Positions 1 through 64,000 of a stretch of DNA of 64,000 nt are shown one piece after another. Source of the stretch: Ceratodon purpureus (Eukaryota > Streptophyta > Bryopsida > Pseudoditrichales > Ditrichaceae); assembly GCA_014871385.1 (NCBI GenBank), contig CM026422.1:18542096-18606095 (forward strand), written 5' to 3'. A program made the translations under genes and the position numbers. The notes beneath the pieces are model-generated. The model was given only the letters and a program-made list of their open reading frames with translations, searched no databases and had not been told where the DNA came from. Every line of letters starts with the position of its first letter. Position 1 is the first letter of the stretch.

Positions 1-430
1 GGGGAAGGGATTGAGGAGGAGGGGAGGGGGGGATAGAGGAAGGGAAGGGGAAGGGATTAGAGGGGAGGGGAGGGGGGATAGAGGAAGGGAAGGGGAAGGG
101 GGGTAGAAGGAGGGAAGGGGATAGGGGATAGGGGGAGGAGGGGGAAAATGTGGAACCGGGAAACGGCTCTCGGATCCGAGAGCCGTTTCCCGGTCCCTCT
201 TTTCTCCCCCTCTTCCGGGTATATGGGGGAGGATAAGGAGAGGGGGGAGGGGAAAGGGGTTGGGCGGGGATGGGAAGGGGTAGGGGGGAGAGGGAAGGAA
301 TGAGAGGGGAGGGGAGGGGATAGAGGAAGGGAAGGCGAAGGGGGGTAGAAGGAGGGAAGGGGATGGGGGAGGAAGGGAAAAAAAGGGAACCGGGAAACGG
401 CTCTCGGATCCGAGAGCCGATTCTGGAACC
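1..430. repeat. Purine-rich tandem repeat with two long palindromes
   Basis: The plus strand is almost all G and A (units like GGGGAAGGGATAGAGG). A unit of about 234 bp occurs twice, each ending in a palindrome centred on TCGGATCCGA (170-179 and 404-413). The first palindrome is perfect over 155-194 (40 bp). The second has the same left arm but a shorter right arm (GAGAGCCGATTC). The block lies downstream of the methylase-like gene of copy 1, matching in position a pyrimidine-rich tract downstream of the gene in copy 2 (34640-34985). No coding signal is visible. Confidence 0.8.
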
Positions 431-783
431 CTCAATTTTTTATTAATTATTATTCTATATAATTAATATTTTGCAGATAAACGATTTAAAATACGTCAAA
501 TTATGTTGAGGAAGTGTTAAAGATAAATTGAATTAATGAAACACCAAAAAGTGGTTATACCGAATGTCTGGAGGATGGAATGAGCAAGTGGGAAGCTAGT
601 TCTTCGATCCTAGAGTCAATTATGCAAACCTTTAAATAAGACATCCAAAATAGCAGACATTACAAATTGGCATGTGAAGTAGCACTTTTGATTAAAATCA
701 ATAAGTGTTCGAAGATGAAAGCATAAGTGTTCATGTGGCAAATATTACAAAATATGCACACAAGTAGTCCAATATCTACAGGT

Positions 784-3700
784 TTATGCTCGACGGTCTT
801 CTTCCACAGTGTCCAGGAATGGAACGTGCTCCTCACTAGCATATATGTCTAAATATCTCTCAACAGCACGAGATTCTAGACTTGGTGTCTTCTCTGAAGG
901 AAAGGGAGATGGAGCCAATGCCAAGGTCTGAGCGGCTTGTTCTGCATACGAAGGTAATATGAATGACCTTTCAGGGCTAGAAATCCTCTCCACTGCTCTG
1001 CGAAATGAACTCCCCTCTCTGGATGTTTTGTTTCTTATTTCCCATCTGCATTGCCAGAAAGGAAATTAGCAAAGAACTCCACCGAAATTTGAATACTGCA
1101 AACTGCTAAAGTATGGAGATATGGACTTACTCACATTTGCGTTTCGGTGCCCTCTTGACCTCTGGTTCCATTATAACTTTAGAAGGGGGACGTCTTGGAG
1201 GAGATGGAGGGGTCGGTGGAGGAGAGTCTTCTTCATCGGAGCTCTGATATTGAAGAAGAACTTCCTGGTAAAGATCCTCGTCCGCCTCCAGTGCCACAAT
1301 ATGACGATAGAGACCTCTGCAAGCTCGAATGGATGCACCTGATACAACCTTACATTTAGTACTAAGAGCAAAAATCATTATAAGGAATTCCATAAAACAT
1401 CATCATCGGCGCGGAATAGATATGTCACCTGTGGATGCTGAAAGGTCGACAACAATGTCTTCTTCTTCGGTGCAGAGGTCAATTAGAGCCAGAAGCAAAT
1501 TGTCTGATTTCTCCCGAGCCCCTCGCCAAGGAATTCCGGAACGCCGTTGTTTCGTAATAGATTCCTCGGATATGCAGTTAGTAACCAGCCCTTTGTTGAT
1601 AAGATCTACACCTTGATCCAGGAGCTGGCTTTGAGGGTTGTAACGGAAGTTCGCATCCGGAATAGACTCCTCGCGGTTTTCCTGCCTAACGAACAGCTTC
1701 ATAACAAAGTATTCAACATACTTCCCAACAAAATCCGGCTTAGTGAGAGGCATATTGTTCGTCACGATCGACTTCATCTCCACCTTGAAGTTCGACCATT
1801 TCGCCCATGCTGAGATCTCGTTGGTGATATACTCAGAATCCGGGTACATGACAAGGAAACCCCCATCGTCGCTGAGCCACTCATTTGCAAACTCGAAAGC
1901 ATGCCTGATCCACTTCGCCTCCTTATTTCCATCCTCATCTCTAGTAATGAGCAGCTGATTCCAGATAGGAACCTCCTTCGCAGGTGGGAATCCAGGAACA
2001 GGCAAGCCCTCCGGCACGTCACAAATAATAAGGTCCACGCACTCGTTTGATTCCCGCCCCTTGTATGTCCGATGCTTACGTCCTTGATGTTCCTGCACAA
2101 AGCTCAGAATCTTCGAATACAGCGGCGGCTTCTTGCCCTCTTCAGCAATCGACTCGACCTCGAACTCGTCGAAGATACTCGTGGCACTCTCATTCAGAAT
2201 GAGGATTTCCGCATTGTCTTCCGCCGAATCTTGAGTCTTGATGGTGTAGACAGATTGCGAAGGCAAGCTAGATGTCCCGTGAATACTATCAGAAGGTATG
2301 CTACTGCCAGAAGGTGAAATACCTTCATCCTCAGCAACCTTCTTCAAGCCCATTTCCTTTACCTTCTTCGATTGAGTGAGAAATATGAGCTTCTCTTCCT
2401 TCCGTCTGATCGATTCCGCCCTCTCCTTTTCCTTCTTCTCAGCCTTTGCTTTTGCCCTCTGCTCTTCACGTTCAAGCTTTTTCGACATCTTCTTCCTCTG
2501 CTGTTCAGTCAAATTCAATAGCGCATCTGCATTCGCAAGGTCCAGGCCTTTAGACTTCATCTCCTCAGTCTCCCTCTTGCAGATGGCGAATGTCTCCAGC
2601 TCATGATCTGGGCAACGGTCTCCAGGCTTGAGCTCAATGTACCAAGGGCAACGATGAAGGTGCGGCCTCGTGAAATCGCGTCGCTGGCTTGGTGTAAAAA
2701 TGCAGTCCTCGCTTGCCGTGTCCAACCATTTCCTGAAACGAGCTGGAAATTGGTCTTCGGCAATTGCCCCTTTCTTCAACAACTCCTGCTGAAAGTACCT
2801 CACCACAACCCTGCACGCAGCTTCCTTTGTATTCTCCCACTCCAGAAACTCCTTCTGCTTATTAAATTTTGAGGGCTTCCCAACCAGATCCGGATAGCCT
2901 TTCTTCCAGATTATCTGGCTTCCGTCAAGAACGAATTTCCGGATGTCAACAATGGATCCCTCGAATCCCGGGCACGGAATCTGGAGATTGTCTTCATCGA
3001 TGATATTGTTATAAATATTTCCTGCTTCTTCCTCAAGCTGCATCAAACTCCAGAAGATTAGTAAAATTTCGGCCCCTCCAAATGGACTCTCGGATCCGAA
3101 AGTACCCTGGGCAGTGCAAAAATTATTTTCTCTGAATAATAAATGGGTATAGAAATTGACGACCTATGTGTTTTGGGAGATAACCAGCCTCCTCCGAAAG
3201 GACTCTCGGATCCGAAAGTACTCTTGACCCTGCAGGAATTTGATTTATACAACTCTAATGGGTACAGAAATTGACGACCTACAAGTTTTTGGAATTAGTA
3301 ATAGCCCCCTCCAAAAGGACTTTCGGATCCGAAAGTCCCCCTGGAGGTAGAGTTTTTTTTTTAAATATCAAGAATATGGTACCGAGAACTTACGCCTGCG
3401 TAGAAGGAAGCAGTTTCCACCCATGGTCTCAGTTGAGTAGTAGCGCAAGGTTGCTCTGGAAAGTTGTTGGCCTGTCGTCCATCCTTGCTCATATTCCACC
3501 ATTTTAACCATCGTTGCTTGTACTGGGCCGGAACTTTGGCGGTCGCTATCAACTGAAGCTTCTCTGGACTCATCTCCGGCTGAGACATATTACAATTGTA
3601 ATGCGCAATAATCTGTCCAACAACATCAAAATATTCATTAATAAAGTCAATAACATCATAAGCTGACCATTTAATCAAACACAACCTGAATTAAATGGTG

Positions 3701-6700
3701 ATGATTTGAACTAGGCTGAAATTAGGGCTGCTTATCGATAATTAAAGTAAATATCCAGTTCCACAGAACTACTCTCGGATCCGAAAGTACATTGGGCTGC
3801 ATCTACTTTCATTTTAAAATTAAGAATTAGCCTACGAAAACAACAACTCTGTCATACTGCAAAACTACTCTCGGATCCGAAAGTACATTGTGCTGCATCT
3901 ACTTTCATTTCAAATATGAGAATTAGCCTAAGAAAACAACAAGTTTGTTATACTGCAAAACTACTCTCGGATCCGAAAGTACATTGGGCTGCATCTACTT
4001 TCATTTTAAAATTAAGAATTAGCCTAAGAAAAGAACAACTCTGTCACACTGCAAAACTACTCTCGGATCCGAAAGTACATTGGGCTGCATCTACTTTCAT
4101 TTTAAAATTAAGAATTAGCCTAAGAAAAGAACAACTCTGTCACACTGCAAAACTACTCTCGGATCCGAAAGTACATTGGGCTGCATCTACTTTCATTTTA
4201 AAATTAAGAATTAGCCTAAGAAAAGAACAACTCTGTCACACTGCAAAACTACTCTCGGATCCGAAAGTACATTGGGCTGCATCTACTTTCATTTTAAATT
4301 TGAGAATTAGCCTAAGAAAACAACAAGTTTGTTATACTGCAAAACTACTCTCGGATCCGAAAGTACATTGGGCTGCATCTACTTTCATTTTAATATTGAG
4401 AATTAGCCTAAGAAAACAACAAGTCGGTTGCACTGCAAACCTACTCTCGGATCCGAAAGTACATTAGATAAGTATATCGAGATACCTCATCGATGAATCC
4501 CTCGCCATTTGCGGGGTCCGCGATGGCAAGCAAGCGGTCCATATTGGTGTGCAACTTCTTTTTGCAAGCCGCGATAGCTTCTTCGGATTTTTTCTTGACG
4601 TCAATAGATGAGCCTTCCAGGGCTTTCCCCTCGTACTTCAGCAGCGTGTCCTCGTACTGTTGAATCGCAGCGTCCTCTGCCATATTGATTTCCCTCTGTA
4701 GAGTACATAAAGCACATATTAAAATGGCATACAATCAAACGATGAATCATAATATCACGGAGGTAGGTTTGTTCAGTACCCCATACAAGAAGTTGCAAAA
4801 GGCATCTGCTGTCATGTGGTACCACTTCTTCTTCTTCTTCGTCACCTTTTCCCACTCCGCAACACTAGCTGCATAATCCCGTTTGGGAAGAATGGTCTTT
4901 AACGTCTCGAAGGGCATAGTGCCAAACTGTATGATTCGGCGTAATTCATGAGTCCAATGCTGTTCGACATGGTCGACTTCGTTCTTCCTACAACAGTAAA
5001 TCGTTAGCACCACTACTCATTTAATAAAGAAGAATGCAAAAAGCCGTAGTTTAAGACACTCACTTGTTCCAATGAGTCATCGCGTTTAATAGCTGCTGAT
5101 TGTTTTCTTCGGAAACGCGCAGTACGATTGACTTCACTGCCGGATGGAAATCAGGGTCGTCATAATGAAACTGATGAATCTCCTCCATCCAAGCCTTGAA
5201 TCTATGATTCCCATCCCAAATGAAGAACATTTTGTTTGAGAAGATTCTCAATTCCGGAATAGCTTGGCATTGTTCTTCGAATGTCTTCTCAGCATTCTTC
5301 CAAGTGTCTGACCACCCGGATCTAATCTCGTCTGTTACCTCCTGTGTCTGCAATGCATAACTGTGAAGCGACACATAGAAGCATGGTCCACCTCGCCTGT
5401 AGCCAGTAGCAAATTCCGCCTTCAGCTTCGCAATATCTTTCAACAGAGGACTTCGTACATCTGTCATTGCCACCATCCTACAAAGCGGAATATCCAACTC
5501 CCCAATCGGCTTCTCCACCGATTCATTAAGGACGATGTGTGAGTTTCCAGCACGTTTCTGCCTCAATTTCGCAACCGTATAATGAACTCCACGGCCTTCA
5601 GATGGCTCTTCTTCTTCTCCAGCTCCCTCCACATCCATAGGTACAATCTCAGACTCCTGAAAATCACACCCACGACTACATCAGTTCTCTATATATCCTC
5701 TAAAATATCTGATTGTATTATCTCTCAAGTCTGCGGACAGAGGAAAATAATGTGCACCTCAGAAGTACCTTCGGATCCGAAGGTACTTCAGAGGGGCACG
5801 ATATTTTCCTCCACCCTGAACCCTCTCCCCCTTCTCTGCCACCATATCATTCTTCCCTCCTCTCCTCTTCCCCTTTTTCCCTCTTTTATCTCCCTCCCTT
5901 CTCTGAATTTCACTCGCCCGCTGTCCTCTGTCTTCCCCTACTCGACCTCCCAATCCCGTTGTGGGGGAAAAAGTGGAGGGCGAGGAAGGGACCTTCGGAT
6001 CCGAAGGTCCCTTCCTCCCCCTCAACTTTCAACCCTACTGTCCCTCTCTGCCCCTCTTCATTCCCCTTTCCCCTCTCCCTCACCCTCCTCTGCCTCCTCT
6101 CCCCCTTCCGCGGGAGGGAAAGTGGAGGGGGAGGAAGGGACCTTCGGATCCGAAGGTCCCTTCCTCCCCCTCCTCTTTCCCTCCTACTGTCCCTCTCTGC
6201 CCCTCTTCACTCCCCTTTCCCCTCTCCCTCTCCCTCCTCTGCCTCCTCTCCCCCATCCGCGAGAGGGAAAGTGGAGGGGGAGGAAGGGACCTTCGGATCC
6301 GAAGGTCCCTTCTCCCCCCTCCTCTTTCCCTCCTACTGTCCCTCTCTGCCCCTCCTCACTCACATCTCCCCTCTCCCTCACCGTCCTCTGCCCCCTCTCC
6401 CTCATCCGCAGAAGGGGAAGTGGAGGGGGAGGAAGGGACCTTCGGATCCGAAGGCCCCTTCTTCGCCCTCTACTTTCCCCCCCACCGCCCCTCTTTGCTC
6501 GTAAACCGACCTCCCCCCCACCTCCCTCTCCCTCTCCCACCCCCTTCCTCGCCCTCCCCTCCCCTTCCACTGCCGCGTCTCTCCTCTCCCCTCTCCCTCA
6601 CCCTCTTCTCCCTCCTCTCGGTAGGTCCCTCACGCTCCCTCTAAGGTCCCTCACCCTCCTCTCCCTCCTCTCGCTCTGCCGCGGGAAGAGAAAGAGCAGG

Positions 6701-8221
6701 GGCAGAGAGGGACCTTCGGATCCGAAGGTCCTTCTCTGCCCCTGCTCTTTCTCCTCTGGTAGCAACTCCCTCCTCTTGCTTCCTGACATCCTCTCTACTA
6801 TCCTATCCCTGTTCTCTCCCTTCTCCCTTCTCCCTCCCTTCTCCCTTCGCCCTCTCCCTTCTCCCCTCTCTTCTGTGCTGTCTCAACACTACTCCCTTTG
6901 CGGGGGGGAGAGAAAATGCCATGGTCCGCAAGGACCTTCGGATCCGAAGGTCCTTGCGGACCATGACAACTTCTCCTCCTAACCCATCAACTCTCTCTCT
7001 TCACCTCTCCTCTGTCCCCTCCTCTGTTCCTAAACCTTAACTCTCCTTTCTCCCTCTGACCTTCAACCCCTCTCTTCTCCCTTCTCCTTTCACCCATCTT
7101 CTTCCCTTCTCGCCTCCCTACTCTCCCTCTCATCTCAGTCATCCTTCCTTAAGCAATCCGAATACAAGATTTCAATACAAAATCTATTTTAAATAAAGCG
7201 TAAAACGTACCTCTTCCGCGACTTCTTCCTCCATCGCGGACCTTGAAGCTGCAGACGCTGATCCTGGTGTATTCATCTTCTTCGAGGTTCCTCCTATCTT
7301 CACCTTCTTCGACCCTCTCGAACCCTGCGCCGCGCCAATGCTTAAACCCTTCATCTTTTTTCTGTCCCCCTCGTCACTACTCCCAGACTCACTTAGCACA
7401 ATACTAGACTCTGGTTTCTGAACCCTTCCCTTCTTCCTCCCAGTCATAGCTCTTATACCCAGCGAACCAAGGTACCCTCACAGCCCTAACCCTAAACACA
7501 GCCGTCACAAAAAGCTAACTAAGATTTCACAAAGAACGCAGACAATAGAAAACAACCCAAGATAACCAAGCACAAAGGAAAGCACGTAAATGAAGCATCT
7601 GAAGTGGGGGTTCATATACCTTGCCTCCGCGGCCCAGAGGAATCCTACAACAGAGAGAAGGGGAAGGCCAAAGAGTAGGGAAGAATGAGGAGATAAGACA
7701 AGTCGCGCAGCAAGAGGGACAGAATGAGTGCAGATGAGCCCTTCTTATACCTCTAAGTCCTCAAGTGGGAAGCTACTCGCGACCTTCCCGCCCACGCAGC
7801 CCAATCCGCGACCAGGGAGAAGTGAGCCGCAAGTCTCTTCCATGCCCCCAAGCTCGAGTATTGCCTCTACTACGCCATCATGCACCTCTTCGGGAACCGC
7901 TGAAGTGACGTCCAGCACCTCAGGTGCAACCGCTGCGATAATTGGTGTCTCCACTTCAATTGAGTGGCACTTGGGCCCCTCCTCTAAAATATCTGAGACC
8001 CTTCGCAGCGGTCGTTTACTAACTCCCTCGTCAGTACAATCCTCAAACGTTAACGACCTAACTAGAGTGTCCACCTCCTCTAGCAATTTCTTTTGTTTCT
8101 TCCTTGCTATTGCAACCCTCTTGCCTTTAGGTACACCTGAATTATTTTCGTGCCCATCCTTCTTCTCAGGACTACTAATCGATTCTAGAACTACTAACTT
8201 TCTCCCTTTCCTTTCCCTCAT
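784..8221 (-). CDS. ParB-like / N6-N4 DNA methyltransferase-like fusion protein (transposon copy 1)
   Basis: Ten exons can be joined in frame: 8221-7751, 7644-7620, 7449-7211, 5656-5064, 4987-4780, 4695-4486, 3612-3394, 3037-1429, 1338-1131, 1045-784 (4044 nt, 1347 aa), all with GT-AG introns. Residues about 250-440 resemble a ParB/DGQHR-type domain, with the motif WDGNHR at about 392-397. A Lys/Glu-rich, probably helical stretch follows at about 830-890. The C-terminal third looks like a beta-class (permuted) N6/N4 methyltransferase. The motif IV position reads DLIICDVPEGLP (about 992-1003), and motif I comes later as DLSASTG (about 1187), continuing SIRACRGLYRHIVALEAD as in the usual DPFxGSGT...GRRxIGxExD. 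The canonical DPPY and FxGxG residues are lost, so activity is doubtful. The first exon (Lys/Glu-rich) is assigned from splice phase only. Introns carry palindrome arrays. It is paralogous to 24926-34259. Confidence 0.8.
3066..3345. repeat. Three-copy intronic repeat (about 116 bp) with TCGGATCCGA
   Basis: Three palindromes at 3090-3099, 3206-3215 and 3323-3332 lie at 116-117 bp spacing in the intron between 3394 and 3037. Each follows a CCTCCAAA-like sequence and GGACT. Arms differ slightly (CTCTCGGATCCGAAAG, then TTTCGGATCCGAAAG). Confidence 0.85.
3765..4470. repeat. 96-bp tandem array, eight palindromes
   Basis: TCGGATCCGA occurs at 3775, 3871, 3967, 4063, 4159, 4255, 4351 and 4447, exactly 96 bp apart. 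Units share CTACTCTCGGATCCGAAAG, then GTACATTGGGCTGCATC, and an A/T-rich remainder. Because 96 is a multiple of three, the array opens a spurious repeated reading frame on the plus strand. It fills the intron between exons 4695-4486 and 3612-3394 of the methylase-like gene. The same intron in copy 2 (28408-31596) also holds most of that copy's palindromes. Confidence 0.95.
5740..6980. repeat. Purine/pyrimidine mirror array with seven long palindromes (149-bp core period)
   Basis: TCGGATCCGA lies at 5771, 5995, 6144, 6293, 6442, 6716 and 6938. The middle four are 149 bp apart. To the left of each site the plus strand is purine-rich (GGGGGAGGAAGGGACC) and to the right it is the pyrimidine complement, giving imperfect inverted repeats of about 65 bp. 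The last site is a perfect 46-bp palindrome (6920-6965). The array lies in the intron between exons 7449-7211 and 5656-5064. Long C/T-rich tracts continue to about 7140. Confidence 0.92.
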
Positions 8222-9604
8222 GTGTATGACATAGACTCAACGCACCAATCTAGACACAGAACTTAAGCGCAGATTTAAAGAATAAAATGTACCTTATCAA
8301 CCTAAGCTCTTATACTACCTCTGAGTACTGAACTACTTGGCGATTCAAAAACTTTAATTAACCTACCCGTAAATATCACCTTGATTCCAGATCTAGGATT
8401 AGACTGCAATCGGCGGCGATACCATGTCGCCGATACGAGCACTATAAAATCAGAAGTTGAATCACTTCTATCGCTCTCTTTATGTCAGCTCTCGTTGCTA
8501 AACGGCCGTAGAATTCGAATATGACTCATGTAATGCAGATGAAGTTTGCGGACAGTGCAGCAACGAAGGAACCTGCCACAGACGAAATCGTTTCTCTGGA
8601 TGATCTTCATGGACCGTTTGATCCACTCATAGATGTTGAAGCCGGGATTACCAACGTCTCCGGAGATGCGGCTACTCTGTTCCAGCCCGTGGAAGACATT
8701 GTGGAAAATGAAGCGATTCATCCATCCGATGACCACGTGGAGGACGGCAATATGAGATTGACGCCTGCTCCAGAAGCGTCGAGGACTCACGCCTATTCGA
8801 AGGTAGGAGTTATCCCACGTGGAACATACCACAGGACAATGTTTAGTGGGACACATAGGCGTAGAGGTCCTAAACTTAGCACGCCAGGTTGTAGGTCCTT
8901 ACCCATACCCGACAATATCAATCGTGGAACTGAGAATTCCGCTGATGCAATAAGTGTAGACCGCAAAGACGGCCCTTGCAAGCGAAATAAGAGGCTGTAA
9001 TTCTCTTTCCCTTTTAAGGCTTTAATATTAATACAATTGCCTGCGTATTCGATCAATATGCTCTTAACCTCATTCGTCAGTTTTAATCGTGGTGGGAAGT
9101 CTTTATTCCTAATTAATATTATCAACAGAATGATCGGAAAGTGCATTCATATTCCTGACCATCGCCGTCAGAGGCCTCTCTAAGAATATCCACGACAGTA
9201 ATCCAAGTACATAGATTCCGTAAATGGTAAAAGAACTCTGTCCACTTAATGGCTCATTTACGCAGAGTCTTCTGGATACCCGCGCACTAATATCGTATCT
9301 GGAGGAAAATAGTTTATATGACTCATGTACTCTCGGATCCGAAAGTCGTTTCTCAACCCAGACATTTCGTCTGTAATCTTGAATTAGGACACTCATAATT
9401 TAGAACTTACAGGATGCCTATCTGATTTAACCCTCCTAAACTGGACACCTGGCAGAGGGAATCATGTATGTACCTAACATCCTAAGTATATTACAACGAC
9501 AATTATAATTTAAGCAAGGAGTCATTGTATATGAAGCTCCAAGTCCTTCCCCAATTCATTCCTTCAAGTCATCTACTGTGGCCTCTTCCTTCTTGTTCTC
9601 TGTA
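8222..9604. promoter_or_regulatory. Divergent intergenic region, transposon copy 1
   Basis: This spacer separates the start of the minus-strand methylase-like gene from the plus-strand transposase and must hold both promoters and leaders. It contains one open frame (8521-9000) and one palindrome (9333-9342, flanked by ACTCTCGGATCCGAAAGT). The matching spacer of copy 2 (24227-24925) is half as long. No TATA box can be assigned with confidence. Confidence 0.5.
8521..9000 (+). CDS. Hypothetical 159-aa protein or 5' exon, function unknown
   Basis: An uninterrupted frame of 159 codons, rich in acidic residues in its first half and ending in a basic tail (KRNKRL). It matches no family I recognise. 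It lies between the two divergent transposon genes of copy 1, and copy 2 has no room for an equivalent. It could be a third cargo gene, an upstream exon of the transposase transcript, or chance: an overlapping antisense frame of 123 codons also exists. Confidence 0.35.
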   Translation: MTHVMQMKFADSAATKEPATDEIVSLDDLHGPFDPLIDVEAGITNVSGDAATLFQPVEDIVENEAIHPSDDHVEDGNMRLTPAPEASRTHAYSKVGVIPRGTYHRTMFSGTHRRRGPKLSTPGCRSLPIPDNINRGTENSADAISVDRKDGPCKRNKRL

Positions 9605-12600
9605 ATGCACGACTGTACAACTCCCATCTTCTTCCAGGCTCTAAGGATGGCGTCTCTACGTGCACATGGTAGAGCGACGCCCTTCACAGCACCCTTAGGG
9701 GAGGACGGCACAGTTACCATTCCGGAGCAACTGCTTAGTCTTAGGTTCAACTTTAGAATTGGGTCAATGTACGTGGAGAGAGAGATTTATGATGATAGCG
9801 GAGAACTAAGTGAGACCATTTTGCAGACCAGGTCTAGAGATGAGGAGGGTTATTTCTGGACTTTGTCGAGCGGCACGTTTAAGGTATATGGTTTGTCTGA
9901 TTCTGACATGTCGATGTCAACAGTCGTTCTGACTCCTCCGTCCTCCACGTCAACAGTCCAAGTCCCAGCGTTAGTGAGAGTGAAAGTCGAGAATCCTGAG
10001 GTCCATGTCATTAGTGATTCTGACGATGACACTTTTCCGGATATCAATATAGCTGATACAAAGGTCAACTCCTTTGTACGACGTACAAGTATTGGCTCCA
10101 CTCGGTCTCTACCAATAGGCAGCTTAAGACGATCTCCGTCAGTCTCCTCTGGTCGTCCCCCAGCTCATCCAAACACGAAGAAACGTCGTAGTATCCTCGA
10201 TGCCATTAAAGCGACGGCAAAGCGCAAAGGGTCCCGGTCAGAGATTGTGTTGGTTGACTTAGACTCCCTAGAGCATGTGGAGGTTAAGTATCTCCCTCCG
10301 ACATATAACGGTGACAAGATCTTTGAGTTGCCTCCGATTCCTGAAGGCGTTCCGACATCATTTAGCGGTGAACTGGATGGAATGGGAAAACAGTATGACG
10401 GACATGCTTGGTGTAAGACCATGACCACCAACATTAGGAATGATTTCGGTCTGAAATTCCGGAAATCTCTTTGTACTGGGTATTTGCAATGTCCGAATCC
10501 TGCTTGTGATTTTGTTGACAGGAATCCCGGGAAGGTGAATTCAACAGAGTGGGCTGGGCTAACTCCTACACAGATTCCAGTAAGCGGGGTGCATCCTCCT
10601 TCGTCGACTCTGGTTTGCAAGCTGTGCCACACACCTCCTATTTGTTTAGCGTCTTGTGATGCTCGAATTTATCATGTGACATCGAGAGAGCCAGATTACA
10701 CTAGGGCTGCAATACACTTGGGGGTTCATGACCATCCAGTTTCCGATGGCACTTGCCAGGATACACTAGACCATATATATGAGTGTATCGGCGAGCAGGT
10801 CCTCCGTACTCCGAATGCCAAGAATTCGGCGATTGTGATGGGCGCATCCAAGCTTTTCTTAGCCGACTACCTAATTCGAGCAACTCCAGGACAGAACCAT
10901 CTCCGTGGTGTTTCGATGGAGGAGGCTATGGACAAGTTCGAGACGATGTCCGATGCCAATGTCAGGAACTTTGTTGCAGGTACGAAGAAGTTTCTTCGGC
11001 AAGACAACGGTCTCATCGACAACATTATGCGATTGAAGGAACACAATAACTTCAAGTTTGTGCACGATAGTCGATTTCCAGGCCAGACTAAGGGGAAAGT
11101 CTTCATCTTCAAGATGTCCGTCGATTTGCCGGGCAGTGGAACGGATTTGGTGAAGCGCATGCAACCTGGAGGAGACTTGCAAGATTCATGGATAATGTTC
11201 GACCACGTGAAGCGCGTGAAGAAGTGGAGCACCATGGCTTGCCACGTGTACGACAGCAAATACTGTAAGGTGATGACCATTGCAAACTGTGACATGCAGT
11301 CAGAGGATGCGACAGCGCAAGAACTCTTCTGGGAGCAGCTGAATGGAGTGATGGTGGAAAACGGACATCCGAAACCAAACTTCAAGGGCTTCATGGCGGA
11401 CAGCGCTGGGGCAAATTGGCACGCAGTACGCAAGGTATACGGGAATGGTAATATCGACGACAAAATGGAAGACAGAGAGCGGACGTGTTTGTTTCATTGG
11501 ACGAAATGTCTGGAGAGGGTCACCTTAGCTCATATCAAGACAGACTGCCAGGACCAGATGAGAGCTCTTTGTAAACAGTGGAAGGATGCAAAGACTCAAG
11601 AGGAGGCAGAGGACATGTACAACGTCATACGGGGATGGTGGCAATCTGGAGGTTGTGTCCCATCGGAGGGCAGCAAACGAGCGCTAAATGACTGGATGGT
11701 ATTCTGGCATTACAGATACAGGCAGTGGAGTGGATCTATGCAACTTGTAAGTGTCTTCCGAACTACTTAGTTGATGAGTACCATGAGAGCTTCTAATTGA
11801 TATCATCTCACATTCACACTTCTACTTGCCTATGCAGAACCTATCTCTGGAAGAGAGAGCGGACATGCCGTCGTGCAACCTAGCAGAGACTATACACAAC
11901 AAGTGGCTTCAACAGTCCGGCAACACAGGCGACTGCCTCTACGCTGCGACTGTGGACGACATGATGCGTGCGTTCATCCAGATCACTCAGTACAGAATGT
12001 ATCTGAAGGGAGGGAGGGGAGGCAAAGGACCAGACAAGGCAGAGCTCCGCCTCCGTCAAGCACAGCGGAGCTTAGACCCGGAAGTGATAGCTGAGGCAAT
12101 GAAGGCGTATCCCGGAGCTGCAGACGTTTTAACGAAGGAGAAGGGACTCGAGGGAGCTAAAATCTTCGGATCTATGAAGAGAAAGCTTGATCACCCTCCT
12201 GGTTCAGCCCATGACTCTCACCGCTCCGATACGGTCAATTATTCAATTCCTGCGATGGGGACACGGTCAACAAGGGCCCGGATTCAGGAGGCTCTTTCGG
12301 ATCCAACGTGTGGTGTACAGCACACCACGTCCGTGCAGGAGTCAGAATGCGATCCATCCAAGTGGCACATTGCCCGCCTTTCAAACCGGTCTGGACGAAA
12401 ATGTCAAGCACTTCAGGCACAGACTCGTAAGAAGTGCGACGCTAAGATTTCGAAGGGAGCTCGGGGTACAGCGGCGCCTACATATTCTGGACAGAAGAAG
12501 GACTTCCACACTAGACGCTTGACTGCAGCGGAGTTTTGGTTCTGCTCTGATGATATCAACCGATGCGTGAAGGGAGGTCCTAAGTCATTTGTTGTGGATT

Positions 12601-13196
12601 GGCCGGAAATTCCTGTGGTTTGGCCAGTCAAAATTGGAACCAATCTCACTCGACAGGAGGTACTCTCCCTCGAAGAAGCGGGTTTCCAACTGCAACAGCG
12701 TGGCGCTCTATCACCACGCCGCCAATTCCAAGCAGCTTGTAACTGGCCTCTTCCGAGATCCCATTTCAAGGCACCAGCGGATCCCAATGCACACCCAACG
12801 CTTCGAGGTGGGCATTCCATTCGCAGGAACTCTGATGCCCCAACTGTGGAGCACCGTAACAAGTGGGAAAGCGCCGCTCTCATGGACCATTGCGGTATTA
12901 CAGGGGTAACGACTATTCCGTATCCTGGATATGGTTGTGTTGTTACCCTTAACACGGGAAATGACAAGCTCTACCGCGTCACCATTGGGTGTTTTCCGGA
13001 ATGCACTTGTCCAGATTTCATCAAGATGCTATCAGAGACTCTAGGAAAAAACAAGCAATGGAAATACTGCAAACATATGTATTATGTTCTTCGATACATG
13101 TGCAAGATGGACCCTAAAGAACACTCCTTCATGCACGCTCCGAGTTACAGCTTCGACGAGGTTATGGAAATCCTCGAACGAATGGGTGCTTTTTGA
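9605..13196 (+). CDS. MULE-like transposase with SWIM zinc finger (copy 1)
   Basis: Two exons, 9605-11746 and 11838-13196, join in phase 0 to 1166 aa. The start at 9605 (MHDCTTPIFF) is chosen because the paralog at 24226 starts at the same place. A Ser/Thr-rich region is followed at about 290-375 by a Cys/His cluster (CxnCPNPxCD, later CKLC, and HLGVHDHPV) resembling the WRKY-GCM1/FLYWCH-type zinc domains of Mutator-like transposases. The catalytic core is seen as IMFDHVKRV (about 530) and GFMADSAGANWHAV (about 595-608), then ERTCLFHWTKCLE. These fit the two Asp positions of an RNase H-like DDE fold; the third acidic residue is not assigned. Exon 2 ends with a SWIM finger, CTCPDF...YCKH (about 1102-1125). 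It presumably moves both copies. No frame break is seen. Confidence 0.85.
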
Positions 13197-13981
13197 AGAA
13201 CTATTCAGTTTATAACGTACAAGTACTCCAGCAGTGGACAGTAGGTAATCTATATCAGCAGTGTTTTGTTCTGGATTGGTTTTGTCTTGATTTGAACTGT
13301 GGAAAATAAAGGTAGTTTCTTTCTATGCCATTATATACAATCAAAAAGGTGAATTCTTTTGCACAGCAAAATAGAAATCCTTCACCCCTATGACAAACAA
13401 CTCTATTTTTCTGGTGAGAAAACTCAGGAACGCATCATGAAGTTCCCACAATGTGTATCCACTAGAGATGTATCTCGGATCCGAGGGTCCCCTGGAGGCA
13501 CAGTGAAAGGGACTCTCGGATCCGAGATACATCTTAAGCATTGCAAAACCACCGTAAAAAAAAAATACAGATTGGATATAGAGGAGGTGACTTTCGGATC
13601 CGAGGGTCTCTCTGTGGCAGAGCCAAGGGGACTCTCGGATCCGAGAGCCACCTCCTGCGCATCCAAATTTTTTTTTTTTTTCAAATTCCGTATTAAAATA
13701 ATTCAGGCAATGTCGTAAAAATCTGGAAAAATATCATTGTAAACTGATCCGCATTTCAGTAAATTCAGTGTATATTCGATGAATTTTTTTTTAATTCTAT
13801 ATTTAACTTTTTCGACAAAAATATCCTCGATTCCACGGAATTCCACGGTGATAGGTCCTTTACTAATTTTAGTAATTTATGTCCAAATTCGTCAAAAATT
13901 CCAAAATTTTTCAAAATTAGGTCAAAAAACGGAGCGTTTTTCAAAAAAAAAAAAAAAAAAAAACGTCAAAAACGGCTCCAC
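13197..13981. repeat. Paired palindromes downstream of transposase
   Basis: Four TCGGATCCGA sites (13475, 13516, 13594, 13635) form two nested pairs. In each pair two short palindromes are themselves the arms of a larger inverted repeat: GATGTATCTCGGATCCGAG pairs with CTCGGATCCGAGATACATC (about 13467-13532), and GAGGTGACTTTCGGATCCGAG pairs imperfectly with a block ending CCACCTC (about 13585-13651). The rest is AT-rich with an A-run at about 13947-13965; no gene is seen. Confidence 0.85.
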
Positions 13982-14353
13982 TGCTCTCTGCTCCCGCTCG
14001 CTGCTCACAAGATAGCTTCGCTGGCTCCCAGTGGTGACCTCTAAACACTTTTCTCATCCAAGTTGTGACGTCTAAAGGGCCGTCAACCTCAAAATTTCAG
14101 CCCTTTAAAGGCCACCCTTAAATCGCCGGAAATAGAAAATTTCAAGCTCTCATCTTTCTATCTTCTTTCCAGTACACTTGGGTTTGGATTTTTTTTGCAA
14201 CTTGTTAAAGAGTTTCACAACAACCAAGTAAAGGAATCGTTTACAGATCACCTTTAAGGGAAAACCAAAATTCCACTCAACCTATAATTGTGATGTAATT
14301 GTCCGTCAAAGGCCCTTTAAGGGTTTACAGTAAAGGGACTAGTGGAGATGCTC
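13982..14353. repeat. Right subterminal region and terminal inverted repeat, copy 1
   Basis: A cluster of CTGCTC/GCTCAC units leads into GCTCACAAGATAGC, also present near both ends of copy 2. The terminus GGGACTAGTGGAGATGCTC ends at 14353 and is followed by TTA. Between them lie repeats of CCTTTAA/AAAGGG type. Confidence 0.7.
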
Positions 14354-14383
14354 TTAACCAATTTTAGTTGGATAATCAGGTTT

Positions 14384-17358
14384 TTAACCCCTAAAAGACA
14401 ATTGTCCTACTATGGGCTTTTCTAAATTTCGGGAGATACCTGTGATTTCAATTTTAGATTTTTTGAATTTTGAATTTTTTTGTGAATGTAGGCTATTTAA
14501 GAACTTTTAGGGAATCTAATTTATTTTTTTTCAATTGAACATTTATAAAAATAGTTGTGGTACCCAAAGTAGAAAAAACTGTTTGTTGGGCAATTCGGGC
14601 AGCCATGCTAAATACATCAATTACCTCTGAGAATATTTCTATAAATAATTCATGATGTCATGATCTTTGAGATTTCCAAAAAAAAAAAAAACTACTTTGA
14701 GTACATGATGTTCACTCCACAAAATATCAAAGTTTTCTCACCATTACGGGCAATGTACTAAAAACACTTCTTATTTCCTTCGTAAAAGTTAGAAAAAATA
14801 TTATTTTAGATTTTTTCTTTTTTTCACTTAAAATATGGACATCAATCTCTACTTTTATTATTTGGATTAGGGTTTATTAAACAATAGAATATCTAGGAAA
14901 GAAATAAGATTTAGCATTCTTTTGTATTCATCTTAATAAAAATATGGTTTCCAACATGCTACACTTGACTTTTGAGTGTAATTTTTTTTTATACAATTAG
15001 CTAACTTAGTCTTCTTTGGCATGCACCCAAAGTTCAAACGGTCCCCAAAATCCATAATGCAAAAAAGACAGTAAGTCACTCTATTCATAGGTCAAAAGTT
15101 TCTTGAATGATAATCTCATCGGAAGAGAGTTCTGAGAGAGAAGGTACATAATTAGGATTACAAATGAGTAGAGTATATTTTTGCTTTATATGGGGGACTC
15201 TTGATTTAAGCTTGTTGATCTATTTATAGCATTTGTATAAGTTGAGAAAATATATATCGGAGAATTATAAACAGGATTTCATGAATATAGTAATTGTTGT
15301 GACCATCTATTCCTTCATGTTTGAATTGCTACAAATTTTTAAAGTGGATTGTAAGTCATGACCCATTCCTTGACATATAAAATGCTGTACTTCTACAGTA
15401 AGTTATGCAAATGACTCCTGTACATGTCAAAGCATCCATCACTATAACCTGCAATAGACTAAAAATTGAGAATCACATGTAAAAATTGGAAACTATTGGT
15501 GATTTAAATTGAACTTGGATTTAACTTAAAATTGTCATATCCATGGCTTCATGTGGATTGGGTCCCACCTAAAAACCACCCCAAAAATTGCAAGCCCATG
15601 AGCAACAGATATCCTTTGCATGCCCCTTGTCTTGTGCGTCCCCTATAGTATGGCTTAGCCTCTTGCCTGAGCCTAATGTACGGCTTCCATAATGTAGAAT
15701 CATGGCTCTTTGCCAAGGATGCATGATGTTCAATTGAACATTGGAATCATTAAACCGGTAGTCCCCCACTCACTCCCGTCGTTACCTCCCTCTTTCTAAC
15801 TTCGAAGTCAAGACATCTTGAACTACTGCTCTGGTTCGTTGAGAGCTCCGAGAGAGGTGGAGAGACCTCACAGGAATAGGGTTCCAAATGGTGCAGAGTC
15901 TATCCCTACCTTATATACCTGGATACCCGGTTTAAAACAAGTTTCACTTTAAATATTGCGAATCAAGGCATGCACAACCAACCATTTAATTGTACGATTT
16001 TGTAATTAATACCACTAAATTTTGGATGCAAACCGTGGTTCGGTTGTGTTTTCAATAACCAAAAGTTGTCATATGATTGATTTTCTGAATCTGGTAAGGA
16101 TTTGCCCACATTCCAATTTTGTACTTTTGCCCTCAATACATGCTCACCATTTGGAGATGTGTTCATGCCCTAAACCTATAAGGTTGAGGCACCCATAATC
16201 GACCACGTCCTCATAACCAATAAGTAGACTTCTCCAATTCCGACAAGTTTTCAGATTTAAAATCTTGGAAAATCTAGAAGAAAGTATTAAGCATGATTGG
16301 TAGAAAGGGAATCATATGGAAATATTCTAGTAGTAGTATAGTGATCAAGTTTTGGTATCATGGTGGTTGGTTTTAGGTGGGCCTACGTATCGGTTATATG
16401 TATTACACAAAAAATTGCTTTAGAAATTCATAGTAAATTAAATATTGAAGTAAACACGAAATTTTAAGTTGCATTCTTCCTTAACCCCTAAAGTTCTGAG
16501 GGTATTTTTCATCAAAACTGCCTCAAAACAGCCCCTCTTCAAAGCAAGGTGGATTTTGCAAACTTGGGGTCTTTTTTAGTACATTTAACCGTAAGATCTT
16601 GTAGCTAGCTTCTATGTCTACATGTCCAGCAAATCTCACACACTTTTTCCTCACCCATTGCAAGATCGTAACGTCAAAAATAGAAAAACAAGTTTTTTTT
16701 CCCTACGAAGAAAGGGGACATGAGAGTTTTGAAGACCCAAAAAACCATTTTTAAAAGTAGATATGGAATGAATCTCTTCATATTATTGTTCCTAATTGAG
16801 TTAGGTACATGTCCAAAAAATATCATATTCAAGAAAGTTGTGGAAGGTTTCCAAAAAATCATTTTCTGCTAGGGGGTATGCTGAAATTCACATACGAAGG
16901 CCGTTTTTTGACAATAAAAATAGCATATGAAAAATTCTTGGATTGAAAATCCGAACAGTGGAAACATGCTCTACTGCCTTTTCTATAAACAAAAATTTTT
17001 ATTTTTGAAAAATATCAAAATCTCAATTTTTGGTGGAATTTCAAAGTTTCATCTTTGGGCAGATTTGGGCAGTTTTGGATAGTTTTGGGCAGTTTTGGGC
17101 AGTTTTGGGCAGAATTTGCAGCATTCATAGTGGCTTAGAAAATTTCAGCAGCTGCCCAACGAGCAGCTTTTGACAGTTAAACCTTCATAACTTTTGATCC
17201 CGATGTCGGAATTGAAAAATAAAAATACGCACACGGAGCTCTCTGAACGGCACACCTCCATTTAAAATTTCAGAAAATCATGATTCAAATTGCAACTGTA
17301 GGTACATGCCCAAGTTTCAAAAAAGCCCATTTTAGGACTATTGTCCTTTAGGGGTTAA
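14384..17358. mobile_element. TTAACCCCTAAA-ended element, about 3 kb, no coding capacity seen
   Basis: The left end (14384) TTAACCCCTAAAAGACAATT and the right end (17358, reversed) TTAACCCCTAAAGGACAATA begin inverted repeats that stay alignable for roughly 60 bp, including GTCCTA..ATGGGCTTTT. An extra internal terminus TTAACCCCTAAAG at 16481 suggests a nested or composite copy of about 880 bp (16481-17358). That segment resembles 36708-37536 and 61543-62456 (all share an ACCGTAAGAT- or ACCGTAGGAT-like motif). A short TTTTGGGCAG tandem repeat lies at about 17064-17112. No long open frame is present. No target duplication is assigned. Confidence 0.65.
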
Positions 17359-19767
17359 ACCTATTTCCCCTTCAAAGAAAAATCTCCCTCAACTTACACA
17401 CCTCCAATATCAGTGAGAAATCTCTTAACTGGTCGGTGTCTCTACCTTATTGGCAACTTCGAAGTTGGTTACTTAAGATTTGCTCTTTTAGTTTTCTATT
17501 TATTGTTTGTTTTATCCAAAAAAAAAATGAAAATGGGATGGGTGGTTGGAGGTTTTGGTATACATTTTACTACCAATTCTGGAATTGATGGGAGTGGTAG
17601 GTTATCCAACTTTATATACTCTTAGACTTCCATTCGCAAGTTCCAACGGGATGTTGGTATAAGGTGGTGGAATCTTAGAATCTTCATGGACTCTTTAGAA
17701 GTTAATGCACATTGATTTTAAAGGATAAGTTAGGTCTAAATGTCTGCAAACTCATAGTTTGACACATATCACCTACTTTCTCTATAGTAGAATCTAGACA
17801 ATGTTTGTTAGATCAAAAAATATTTTGGAGTTCATGATTGGTTCAATGGTCACTAACACGTATCAAATTTAACTAATCCATTTGAAAAAGAGGAAAAAAT
17901 AGACACTTGAAGCTTCACTCAAGAACCCAAATACTTAGATCATTTAAAGTGTTTATATAAAATAATATTTTTTGAGAGTTCAAGCGCCAAAACAACAAAC
18001 TCCACATAGACAATTGAATTGAACAAGAATATTAGAGATCTAATTCTCTTTCAAGAGTTTTTAATTTTTTTGGTTAAAACATGAATAAGAAAATAAAGTT
18101 TTTAGATTATAAAGAATTTTTTATTTTCTCCAAGCTTATCAAAGACAGAGCAACCAAACTCATGCAATATTAACAAATAAAGTATTAAAGAGGAATCAAA
18201 GGCAAGAACCAAGATTTGAAATCAAGGATTTTACATCATCCAATAAACTAAAAAATCCACCAGAGTCCATTGTCAAGTGCATAAAACCAAAATTTGTCTA
18301 TTCATTCCAAATATGTAGCTACCAACAGAAGCATTTGTTAGTGAACATTCACCTTCTAATTTAGATATAGCAATGAAAAAACTTCCTTACCCCTAAGGGT
18401 GGGTGGGCGGGACATCCCTTTACTTTTATCACCTTCCTCACCAAATTTCATTCTCAATCAGCCCATTCTCAATTCAAACCTAATCAAATCTGTACACTCT
18501 CTTGTGATTTCAAATTACCAGTATAGACACATAGTGAGCACTTTTCACAAGAGAATTCTCAATCGACACACTACTTACAATATAGTAGTGTATGACAAAA
18601 CAATCCAAATAATAGAGAAAAGTTTGTCTTAAAACTGACAATACAAGATCAAACACAAAATAGTTTGAGTCTCCAGAAATCTTCTCATCCCTTGAATGTT
18701 GGTGTAGTAAAGTAAGAAAAATCCAGAGGTAAAGGACCTCACCTGTCCCCATAAACACAACCAAAACCACAGTTAGGATTATGTTTGTAGACAAGGTGTC
18801 AACAACCCTTTACAGCTTGTTATTGCAGTCACAAGAAAAATCAAACCCTACACCAAACATATAAATAAAAGGGAGAGATGAAAGAGTCTAATTGCAATCA
18901 TAAATTAGAGGACCTGACTAGTAGTTCAGCCATGTTGCACTTTGCTTCAACTCCACACCACCATATACCAAACTTCACAAGCTCTAAAAATCTCTCACAC
19001 ACATGTAGCAAACTAGAATTACTTTCAAAGCAGACAAGTAAACACATGCATCTGGCAAAGAAACTCCCATGGTTTTATACCCTCAAAGAAGTTTCTAGAG
19101 ATTCACTTGTTTGTTATATGGACAGCAATAGCCTCGCTGGTCCAATCATCTCTGACCCTTAGATGAAGGTTAACCTAGATCAAATGGTCACAAATTAGTG
19201 ACTTACTAGAGTAAAGTTCAAGCTTGTAGTAAGCCCCAAGTAAAGTAAGCCCCAAGTAAAGTAAGCTTCAAGTTTGGAGTAACTATCAGTAAGCCATGTG
19301 TAAGGGAGGTGGGTGGGTTTCACTAATTTATACCTTATTCAGCATATCATGCCATAATAAAGTGACTATGTAATTGCTTGCAAAGTTTTACAAGTAATGT
19401 GCAAATTTATTTTGCAAGCCTACATAACTGAAGAGTGCAACTTCTGTCTGAATCATTGTAATAAAAACCTTATTTAGAAAATAAATTCTAAATTAAATAC
19501 GGGTATAAGATCTTCCCAATATTTAAGAAAAAAAAAAAAAAAACTCTATGACTACATTCTATTGAACCAAGATTTACCTAAATATACACTTTGGCATCCC
19601 CTCTTGATTCTTTGTATCTTATCTTGTTGTATTGACCATAATATTTGAAATGACATGGTTTACTTCAAATTCAATTTTACAATTGGTGCCACCTTTAGTG
19701 TTAGAGGTGTCAATAATTTCATAATAATAAATCTATTGTTAAAACAATTTTTACATATTCTTTACTT

Positions 19768-19803
<36 letters not shown>

Positions 19804-19958
19804 TCTTTAAATTTTCAAAAATTCTAAATCAAAACAAATCTTTGAATATCATATTCATGAGTCTTGGACTTTGGACTTGGGTTGAGTTTGGAGGCTTTCC
19901 ACCATGTACGACCAACGGCTTTAATTTGTGTATTTTGATGTACTTTAATTTAGCCTAA
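17359..19958. other. AT-rich intergenic DNA, no gene seen
   Basis: Only short unsupported frames. It contains a (TA)n microsatellite at about 19772-19798, an A-run near 19530-19543 and a small AAGTAAAGTAAGCCCC duplication near 19235. Confidence 0.6.
19772..19798. repeat. (TA)n microsatellite
   Basis: About 13 uninterrupted TA units. Confidence 0.95.
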
Positions 19959-20032
19959 GAGCATCCGCACCCCTGCTCCAAGCGTGACACTAGCCAAAGC
20001 TTGTTTCCAGGGCCCTTGAAGCCTCCAGCGAC

Positions 20033-20095
20033 GCTATCTTGTGAGCCGTGAGCGGTGAGCAGTGAGCGGTGAGCACTAAATTTTCAAATTTTTAG
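20033..20095. repeat. Left subterminal GTGAGC repeats, copy 2
   Basis: Begins GCTATCTTGTGAGC and continues with alternating GTGAGCGGTGAGCA-type units to CACTAAATTTTCAA. Its near-exact reverse complement is at 35164-35225. Such clusters are typical transposase-binding sites (inference). Confidence 0.85.
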
Positions 20096-20355
20096 GTAAA
20101 AATTTGAATTTTTTTTTGAATTTTTGAATTTTTTTGAGAGTAATCAAACAATGATGAGCAGTCTAGGAAATTTCGTTGGAATACATGAATGCAAATAAAG
20201 TAGACCCTATAACCGTTGAATCCATCAAATGTGAATGGTTGGAGGGAATATGTAACTGTATAAGTCACATACAGAATGTATATCCAATTTTTATTTTAAA
20301 TTTTTTTATCGCATTTTTGTGGTCGCGGATTCTTGAGAAGAATATTTCCAAGGTA

Positions 20356-20401
20356 TTAGGGAATATTCACCTCTCGGATCCGAGAGGTGAATATTCCCTA
20401 A
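20356..20401. repeat. Perfect 46-bp palindrome
   Basis: Centred on TCGGATCCGA (20374-20383). The arms begin TTAGGGAATATTCACCTC and are exactly self-complementary. It lies downstream of the copy-2 transposase, between its stop and the left end of the element. Confidence 0.97.
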
Positions 20402-20603
20402 CCATGTAGGAATTTTTTTCTTGGTCTTCATTTTACTGCGAACACATTCGAGAGGTGGACAATATATAAATAAATAGTGACCTTTATTTATGTTTTGCGG
20501 ATTACAAATCCATCACAAATCCAAAACAAATCAATTCCGCTATTCATATAATGTATTCTTGAGCTGTATTGGTCACTCAATTTCACAGTCTAACCATAAG
20601 AAA

Positions 20604-23600
20604 CTACTGAAGCGGTTCAGCAACTTTGGCCATCTCCAGAACACGCATAACTTCGTTGAAGCTGAAGCTAGGGGCGTGCATAAAAGTATCAACCTTGTAA
20701 TCCATCTCACATAGATAACGGAAGATATAATAAACATGTTTACAATACTTCCACTGGCCTCTTTTGCCAAGGGTTTCAGAAGTCATTTTCATGAAGTCGG
20801 GGCAAGTACATCCAGGGAAGTCCGTGATGGTGATACAATATATCGTTTCACTTGGACTCTTCAAGGAGATGACGCAGCCAAATCCTGGATATGGAATCGA
20901 TGTGACATTTGTAATCCAGTAGTTGTTCATGAGACCTGCGCTGCTCCACTTGTTGCGGTGGTCGGAGGTAGGAGCGTCAGAACTTCTCCTGATGGCATAT
21001 CCGTTTCGAGTCGTCGGGTGTGTATCCGGATCAACAGGAACCGGGAAATGACTCCTTGGAAGTGGCATATTAGCAGAAATCTGGAACTGACGACGAGGTG
21101 ATAGTACTCCACGTTGCTGGAGTTGGAAGCCGGCCTCTTCAAGAGCCAAAATCTCTTTGATGGTCAAGTTCGTGCCCATTTTCACAGGCCAAGTCTGCGG
21201 GATAGATGGCCAATCGATCACAAACGACTTCTTTGTGCCCTTCACACATCTATTAATGTCATCGGCGCAAAACCAGAAGTCAGTAGAAATATGGCGATCG
21301 GTTCTGAACTCCTTCTTCAGCCCTACATATGTAGGAGTAGGCGTACCATGTGTACCTCGGCGCACTCGGGTATCGCACTTCTCATTCGTATGAGCCTGCA
21401 TTGCTTGGCATTTTCGGTTAGACTTGCCGGACAGTCTGGCAATGTGCCACTTAGACGGGTCGCAATCTGTCTCCTGCACTGAAGTAGTGTGTTCAACACC
21501 GGAGTCAGGTTGAGAAAGAGCCTCCTCAATGCGTGCTCTGGTGGATCTCGTGCCATCTCGAGGAATGGAATAATTCACCGTATCATAGCGATGTGAGTCA
21601 TGACTCGAACCAGGCGGCAAATCTAACTTCCGTTTTGTAGATCCAAAGATCTCTGCACCTTCCAAGCCTCCTTTCTTTGTCAATAAATCCTCGGCTCCCG
21701 GGTACGAATTCACTGCCTCAGCAATCAACTTCGGGTCACCAGAGCGTTGAGCGTGGCGTAAACGAAGTTCTGCTCTATCCGGACCTTTACCGCCCTTTCC
21801 CCCCTTCAGCCAAGACCGGTAACTTGTGATCTGCATGAATGCTCTTATCATATCATCCACTGTTGCCTCGTACAAACATGTCATTGTATTACCTGATTGT
21901 TGAAGCCATCTGTTGTGGACGGTTTCCGCAAGGTTGCAGGAAGGCATGTCGGCTCTCTCGTCAAGGGTAAGATCCTGGGAAAAAAAAAAAAAAAAAAGAT
22001 CATGTCATTTTCAAGATTATGAATAAAAAGCAAGGTATACTAATACTGGATAGAATGTTTAGAGGCAATTGAACTTACAAGCTGCATCGAGCCTCCCCAT
22101 TGTCTGTACCGATAGTGCCAGAAAACCATCCAATCATTCAGATGACGCCTTCCTTCTTCAGTTGTAGCACCTGACGAAAGCCACCACCCGCGGATGACGT
22201 TGTACTGTGCTTCTGCTTCCTCTTGGGTCTTTGCGTCCTTCCATACTTTGCACAAAGCTTTGTGTTGGTCTTGAAAGCTTGGCAAGATGTTCCGAGAAGT
22301 TGCCCTCTGAAGGCACTTTGTCCAGTGGAAAAGACAAGTGCGCTCCCGTTCTTCCATAGGATCATTGGGATCTCCATTCCCATACACCTTACGAACAGCA
22401 TGCCAGTTGGCTCCAGCATTGTCAGCCATGAATCCTTTGAAATTTGTATTTTCAAGGCCGTTCTTGCGCATAACTTCATTGAGCTGGAGCCAAAATAACT
22501 CCTGAGCAGCAGCATCTTCAGATTGCATGTCACACAGGGCAATTGTCATGACCTTACAATACTTACTGTCATATACGTGGCAAGCCATGGTGGTCCAGTC
22601 AGCAACACGCCGAACATGGTCGAACATAATCCAGCAATCTTGAAGATCACCTCCAGGCTGCATGCGCTTTACGAGATCCACTCCACTCCCTGGACGATCA
22701 GTTGACATCTTGAACAGAAATACCTTGCCTTCGTTCTGTCCAGGGAATTGATTTCGATGAATGAAGTCAAAGTTGGAGTAGTCCTTGAGCTCCAGGATGC
22801 TATCTGTTACTCCTCTTCCTTGACGAAAAAATCTCTTCGATCCAGAAACAAAATTTCGGATATTTGGTGAGGTGAGAGTCTCAAATTGGTCCATCACATC
22901 ATCCATAGATGCTCCCCGAAGATGACTGCCTCCTGCAGTAGGACGGATCAGAGCATCGGCAAGGTACTGCTTGCTGGCCGCTAAAATGATAGCAGAATTC
23001 TTGGCGTTCGGTGTCTTCTGAACCTCCTTAGCAATGCAGTCAAACATTACGTCCATTGAATCCTGACATCTACCTTGAGATACAGGATGTCTGTGACGTC
23101 CTAAGTGAATGGCCGCACGGGTAACATGTTTATCTGCGGACGACACGTGGTAGATCCTAGCGTCGCACACTGCTAGACAGATCGGAGGTGTCTGACATAT
23201 TTTGCATGCTAACGTAGATTTCTCCGTGGGAGAGCCTCCCACAGAAAAGGGTACTAAGGCTACACCTGACCATTCCGTGTTGTTTACCATTGTATTATTC
23301 CTGGAGATATAATCGCAACTAGGGTTGGGACATTCTAAATGTCCAGTACAGGATGACTTACGATACGTGAGGCCATACTCGTTCTTGATGTTTGTGGTCA
23401 TTGTCTTGCACCAGGTGTGGCCATCATACTGCTTGCTCATCCCGTCCATGCCACCTCCAAATGAAGTTGGAACTCCTTCGGCTAAAGGAGGCAGCTCAAA
23501 AATCTTGTCTCCGTCATAAACTGGCGGTAAGTACTTCACTTGTTCATGGTCAATTGTGTCAAAATCAATCTGCGACAGTTCTGATCGGGAGCCCCTTCTC

Positions 23601-24226
23601 GATGCCGTCATCCTGATGGCAAACAAGACGCTTCTATTTTTCTGGGAAGTAGGGTGAATAGGTGGACGCCCTGTAGACAATGATGCGGACATACTAGAAC
23701 GACTGCTCTGTCGAGATGGACGACTTGACTGCTGAGACCCCCGAGACTGGAATGGATTTGACCTAGTATCTCCTAACTTGATCTCACTGTGAGTGTCATC
23801 ATCCGAGTCACTCAACAAATGCACTGAATTGTCACTCGGTTCAATTTTTACAGATGCTCTACCAGGAACTGGTACCGTAGACGTTGAAGGAGGAGGGGTC
23901 AAGAGAACAGTAGACTCAGACATCTGTGCATCTGATAATCCATAGACCTTGAACATTCCAGTGCTAAGAGTCCAAATGTAACCATCAGGTGTACTATCCT
24001 TCACTTGAAATATACACTCACGAATCTCTCCATTATCATCAAAAACCTCTTCTTCCACGTAAATAGTCCCGGCTCTAAATCCAAACCTGAGACTAAGCAA
24101 TCGCTCCTCAACAACTACTTTATTGTCTGCACCTACAGACATAACTAATGGAATACCTCCATCATGAGCTCGCAGAGAGGCCATTCTAAGAGTACTATAG
24201 AAGATAGAAGAAGTACAATCATGCAT
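20604..24226 (-). CDS. MULE-like transposase with SWIM zinc finger (copy 2)
   Basis: Two exons, 24226-22079 and 21974-20604, join in phase 0 to 1172 aa. It aligns end to end with the copy-1 protein: the same start (MHDCTSSIF), the Ser-rich region, the Cys/His cluster (CPNPSCDY, CKICQTPP, HLGRHRHPV), the core motifs IMFDHVRRV and GFMADNAGANWHAV, ERTCLFHWTKCLQ, and a C-terminal SWIM finger CTCPDF...YCKH. The intron lies at the same position (after GGSMQL) and here contains an A/T run. The two proteins differ at many residues throughout yet both frames are open, so the copies are old relative to each other but apparently conserved. It is divergent from the methylase-like gene at 24926. Confidence 0.87.
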
Positions 24227-24925
24227 TTGAGAAGATCTTGTGCAAGAAGAGTGTAAGGAGCTGAGCTTAGTGTTTATGAAGTTGTAGAGATTATATAGTT
24301 GTTAGTAGACAATGTATCGGGACAACTAACACACTCTAAAATGGAATACACTGTATTGGCGAACTCACCATGACCTGTATAGCTTAATTTAAGTTAAAAT
24401 ATTTCTGACAAACTAAAGAGCTTAGGCGGCTGAGACCGCCAATCATGTCATGTTCATCTAATACTATTATATCATTCAGCCGTGAATTTGAAACGTCACA
24501 GATGTGCAATAATTGATTTATAACAATTCGCCGTCAATGTGAGCGTGATCAGATGTGCTTTAATTTAAATGATGATTTTTTTTAGAATAAGAGTTCCAAA
24601 ACTTACTTCATATTTAGAAGAAAGATCATACCAGACGAGTCAGTGGTGTTCTCAACTTTCAACATAAAATCAGGTCGTTCCCTTTATAGATGATTGTCTG
24701 AGTTTGGAAAAGGGTACGCACCTAATTTTTCAATTACATATTAACTTTAAATATAACGAAGATACTGACACAAGCATTAGCACTCACAAATTCCTCATGC
24801 ATGTATTATAGGTATAATGTGTGATAAGACAGAAAGATCGCTATAACACTGGAGTGAGCACTTCTCGACTTCATAGCTTTCGTCTTAGTTAGAATTATGT
24901 TTACGGGAGAGCGTCACTGAGACAC
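24227..24925. promoter_or_regulatory. Divergent intergenic region, transposon copy 2
   Basis: A 699-bp spacer between two divergent start codons, presumably a shared bidirectional promoter. AT-rich; no palindrome core lies here and no specific box can be assigned. Confidence 0.5.
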
Positions 24926-27900
24926 ATGAGGGAAGAGGAGGAGCCAAGTTCAAGAGTGTCAAGGGCTCCTAGATCATGTACAACTAGAGGTAGAGGGAGA
25001 AGGCGAGGTTCAGGTTTTTCTAATCCGAAGCAGGTGGCGGCCCAAAAGAGACGGAAGGAGAAAGACGCTCTTGATCGTATTGCTGAAGTGGATTATAGTT
25101 CAGATGATCCAAAGCACCTCAAAATCAAAGCATTGGCAACTATATGCGAGGTATACCATTTCATGTTGCTTGCTTTGTGTAAATGACTGATAGAACACAA
25201 TTTAAGATATTGCATTATTTAGTTTTAATGGATTTATATGTAGAATTTTAATTTTATAGACCGATGGAGACGGACAGTGACAGGCAGTGGACATGGTCTT
25301 CACGAAAACCTCATTTTCCATCAACAGTAACTATGGGAATGTTAATTAGTGAATATTTGGACTTGGATTTTACGACATACTGTCAAGTACTTCGTGTTGA
25401 CTTTGTGGTTCCTTGCGAAGGAGGGTTTGCAGGAGAGTGGGAGGTCGGGAGGGGGAGGAGGCGACGCACTTGAGAACAGCGACCCGTCGACAATCGTTTC
25501 CAGCACCATCGAGCCCTCTGAATTTGTAAGTATCGAGAGTGTATTTGATTTTGCTAGAATCGTTTTTTTCTGGGGTCTGATTTACTCAATGTGCTACCTT
25601 GAGTTTCTTGCGCTTGCAGGAAGAACTAAACCCTAGATTCACTGGCAGGTACTACGGGCGGAGAGAATTGACTCGGAAACTGAGCAGGAGTCGCTGAAGG
25701 CGGGAGACTTGGTTCAAGAATCTCTGCAGACGGTCTCGGGATCTCAGGTAATCCTTTAAAGGAAGCCCTGTCTTAGTCAGTATTTTGGTTGATTCTGCAA
25801 CAAATTCATACAACATCATAGCTACTGGGAGTTGGTCAAGCTCGTTTCAAGCGAACATGTCTCGTTAAGTAGAAGTGTTTTAATCAGAAACAATGCAGTT
25901 GAAAGAAGCACAAGACCTCTGTGGGCCAGAGTTTGGGCTCAACGAGCATCAGTCGGGTGTCTGTATCGACGGCATGTTTTAGAAATCGGTCTGAGTTTAC
26001 GAGGAAACTCTTCATTGTTCATTCGAAGGGGTACTTCGAAATGTAGTTGGAGGAAAAGCAGGACTGCGATCTAACAATGGCCTGCGCGGAGTGGCCTGCG
26101 CGGAGTGGCCAGCGCGGTTTGAATTCGAGGGTGTTTCCTAGGCTTTTTCAGGACATAAAATATTCATGTGAACGATCACATATTTCTGATGCATGCAGTG
26201 GTACCAGTCAAGGTTTTAGGAGGTAACATACCTTAATTGTGATTGCAGATTACTGAGGCCATGGACCAAGTTCGAGGGATTGAAGGATCTGAGCACCAGA
26301 ACATGGAGGTATGTTTCCTCAATTCGTATTCTGTGTTAAACATTTCTTACTCTTTCAATGTTCTTTGGTAGCCAGCCGAGAAGTTCACATGTTTGTATCT
26401 TCGGATCATACTGAGAATTGTTTCCCAGAATCCGTTCCACTGCCCACAAAGGAAGCAAATCAGTGTAAACTTCTACTTTCTAAACTTCTGGAAATGCAGC
26501 GAAGTAAAAACAAATCCTTGAGCCTTGGCTGGATAGTTGGAATCTCATCAATACAGAGTTTGAATCGTTTGTTGAGCCGCATTCTGTGACCAAAAGAGAG
26601 AATTTAGGAGACGCGGTTGTGCATGGGCTGTTGGATTCAGTTGCATTCAGAGAGTGATTTTGATGGTCTGGGTGTTGTCGTAGATGAGAATTTGCACCCT
26701 TTGATATCGGAGCTGGACTGATCAATTCAGAATTGTGACTTGTTTCTGCACGCAGATGAGCGGTGAGGAACATGTTCAAGAGGTCCAGAGTCCTTCACGC
26801 CCTATGGACCACGAGGACGGGGGCATGGCCGAGGCCGAGGAACAGCTTCGGAGATCAGTGATTGGCAATTCACATGTCGCATTACAAAGCGCGCTCGACA
26901 TGCCCGGAATTGAGATTGATGTACCCCTGTGCCGGATGATTTCAATGAAGGACGTCAGAGAGCCTTTGAAGACGGATATTCAGAAGCTGAAGGCCGAGTT
27001 CTCACGTGGATACAAGAGGGCGTCATCATGCTTCTACCTTTCTCTGCGGAGTTTTAGGATGGAGGAATGCAGTGTCACTGAAGCAGACAGAGCATCATGG
27101 TCTGAGCTATGGCGGAAGGAGGATGATGATTTTGAGAGAAGATTGTCGGCAAATCCAGCATTCCAGAAGTATTCCAACAAGTACTTCTACGTGTGGGATG
27201 GTAATCATCGACTCATAGCCTGGTCAGAGGTTATCAACACGCTTCGGAAGAATGATGCATCATTTCATGTTGCTGTTCGATCGGTATTTATCAATGTCAC
27301 ACCTGCAAACTGCAACATGCTTTTGCATGCCATGACCGACTGGAATAAGTAAGTGTTCAATTTCTTAATTTATTGATTAAACATTTTCTATACTTCGGTG
27401 ACTTGAGTCCTAGTAGAGCACCCTGGCTCGTGCCTTTTAGCTGCGATCAGTGATTGCACTTAGCTGCTTCCCTCTGAGGCGTTTAATTTATGGTCTTATA
27501 AGGCAAAAAAATAATTACCCTCGGCACCCCTGGTCCATCCCTCGGATCCGAGGGGTGCCATGCTGGCCCATTTTTTTTCTTCTGTGTTTAAACTGTGAGC
27601 CAGAGCAAGAAGCTCGAGTCAGGTTATTCTCTGTAATTGGGGTGAATTGAGCTGTAATGATGATGTGTAGCTTATTGCTTAGTGATGCTCTATTTAGATT
27701 AGTCACCAACACTTCTGCATTGAGTCTATACCGTGAGGTCCAGCATGAAGCTGGAGTCACGGCATTTTAATTTATTTTAGTGAATTCAGCTTTGACATTT
27801 CATCATTATATTTATTAGGATGTATGTATACTTATATATTTCGAATAAATATTTGATTACAACTACTCAATTTCCGTGGAACACAATATTTTCTAATGCA

Positions 27901-30900
27901 CAAGTGATGCAGGAAAAACCAAGTGGACCACGTAGCACAGCATTGGACGCATGAGCTGAAACGTGTCCAACAACTAGGTTTGTTGGATTTTGACCAACTG
28001 AAGGGTCTTGTGAAAGAAGAGGACTTACAAGCCAGTATACTTGAGAGGGCACGCCTGAAAAACAGAAAATGGTATCACCTTACGAGTGATGCATTTATCA
28101 ACTTCTTATACGAGGTAAGATATTCCTACTCTAAATTACTGTCAATTGTAACCATTATTAGTGTTTAAGTATTCACGGATCATTTTTGTTTATGAAGAGG
28201 GAGATTTCAGCAGCCCAAGAGGAGGCGATTCGAGCTTATAAAGACACTCTCATTACAGGCACTGGAGAAGATAGGCCAGGAAATCCATCTGAGCTGAAGG
28301 CGGTTGCTGCTAAAGCAGTAGACGTGAAGAAGACTTCGCTTTCCACACGTCTGGATCGTTTTATCGCCATAGCCAACCCAGCCAATGGAGACGGGTTCAT
28401 AAAAGAGGTACGTCAATTTTTAAGTTGCATGTATCTTCGTTAACAGTAAGGTTTGTTTTCTTTAAATGTCTTGTTCTCGACTTCCACCTTTGACAAGCGG
28501 ATGTGAGTGTTAAATCATTTCTTTTAAATGCCAAGGACACCCCTGGTCCATCCCTCGGATCCGAGGGGTGCCTGGGCGGAGGCTATACAAATTGCTATTT
28601 CTGCATATGTCGCTCTAGCAACTACTCGAGCTAGTTTTATTATTCTAATCTCTTCGGCAATTAGAGGTGGAGCCATGCTCCTTGAGCTGTGACTTTGAGG
28701 TTGTGAGTTTCATTTTGGTGCTGAAAGTTAATTTTTGTAAATGCCGAGGACACCCCTGGTCCATCCCTCGGATCCGAGGGGTGCCTCAGCGGAGGTTAGG
28801 ATGTTTGCTTCTTCTCATTAGACCTTCAGCGGTGTTAATGCTCGAGCTCCCTTTATGCTCCCTTTTGTGTCAGAGCTCCCTTCATGCTCCAGTCACTGCC
28901 GGAGCTTCCAGCGTTTTTCTTGTTTTCTGTAAATTGGCGCGAAGAATCTTGGTCGAAGATGCTGCTCTCGGATCCGAGAGGTGGATCTTTTCTTGATTCT
29001 TTTTTTTTTGGAATTAGATTCTTATTTTTTCAACTGCCGAGGACACCCCTGGCCCATCTCTCGGATCCGAGGGGTGCCCCGGTGGTCCCTTTGCAATCTG
29101 TTGTTTTCAGTTTGCTTGTTGTCTGTTTGGTGAGTCTGCTTGTTGTCGGCGTCTGTTTGGTGAGTCTGCTTGTTGGCTGCGTACTCCATATAAATATTAC
29201 AGAACTTATGTCGTGAGTTTCTTATTTGTACCTCATCTAATGAATTTCTTATTTGTAGGAGTTTGATGCAAGCATTGAAATCTGACACCTTTCTTATGTG
29301 ATCCTGACCCGGAAAGTGCTAGTATTCGATTGTCGTGTGAGGAGCAAATAGCTTTTAACTATCAATTTTCACATAGTTTTTATTTGGTGGACTAGAACCA
29401 AACCAAAGAGCCAGTGTTATTGTGAGCACCCACTTCGTACCTGCTTAGTACTTTTGCGTGAATGTTAGGAATGTTTTTTATCATTTCGTATGATCAACGA
29501 TAGACCATTCTAATTTGCAAAGCTTATGTAGGGATCTTGTGAAGCTCGCGGACTTTTGCAAGCACTTTTCTTTTGTGCTGTTCAAGCTGGTTGCTGGTTT
29601 TTAGTATCTCTCATTTTGAGTCTGAATAGTCTTCACACAGGAATTGCTACACAGTTCAATGTTTCCAAATCGCAGTAGACACACGTTAAGGTTGTTTATC
29701 GAAGGCTATGAGTCACATACTCTCATAGCCCTACGTTGTACTCCGTGCTGTGTCAAACGTTTACAACTATACTGGAACGTTCTCGATTTTTTTGACAATT
29801 GACTCGCCTCCTGTACCGGTGGCAAATTGATCCTTCTTAATGCAGTGCTTGCATACCATTGAACATGGAGAATTCCAGCTCGAATTCTATAATTGATCTT
29901 GCAGACATGGCTGAAACAGAGAATTAAGTGCCATTCCTTCGACTGTCCTTCTCTGGTTTTTCGTAAATTAGCTCGAAGAATCTTTCTCTCAGATGCTGCT
30001 CTCGGATCCGAGAGGTGGATCTTTTCTTGATTCCTTTTTTGTTAAAGAGAGATTCTATTTTTTTCTCCTGCCGAGGAGACCCCTGGTCCATCTCTCGGAT
30101 CCGAGGGGTCCCCCGGTGGTCCCTTTTCAATCTGTTTTTTTTGTCGATTGCTAGCGTTTCCTGGGCTCTTATTCGTTGTCGTGAGGTTTTGGATTGCTTG
30201 GTGATTGGGGTAGCCTTCGGAGTTGGAGTCGTTTGTTGTTTGTTTCTGCAGCGGGGTTTGGTTTTTCAGTTTTGCATTGTCGGCCCATTTGGTGACAGAT
30301 CAGATCGGCGCTGTGGTGGATAGTTGTGTGGTTCTTTCGCTGTTGGACATGTTAAAAAAGGGTTCTATATTGCACTCAAAGACACAAACTAGTTAGTCCA
30401 TTCTCAAGTTTTGGGCGACCATTAACGACAGAAGTGGGCTTTATCTCTTGTAAGATGATGTTGAGGTGTGTACTGTGGACGATTTTGTGAAGTGGTTAGG
30501 CTGTCAATGTCTCTAAACTCTTCAAGTTTGTGAGTTGGCCGTTGTATTTCTGCTAGCGATAAGCGAGAGTTTCTGCAGGTGAAATTTCGAGGTGGTGTTC
30601 GTTGAGATACTCTTTCTGCATGTTTGTTAACAATATTGAGCAAATTCATAAAGCATCATTGGACATCGTTTGCTCTTTTACATCATTGACCATCGTTTAC
30701 TCGCTGCATGTACTGTACTGCCTAATTTCAAAATTGTGTCTGAATTGTGCTCAACTGTTCAATGTTTTACTGAATTGACTTATTTGTTCACGACACCGTC
30801 CTCATTAGCTGAGCCCTAAGACGATTAAAATGCCAGAACGTAAATTAAGTCTGACTATCGATTGACTTCCTTGTTATTTTAGTGGTTTCAGAAACCCATG

Positions 30901-33900
30901 TAGTATAGGTTTTTGTTCCACCACTCTGTACTTGTTCGATTTTGCTTTATGATTCAGGTTTCAATTGTGTAATTATATCTGCTATGTCAATATCATATCC
31001 ACCGGTATGATGCAATTACGCAATAACAGGAAGAGGTAGGGTAGTGATAACCCATGCTCGTATTTATCTTTGTCGATTCAGTACATCTAGTTCGACGGTT
31101 CTCTTGCCGTTTTCATTTCCGGCTCAGGAGGTACTCGAACCGATCTTGATTCTGATGTTCTTAGCATTTGTGGAATCAAAATTATCATCGTTACTAGGCA
31201 TCTGAATCTTTAGGCTAATGTGCATTTCATTCTGCTATATTTGTCGCTGTAGCAACTCCTGTCCAGCTTGTGTATTCTGTACTTCTGATCGACAATTTGA
31301 GGTGGAGCTAAGCCTCCTGACCCGTGAGTGTATGCATGCTGCCTGCTCGAGGCAGGTAGCGAGGGTGTTCCTGCAGCTTGTGTCATGCTCCAGCCAATGC
31401 TGGAGCTCCTTGCTTTGGATATTTATTACTTTCAGTTGTCATCTTGAAGTGAGTAATAGTTCTATGTTCTCGGATACAGTATACCAGAGGTGAATGTTTG
31501 TGGATTCAATTTCTGTTTTTTACATTCATTTTTTTGATTATGAGTAGTTGACTAATCAATGAATCTGACATAATTGTACTTATGATTTCTTTGCAGATCA
31601 TTCGCCACTTTGACATTTTTCAAACAAAAGCAGAAATGACCCCTGAGAAATTGCAGCTCATTGCCTCTGCTAGGGTGAGTGCCAAGCATAAAGAGAGGTG
31701 GTTGAAGTGGTGGAACATGAGTAAGGAGAGTCGACAGGAGTACAACTTTCCTCCACAACCAGCTTCTGATTTAGCTCTCCGGCCTTGGGTGGATCAAGCT
31801 GCCTTCTGGGCTGGAGTAAGTATTCATTTCTTAAGCTCTTGCAATTCTTTATAATTTTGTTGCCTTTCACAGTTTATAATATGCCTTCTTCATAAATAAA
31901 GTCATGATTTGGTTTTGAGTTCTACCATTGATTGTTTTTTCAGTTAGAGGAGGAGGCAGTCATTCGTTATGCCAAGATTGTAGAGGAGGACATGATAGTT
32001 CTGAGGACAACGGATTTACCTAATCCTGTTGATGATATTGGCTCATGGATTGAGTCTCATTCCATCACTTTGTGGGGGAGAGCTTTTAAGAGTTTTTTTC
32101 CTAAGGCTGGCACTTATACAAAGAAAGAGCCATTTCTCCACCAGGCTGGTGCTGAGATTGCTATGAAGCGGGCAATTTTGAGGTATTTCTGGAGGGAGTT
32201 AGTTGTCAAGGGTGCCATTGACAGGAAGGATATTCCTCAGCGGTTTAAGAAGTGGGTCGATGTCTCTAGCAGTGAATGCATCTTTACAGATTATCAGAGG
32301 AGGCATTTTGGAGCTCCTCATCTCCTTCAGTGTCCTTGGTACCTTGAGCTCAAGGAGAATGATAGTTGCCCCGGGGAGGAGAGAGGTCTTAAAGCAAGTT
32401 GTGAGAATTTAATGAAGCAGCTTGTGGCAGAAAACATGGTGGATTTGGAGGAGGATACCTCCCAGGTTGGTGATGATGCAGGCCTTTCTGAGACACAGAA
32501 GAAGAAGGTGGCTGAGAGGAAGGCTAAGGAAGCGGCAAAGATGAAGGAGAAGGAGGACAAGAAGAAAGAGAAGGAGCAGGAAGTCAAGCTGAAGAAGGAA
32601 GTGGCAGCAAGGAACAGAGAGTTGGCCAAGTTAGTTTTGAAGGAAGGGCCAGAGAAGTTGATGTCTCATGTTGGCATTTCTCCTTCAGGCAGTAGCATGC
32701 AGGCTGCCATAGTTCCTGTAGCTCCTCAGGTGCCTCTTTTTTCTACCCCCATGCCTTCTCAGACTATCTACACCATTCCTTGCTCGCAGTTGGATGAGGT
32801 AGATACTAGGGTTGAGATCATCAATGACTCCCCTATGGGCATTTTGGAGCTGTTTAATGATCTATCAGAGGGGGATGAGCCTGAGGTTTGGATGAAGGTG
32901 AAGGACTGGATCAAGGAGAATCTCGGTAGCAAGGCTAGGAATTTTGGTGGTGAAGAGGCTGAGGCTGCTGTGGACCTCATCATTTTTGATGTTCCAGAGG
33001 ATTTACCAGTTCCAGGTTTAGGGCAGGATGGTGAGATTCCATTCTGGAACAAGCACCCCAAGATTTCAGCAGGGAAGAAAATGGAGTCTTCGTGGATTAA
33101 GGCCCATTTTGAGTTTGCTATGCAGTTTCTGCAGGATGATGGAGCCTTGATTGTATTCTACCCTGATTCAAGGTTCATTTCGAATGAGCTTATTTCCTGG
33201 GCAGAGTGGGCTAACTTTCAGGAGGAGGCCAAGTGGTTTGCAATCAATGGCCTGCCATTGACTATTCCAGATCGTTATCCACGGGAGCACAAGACTTTTA
33301 TGGTCAAGTGCTTCATCAAGATGGAGAATGCGGAGGAGGGTGTTCCAAGGTCTAAGTTCCAGTTTCATGATAGGGCTGAGCTTGGTGCCCAAGGCATCAA
33401 GCTCTCCACTGATGGTCACTGTACTAATTTGATTACTGCAGATTCTCTGACTTATAATTCAGAGACAGGTTTGCCATTCAGAGGTCCTAGAGAGAAGACT
33501 TCTAACCTCTTGCAGGCTCTGATTGATCTCTGCACTGTAGAGAATGACATTGTCATGGATCTCACAGCTTCTACAGGTATTTTTTAGTCTTTCTGTTCTT
33601 TGATTGTTGTTAGTTGTATTTCTTTTTATTCTTTAGTCTCATGCAATTGAGCTACAATTTGTGTGTAGGTGCTTCCATTCGAGCATCGAAGAGTCTCCGG
33701 CGCCATGTCATAGGCTTTGAGTATGACACCACCTTGTACAAGCAGGTGTTGTTGCCTCTTCTTCCAAGCGCCGAAGAGGTTGAGTCTGCTCCAATTCCTG
33801 TGGCATCACCAAAGAAGAAACGTGCCATTGAATCAGATGATGAGCCTGAGAGGAAGACTGCCCCCAAGCGTTCTTGTAAGTAAGTCTCTACATTCATTTG

Positions 33901-34259
33901 ACATTTGTTTATTTGTTTACAAAAGTTTAGTTCAATATTTATTAAACTGTGAAATTGTCATGTGCAGTCGGAAGAAAGCGTTGAAGAATGACATTGGTGG
34001 CTCTATTATCTCGCGCCATCTTAGCAAGATAAAGAGTCCAGTTAGACCTTTAGAGCTTCCACATTATGCAGAGATGCAGGCTCAAGCTTATTTAGCTGCT
34101 CCTTCTCCATCTATTTCATCTGATAGAGATAGCATTTGTCGTGATGCTGAGATTTATCTTGACATAGCTGCAGAAGTTGCCAGAGTGGTATTATCTAGTG
34201 ATAGCGATTCTTATGATGGTTGGATTGATACTCGTAGCGATGATGAGATGTCTACTTGA
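24926..34259 (+). CDS. ParB-like / N6-N4 DNA methyltransferase-like fusion protein (transposon copy 2)
   Basis: Eleven exons join in frame: 24926-25150, 25433-25525, 25649-25747, 26249-26308, 26756-27348, 27913-28114, 28198-28407, 31597-31815, 31944-33576, 33669-33879, 33968-34259 (3837 nt, 1278 aa). Exons 5, 7 and 8 have the same lengths as in the copy-1 gene (593, 210, 219 nt). The ParB/DGQHR-like domain has WDGNHR at about 306-311. A Lys/Glu-rich stretch lies at about 750-795. The methyltransferase-like part shows DLIIFDVPEDLP (about 911-922, motif IV position), then DLTASTG split by an intron (about 1107), followed by ASIRASKSLRRHVIGFEYD, very close to the usual SxxxA..LGRRxIGxExD. Catalytic DPPY is replaced by DVPE. 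Exons 1-4 rest on splice phase only. A 3.2-kb intron (28408-31596) carries most of the copy-2 palindromes. Confidence 0.82.
27518..27566. repeat. Palindrome-bearing repeat, GGACCAGGGGTG type, copy a
   Basis: The repeat CACCCCTGGTCCATCCCTCGGATCCGAGGGGTGCC has TCGGATCCGA at 27542. CACCCCT can also pair with AGGGGTG outside the inner palindrome. It lies in the intron after exon 26756-27348. Related copies are at 28533 and 28742. Confidence 0.9.
28530..28786. repeat. Palindrome-bearing repeats, GGACCAGGGGTG type, copies b and c
   Basis: Two nearly identical units with TCGGATCCGA at 28555 and 28768, each preceded by a GCCRAGGACACCCCTGGTCC block and followed by GGGGTGCC, in the large intron of the copy-2 methylase-like gene. 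Confidence 0.9.
28928..29108. repeat. Two-palindrome intron block, copy 1 of 2
   Basis: A block of about 180 bp with palindromes at 28968 (GCTCTCGGATCCGAGAGG) and 29061 (TCTCGGATCCGAGGGG). It is duplicated at 29962-30142 with scattered differences. Short TTTGGTGAGTCTGCTTGTTG repeats follow at about 29127-29178. Confidence 0.92.
29962..30142. repeat. Two-palindrome intron block, copy 2 of 2
   Basis: Second copy of the block, with palindromes at 30002 and 30095. Cores are identical to those of the first copy, while the intervening sequence has changed. Confidence 0.92.
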
Positions 34260-35163
34260 TCATTGCATATTTACTCTATATTGTTATGTTTTCCCTACTT
34301 CTATATTATATGATAGCTTTGGCTTTGGATTTTATATTTTGCCTTAACCTCACTTTACTCTACTTTTGTGTGAATTTCTCTACCGGCCATATATTTTAAA
34401 GTCAATTCAAACATGATTGAATAATAAAATGGTACTAATTTTTTAAGAAGTTGAACATTCCTTGGTTACAACTTGAAGGCATCACAGTAAAATATGGTTT
34501 TCTTAAAACCTTTTTCATGTAGTTTTCCCTACCCTTTAAATTGCACCTTTAAATTAGTCATCCAACAATTGGATGAAAAGTTTGTCATCCCAAAAAACTT
34601 GAAGCCACAGTCATCTGCAATAGCGGTTGTGTATATCCACCCTAAACCTAATTGTTTTTATTTTATTTTTATCTTTCTTCTTTCTCTTCTTTATGTATTC
34701 ATTAATTTTATTTGTTTTTCTTTTTTAGTGAATTCCTTTTTATGTTTCGTCTTCTATTTTTTTAAATTATTTTTTAATTTATTCGTTGCTTTTCTTCTTT
34801 CGTTGTTTTATTTATATTTCTTTCTTTTCTTCTTATTTTCCTTCATTTTTTTATTTTTTTTCCCCTATATTCCTTTTCATTATTTATTTTTAATCTATTT
34901 TCTTTCTTTCATTTATTTATTTTTTTTCTTTTCTTTTTTTTCCTTTTGTTTTTTTTTTTCTTCTTGGTCTTCATGGCGTGGAATTGATAGGATATATGAA
35001 AAAATAATCACTATTTATTCGGGTATGAATCGGGTGTAAATTTCTACATTTATCAATTTAGAAGCCATTATTTTAAGAATATACCCTAAAACACCTTCCA
35101 CGGTCATAGGTCCCATATATGCCATGTCATGCAAAATCATCTCAAAATATCAAATAAATAGTC
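34260..35163. other. 3' region of copy 2 with pyrimidine-rich tract
   Basis: After the methylase-like stop the DNA becomes strongly T/C-rich on the plus strand (about 34640-34985). A long open frame here only encodes Phe/Leu/Tyr runs and is an artefact. No gene is seen. Confidence 0.7.
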
Positions 35164-35632
35164 AAAAAATTGAAAATTTAGTGCTCACCGCTCACTGCTC
35201 ACTGCTCACCGCTCACAAGATAGCATTCCTGTTGAAGCCTCCCAGGACTTGGTATAACTTTGGCCCCCACCCCTCCACGTCAAAATTCTGACAGGTTCTT
35301 AAATGTTGCCGGAGATTCTACGCACTTTTAGTCGATCGGTTTCAAAGGTTGCTGTTCTAGGCATTTGAGTAGCTGAGGTGGCCGGTGGAAGGGGAGGAAG
35401 GAGCGGGGGCTTGCCAAAAATAAGGCGGAGCAGACTAAATCATTGTCGAGTTGAGCTAAAAGGGGGCTCGCTAAAACGAACTCAGGTACACCAAACTAGC
35501 GAGTCGGGACCTTCATTTGAGGAGCCCGCAAACTTCCCGACAGTTTTATGAGTCCTAGTGGGGGGAGGTTTGGAGCCCAGGCCCGCAATACTGTATTCCG
35601 GCCCTGCTTTTGGAGCAGGGGTGCGGATGCTC
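35164..35632. repeat. Right subterminal repeats and terminal inverted repeat, copy 2
   Basis: GTGCTCACCGCTCACTGCTC-type units (35181-35217) leading to ACAAGATAGC are the reverse complement of 20033-20095. The terminal repeat occupies 35610-35632. The 380 bp between them carry no gene. Confidence 0.88.
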
Positions 35633-35962
35633 TAAGGCTTTGGAGTCTGGACTCTCACCATGAATCAATTCTTGAACTGGATAAAACTGAGAATGGAATG
35701 GGTCTATGATTATTATTGGTCCACTAACTTAGATCACTTAAACAGCAATATGAAAATCCAATTTTCACTACCGTAACCGTAAGCTCATGTCAACCACTTC
35801 GTAAACTTATGTCAACCACTTCTGTTCACCAAAAAACTTGCACCAACCTGCTCACTTACCATGAACATTGTATCAAATATTAAACCAATAGAAAACTTTT
35901 TTCAAACTTGAAGTTTTGCAATCTGGTACATGAAATTAACCAATATCCGGCCCGGAATGACC

Positions 35963-37536
35963 TTAACCCCTAAACACCTAAACGATCAAAAACTGGTCGA
36001 TCTCATTTTTCCAAGTTCTATAATTGTGATCTAAATGACAATTTTTCATCCATTTTTATTTCATGTTGTAAAGTTGTGAGAAATTTATCTAACCTCATTA
36101 ATGAATTCTCCAAATAATAATTTCATGAATTTTGGTGCCTCCTAAAGTTCAAAACATCAATACTGTGTGTGTATTCAAAAATTCTTTAATACACACAGCT
36201 GAAACACAACTTTGACTATCGGGATGATCTTTTTTGCAATTGATGTAACTAATGAAATGTAGTTTGACAAATCTATTTTCCAATCCAGTTTAAAATTTTG
36301 AAAAATACCTAAAATTGAGTGATTTATAGTTGGTATAAGATGAAGAGATATAACTGTGGCTACTACTTGATTATGGTTTTTCATTATATTTTTGAATTAA
36401 ATCATAATTTTTTAGCATGGTAACTAGTATGAGGTTTGTGGTTATCATGTACATCTATACTAAATATTTCATAATTTTTTTAGTATAATCTATATTTGAT
36501 ATGAATTTTATTTGTTTGTTTTTATTTTAAAAATTATATTAATTACATAATAAAACCATTAATTTTGATAAAAATATTTCTTATAGATAACAAGTGTATG
36601 GTGCTAAGAAAAATTAAAAATTCATATTTTACATTATTTATAGTAGCAAAATAGAGCATCCAAAGTCAAAGTCTATTTTCGTGGTCATAGGCTCAAGCAT
36701 TTGGGGGTTAACCTCTATAGTTGAAAGGCCTCAAAACTGCCAAAATCCTTCAAAACTGGCCTTTTTCAATGCAAGGAGTAAGTTTTCAAGGTTTTATGTA
36801 TTTTGGAAGATGTAACCGTAGGATTAGTACCTTACTTGTATATGTAAATTTACTCCAAATCTTAGATTCAAACTCTTTAACGTTTGTGAGATGTAATGTT
36901 TTAAGTTGAGAAAAAAGATTTTTTCACTTGATGTAAAATGAGTTTCAAGTGTTTTGTGAGCCAATAAAACCAATTTTATATGCAAATTTGATGCGAGACT
37001 CTTCAAATTCTTGTTCTTAGTTGAATTAGGGATATGTCTTTGCACTTTTTTCCCTCATACAACCGTAAAACCTAAATAAATGCTTGATTTTTCACATGGA
37101 GGTATGCTGAAATTCAAATACAAAGGCCATTCTACAATAGTAAAAAAGACATAGGGAGAAATTTTGGATTGGAAATCTGAGCGGTGAGATCATGCCTTCA
37201 AATTGTATTTACATGTACAAAAACAAAACTTGAAAAAAAGTAAGATCTCAATTTTTGGTGAATTTTTAAAGTTTTTGTTAATTTTGGGCAGATTTTGAGC
37301 ATATACTGAAGTTTTGGGCAAATTTCAGTATGCCATATAGTGTTTTCAAACTTTGACTATGGATATCTTCTAAAGTATGAGGAATTTTGAAACGTGAATG
37401 GTCTTGTTAGAAAGATTTGATAATTGTCTATACTGTGTCAAGATTTCATTTTCATCCTATAAAAATTGACTTATCGGGAGCCTGACCAGACCCTAATGAT
37501 ACCATTTTTGTTAAGTTGATGCTTTAGGGGATAAAC
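35963..37536. mobile_element. TTAACCCCTAAA-ended element, second copy
   Basis: A left terminus TTAACCCCTAAACACC at about 35963, an internal TTAACCTCTATAG at 36708 and a right terminus GCTTTAGGGGATAAA near 37521-37536 repeat the outer-end/inner-end/end layout of 14384-17358. The last 830 bp share AACTGCC and ACCGTAGGAT-like motifs with the copies at 16481 and 61543. No coding capacity is seen. Confidence 0.5.
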
Positions 37537-37741
37537 TACTAGATGATGGACTTGGGTACTCGTCGGTTAGTGCCGGGGTGCCAAGGGGATGGCGGTTTGA
37601 TTCCGATCGGCTGTAAAATCTCAATTGTACCGGATGGATAACTCCGGCGATGGGTTGCAAAAAGTAACTCGTCCGCTTAGCCGCGGATTGCAAAAAGTTT
37701 TCCGTGTGTTCCAAAAATAAATAAATATATAAATAAATAAC
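37537..37741 (+). mobile_element. tRNA-like SINE candidate
   Basis: GGTTTGATTCC (37594-37604) matches a pol III B box (GGTTCGANTCC) at 10 of 11 positions. A weak A-box-like TAGTGCCGGGG lies about 25 bp upstream. The GC-rich body ends in an A/T-rich AAATAAATAAATA tail at 37714-37740. It sits directly after the element ending near 37536. No target duplication is identified. Confidence 0.45.
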
Positions 37742-39753
37742 CAATATCTGATGTACTAGAGATCTGTTTGTTCCTTCACACCCAGTGAAATGAGAGAAAT
37801 CAATTGAGCACATCTTTGACAGGCATTTTTAAAAAAAAGTGGAGGGTAAGCTCCTCGACCAAGGTGGTACCCCTGCGTAATCACAAGGACTTTTGACTTC
37901 AGTCAAAGATGATGGTTACAAAATATAACATCACCTTACAGTACAGCTTTTCTTCACTCCACCAAAGAACTTAAATCCGCTGAAGAACTTCACCCCACTG
38001 AGGGACATTATCACATACAAGCCAAAAACATTTACACACAGAAATTTACCAGAGTCCTTTACAAGTAAAATTAACAGCCTTGAGTCCTTGACATGGGACC
38101 TATGCAAATTCGCAAAAAGTTAATGCACATTCCAAAATGGAACGTTCTGAAATGGAACATGATGAACAGTACAGCATATTTGATGCTCCCAAAAAGCTAC
38201 CCATATATTGTTTCTTATTACCCTGTGTGAAACTCACTGTTAGAAATGAACCACAAATTCCTGACATCTGTGCTATGCCAATAGGAATTTACCACGTGGA
38301 TCTCTGCTACACAGTTTGCATTGCGAAGGTGTGAGATTTTCATTTGATGTTCACTGCTTGGAAAGTGAGCTATTTGACAGGATCAATGCATGATTGTGCA
38401 TTTCCCTCCAAAACTAAATCATAGATTGCAACAGCGGTGTGAGGACCATAACACCATAGCAAGTTTGTTGGCGAACAAATATTTTTTTTTTTTTGAAAAA
38501 TAAGGTTCATTACTCACAATTTGAATTTCTCAAGAAGAAAAAAAAGAAAAAAATAAGTGATAATGACCTTAAATGGCATACAATCTCTAAGGAAGCTACT
38601 AAAAATAGACAATTTTTTTGTTGAATCTTTATTGATTGACGGATAACAATAGTCTATAACTCTATTTTCCAACAGTGACCACCAACATTCATTCATGGTG
38701 ATACTAGCTTTTGCAGCACTAATTTGTAATTCTGGTTTATTTTCTTCTATTCAACAAAGAGATTGTATATAGATCTTAGCCACTAAAGAAGCCACGTCTC
38801 TCTTCTTACGTCAAATGTTTCAATATTACACACAAACTATTGTATATAATTCTGTCTTTCATCTCACCTTATCATTATAATATCACTGAGTTGGATATAT
38901 CAACAATGTTGACTTGAATAGAAATGTCAGTTGTGGCTCTTGAAGAAGTCCAATTACATTTGCAACACTACCGTATTTTAGGTCTTCAATTGTCTACCCG
39001 GCTAGGATCCAAAGGTTTCTTCCTCGCATTGTATGAAACTTTGTACTAAAAACTTACAGAGGATTATCTTCAATAAGAAAAAATCCCTACAATTATTGAG
39101 ATCTAGCTTCAAAGTTTTGAAATTGAAACAAACGAAAAATGGATTCTTCTCTCTTTCTTTGCTTTTTTTCACTATGTGGACTTTCAAACATCCTTCTTCA
39201 CTGCAACTTATCTGCATTGAGTCAATTGTACCGAAAATTCCGTCCAAGCTAAACAAAGTTTTAGTGCCTAGCCATGGAAGGTGTAAGCAAACATTTCTTT
39301 TTCTTTTTTGCATTATTAGAGTACAAAATTGCTATTTATATACACTACCATGTAAAAGTAAGGTAATGCCCATTTCAACTTGTAAGATTTTTTTCCAAAA
39401 TTTGACCTTTGTAGATCTATTTTTCAAAATCAACATATTAAAAGGATAATATTATGCAATATTGATCAACACATCAAATCTTGATTTCAAAGAGTAAAAC
39501 ATTTATTTTTGATAAATTATTTTGTATACTTTTCATTGGAGTACATAATGGTTGATTGAAAAATATTGGAGATGATTCTTTAAAACTCTATTCCGGTAAC
39601 ATATAGGAAACATTGATGAAGGCATCTTAGTTTGAAAAATTGCATTACCTAAGAATTGTTTTGACTAGAGAGTTAAACATCTTCTGGCTAGTTCAGTATT
39701 GAACATCTTTTGGCTAGTTTCTTACATAAGTAGAATCTAATACAGTAGTTTAT

Positions 39754-39857
39754 ATAATACAATACATATCTGGGTTCTTCACAACTTTGTCCGGCATAAG
39801 TAGATTCTAACACATGCTGGACTAAGTTATGTAGAACCCAGACATGTATTGTATTAT
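39754..39857. repeat. Short inverted-repeat (fold-back) element
   Basis: A 25-bp arm (39754-39778, starting ATAATACAATACAT) and its complement (39833-39857) match at 24 of 25 positions, with a 54-bp loop. Part of the arm recurs as ACATGTATTGTATTA near 39872. Confidence 0.8.
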
Positions 39858-41498
39858 GTATAAATGTTAGACATGTATTGTATTAGTCCGGCACCCTAAA
39901 CCTCAATATTGAGTCGTTCGAACTTGAGGGCAACCCCGATCTTGGTGCTCTTCAACTGAAATGCAGTCCAAAACACTACCCACAACTTAGAATCACCTCC
40001 AGAGACTAACTTGGAGAAAGAAGAACTCACGCTCCATTTTGCCATCATCACAGGTAGGAGACTTGGAAGTGTAGTGGTGTTGGAGGAGCACCGCGAGTCA
40101 GCTTTCTGTAGGCTGTGACAATGCTCAGTGAAGAGTGTTTGTAGGAGCCTGAGCCTAGCTCATCAGTCATGACACCGCCGTCATGATCTTATGTTGATAA
40201 TGCGTTGAACTTGAAGCGTTTCATTTGCTTCACCAGTTTATTTCCGATCAGGAACTAACTCGACGGCGCATGGTATGCCAACTCTACATCTCCTCTTCAT
40301 AGCCTACTGCTTCTCTCCGGCTGTATAAGGTCCTGGGATGCTCTGCTTAACATTTCATATGATGTCGTCGATGTTGAACATGGTAGAGCGCCTTTGCTTG
40401 TTTCAGATGCCGCTGTGTTGTGTTTGGTTTCATTTGGTTATTGATCAACTACACTGCTGTGGCCATGGAGTTGGTCATGGCTGCTGTATGGAATAGCTTG
40501 GAGATTTTTCAGGTAGAGTAAGCTTGTGTTGCATATCGGAGCTCGTTGAGATGTTTTTCGGTGGCAAGGAAATATTCTAATTTGCAATCAATAGTAGTTT
40601 GAGCTTGTAAAGCTTGCCATCTACACATGCCTTGTTGTATTGATGATGTGAATGACTGTCTCTGCTCCTTCGGGTGCCGTACCAGTGTGGTGTTTGGCTT
40701 CTGTTCGAGACGCTATATCCTGCTTAAAGTTCGTGGAGGCTGGCCGCAGAATAGTTTTGCTACGGCACAGAGTAGTTATCTTTGCGGCATAACTTTTATG
40801 TCAGCTAAATACAAGCTTTGAACAGAGATCCGAGGCGTTTGGTTTGATTGGCATGGGGACGTTCATTGCTTACTTTCTGATCTGTGTGTTTTGTGTGATA
40901 ATATTATTTGAAGTATTCGTTTGGCAATGATACTGTAGAAGCGTTTCACCTAGAAACAAGACTGAAGCAGATATGGATGGAATACAGCTGCTACGTGTAT
41001 TGCATCGCTATCTGCTTTAGCCTTGTATCTGGGTGATTCTGTTCTCAGCGAAGCCTTTGCCGCACATTTCTGTGTGAGTTTGCTCTGCATTTCTGCTTAT
41101 TGCAAGTCTTGATCATGGTAAGGTTAATTTCATGAGCTTGCACGCGATGATCTATATAGATTGCTTTATTTAAGTTTCAAGTATCCTGCACGGAGTGCTA
41201 CTCAGCATTCATTCCAAGACGGAGCATGTAATTCCTCCTCGAGTGCATAGAATCAAGATGGGGCAAGAAAGTCTATGGAATGGCAATAGATGCTTCTAAA
41301 AGCCCACACAGCTTCCAAGTCATCATGGCTAGCGCCACCACGAATACAATATGACATGACTCAAAGAATTGGTCATGGAGAAATGTATTATTCCATGTTA
41401 GTTGGATCCATTGGAAAGGATTTCTTACAACCATATGCATCTCCAGATCCATCATATGCAACCTGTTTGTGCACCATTGACTATGTTTTCGTATCGTA

Positions 41499-41747
41499 TT
41501 GGTGCACTGTATTAAAAGACGCAAAGGGACCACAATACAAGAACCACGGTCGGCTGGCGAATCAAGACAGGACTACAACACATATGCTCTGGAAGAGTGG
41601 AAGAGTCGAATCTTCACAAGAAGACCGAACAAGGCTTGGGACGATGTTTCGTCGTTGGAATTGTTCGATTGCACCAAGTGTGGAGATGAATGGGGTGAGT
41701 ACGCTCGCACATCAGGTGAATCGTACGTACGGTTAGCTTTTTGCTGA
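41499..41747 (+). CDS. Possible exon fragment, unrecognised
   Basis: A short frame with ordinary composition (YALEEWKSRIF..PNKAWDDV) and a CTKCGDEW motif is followed by a plausible splice donor (GGGGTGAGT). A second overlapping frame covers 41290-41736. No family is recognised and no partner exons were found. It may be a gene relic. Confidence 0.2.
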   Translation: MVHCIKRRKGTTIQEPRSAGESRQDYNTYALEEWKSRIFTRRPNKAWDDVSSLELFDCTKCGDEWGEYARTSGESYVRLAFC

Positions 41748-42892
41748 TGGTCGGCCAAGGATTTCGCTAGTGGAAAACCAATAAACCTGCTATTGCATAG
41801 AATACTTGCTGATTTACCATTAGGACGGCATACATTGTGAGCAGTTCGGCTTGTGCTGTTCAAGCTGGTAAAGGAGTATTACGCGGTACAGTTTCCTATG
41901 ACGACAACTTGGGACTTATGACGACAACTTGGGACTGTATTTCGACTTTCTCCAGCTCGAAAAATGTTGCCAGACATCATGTGGTGGGAATTTTTTTAAT
42001 CAATATGCTAATCATTCCAACTCACAATTAGACTGCAAACGTTTTCAACGATTTAAAACTAAATTTGTAATACATCGTCACTGCAGCATTGATCAGACAT
42101 ATTGTGTTGTTTCACTTCTTCCAATCTCTTCTATAATCTTTCAGCTGATTCGGTCTGCATTGAATTCTGTATGTTTGGAACTTGGGTTTAAGAGGTTTAA
42201 TGTTTTGATGACCTGAGAAACTTGAGAATCTTTTGCTTCTACTGTCCTGATTTAGATTTTTTTATGCGGTGTTTCAGTCAAATTTTCTGCATCTTGAATG
42301 TTCGATTTCTCAGCGTTTTCCATCCAGTGCTTATTTCACATCTTTCGTCGTAATTTGTGTCGACTCAGTACTAACAAAATGCAGCAAACAGGAGATGTTC
42401 GCCGAAGGTTATCTTGTCTCCGGGGACATTAGTCGCCCCGGTTGTGAGATATGTATATCATGCGAACAGCGTGCGATTCCGGGTTCCGGATGGTCAAGCA
42501 CAGATTAGAGTCAATCTTAGCCTGTGGTTGGGGACTTCAAGGGCTGAAAATCAAAACACTGGGACTTCAATAATAAAAAAATAAAAAATAAAAAAATAAA
42601 AAATCTGGGTATTAAGTTTGGATCGACCTTGGAATTGGCGGACCGATGTCAGGCAAGTCGTTGCGAAGAAACATGTGCAAACAGAATAGGAGTACAAGTT
42701 GATCGTCAGCAATTCTAAATTTCACAACTTGGACACTTCGACAGCAGCTGTGATTAGTCCGGTCCTCAATTTGGACCACATGTGTCTACAGTGTTATTTC
42801 AAAAATATGGGCCCTGGCGATTAGAAACAAATACTGTACAGCCAGATGTCAATGTGAGATCAACTACAAACCTCGTGCACAAGTTAAGTTAA

Positions 42893-42900
<8 letters not shown>

Positions 42901-42932
<32 letters not shown>
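42901..42932. repeat. Poly-T tract
   Basis: A run of about 32 T; possibly the tail of a minus-strand retroposed sequence. Confidence 0.9.
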
Positions 42933-42933
<1 letters not shown>

Positions 42934-44035
42934 GAACAAATGAAACGTAATTCCATTGCAAAAGGGCCTCGTGCACAAGTTCATTTCACGACCTTTGAAG
43001 CCCTTTTAAATACCAGGTGCAGCTTAAGCTACGAACTGAATGCTTTCTAACTAAGTTTCAATGCATATATTTGTCACCTCCTCGACAAGGTATTCAAGTC
43101 TAGTGTGCCTCTAGCGCATAAAGTATGCTCAACTCGACCCCTGATCATTCCAATCAATTTTATGTTAAACTAATGTCCACTCACATCGAGATTAATTACA
43201 CTCTGCTGCATGTGGTGACTGGTTCCACGAATTTGTGAGCAGGTTGGACCACATATCGGATTCTGAACTTAAGAAACCCATCGCCACTTCCATTATCCAG
43301 GCCCCCAACTAGATTCAGTGTTTTATATCTCAACACATTACCTTTGTGCTTGTTGGATTGGTTGGTATAACTTTCAGTTTGCGACTTGCAATCACTGCAC
43401 TTGTAGTTTTCCCTCGCAATTCCAGACTGAATAATTTGCGGGCACGGTCCGTCGGTGATTGTAAAGTTGATTCAAAATCTTCATATTGACCTACTGCCAA
43501 CTGGTTGCGATGTTAGTTCTCAAGATAGTAAGTCTGTTCCCTTCAGGAAATATCCGATCCATTTCAAGCGCTAGATTGAATTCCTTACTGCACCACGAAC
43601 ATTTCTATTCTACCGCCCCGAATTGTTTATCAATATATCTCCAAAAGTGTACCGACTTTAGCTAGCAACGTCGGTTTCAGAGTTGCTTTCCTCGGCTGCC
43701 AGTGGTGATTGGGTCAACGAGTCCAAATGTTATCAGATCGAACCACATCGTTTCTGTACTAGAATCGGTTTGAAATCCAATATGCAGGCCCGCAGTTCAT
43801 ATGTGTCTCATAGACTCACACCTCGAGACACTGGGATCACTTGTGTGCGTGGTGAAGTTTCTCCTCCGAGCTTCTATCACCTTGATTGCTCTTTTTTCAC
43901 ATGAATCTTCAATCTAACCGGTGATAGATCGAGAAGGTGATTTTTCGTCGAGTTTGAATTTACAACTTAGAGTTGTCTTGTAATTGTGCAGTAAAGTTGA
44001 TAGGACAAAGGGCTTCAGCAGCAGGGATTTCCAGT

Positions 44036-45614
44036 ATGGCATCCGCGCCTTATGCCCTTGCAGTCATGTTCGTTGCTGTAGTTGCTAGCCTTCTGCTGTG
44101 CAGCATTCACGTTGGTAATTCTTCACCATGAGCCATCCTCCATTGTTTATTTCTGACGATGTGATCAGTTCTTGGTGATGGATCGGTCAGGGAATGTTCA
44201 ATCCCCAGTAGGTATCAATCCAAGAGGATCGTATGCTCAACATTATCATTCATAATCAAAGCCTCAGTTATATATATAGATCAATACAACGTCAGTCCCA
44301 TCCTCTCTAGTAGTGTATCTATAATTCTCGTGTATATTGAAGGTGTGTGTGCTGCATTCCTGTGCAGATGCTGGGAAAGTGTGGAACGATCCGAGCAACT
44401 GTGGTAGCTGGCACAACAAGTGCCCTTGCCAACCGCCGAAGAGTAACACTAAGTCAACATGTGTGAACGGGAAGTGCGGCTTCGTGTGCAGCAACAGCAA
44501 GTCGCAATGGCGAGATTGCGACAACGATATCAACGCCGCGAATGGCAACGGGTGTGAGACCAATGTGGACTCAGACCCCGTCAACTGCGGTGGGTGTGGG
44601 ATCATCTGCCCAGCGCCCGCCAACAGCACTCCGAGGTGCCTCAAAGGTGGGCGGTGCAGCTTCCAGTGTAACAAGGGTTTCAAGCTTCAAATCGACAACA
44701 CCTGCGTTCTAGCGACAACTAACTGCGGCTCGAGCTGCAAATCTCCCGGACCCAACACCGACTCGGTTTGCCAAGGGGGCAAGTGCAAACCCGTGTGCCA
44801 CCAGGGCTTCCAGGATTGCGATGCGGATGCGGCCGGCATCTGCGAAGCCAACGTGAAGGAGGACGTGACAAACTGCGGTTCTTGCAACAAACGGTGCCCC
44901 CAACCGGTTATGCTTCCATCAGCACTAGAGTTTGTTCAGTTAGACTCCTACAGGCCTGACATTGCCACTTGCTCAAACGGTACTTGTGGGCTAGTTTGCG
45001 GTAAAGCAACCCATGCTAACTGTGACGGAGATGCCGCCAACGGCTGCGAAACCGATCTGTTCAACGCTGTGAGCAACTGCGGCTCTTGTGGCAACGCCTG
45101 CGCCGAGCCCCCGAACACCACCGGCGCTGCTTGCTTTTCAGGTGTATGTGGATACTTGGGTTGCTTGGAGGGATTCGCAGATTGCGATGGAGACGCCAAC
45201 AATGGCTGCGAAATAGACATATCTCCCACCGTGGAGAATGGCTGCTCAAGCTCATGTCCTGGCGCCGTTCTCAACCAGAACCCCCCTTGCCCAGACCTTC
45301 CCTTCACTCTAGCTTCGAAGTGCAAGGGTGTAAATTCGTGTTCGTACACGGAGTGCGTGCCAGAATTCATCGACTGCGATGGAGAGGTGTCGAATGGCTG
45401 CGAGGTCAATACAAATGAACCTGGTTGGAATTTCTATCCGGACAGATATTACTGCGGCATTTGCAAGCAGAATGAGACTTGCAACGACAATAATAATGAG
45501 GACTGTAGCAGTGTGTGCACGGTCACGGAACCATTCACGGCTTATTGCCATACTTATCCTAACAGGGTCCCAGGGATGGCTGACGACGAAGGGTTTTGCT
45601 ATCGACGCACCTAA
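44036..45614 (+). CDS. Secreted cysteine-rich repeat protein, function unknown
   Basis: Exons 44036-44114 and 44368-45614 join in frame to 441 aa. The first exon is a clear signal peptide (MASAPYALAV, then a hydrophobic stretch VMFVAVVASLLLC), so the product should be exported. The mature part is built of four to six degenerate repeats alternating NCGSCxxxC with DCDGDxxNGCE (for example NCDGDAANGCETDLFNAVSNCGSCGNAC). Aspartate-rich DxDxxNGCE next to NCGxC resembles extracellular repeats common in myxobacterial and some other bacterial surface proteins. Calcium binding by the DxDxD segments is plausible but unproven. No catalytic domain is visible. Composition is more GC-rich than the flanks. 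An ancient bacterial origin is possible but not shown. Confidence 0.85.
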
Positions 45615-45832
45615 GTGCATTTCTCATACATAAACATTTCATAGAATAGCCAGGACAATCGGCGCTACGTGAGTGCGAAGTTTGCCATGCATTCATGAAC
45701 CTCATTGCGTTTTCGATTGAAATATGTTTTTTTGTATACTAGGTTGGTTCATTCTTTGCTTTAGAAATGGAAATTTAGAGTATTTTTTTATGAGGAATGG
45801 TGAAGAAATTTTAGAAGCTAGTAGGATTAACT

Positions 45833-45942
45833 TAACTTAGCCATGAGGTCGTTGTGGTTGTGATATATCCAAGTATATTGCATATTGACACCTCTTTTAA
45901 TATTTGTAGGGCATTATGAATTATACTAAAACCTTTCAAAAC
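45833..45942. repeat. Direct repeat, copy 1 (110 bp)
   Basis: Starts TAACTTAGCCATGAGG and ends CCTTTCAAAAC. Repeated at 47018-47128 with few differences, about 1.2 kb apart. Possibly a terminal-repeat element or a segmental duplication. Confidence 0.9.
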
Positions 45943-48056
45943 CTTTCACCGGCCATCGTCTACACTCCACTATTCTTTTGCGCCGACCATGATCGCTAGA
46001 ATCATGATCGGCACAATGATTCATATTATCTGCGGTCAATATGTGTCCGAGCCTTAGTGCGATAGCGCTTCCTCTTCAACTTTTGCACATAATTGACAAC
46101 AGCGTTCGCTGACGATGAGCAGATTTCCCCATCTTAGAATCGATATTTCGTCCGAAACTGCAGACTTGTAACGCTCTTGGACAGTACGTTTGGCAGTTTG
46201 CTGTTCCTGCACAGCTGAACATTCTGAAAGGGCCCAGTCGGCTTTGGATATATGCGATCTGCAGTCTGTATATAGTTGTGGATTCAAGTGATTTTTTTGT
46301 GTGAGGCCAAGTGGTCAGAGCAGAGCGCTGTGGCGAAAGTGAATGCAAAATCTGGACATCAATCATCATTGTGAAGTGTATGGACGAGCAAAGAGAGTCG
46401 AACTTGGATCAGCAGCGGTTTGAGAATCAGGCCGTGTCCATCTTCCCATATCTCTTGGCTACCCATATTCACCATAATGATGATAACATTCGTAGCCGTA
46501 TGAATCAGGCCGTACTTCTCCGGCCAAGTACTACGCGAGGCAAGAGGATGAATCTTCGAAGTCGCCCCAGCCCAACTCTCTACTTTTAGAACGTCATTCT
46601 TATGCTCCTGCTTGTGATGTCCATGACCCTCGACATTTGCTTGAGCTAACCCAGGAGATTTTCCATATGCACGAGGTATTATCTACAGATTTGAAGCAAC
46701 CGCAGATTCTAAAATTTTATGATAAATCTTCAAGTTCTAATTTGTCAGAATGAAAGACCCTCGTTATAAACCTCATCTCTATTCAGAGCAAGTATTGAGA
46801 ATTGATCAAGTTCAGTTAGAAATGTGGAGAATGCTTATGTATGACACATGAGCCCTATGAAGCATGGTTTAGGATTTAGGGTTTTAGATGTTCCCCTACT
46901 AGGTGTTTATTGGTAATTTGTGGCGAGTTATATATATGTATATATATGTATATGTAATTCAGAAACCGCTTCTTAAGCAGATAGTTTCATGTGTTCAGAC
47001 CCTGAATTGCGATCTTTTAACTTAGCCATGAGGTGGTTGTGGTTGTGATATATCCAAGTATATTGCATAATGACATCTCTTTTAATATTTTGTAGGGCAT
47101 TGTGAATTATACTAAAACCTTTCAAAACTTGTAAGTTTTCAATATATTTTTGCACATTCATGATTTTACTATGAATACACATTATTTTCTCAATTTGAAG
47201 CGAATTGATCAAATATGGGTGGTACAGTTCAATCTTTAAACAAACAAATATGGGTGGTACAGTCACTACCCTATAAAACTATCATTTAGAAGGCCCTCAT
47301 TTTTTTTCATTATATTGTAGAATTCATCTTTGGTGACTGCACACATTCAACAATAAAAATAAAATGATGTTTAGTTTTGGGATATTTTGTAGAAAACACT
47401 TCAAGCATGCCATAAAACAAGGACACAAAAAACACATAATTTCTTTTCATATCTTAACACTACAACCAAATGAATTTAAGTCTTTAGTATTTATCACCTC
47501 TAAGGAGGCAAGTAAAAAACAATCAGAAATGTTTGCAAACAAATTATCAACAGAACAAGATTAAAATTTAGAGTCCAGTTGTAAAATCTAGATTAAAATT
47601 TTACAGAGTAATTAAAGATATTGAAAATAAAATAAAAGTAACAGAAATTAAATACCTGCAAGAAATCATAAAAATCACCCTGGAGTAAAAAATTTGAAAA
47701 CAAATTTCCCAAAATAATCCAAAAATGATTAATAATCTAATTCTAAATTCAAAAAATCACTGAAACTACTGAATATTTAAATTAATTTTTTTTTACTTGA
47801 AATCTTCATACATCTCCTCACACCTCCATTATTTAATTATTTTGATTATTTTTTACTTAATTATCAAATTCACAATTTTAAACATGTCTTGTTTGAATCT
47901 TTTACATATTACTAATGGTCTTGAGATCCTTTGCAACTTTGACGAGACAATCTTTACAAAACCACTTTAGAATTTTCAATAACTACGTTAAATCAACCAA
48001 ATTCTAATTCATACGAAGTTGCCTCCCCAGATTTGTCATTACTAGGTACTGTAGGT
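45943..48056. other. Intergenic, no gene seen
   Basis: Contains the second direct repeat (47018-47128), a (TATATG)n patch near 46928-46952 and AT-rich DNA. The longest frames are under 100 codons and unsupported. Confidence 0.5.
47018..47128. repeat. Direct repeat, copy 2 (111 bp)
   Basis: Second copy of 45833-45942 in the same orientation. Confidence 0.9.
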
Positions 48057-48294
48057 CGATAGCAGGTTTGTTCATCCTTGAACAAATATTTATTTTTTCT
48101 TGGAAAAATAAGGTTCCTCAGATTCCATGAAAATATTTTTTTCAAATTTTTCAAAAAATATCAATTAAAATAACCTAAAAATAGACAAATATCACTTAAT
48201 TTAATAAATTTTCATATCTTTGGTTTTCCATGCTTTTAATTTTCAATTTTTTGGTTTTCTTTCTTTAGAATTATGTATGAACAAACCTGCTATC
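48057..48294. mobile_element. Small inverted-repeat element (MITE-like, 238 bp)
   Basis: Perfect 19-bp terminal inverted repeats CGATAGCAGGTTTGTTCAT (48057-48075) and complement (48276-48294) enclose AT-rich DNA. The left part, including GAACAAATATT and GAAAAATAAGGTTC, recurs at 38456-38512, indicating a dispersed family. Target duplication is unclear. Confidence 0.75.
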
Positions 48295-48570
48295 GATGTA
48301 CGGTATCCCACTCAACTCACATTTCTTCATCTGTGAACCTAGTACTTTGATTGATTATAAGAATACACATATCATCACTAGTGGGAGACGAGTCCTTCCC
48401 CTGGAAAATTTTGTGGAGGAATTGGAAACTGTTGGAGGGGAAGTCCACTCCTTCTCAACTAATTACCAATTCCTCCAAATCTTCTCGAGGAGAATGACTC
48501 CTTCTCTACTAGTGCATGGACACAACACAACTCATCATTCACTTAGTCACTGAGAGTGCTGAAAACTTAC

Positions 48571-50129
48571 CATAGCCATCCTCATCCTTGTCAACTGCAC
48601 ACATCCCAATAACCAAACCGCTCATAAGCAGTACAATTCTCCTAGGATCGAAATGAATGTGCTTTCAGATCAGGCAGATAAACATAAAATTTGAAACAAA
48701 ATCTATCCATTGCTGCAATGTTCAGAGAAAAATAATCCACTTACATTCTTCGATCATGGCCTCCAGCTGCTCATCGGTGAAAACCTCACCGAGCTCCCTC
48801 GCCACTTTCCTGATGTTTTTTATCTGCTCATGATCCACAACTCCACCATTTCGCCACAAAATGATCAGCTGGATGTCAAGATAAGGTAGATTATTTCATT
48901 TGAAAGCAGATCACTCTGTAGCTGTGGAAGATCCAAATGATCATATTCGTTATTTTGAAACAATTTTTAGCTTTTGAGATTTTTTACCTATAATTTCAAT
49001 AACTATTTTGAGAGAATTCATATGTTTTTCAAACATTCTATTTATAGACCATCCTTGAGTCAAGAAAAATCTAAAATGAAGCATTAAATTAAGACTACGA
49101 ATCAAAAGTCTTGATTTAACTAATATGGTCTTTCTATGATCAGTGGAGACTTGAGTATGTAATCATGTTGATTGAGTTTTATGTAACTGATCTGTTTTCG
49201 CTGATCTATTCAACAGCTGGGTCGACTCCTGATCTGGAATGCTGAACATTTCATACTCACCGATATTTTGCCCTTGCCTTCCTCATCAAACACTGAGAAC
49301 ACTTTGCTGATGTTCATGTCTGGGTCCTTGTCCTTGTATTTCGTCAACACTTTGTGACCACAGCAGAGTCATCGATCAGGACATGACCCAAGTTTCAAGC
49401 AAGGTGAATGAGTCGAGTGCATGACATGATTTGAAGCGAGTCAGGTGGAGCTGAATCACATTCCATGGTCTCTCATCACCTTATAAGTTAACACATGCGT
49501 AGAACATGAACTGATTACAGAAATAAGATAAATTGTAAGATTTGCTTATGGCTCCCAAGTTTTGCATCTGTGATTTGCACTTACTGATTTGCATGAACTC
49601 GTCGAGGCCAATCTCGTTGTTGTCGTCCTTGGAATACTTTTCCATGAGGTGTTTCACTTCCGCCTTCTTCACGTGGCATTCCAGTGCTCTCATGGCGACC
49701 TGCATTCATTTAAGCTATCTATCTGTGATCTCACATGCAGGAATATGATGATTTACAGACATCTATGCATGGACAGGTCCTGGAGCTTCCGGTCTTCACC
49801 TTCAGGTCTCGGTAGCAAAGCCTGCCAACTTTGCGGGTGTCGAAAAGCTCGAACGCAAGACGGATCTCGTCCTTGTCGTAGTCACTGATGTCGAAGATCT
49901 CGTGAATTTTGTCGTTCTTCCTTATGCTCGTCTTGGGGCTCGCACTGACGAGTGACGGCATGCTGTAGGAGCCGAGGCGAGAGCCCGGGGGCTGTGCAGC
50001 TCGCTGCAGGTTCTGCAGCGGCGGTGATGGCGATGAGGCGGGGTTCCATGAGCCCATCCAGTTGGGGTCTTGCAGCCCTTGTTGTCCCAGAGGTTCCATG
50101 TGCGGGGAGCTGCTCATCATCTCCTCCAT
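48571..50129 (-). CDS. Centrin (caltractin)-like EF-hand protein, 3' end unresolved
   Basis: Exons 50129-49800, 49699-49585, 49349-49261, 48868-48745 and 48594-48571 join in frame; at least one more coding exon should follow. A long Pro/Ser-rich N-terminus (about 80 aa) precedes the centrin core DKDEIRLAFELFDT...DLKVAMRALE...YSKDDNNEIGLDEFM...ISKVFSVFDEEGKGKIS...VARELGEVFTDEQLEAMIEE...DKDEDGYG. The order and spacing match the four EF-hands of centrins, which act in basal bodies and spindle poles. EF-hand 1 is degenerate (FDTRKVGRL), while EF2 and EF4 keep several acidic ligands. A start at 50129 is chosen; the frame is open further upstream to 50222. The gene is divergent from the armadillo gene at 51694. 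Confidence 0.75.
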
Positions 50130-51693
50130 TATTTCTCTATTCCTTGTAAGAGAGCGTCTCGTCACAACTACTTGAGAACTATTTATTAGATTGTATCTCT
50201 TTTGGAGGTCGGTATTTAACACCTCATGTTAAATTTCTGTTCTGATATAGCAACTGTGCTGTCACTGGGTATCGTTTAGCTGTTGGCTGGGTTGTTTTTG
50301 GAATGAAATCCGACATGTATTGAGCTTCAAGAGTTGGAGTTCAAGAGCATTACTGATCACTATTGGCAACAGGATTGATTGCAGTAGTGTTGTACACGAA
50401 TAGAGGCGGATGCAATAATGAAGAAGGAGAGAGTAGCAGTCAGCCAATCCATCGATGGCCGGTTTCAATCCTCAATATGAGTTTGTGAATCGTTGGCAGG
50501 TGAAGCTACATGATCAATCTTGCGCCAGACAGAAACATTTTCTGGATCAATCAGCCGCTTCTCAGCATCACCATGCTCCTCGCCCTACCCTGACACTATA
50601 GCCATGTCGAAATCATAGACTGAGATGTAGAATCATTAATGCAAGTCTTAGAGATAACTCTACACAAATTCCAATCCCTTTGCTCCGTTCTCGTCGGCAT
50701 GACAACGAGCTTCACTGCTGCAGTGCAGTCCAAGAAAGAGTGCAACGATAGAAGCACCGGCTTAGGCGGTCGCGACTTGGTTCTTGGTCTCTCCTCATCA
50801 GTGATTCTGATTCACAGACCCGGATTGACAACCAAGAGATAACCCCACCTACCTGGGTTTCATGTGACATCTAACGTCTTCCCAACGGTTCCGCTCTCAA
50901 CATGCTTACGAAACGGCACACACAGCTATGCCTAGGATTTTCTCGGTTTCCAGCTCATAACGGATGTCGAAATTTTGGTCTCAGCTGTCATTATGGCGAG
51001 TAGTTAGTGACCAAAACGCCGTTTAGTATGGCGTCGCAGGGAATCGTCTGGAGGTACCAGGGAGTAGCTTTGTGGAACATCCATGTGTCTACTGGAAGCT
51101 CAAGGAGCAGCCGCGAGAGATGGGTCTGAGAGTGGAAGCGTGGTTTTCTCGAAGCCGTCCTGGATCACAAAGAGAATTGAACCATCAGTCTGCGAGCTCA
51201 CTTCTTGACGCTTGTGCTGTGCCACTGGCATCTCGAAGGTAGATCTAGCTTCCGTTTGTTTGCAATTTTCAGTTAATGCTCAAAAATTTGCGAGAAATTT
51301 CGAAGGTCAGTGCGTCTTTGAAATGATTTTTCTCTTTTAGTTACTTCTTACCTGATGATTGAGCTGCTGGGAAGAAACATCTGAGTTGTGGAGTATGTGC
51401 GAAGTGGAGCATTGGGAAGTGGAAGTGGGATTGCTGAGGTTACAGACTCGCATCAATGGAGTGCTTTCTCTCTTCGGTATGGTTGTAAAGGCTAAGTGGC
51501 TCTGGAGACTCAAATCCCGCGCAATTGGAAGCAGAGAGTCTAGCGAAAGTGAAAAACCTTCCACGCAATTGTGTTGCTTTGTGAGCTATGAGCCTGAGGC
51601 GGAAATGGTAGTGTAGATGCCGGGGTAGCACATTGGCTCCAAAAGCGAAGAAGCAATTCTCTTTGTCCGGGTAAGTGTCGTGAAAGTATAAAC
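50130..51693. promoter_or_regulatory. Spacer between divergent centrin and armadillo genes
   Basis: Holds the 5' regions of both genes. Several short frames, none convincing; no defined promoter motif recognised. Confidence 0.4.
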
Positions 51694-54600
51694 ATGCCGA
51701 GACAACCAGATGACTTCGACAAAAAAGACCGGCGCGTTGAAGACGCGCTCATTGCCGATGACAAGCGGATCAAAGCAGAAGAGGCTGCGAAGAGGGCGCT
51801 TCTCAACGCCAAGAAGAAGCCAAAACCTTCTGATGACAGAAACATTGTGCGGTCGGAGCAACCTCGTTGGGTTGAGGACGAAGCGGAGGCAAATTTCTTG
51901 CACGATAATCCTATCGAAGATGGCGCTGTTCGTCCCTACATTGCATGGAGGTATGCGTTGAAGCAGCTTGGTAGATCCGACATCCGGGCAGAGCCGGTGC
52001 CGGATAATGAACGCGCTTATCCGCTGCTGAACGTTGAGCGCCATGGCCACGATATGTGGATGCATCAAGCGCAACCTAATGTCACGCCTCAACTACCAAG
52101 CACTGTTACTCCCGGCCACCTCAATTTCATGTATTCGAAGATGGTTAGAGACTTCACAACACTCTTAGTAGCTAGGATTTTGCACTGGTATATGTGTGCA
52201 TGCATGATTGGCGGCCTTCTCTCTTCCTGATAGTACATGGTTGTCGAAATGGGCTCTGCAGGTGCGCACTCTACAAAGCGATCTCCTTATTGTGAGACAA
52301 AAATCGGTTGCCTGGTGTGTTGAGCTGCTGCGTGTTCCTGAGAATCGTGCCCGGTGCATTGCAGCTGGTATGAACTTCATCGATTTTTTCAAGCTGTGAG
52401 GAGGGCCATAATCATAGTTTAGAGGACCGCTTCTCCCATTCATAGGATAACTCAAAAATTGACTGGCAGAATACTGTTATGGGTTATGATTGATCGCCTC
52501 CTAGACACAACCCTGAACTTCCTGAATGAGCATTCTATCAGCCGGTGCGTCCAGCAGAATCCGTCTGAATAATGTCAGAGTGTTTTTACGTTTAAGTGTC
52601 GAAGGTATATGTCCTGGAGGTTTGATGTGGTGGCATTCATTTGCAGGCATTCTTCCTATTCTTGCAAACATGCTGAAGGAGACAGACCTGTGCATACGCC
52701 AGCACCTTGCCCTCTGCTTTAAGTACGCTTCAGGTAATCTTGTGATGCACCTCGGTTGTGTCTGTCCACATTCTAGACAAGCATCCCATGATCTCGTGTC
52801 TCTTCCTTCTCTGAACCATCATTCCAGCAGTATATGTGAACCCTAGGACTATACTTGCTCAGGGCCTGGAAACACAGTGCCTTTGGTAGAGGAATGGTTT
52901 GAAAGTACCTCGATGGCAATATGAATTTTGTATAAATATCAATCTCCCAGCAAGAGTAAGGTTATTGAGGTGCTTTCTGTCAATGTTCAGCTTCAATTAC
53001 AACATGGAACGATCTCATTGAACTGGGATGCATTAAGGGCCTCCTCAAGATGGTTAGTGATCAATATTTTACAACTTCTAAGTTCCATTCATTGTCTTCA
53101 CTTACGCATTTGGAGGTGTATTGTGTTGGATCGAGTGAAGCTTACAGCAACTGGTGGGTTCACAGCTTCGGACTGACGATGCGGTATTGAGATGCAATGC
53201 TCTGGATGCCCTGAATGACTGCGCTCTCAACTGTGAAGGTGATCTCCTACTCTTTTCTCTCTGTTTATAAATGTCGAGTCGACATTTACTACGAAACTGA
53301 ACACTGCATTGAAGTGAATGAAGGTTTACGCTATTGCTGATCATTTCCCCTCCTTCTGCACCATATAATTATTACCGTGATCTTTGTAGGTTACATTGTG
53401 CTTGAGTATGATAAGTCCTCTTTAATTGGCTCAAAATTTTGCGTGCACTTAGGTTACACAATACCAAACTTCGTCGTGCTATGATTGTGTCCTAGTGAGG
53501 AGGGTACTTGTCAATGACTGCATCACGCTGGCAAGTATCGTGAGGGGCCTTGAAAAAGACAAGGATAGAGGCAATGTATGCCATGCCATGGACCTTTGCT
53601 CCCGTTGTATGGGAAGCCTGAACTATTATCAGAAGGCCATTGATCAGGTCCTTGAGGTGTGAAACTAAACACTTGGTCCCATGCAACTCTTGAAGTCCGC
53701 GGGACGGAACATTCAAAATTCTGAAACTTACACATCATTATTTCTAAAGTATATCAGAATTGTTGATTAACATGTGATACATTGTATGAAGGCGGATGGT
53801 GTGCCGATTGTGGTGAAACTCGCCAATACCACGGACGAAGCCACGATGGTTTCAGCTGGCCGCTTCATCTGCCTCGTTGGGTACAAAACCATCAACACCT
53901 TCTATATATCCATCCAATAACCGCAAGAATGTAAGAATTTAATGTCTTGTAACTCGATGTGTGGGCACATGCGATGGGAGCAGATTTTCCGAGAAAGGGA
54001 GAAAACAAGCGGTGGCACTAGGGGCTGTAGCAGTTTTTGTTTCCTACTTGAATCATCCCCAAGCAAGAGTTATGGCTTATGGCACTGCAGCTCTTTTGAG
54101 GTACCAGTCACTAAGTGTTCATTGCCTATTGAATGTCTTAATCTTTAAATCAAGGGAACTAAAACACCCTTTCTGTTTTTGCTCAGCCTGACGCTTGAGA
54201 TACGAGGCAAGAAAGACTTCATCATGGCCAACGGTGTGCCCCTGATGACGCACATGCTTCACCTTTCAGACGGCGAGCTCACTCTCGTTGCTATGAATGT
54301 ATGACCCATCCCTCTTACGTACATGTGAACTTGCAAATTACTGTATATGTCGCACTATATATCCTCTTTGAGTAATTCTTCCGTACAAATAGTGATGCAC
54401 TTGTCACAATTCCCTCTTCACTGCAGGATAGCTTCGTACATAGGTGATGTCATAGATAGCCTCGTCTAATAAGCTGAGCTGTATCAATTATGTAAAACTT
54501 CTCAAGAAGTGTTTTTGGGTACTAAACATTATGTTGCCACTTGATGCAGCTGATAATTAACGTGACGGAAGATCCAGCGGCAAGGGCGAAGTTGCAACAG

Positions 54601-54771
54601 GGAATTAAGTTATGCCGCAACATGTTCCTCGAGACCTTCAATGGGACGATGAAGAGAGGTGCCTGCCAGACCATTCAACAACTCCAATTCAAATCACGAC
54701 CATTCGAAAACATTCTGGATATCCCAGCACAATTTGTTCCAATTGCGTTCGACATGCGTGGATGTTGCTGA
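51694..54771 (+). CDS. Armadillo-repeat protein, possibly radial-spoke RSPH14/RTDR1-like
   Basis: Exons with consistent phases: 51694-52143, 52262-52367, 52647-52733, 52991-53052, 53166-53238, then segments near 53500-53660, 53790-53885, 53985-54105, 54188-54299 and 54550-54771. The first exon gives a charged, Lys-rich N-terminus. From exon 2 on, the residues form armadillo-like helices: LQSDLLIVRQKSVAWCVELL, ILPILANMLKETDLCIRQHL, DLIELGCIKGLLKM, DDAVLRCNALDALNDCAL, GAVAVFVSYLNHPQARVMAY, GVPLMTHMLHLSDGELTLVA. The opening LQSDLL..RQ..A....LL and overall size are reminiscent of the axonemal armadillo protein RSPH14/RTDR1, but that assignment is tentative. Boundaries of the sixth to ninth exons are approximate. 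Confidence 0.65.
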
Positions 54772-56844
54772 GAATGATAACCTTCTAGCCAGGCATGCAG
54801 TTGTTTTCAACTGGAATTGCAGGCCTGTCTCTAATATTACACAGTAAGTATGAAACGGGTTGCTTCAGAATTTCAAGTTGGGAACTGGACGATCGAAACG
54901 CAAGGAAGCCCACAGCAAACTTGCAACTGGAACCAATAGTAAGCGGGCCGATATCTTCAAACAATATGATATGATCAGGTGGATGAGAAGGACTCGAGGA
55001 GGGTCAAGTGGAACTTGATTCCCTCGGATGGCCGTCCCTTCAATTGGCTCCACTCTTATGTGTTTTGTGTCCTTCCAGTGATCTTAAATCATTTGGGAAG
55101 GTTCTGCCTTTGCCGCTGAGAGAGAAGATAATTGCTATGAGCGAAACGGAATTTACTTTCATTACATGTGCCCAAAGCAATCCTTGGGATGTGAGGTGAC
55201 CATTATGTAAGGATTCACTTCATTATCAGATGTTGCAAAAAGCTAGGAATTGATTTCAAACAAATTTTTCTTTAATGTATCAAGAGTTGATTCATTGAAT
55301 GCTGAATGTGCTGTCTGTCTATACACTTGGAAGAGATGGTAAGGGAATGAAGTGTTTGTTTGTCAATCACCTTGTATCGGTGGCCACATGACAAAGAGTA
55401 CTTGAGAGAAGACTACTCCGATCCCATAGGAAGGGAGAAACTATCATCATGTTACAGTACCAGATTACTAATTATATTATTGTGTTTGAATATGTATGTT
55501 GTAGAGGACCAAGTGCCACAGATAATGTGGTTTAGAAGATGCCACGGCTAATCTTTTGGCAATTTTGTATAATCGAGTAGCAAGATTATCCGACGAAGCC
55601 TGGTGGTAGCCCCTTCACACACCTGGCTTTGCCATCTTGAAGTGTACATGAGGCTTCTTACCATCTCTTTTCGGATCATATCTAAAAAGAGATTCTAAGA
55701 AGCCTCAAGTACACACCACGACGACAACGAAGCTGTGATCATTGTGCAATATCTTCTGAAAATGAATCGGTTCCTGTCTGGATTCCTTTCTGTATCATAC
55801 AAGCCATGGACGCCGTCCAATAGTGGCAGCCCCTTGGTATCAAATTTATCTATTCCCACCATGAATTTCGAAATATTCGCAGAGGTTTACGAGATTCCCA
55901 TTCACCAGATCTCCAATTGCGAAATCTAAGTTCTCGGAAGCTAGCACCTCTCCAACCACTCCAACTTGCAAGGGCTGCATGAAACACACGTATGATGCAC
56001 CTAGGTACTGGAAGTTTACATTCTTCCTCAGATATGTACTCTGTTTGGTGTGAGAAAGCTACTGAGAACCTAGATACTGCAAACTGAATTAGTGTCTGCT
56101 GGTCTCTTGCACGTCATTCATGAAGACAAACATCATTTCATTAGTAAATCTGTATCCCAAGGACAAACATCCCAAGAACTTTACGCTAGTACCGGTTTAC
56201 ATGGACCCGATTTTGAATTCAGCCTAGTACTTCTTCACAAATTGATCAATATCTATATGGTACCAGTTGATCCATCCGAAATACTAAGGATCGCATGTAC
56301 TGAAGTGATATCCATCTATCAGTTATTCTAGTTCATAAAAAGAACCGAGGTTTCATAGCAGTACTTTTTTCTTCACTAAGGAACTTAGAACCTGAATCAA
56401 CGATCAAACTACCCTGGGTTTGTTCAATCTCTCTAGGAATTGTACATGTTAAGGTCATTAGCATTGGTTGTGATTGAAATCGCTGGATGCATGTTTCCCA
56501 GGGACGTTTTTGGACACCCTCTCTCAATTGTGTCGTTCGTATCTTGGTTTTATTCTATTGAGTTAGGGCTCTGTACTTTATTTGTATGTGTATTCTATGG
56601 TCTTAAAAAAATGGTAAGTTGGGAATAATTCTGCATATTGACTTAAGGTCTGTATATTGGCACTGGTATTCGTTTTGAGATTCGTTTGATGTTTGCTTTG
56701 CTTTGCTTTCAACTGTACAAGTTACTCCATAGGCTCTGGAGTTCTTTCAGTTGGAGGACCGAAATTGTGATTCGATTTTAAGTGTATCATACGGGAAGGG
56801 TGGACAGTAGGTTGCCCAGAGTGATCAGTGATGCACAACCTGGA
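54772..56844. other. Intergenic, no gene seen
   Basis: No supported coding exon. Contains a 73-nt hairpin (55642-55714) listed separately. Confidence 0.5.
55642..55714. ncRNA. Candidate 73-nt hairpin (pre-miRNA-like)
   Basis: The arm GTGTACATGAGGCTTCTTA and the facing arm TAAGAAGCCTCAAGTACAC pair with a single mismatch, and pairing continues with a few mismatches through TCTCTTTT/AAAAAGAGA to a loop around GGATCATATC. Length and shape suit a plant microRNA precursor or a fold-back repeat; no expression evidence is available. Confidence 0.35.
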
Positions 56845-59800
56845 TTAAGCTCGTCGCATTTGATCAAACGCGTTCTTAACCCGATTAAAAGAAGATTTCC
56901 AGAACGAGCCTGTGGTTGCAGTGTTGGCCATACCGACCCTGTTGAACGGGCAATTGGTGGCCAATTCCTGGTTGCCGAAGATTCCACCGCGAACAGGAGA
57001 GGCGATTGTGGGCAATGTGAGGTGGGACCATTTCGGATCTGGAGGAGCTGCCTCAAAACCACTTCCAATATTAGCCCTCGATCTGCAAACTTAACATCCA
57101 CAAGCAACGCAAAAACAAGAAAATAGAAACTACGTTCTGAAGACTTCATACTTGACTGAGCGATGGGAGAATGAAAAGAACGGGGGAGAGAAATGTGGAT
57201 CATCACTAGACCCTAATAATTGTTTGTTTCATCACGAAGGTAGGTAGAACCACTATTAATGATGCCTTATGAACGGTTAATATAGCTAAAGAAAACATTC
57301 ATAATGAATCATTCAGGCCTACACGCACATCATTGCTCCAACTATACTTAGTCAGGCTCGACGATGACTACGCTTAGGCTGATGTCATTATTACCTGATA
57401 GCAGTCTGCTTTGCTCAACAGATTTCGATTGATCGTGAAGAAGACGAGTGCAAGCCAAGACCTCCATCTCCAGACTCTCGTTCTCTTTTGCAAGCTGCAT
57501 CATCACGTATTCAGAGCCTTAGTGTTAACCGAAAATGTTTTCAACTGTCAAAGCATGTTCGAAGACCTAAAAATCTACTCCTACACATATCAGTACTTTA
57601 TTAAATGGAAGGCAACCATCATATTGAGAAGCACCGCAATTGGCATTTAGTTCAGGAGTAACCCTATCGTTCTCATCCATGAGCGCTTCAACAGAACGTT
57701 GCAAGACTTTGATAGTCCTAGCAGTATCATCTCCGACAGACACCGACAGATTCTCGTCATTAATATCCTGTTGAAGCTGCTCCTCTGCGTTACTCCCCTC
57801 TTCACACTCCCGACCACTTGGCTTTCCAGATTGAAGCTTGTAAAGATTCTTCTCATCAAGGAAACCCTCTTCAACAAGGATCTCCTTAAGTAATACAATC
57901 ACACCGTCTGTCGACTGAGGAACCTGCGTGGGAAAGCTGTGTAACAACTGCACATGGCCAAGAACATGGAGATTTGAGTGACATATTCACCAAACTTTGA
58001 TGTTTCTAATGTCACGGTCGTTCGAAAAGGTAACACCCCTACCTTCTCACGAAAGTTAAGGTGAACATCATGGTGTAAACCGGCCTCAACGTCGAAAGAC
58101 ATCCCTGGTCAAGATTATGCTGAACTGTTAGTATTCTGAATAAAATTCGGTATCGTGGAGACTGTCGAAATGCACACATGTCTGACAGTGAATCGGAAAA
58201 TTAGGATAAATATCGATATGTGCACGGGACCTTGGTTCAAGGAGCGTAGCCGTGCGCTGGAAATTAGTAGTTGTGCCCGTAACTGTTCGCATTCTTGTTG
58301 TAATTTCTGCAGCAAGGACTCAAGTTCGTGACGTCCTATTTCAGAATTGATTTTAGGTTTATTTTTAATCTGCTTCGCCCTGCAGAATGGAACGTGACCA
58401 CCAGGTGTAACGATCGTCATTTCTCTATAAACCATCCAGGAGAATAATCGTAGGGGAGCACTTGCTACTCCAAGCCACCAAAATAATATTCCAGAGTAGT
58501 GTCGCATTATATGCTTCAGCTTGTCTTTCAAGATAGATCGTGAGTTATCGACTAGCATACCTGGTTCCAAACCGCAGAGTTGACAACGTCTCAGAAGCTT
58601 GTGAGATGCTTGGAGAGCAGCAACAAAGAAGAGTTGTCCTCGAATTGCCGCCCTATCTCAAGTTCCACAAAACTTTGATATAGCCGTCCAAGATTTTTTT
58701 CAGGACTGCAGAGTTTCGCTGTTTCAAATCCACTACGTTCTCATCGTGCGATACGTTGTCAAACGAGTGAATCAACGTTCAATCACTTACTAATGAGTCT
58801 TGAAGGATTCGTGTCAACTTTGAGTCACGGTAGGGTATGTGGCACGGCCTATCTGCAATTTAAAGCCCTTGACGGAGTTCATTATCTTCTTGTTCCAACA
58901 TAACGAAACCTGACTAACCTAGAAGAGCTCATATATACTACGTTGAAAATAAAAGTGATTGCAAAATGGAAAACGTTGGAGCGAACGTAGGATAGAGGAT
59001 ACAGGTCTGACCAACGGCTCGGTTTGCTACACCAGTCTGAAACAACAGAACTCCCACTTAGTGCTCATATGATACCAAGGTAGCTACCGTTTAGAATCAT
59101 TGACAATGTGCCCCTCACCAATCTAGACTTGACCGACTAGGATAACGTCTGCTCACCTGCAGTATTTGGAGCATTTCTTTCTCGGACTGGACATATTTCT
59201 GTCAAGTAAATGCCATCGACCTGTCAGTACAGTCCCACAATCCGCAGCCAATTCAAGATAATAATCCGCACAAGACAAAAGGAAGAGTACCTCGGTGACT
59301 CCCGCTACAAATATTCCCTGTAATTTGTCCTCTTTCACCTGCAAATTGTCCTTCTTGCCGTCCAAAAGGTCCCTGCACATCGCCTTGCAAGTCATAAACC
59401 TTTTTCTTTATTATGCGTTTTGCTACCACTCTAGATAGTGAGCTCAGAACGAGGTAGTGGTCCTGTATCAGCATCTCACCTTATTTTCTCCATGTATATC
59501 TCTACCTGTAAACACAGTCGGTCACACATAGACACACATAACTTCGATGAGAATCTTGTTGACCGAGAGCCTCGTAATTTTTACATGATGCGGAATTTTC
59601 AACCTCGAAGATGTACTAAATGGCAAAGAATTACAACCATTGACAGCTTGATCAGAAACTCAATAGTCTCGTCAGCTTGCTCAATGAAGTCAAAGATGCA
59701 TTGCGTCACTCGCGGAAGAATCCCTTTCAGATCAGGATCATTGGTCTGCATGATCGGTCCCTGCACAAACTTACACACACGGTTTAAAACTCCTGAGAAC

Positions 59801-61017
59801 AGATGCAGAATTGTGATCATACCCCGAATTAGCTACCGCTGATGAAACCTGATCACAGCCATCGGCCAATAATCTCCTTTTGAGGTACACTCATGTGTCA
59901 AGACTCAGCTTAATTTTGTAGAGAGCTTATCAAAATTAGGATCAATCACCTCCATACTGTGCGTTTTCCCCGCTCCAGTCTGCAATCGTAAGTTGATCCA
60001 CCTCAATGCAGTTAGGGAAGACGAGGCTTGTGTTTTTCTTAGGTGAACTGGACTGCAATGACTGAGCGCGGATATCTAAATCTATCAAAAACGTACATGA
60101 AAACATCAAAGGAGACTTCCGCAAGAAGACACAGCTGTCTATGAACGTCAAGACATTCGAAATGTCAGGCACTTTGGCTTAATACAAACCTGGCCGTACG
60201 CAAGGACCGTTCCATTGATTGCATTCATAGCGTCTGCAGAGCACCGTTACAGATTCGGAGAATACTCCTCAGTGAGACATTTTTCCAAGTTCTAACTCTT
60301 CCTATTCAGCCGTAAACCTCGAAAACCACGGAAACAATAAACGCGGGGCTCTGGCCATAGCTAGGGCGTACCTTAGCTCAAAAACAATGAGTAGCAAGTC
60401 GCTCAAAACAGTATAAAGTACGAACATCTTACAATTGGCAGCGCCACGAAGTCGAACACATCCGCCTGAACCGAGTCCTCATAGAATATCCTGTCAAACG
60501 TGAAGCTGCATTCCTCTTGATCCTTCTCATCCTGTCGCCATTGAACGAATTACTCAAACTAACAGGTATGTCGTAAAATGGCGTTCCCGATTGCCTCACA
60601 TCACTAGACATTTAAAACGTTCCTTCACGGCCATAACAACTATAATGCATCTGCAGCTTGATAAGCACAGAGAGCAAAGACATCGACGAGAACAACAATC
60701 TCTCGTTCCAAATTTAACACGACGAAACGACCTCTCCAAAAAGCAAAGGAACAACGTAGCCGCACATCAACATCCTCCGACTAATCGACATACACTCCAA
60801 GAAGAAACGGGAAGACGAACGCAAACACTGCAGAGAAGCTCATCCGTCTTCACAGCGCAAATGCACGTCTTCACATCGAGTCTAGATGCGGAATGATCAC
60901 CTTAAACAGCACGCACGCATCGTCGAAGCGCCGGATGCAAGCCGCGCCAGAAGCTGCAATAAGCGCCTCCCGACCATTGATCGGCCGAAACCGCACGCAC
61001 ACCGAGACGTTCGACAT
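56845..61017 (-). CDS. Kinesin-1-like motor protein, switch region not found
   Basis: Many short exons, read in order from 61017: SNVSVCVRFRPINGRE (61017-60901), FTFDRIFYEDSVQADVFDF (60531-60433), DAMNAINGTVLAYGQ (60233-60190), the P-loop micro-exon TGAGKTHSME (59979-59950), GILPRVTQCIFDFIEQ (59760-59635), VEIYMEKIR (about 59515-59490), DLLDGKKDNLQVKEDK (about 59390), VQSEKEMLQIL (about 59200), TGVANRAVGQ (about 59035), CHIPYRDSKLTRILQDSL (about 58850-58795), RTTLLCCCSPS..ETLSTLRFGTR (58652-58561) and AKQIKNKPKINSE (about 58380). Coiled-coil tail segments follow, with stop at 56845. Motor and neck sequence fit kinesin-1. Between TGVANRAVGQ and CHIPYRDSK only about 180 bp remain, with no SSRSH or DLAGSE. 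The 60433/60190 junction phase also does not fit simply. It may therefore be damaged, rearranged or misassembled. Confidence 0.7.
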
Positions 61018-61542
61018 CGCAATTGCAACCCGATCGCGTTCTGACGCAGAGCTCCGTGCTCGAGCTCCGCAGCTGTTTAGCTCCTTGCTCAAGCCTTGCA
61101 GCTCCTTGGCGCTGGAGCTTGGCAGCTGTTGCTTCCCTCGCACTCAAACACTTGGAGCATGAGCTGCTTCGAACAGAAGGGCGGGCAGGCGGAAAAAGGT
61201 CTAAAACTCGCCAAAAAGCTTCATCATGAACGAAACGTTTCTTTTGACAGAGAAAGAAACGTGGATGCTGACGCGGATTGTCTCGTCCATGAGAGCGAAG
61301 GAGTTCGCTGCGATGGAGTTCATGACGACTTTTGCTTTATTGTTTGAGTAATGTTTACTCTACATAGATGCGAGGTATTTTTAGATTTCAGGATGCTGCA
61401 AAGTAATGTAAAATTTGATTCCTTTTACAATTTTTGTAACATATGGTTAATATAGTATAAATACAGTGACAGTCATCCCATTTGAAGATACTTTACCAGT
61501 ACCAACTTCTAAGTTGTCGTCATTTCATTGTGGTGATCAGTC
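61018..61542. other. Upstream of the kinesin gene, no gene seen
   Basis: GC-richer to about 61330 (probable 5' region of the kinesin gene; the frame is open upstream to 61143), then AT-rich. No other gene is supported. Confidence 0.4.
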
Positions 61543-62456
61543 TCAACCCCTAAAATTCCTTGATTGTAATCTCACAAAAAACCATGAAAAACGCAGTATT
61601 TGGAAGTTGGAGAAGAAATAATATGTTTTTTTAGTTTTTTCGTCATTTAACCGTAAGATTTAATACTCAACTTGGTTTTTCAAGTAAGCACAAAATTTGA
61701 GAGCAAGATGACCATTAGATTCTTAGATTATAAGGATCAAAGTTGCAAAAGAAGATTTTTTGGGGTTCAATCTGGTGACAAATTTGAACTTTAGAAATTA
61801 ATATCTTTTTTTTGAATGGGTCAGAAACTGATTGAATGGCAAGAAACAATTGAGTTAAGTCTTCAAATATAAAATCTTGATAGAAAAAAACTCATATTAA
61901 TTTTTTCATAAAACATTTACTAGAAGTAGGTACAAAATGGAAGGAAATAGAAAATCATTTATAAGTTTGACATGGACTTGTAAAATGTCAATCTTAACGG
62001 TCAGAATGTTGTGCTTAAAGGTCTTCACCTAGTGCTTTTTATTTCATTGAAAAATATTGAAAATTGAGTTTAGAAATGAGCTTCAAAAAAATATTTGTCC
62101 AAACTGCCGAAGAAACATATCTCCTCATAACTTTTATCCCATTGCTCATAACGGGTTGATTTATAGCTTCAATTGTAGATATAGATCAACCAATTATGAA
62201 TCCAAAAAAAAAAAAAAAATTGAAAAAAACAATTTAATTTTTTTTCTTGCTCCGCGATCCCGCTTTGAAAACTTCAAATGCTTATAACTTTTGCAATACT
62301 TATCGGAATGACGAGAAACAAAGTGCTACATGTAGAGTATAGTTTTTGGAAACTACACTAAAATTTTCAATTAAAGTTTTAAAAGTATGAGGTCCCTGGA
62401 GGCTGCCCAAGAAGTCGAACGACCAAGTTCTAGCTGCGAAGAATTTTAGGGGTTAA
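61543..62456. mobile_element. TTAACCCCTAAA-type element, about 0.9 kb
   Basis: Left end TCAACCCCTAAAATTCC (61543) and right end GAATTTTAGGGGTTAA (to 62456) are inverted. The interior shares ACCGTAAGATTT with the 16481-17358 copy. No coding capacity. Confidence 0.6.
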
Positions 62457-62659
62457 TGTGTATGAAATGAACTTCAACTGTTTTCAATATCCCATACTCG
62501 AAGCAGTCCCTACTCTTCTCTCTGAGTCTACATTCTCTATTGTAACCATTCCATGCTTCCATTCCACCCTCATCTCTCATTCAATATCTTATTTGTGCCT
62601 CTACAAGTGCTCTCGAGACCCTAATTCCATAATTTTGAAGCATTGTAAACTCAGTGTAA

Positions 62660-63120
62660 GTTGCAAAGACGGAGAGGGAGGTTATTTGTTTAGAATGCCA
62701 TTCCAACAATGTGAAATTTAAGCATCTCAACGATGGAAAAGGTGACCAACATCAATACAAGTGCTTGGAATGCAAGGTGTGCTTCACTTTGGAGGATCAC
62801 AAGAGGCCAAAACCCAAGCACTACAAGAAAATACGCAACCAAGACCCGGTTAAGATCCAAGGCCAACGCATCAGTGCACCAAGTGTTTTGCCGTGAACAA
62901 AGCACAGTTCAAGTTCTATAACAACAAGAAGAGATACGGGGAAACCCAGCCCCAGTTCTAGTGTTTGAATTGTGACAAGTTATTCCACATGCACTTGAAG
63001 GGAGGTGTTTTGGTCGCCGTGAAGAGCGAGGGGACCACCATGAGGAACTCTAGTGAGAAAATTGAGTCTTGTGGTGCATGTCCGTATGAGCAGGATGGGG
63101 AAATTTTAAAATATTATTGA
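62660..63120 (+). pseudogene. Degenerate Dof-type zinc finger gene
   Basis: The first finger reads CLECHSNN..KFKHLND...CLECKVCF with exact C-x2-C-x21-C-x2-C spacing, the Dof pattern. About 130 bp on, in another frame, a second Dof-like segment follows: CTKC..NKAQFKFYNNKKRY...CLNCDKLFHMHLKGG, similar to the KFCYYNNY...CRRYWTKGG part of Dof domains, but with an in-frame stop just before CLNC and slightly longer spacing. The frame change and stop indicate a broken gene or relic, unless introns restore it. Dof proteins are plant transcription factors. Downstream, TTGTGGTGCATG (near 63070 and 63389) recurs in a repeated CGAC-containing segment. Confidence 0.5.
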
Positions 63121-64000
63121 TAATTTCGATTGACTTTGTAGTCCCATGTGTATATTTATCAAAGTATCCAATTTATCTTACTATTGTATATTCTTCCTAA
63201 TATCTCAATTGTTGTTTAGGGGTTAAAGGTTGATGTGTTCGTACTTCGTCGTATCTTTTGGCGAGAGAATTAGAGGCCGCCCTCGAAGAGGGAACTTAGT
63301 CAAATGCAATGAATTTGGCTTATCAAAGATCAAATTACACCGAGCCTAGTTGTCATTATATGGGTGCTCATGGAGATTATATTGAGCCTTGTGGTGCATG
63401 CACTGAGTACGAAGTTGCTTCAAAAAACACCGGGCCCTATCAAGGAGGTGATGCAATGAGCTTGGCCAATGAAAATGCACCTAAAAATTGTGTCTAGTAA
63501 TAGATTAATGACAATGATGCAATTAGTTATACAGACGTTACACCATCTTATATCGCCAGTGATTCATATGTACCCGAAATTGAGGATAAAGAACTAGGAA
63601 AGTGGATTTGGAATCATATTATAGTTTGAAATTTAATGGGATCTCTAGATGTTGACAATGTAGTACTTGTAAGTTTTTATGAATCATTAGAGTTATTTGC
63701 TGGCAAGCCCTAAGATTTAACCTCTAACTGCCCAAGCAAGCCATTTTGGCCTCATGTACAGATTCCATCCGCATTTTTTCATGCGTATTGCACTTTCTGT
63801 GGTGTGATTTTTTTAGCGAATTTTCTATGGGAAGTTAGCGTCTTGTATGTGTCATCGGATCGAAAAGGAAACAATTTTTGAAGAAATTATGCTTCATTTT
63901 GTGTTGCAGTGTTTCATCCAAATTTTGAAGATTACAGTCTAAAAGTGTTTTTAAAAAATAAATTCATAAAATCAAGCCTCAAAAAAAATCTCCAAAAATC
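63121..64000. other. AT-rich right edge, no supported gene
   Basis: A TTAGGGGTTAAA terminus-like motif lies near 63217. An open frame 63309-63497 (YTEPSCHYMGAHGDYIEPCGAC) resembles a segment near 63066-63090 and may belong to the broken Dof-like locus. Otherwise AT-rich with A- and T-runs. Confidence 0.4.

What the first reader, a model, noticed from the sequence alone, without database searches (positions are those of the whole stretch)
1..35632. Transposon family pairing a SWIM-MULE transposase with a ParB-methyltransferase-like protein
Two elements in one window each carry the same divergent pair: a transposase and a large protein with a DGNHR ParB-like motif followed by a permuted DNA-methyltransferase fold. 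The gene pair, intron positions and exon phases are shared, and copy 2 is bounded by matching termini. ParB-methylase fusions are known from bacteria and phages. A plant-type transposon carrying one as its standing partner gene is, as far as I know, not described.
Basis: partly seen in the sequence, partly recalled or inferred. Interest (0 to 1): 0.95.

Follow-up and report, generated by a model that had tools for sequence, protein, structure and literature searches.

The report
Moss jumping gene marking its own DNA
A large family of jumping genes in a moss carries, beside its transposase, a second gene resembling a bacterial DNA-methylating protein, and its non-coding parts hold repeated copies of one short palindrome that this second protein may recognise, perhaps to keep the element from being silenced.

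Summary
The gene pair is real: in both copies a 2-exon transposase diverges from an 8-exon partner gene (MT) with matching exon phases. Of 20 transposase copies sampled elsewhere in the genome, 18 carry MT, which is under purifying selection.

The transposase is Mutator-type (ISCth4 transposase is the top structural match; 10-bp target duplications). MT's C-terminal half matches N6_N4_Mtase (E 1.6e-8), but motif IV reads DVPE. The ParB part rests on a DGNHR motif alone.

Apparently new is a palindrome, TCGGATCCGA: 33 copies in the window, all in non-coding DNA of the two elements; 4,181 in the genome against 117 for a control. It and its one-base shift are the only 10-mers in MT intron 4 of all 20 copies examined, and the core hardly varies while flanks do. 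The layout resembles VANC targets in VANDAL elements, so sequence-specific anti-silencing by MT is the leading hypothesis; it is inferred, not shown.

The parts
1..14023 (.). copy 1 of the element, cut at its MT-side end by the window start; transposase-side end about 14003-14023 (GCTCACAAGATAGCTTCGCTG)
784..7447 (-). MT1 gene, 8 exons: 7211-7447 (uncertain), 5064-5656, 4780-4987, 4486-4695, 3394-3612, 1429-3037, 1131-1338, 784-1045
   Evidence: PF01555 E 3e-4, below cut-off
9605..13196 (+). T1 transposase, 2 exons: 9605-11746, 11838-13196
20026..35231 (.). copy 2 of the element, complete, 15,206 bp, TIR of about 68 bp
20016..20025 (.). target-site duplication TTGAAGCCTC, left
35232..35241 (.). 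target-site duplication TTGAAGCCTC, right
20604..24226 (-). T2 transposase, 2 exons: 22079-24226, 20604-21974
   Evidence: Foldseek ISCth4 6xgx_A E 6e-4
26261..34259 (+). MT2 gene, 8 exons: 26261-26308 (uncertain), 26756-27348 (DGNHR), 27913-28114, 28198-28407, 31597-31815, 31944-33576 (motif IV-like DVPE and motif X-like region), 33669-33879 (motif I completed), 33968-34259
3776..4455 (.). 8 TCGGATCCGA sites, one per 96-bp tandem unit, MT1 intron 4
5772..6946 (.). 7 sites with palindromic arms of 8 to 25 bp without mismatch, between MT1 exon 2 and the uncertain exon 1 (149-bp tandem units in part)
3091..3331 (.). 3 sites, MT1 intron 5
171..412 (.). 2 sites downstream of MT1
9334..9341 (.). 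1 site between MT1 and T1
13476..13643 (.). 4 sites downstream of T1
20375..20382 (.). site downstream of T2, centre of a perfect palindrome with 23-bp arms
27543..27550 (.). 1 site, MT2 intron 2
28556..30103 (.). 6 sites, MT2 intron 4

Best explanation
This is a high-copy, two-gene Mutator-superfamily DNA transposon in a moss genome, probably Ceratodon purpureus. Shown: one gene is the transposase; the other (MT) is a conserved partner whose C-terminal half matches the permuted N4/N6 DNA-methyltransferase family, with a DGNHR motif near its N-terminus; the element's non-coding DNA carries arrays of the near-invariant palindrome TCGGATCCGA. Inferred: MT acts in trans on these sites, probably as a symmetric dimer, binding them and perhaps modifying the central GATC or the CpGs, or binding without catalysis. 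This marks or shields the element against host silencing, much as VANC proteins do for VANDAL elements. Internally deleted copies keep the sites and could be served by MT from intact copies.
For: Pairing: 18 of 20 sampled transposase copies have MT within 10 kb; the 2 without MT have no site in that stretch. Both genes are conserved: MT exon 6 dN/dS 0.14-0.26 in 18 copies against MT2, transposase exon 1 0.07-0.09 in 7 copies. Sites: 33 in 16,070 bp of element non-coding DNA, 0 in 13,974 bp coding, 0 in 33,957 bp outside; 4,181 in the genome against 117 for the reversed pattern; TCGGATCCGA and its one-base shift are the only 10-mers in intron 4 of 20 of 20 copies. Core mismatch rate 0-0.043 against means of 0.28 and 0.40 at 11-40 bp away; 163 exact against 6 decayed sites. 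Bases beside the core are symmetric: p 0.0005 (1 of 2,000 shuffles) at 3 of 5 pairs, 0.034 and 0.056 at the other two, over 33 distinct but related sequences. 14 of 15 transposase-side stretches hold a site, in palindromes with compensatory changes. Of 10 site clusters taken in order from contig C1, 7 hold element sequence. VANC21 likewise binds a short motif arrayed in introns and other non-coding DNA of its own element (PMC5735166, passages).
Against: No experiment or genomic test ties MT to the sites; the transposase or a host protein could bind them. Motif IV is DVPE in place of the usual amino-MTase motif (usual form recalled), so catalysis may be lost. No ParB profile match, and the exon-2 model failed. 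L044 and L053 lack MT residues 688-1037 but keep sites, so sites do not need an intact MT in cis. No methylation or expression data were available. Many sites sit in tandem units, so they are not all independent.
Confidence: 0.5

Rival explanations
1. The palindromes are binding sites of the transposase (internal assembly or enhancer sites), not of MT.
For: A site lies near the transposase-side end in 14 of 15 stretches, with long palindromic arms. The transposase has candidate DNA-binding regions (weak GCM/WRKY-like matches).
Against: Most sites lie in MT intron 4, kilobases from the ends; the terminal inverted repeats carry other repeats (GCTCACC-type), the usual place for transposase binding.
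Confidence: 0.2
2. The sites work as RNA hairpins in introns and 3' regions (splicing, stability or dsRNA), not as DNA sites.
For: Arms are complementary with compensatory changes; in MT sites many non-Watson-Crick flank pairs are G-U, 3 of 3 at -1/+10 and 4 of 6 at -2/+11.
Against: The apical TCGGATCCGA, loop included, is the invariant part while the stem varies; several sites have only 5-8 bp arms without mismatch; in the transposase-side palindromes none of the 3 mismatches at pairs 1-13 is G-U; sites also lie between the genes and downstream of MT1.
Confidence: 0.15
3. The arrays have no function; they are tandem repeats homogenised by unequal crossing-over, gene conversion or hairpin-templated repair.
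For: Many sites sit in regular tandem units; palindromes can template their own correction (recalled).
Against: Spacings differ between copies (96 bp in copy 1, 392-393 in L013 and L022, mixed in others) and 33 distinct 20-mers surround one fixed core; copy 1, with MT only 35-56% identical to MT2 piece by piece, has the same core.
Confidence: 0.1
4. MT is an ordinary active N4/N6 DNA methyltransferase without sequence-specific link to these sites.
For: PF01555 and PHROG matches; the Ectocarpus counterpart is annotated as a DNA methyltransferase (PMC12477816).
Against: DVPE or DIPE at motif IV in 9 of 9 aligned sequences that reach it; the strong site enrichment would be left unexplained.
Confidence: 0.05

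Closest known systems
ParB-like + N4/N6 DNA-methyltransferase accessory proteins of algal transposons (Sola1-1_Ec32 of Ectocarpus; green and red algal elements cited there), PMC12477816
   Same: Protein of similar length (1104 aa there, 1135 aa here) with a MTase domain and a ParB-like part (motif only here), on the strand opposite the transposase; proposed there to bind and modify its own transposon (passages).
   Different: There a Sola1 transposase in a brown alga; here a Mutator-type transposase in a moss. The terms palindrom* and binding site do not occur in that paper's main text. Sequence homology between the two proteins was not tested.
VANDAL elements with VANC anti-silencing proteins (Arabidopsis), PMC5735166 and PMC10398659
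   Same: Transposon with a partner protein and a short motif arrayed, often in tandem repeats, in introns, intergenic and terminal non-coding DNA (passages); VANDAL is a group of the Mutator survey PMC6446971.
   Different: VANC motif YAGTATTAY is not a palindrome, and VANC is not described as MTase-like in the passages read; here no binding or demethylation has been shown.
TET/JBP-encoding DNA transposons of fungi, PMC12730594
   Same: Transposon carrying a DNA-modification enzyme gene (start of abstract; passages).
   Different: Dioxygenase, not MTase-like; the term MULE does not occur in its text.
ParB-CTPase fold fused to N6_N4 methyltransferase in phages, PMC12704722
   Same: Same proposed pairing of domains (passages; domain order not seen).
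   Different: Phage proteins; MT2 exon 6 has no match in 50,697 phage records at E<=1.

Membership tests
Mutator (MULE) superfamily | DDE/RNase-H-like transposase related to Mutator/IS256 | tested here: met
   [not shown]
Mutator (MULE) superfamily | Target-site duplication of about 8-11 bp | tested here: met
   10 bp at one offset in 4 of 4 copies with both flanks readable: copy 2, L009, L014, L027. L027's flank itself resembles the terminal repeat.
Mutator (MULE) superfamily | SWIM zinc finger | tested here: inconclusive
   CxC...CxH pattern by eye; Pfam SWIM E 0.1 and 0.24, below cut-off, for T1 only.
N6_N4 DNA methyltransferase | Profile match | tested here: met
   PF01555 35.2 bits against cut-off 26.7 for MT2; MT1 21.3 bits, below.
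N6_N4 DNA methyltransferase (active) | Motif IV (D/N/S)PP(Y/F/W) | tested here: not met
   DVPE or DIPE in 9 of 10 aligned sequences; the tenth ends before the motif. Motif definition recalled.
ParB/Srx fold | Profile or structural match | tested here: inconclusive
   No match; model unusable. DGNHR invariant in 16 of 16.
VANDAL/VANC anti-silencing system | Motif arrays in non-coding DNA of the element | tested here: met
   33 of 33 window sites; in the 10 C1 clusters 7 hold element sequence.
VANDAL/VANC anti-silencing system | VANC-family protein | not tested
   No VANC sequence was compared.
VANDAL/VANC anti-silencing system | Partner protein binds the motif and removes methylation | not testable with these tools
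   Needs experiment.

The most novel reading that the evidence does not exclude
A land-plant transposon uses a bacterial-type MTase-like protein to mark or cover its own DNA at a dedicated palindromic site, TCGGATCCGA, arrayed in its introns: a self-recognition system that arose independently of VANC and may involve 6mA or 4mC at GATC.
Probability: 0.3. Interest if true: 0.9.

Novelty: new variant of a known kind. Interest (0 to 1): 0.74.

Why it matters
Algal transposon proteins of this kind were proposed to bind and modify their own element, but the passages I read name no target. Here a specific candidate target is visible in the genome, in a moss where it can be tested, and its layout parallels the VANC anti-silencing system of plants. 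[quoted passage not shown]

Tried and rejected
That they belong to an older repeat in which copy 2 is nested is inference; no other copy of that repeat was sought.

Against the reading in the site-cluster sample: L045 and L046 are single sites without palindromic extension and without close element sequence (L046 lies beside a distant transposase, 31% identity); L050 has 2 sites and no match. One of 15 transposase-side stretches, L042, has no site. L017 has MT only to residue 684; its further pieces are weak (25-34%) and on the other strand.

Genome-wide counts of MT and transposase by protein motif, and a test of MT copies for a nearby transposase, did not complete. Linkage was tested from the transposase side only, in 20 copies that I picked by hand from the 60 scored of 2,752 candidates, so from the closest relatives of T2. 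L019 and L023 are the two without MT.
Full report
Source. The window lies in a genome of 362,488,568 bases in 151 contigs whose contig C6 has 110,524,308 bases. This fits the moss Ceratodon purpureus, described with a 360-Mb genome and U/V chromosomes above 100 Mb (PMC8000587, passages). The identification is inference.

Gene pair. Splicing by hand gave MT1 and MT2 (8 exons each) and T1 and T2 (2 exons each) with matching phases. MT1 and MT2 are 39% identical in exon 6 and 45% in exon 2. Spliced MT2 matches N6_N4_Mtase above its cut-off, MT1 below. In relatives the stretch at motif IV reads DVPE or DIPE (9 of 10 aligned rows; the tenth stops short), and motif I reads DLTASTG in MT2 where DxFxGxG is usual (usual forms recalled). 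So SAM binding is plausible and catalysis uncertain. The ParB label rests on DGNHR and its place before the MTase part; no profile supports it.

Transposase. The protein search gave 41 relatives. A model of exon 1 from 37 sequences has mean pLDDT 71.9 and pTM 0.42. Its strand-strand-strand-helix-strand core at 532-601 carries D536 and D602, invariant in the alignment, followed by CxxH at 631-634. The best PDB match is ISCth4 transposase. The match is modest; inverted repeats and target duplications support the same placement.

Element boundaries. Six copies read at the MT side (copy 2, L009, L012, L014, L021, L027) diverge right after GATAGCATTCCYG. At the transposase side the end is CAGCGACGCTATC, found in 14 of 15 fetched stretches. 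Four of four copies with both flanks readable have a 10-bp duplication at the same offset; in L022 both ends were found but the stretch stops 2 bases beyond. Copy 2 is 20026-35231.

Linkage and selection. From 60 scored of 2,752 candidate transposase places I took 20 and read 10 kb on the MT side: 18 have MT, covering 674-1122 of 1,135 residues, some cut by the stretch end, L017 truncated. MT exon 6: dN/dS 0.14-0.26 in 18 copies, two of them compared over about half of the exon or less (L017, L024); 16 without a stop, L016 with 1 and L025 with 2. Exon 2: 0.08-0.16 in the 6 copies where dS is not saturated; saturated in 12 and in copy 1. Transposase exon 1: 0.07-0.09 in 7 copies, two with one stop. 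Silent divergence is higher in exon 2 than in exon 6 between the same copies, which suggests mosaic elements.

The palindrome. CGGATCCG occurs 33 times in the window where 0.19 is expected; all 33 are TCGGATCCGA and all lie in non-coding parts of the two elements (region labels there used slightly wider element ends than the final ones). The 18 MT-bearing sampled stretches hold 1-15 sites each, mostly in MT intron 4, in tandem units that differ between copies. Eight 5.2-kb stretches centred on transposase exon 1 hold none. A count of all 10-mers in intron 4 of 20 copies (18 sampled, copies 1 and 2) puts TCGGATCCGA and its one-base shift CGGATCCGAG alone at 20 of 20; the next, extensions of the same site, reach 16. 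Among palindromic 10-mers in these stretches it has 163 of 425 occurrences, the next 11. Over 1,510 pairs of windows with similar flanks the core mismatches at 0-0.043; flanks average 0.278 and 0.401 at 11-40 bp, and vary from 0 to 0.49 within 10 bp, with the adjacent base on each side at 0. That test admits only windows within 3 mismatches of the core and at least 60% flank identity, which favours the core, but the split of 163 exact, 5 with one and 1 with three mismatches is far from neutral decay. Bases beside the core are symmetric. Downstream of the transposase the palindrome is nearly perfect for 13 pairs beyond the core, with compensatory C-G, T-A and A-T changes at -2 to -5 and 3 mismatches (11 distinct sequences). 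The whole genome has 4,181 sites against 117 for the reversed pattern, which has the same bases but no CpG.

Site-cluster sample. Ten site clusters from the first 4 Mb of contig C1, in the order listed, were read in part: 7 of 10 carry element sequence, and these hold 21 of the 25 sites in the fetched stretches. L044 and L053 lack MT residues 688-1037 yet keep their sites; L047 has a terminus and 3 sites but no coding match in the stretch.

Mechanism. A near-invariant symmetric DNA site, multiplied in non-coding DNA of an element that encodes a conserved DNA-methyltransferase-like partner, is best explained as that partner's target. VANC21 shows that a VANDAL element can use such a layout against silencing (PMC5735166, PMC10398659, passages). 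The steps MT-binds-site, modification and anti-silencing are inferred.

Prior work. ParB-methyltransferase transposon proteins are in print for algae (PMC12477816, passages; its references 50 and 51 seen as citations only). The Mutator survey PMC6446971 has no occurrence of methyl*, ParB or moss in its main text.

Noticed in passing
window 19959-19979 and 35612-35632: 21-bp inverted repeats flanking copy 2 outside its target duplication: probably the ends of an older repeat in which copy 2 is nested.
   Followed up: partly
window 14024-14360: Beyond the transposase-side end of copy 1, about 320 bp on, the sequence GGAGATGCTCTTAACC resembles the ends of the repeat around copy 2.
   Followed up: no
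window 8512-9000 (+): 162-codon open frame between MT1 and T1 of copy 1 without Pfam match; the region is 99% identical in another copy (L048).
   Followed up: partly
L044 and L053: Element derivatives with MT residues 688-1037 missing at the same place but palindrome sites kept: probably a non-autonomous subfamily.
   Followed up: partly
MT exons 2 and 6, L009-L028: Exon 2 is more diverged at silent sites than exon 6 between the same copies, suggesting recombination or conversion between elements.
   Followed up: no
window 44325-45614 (+): Cysteine-rich open frame with repeated CNGCET-like motifs, no Pfam match.
   Followed up: no
[not shown]
   Followed up: no
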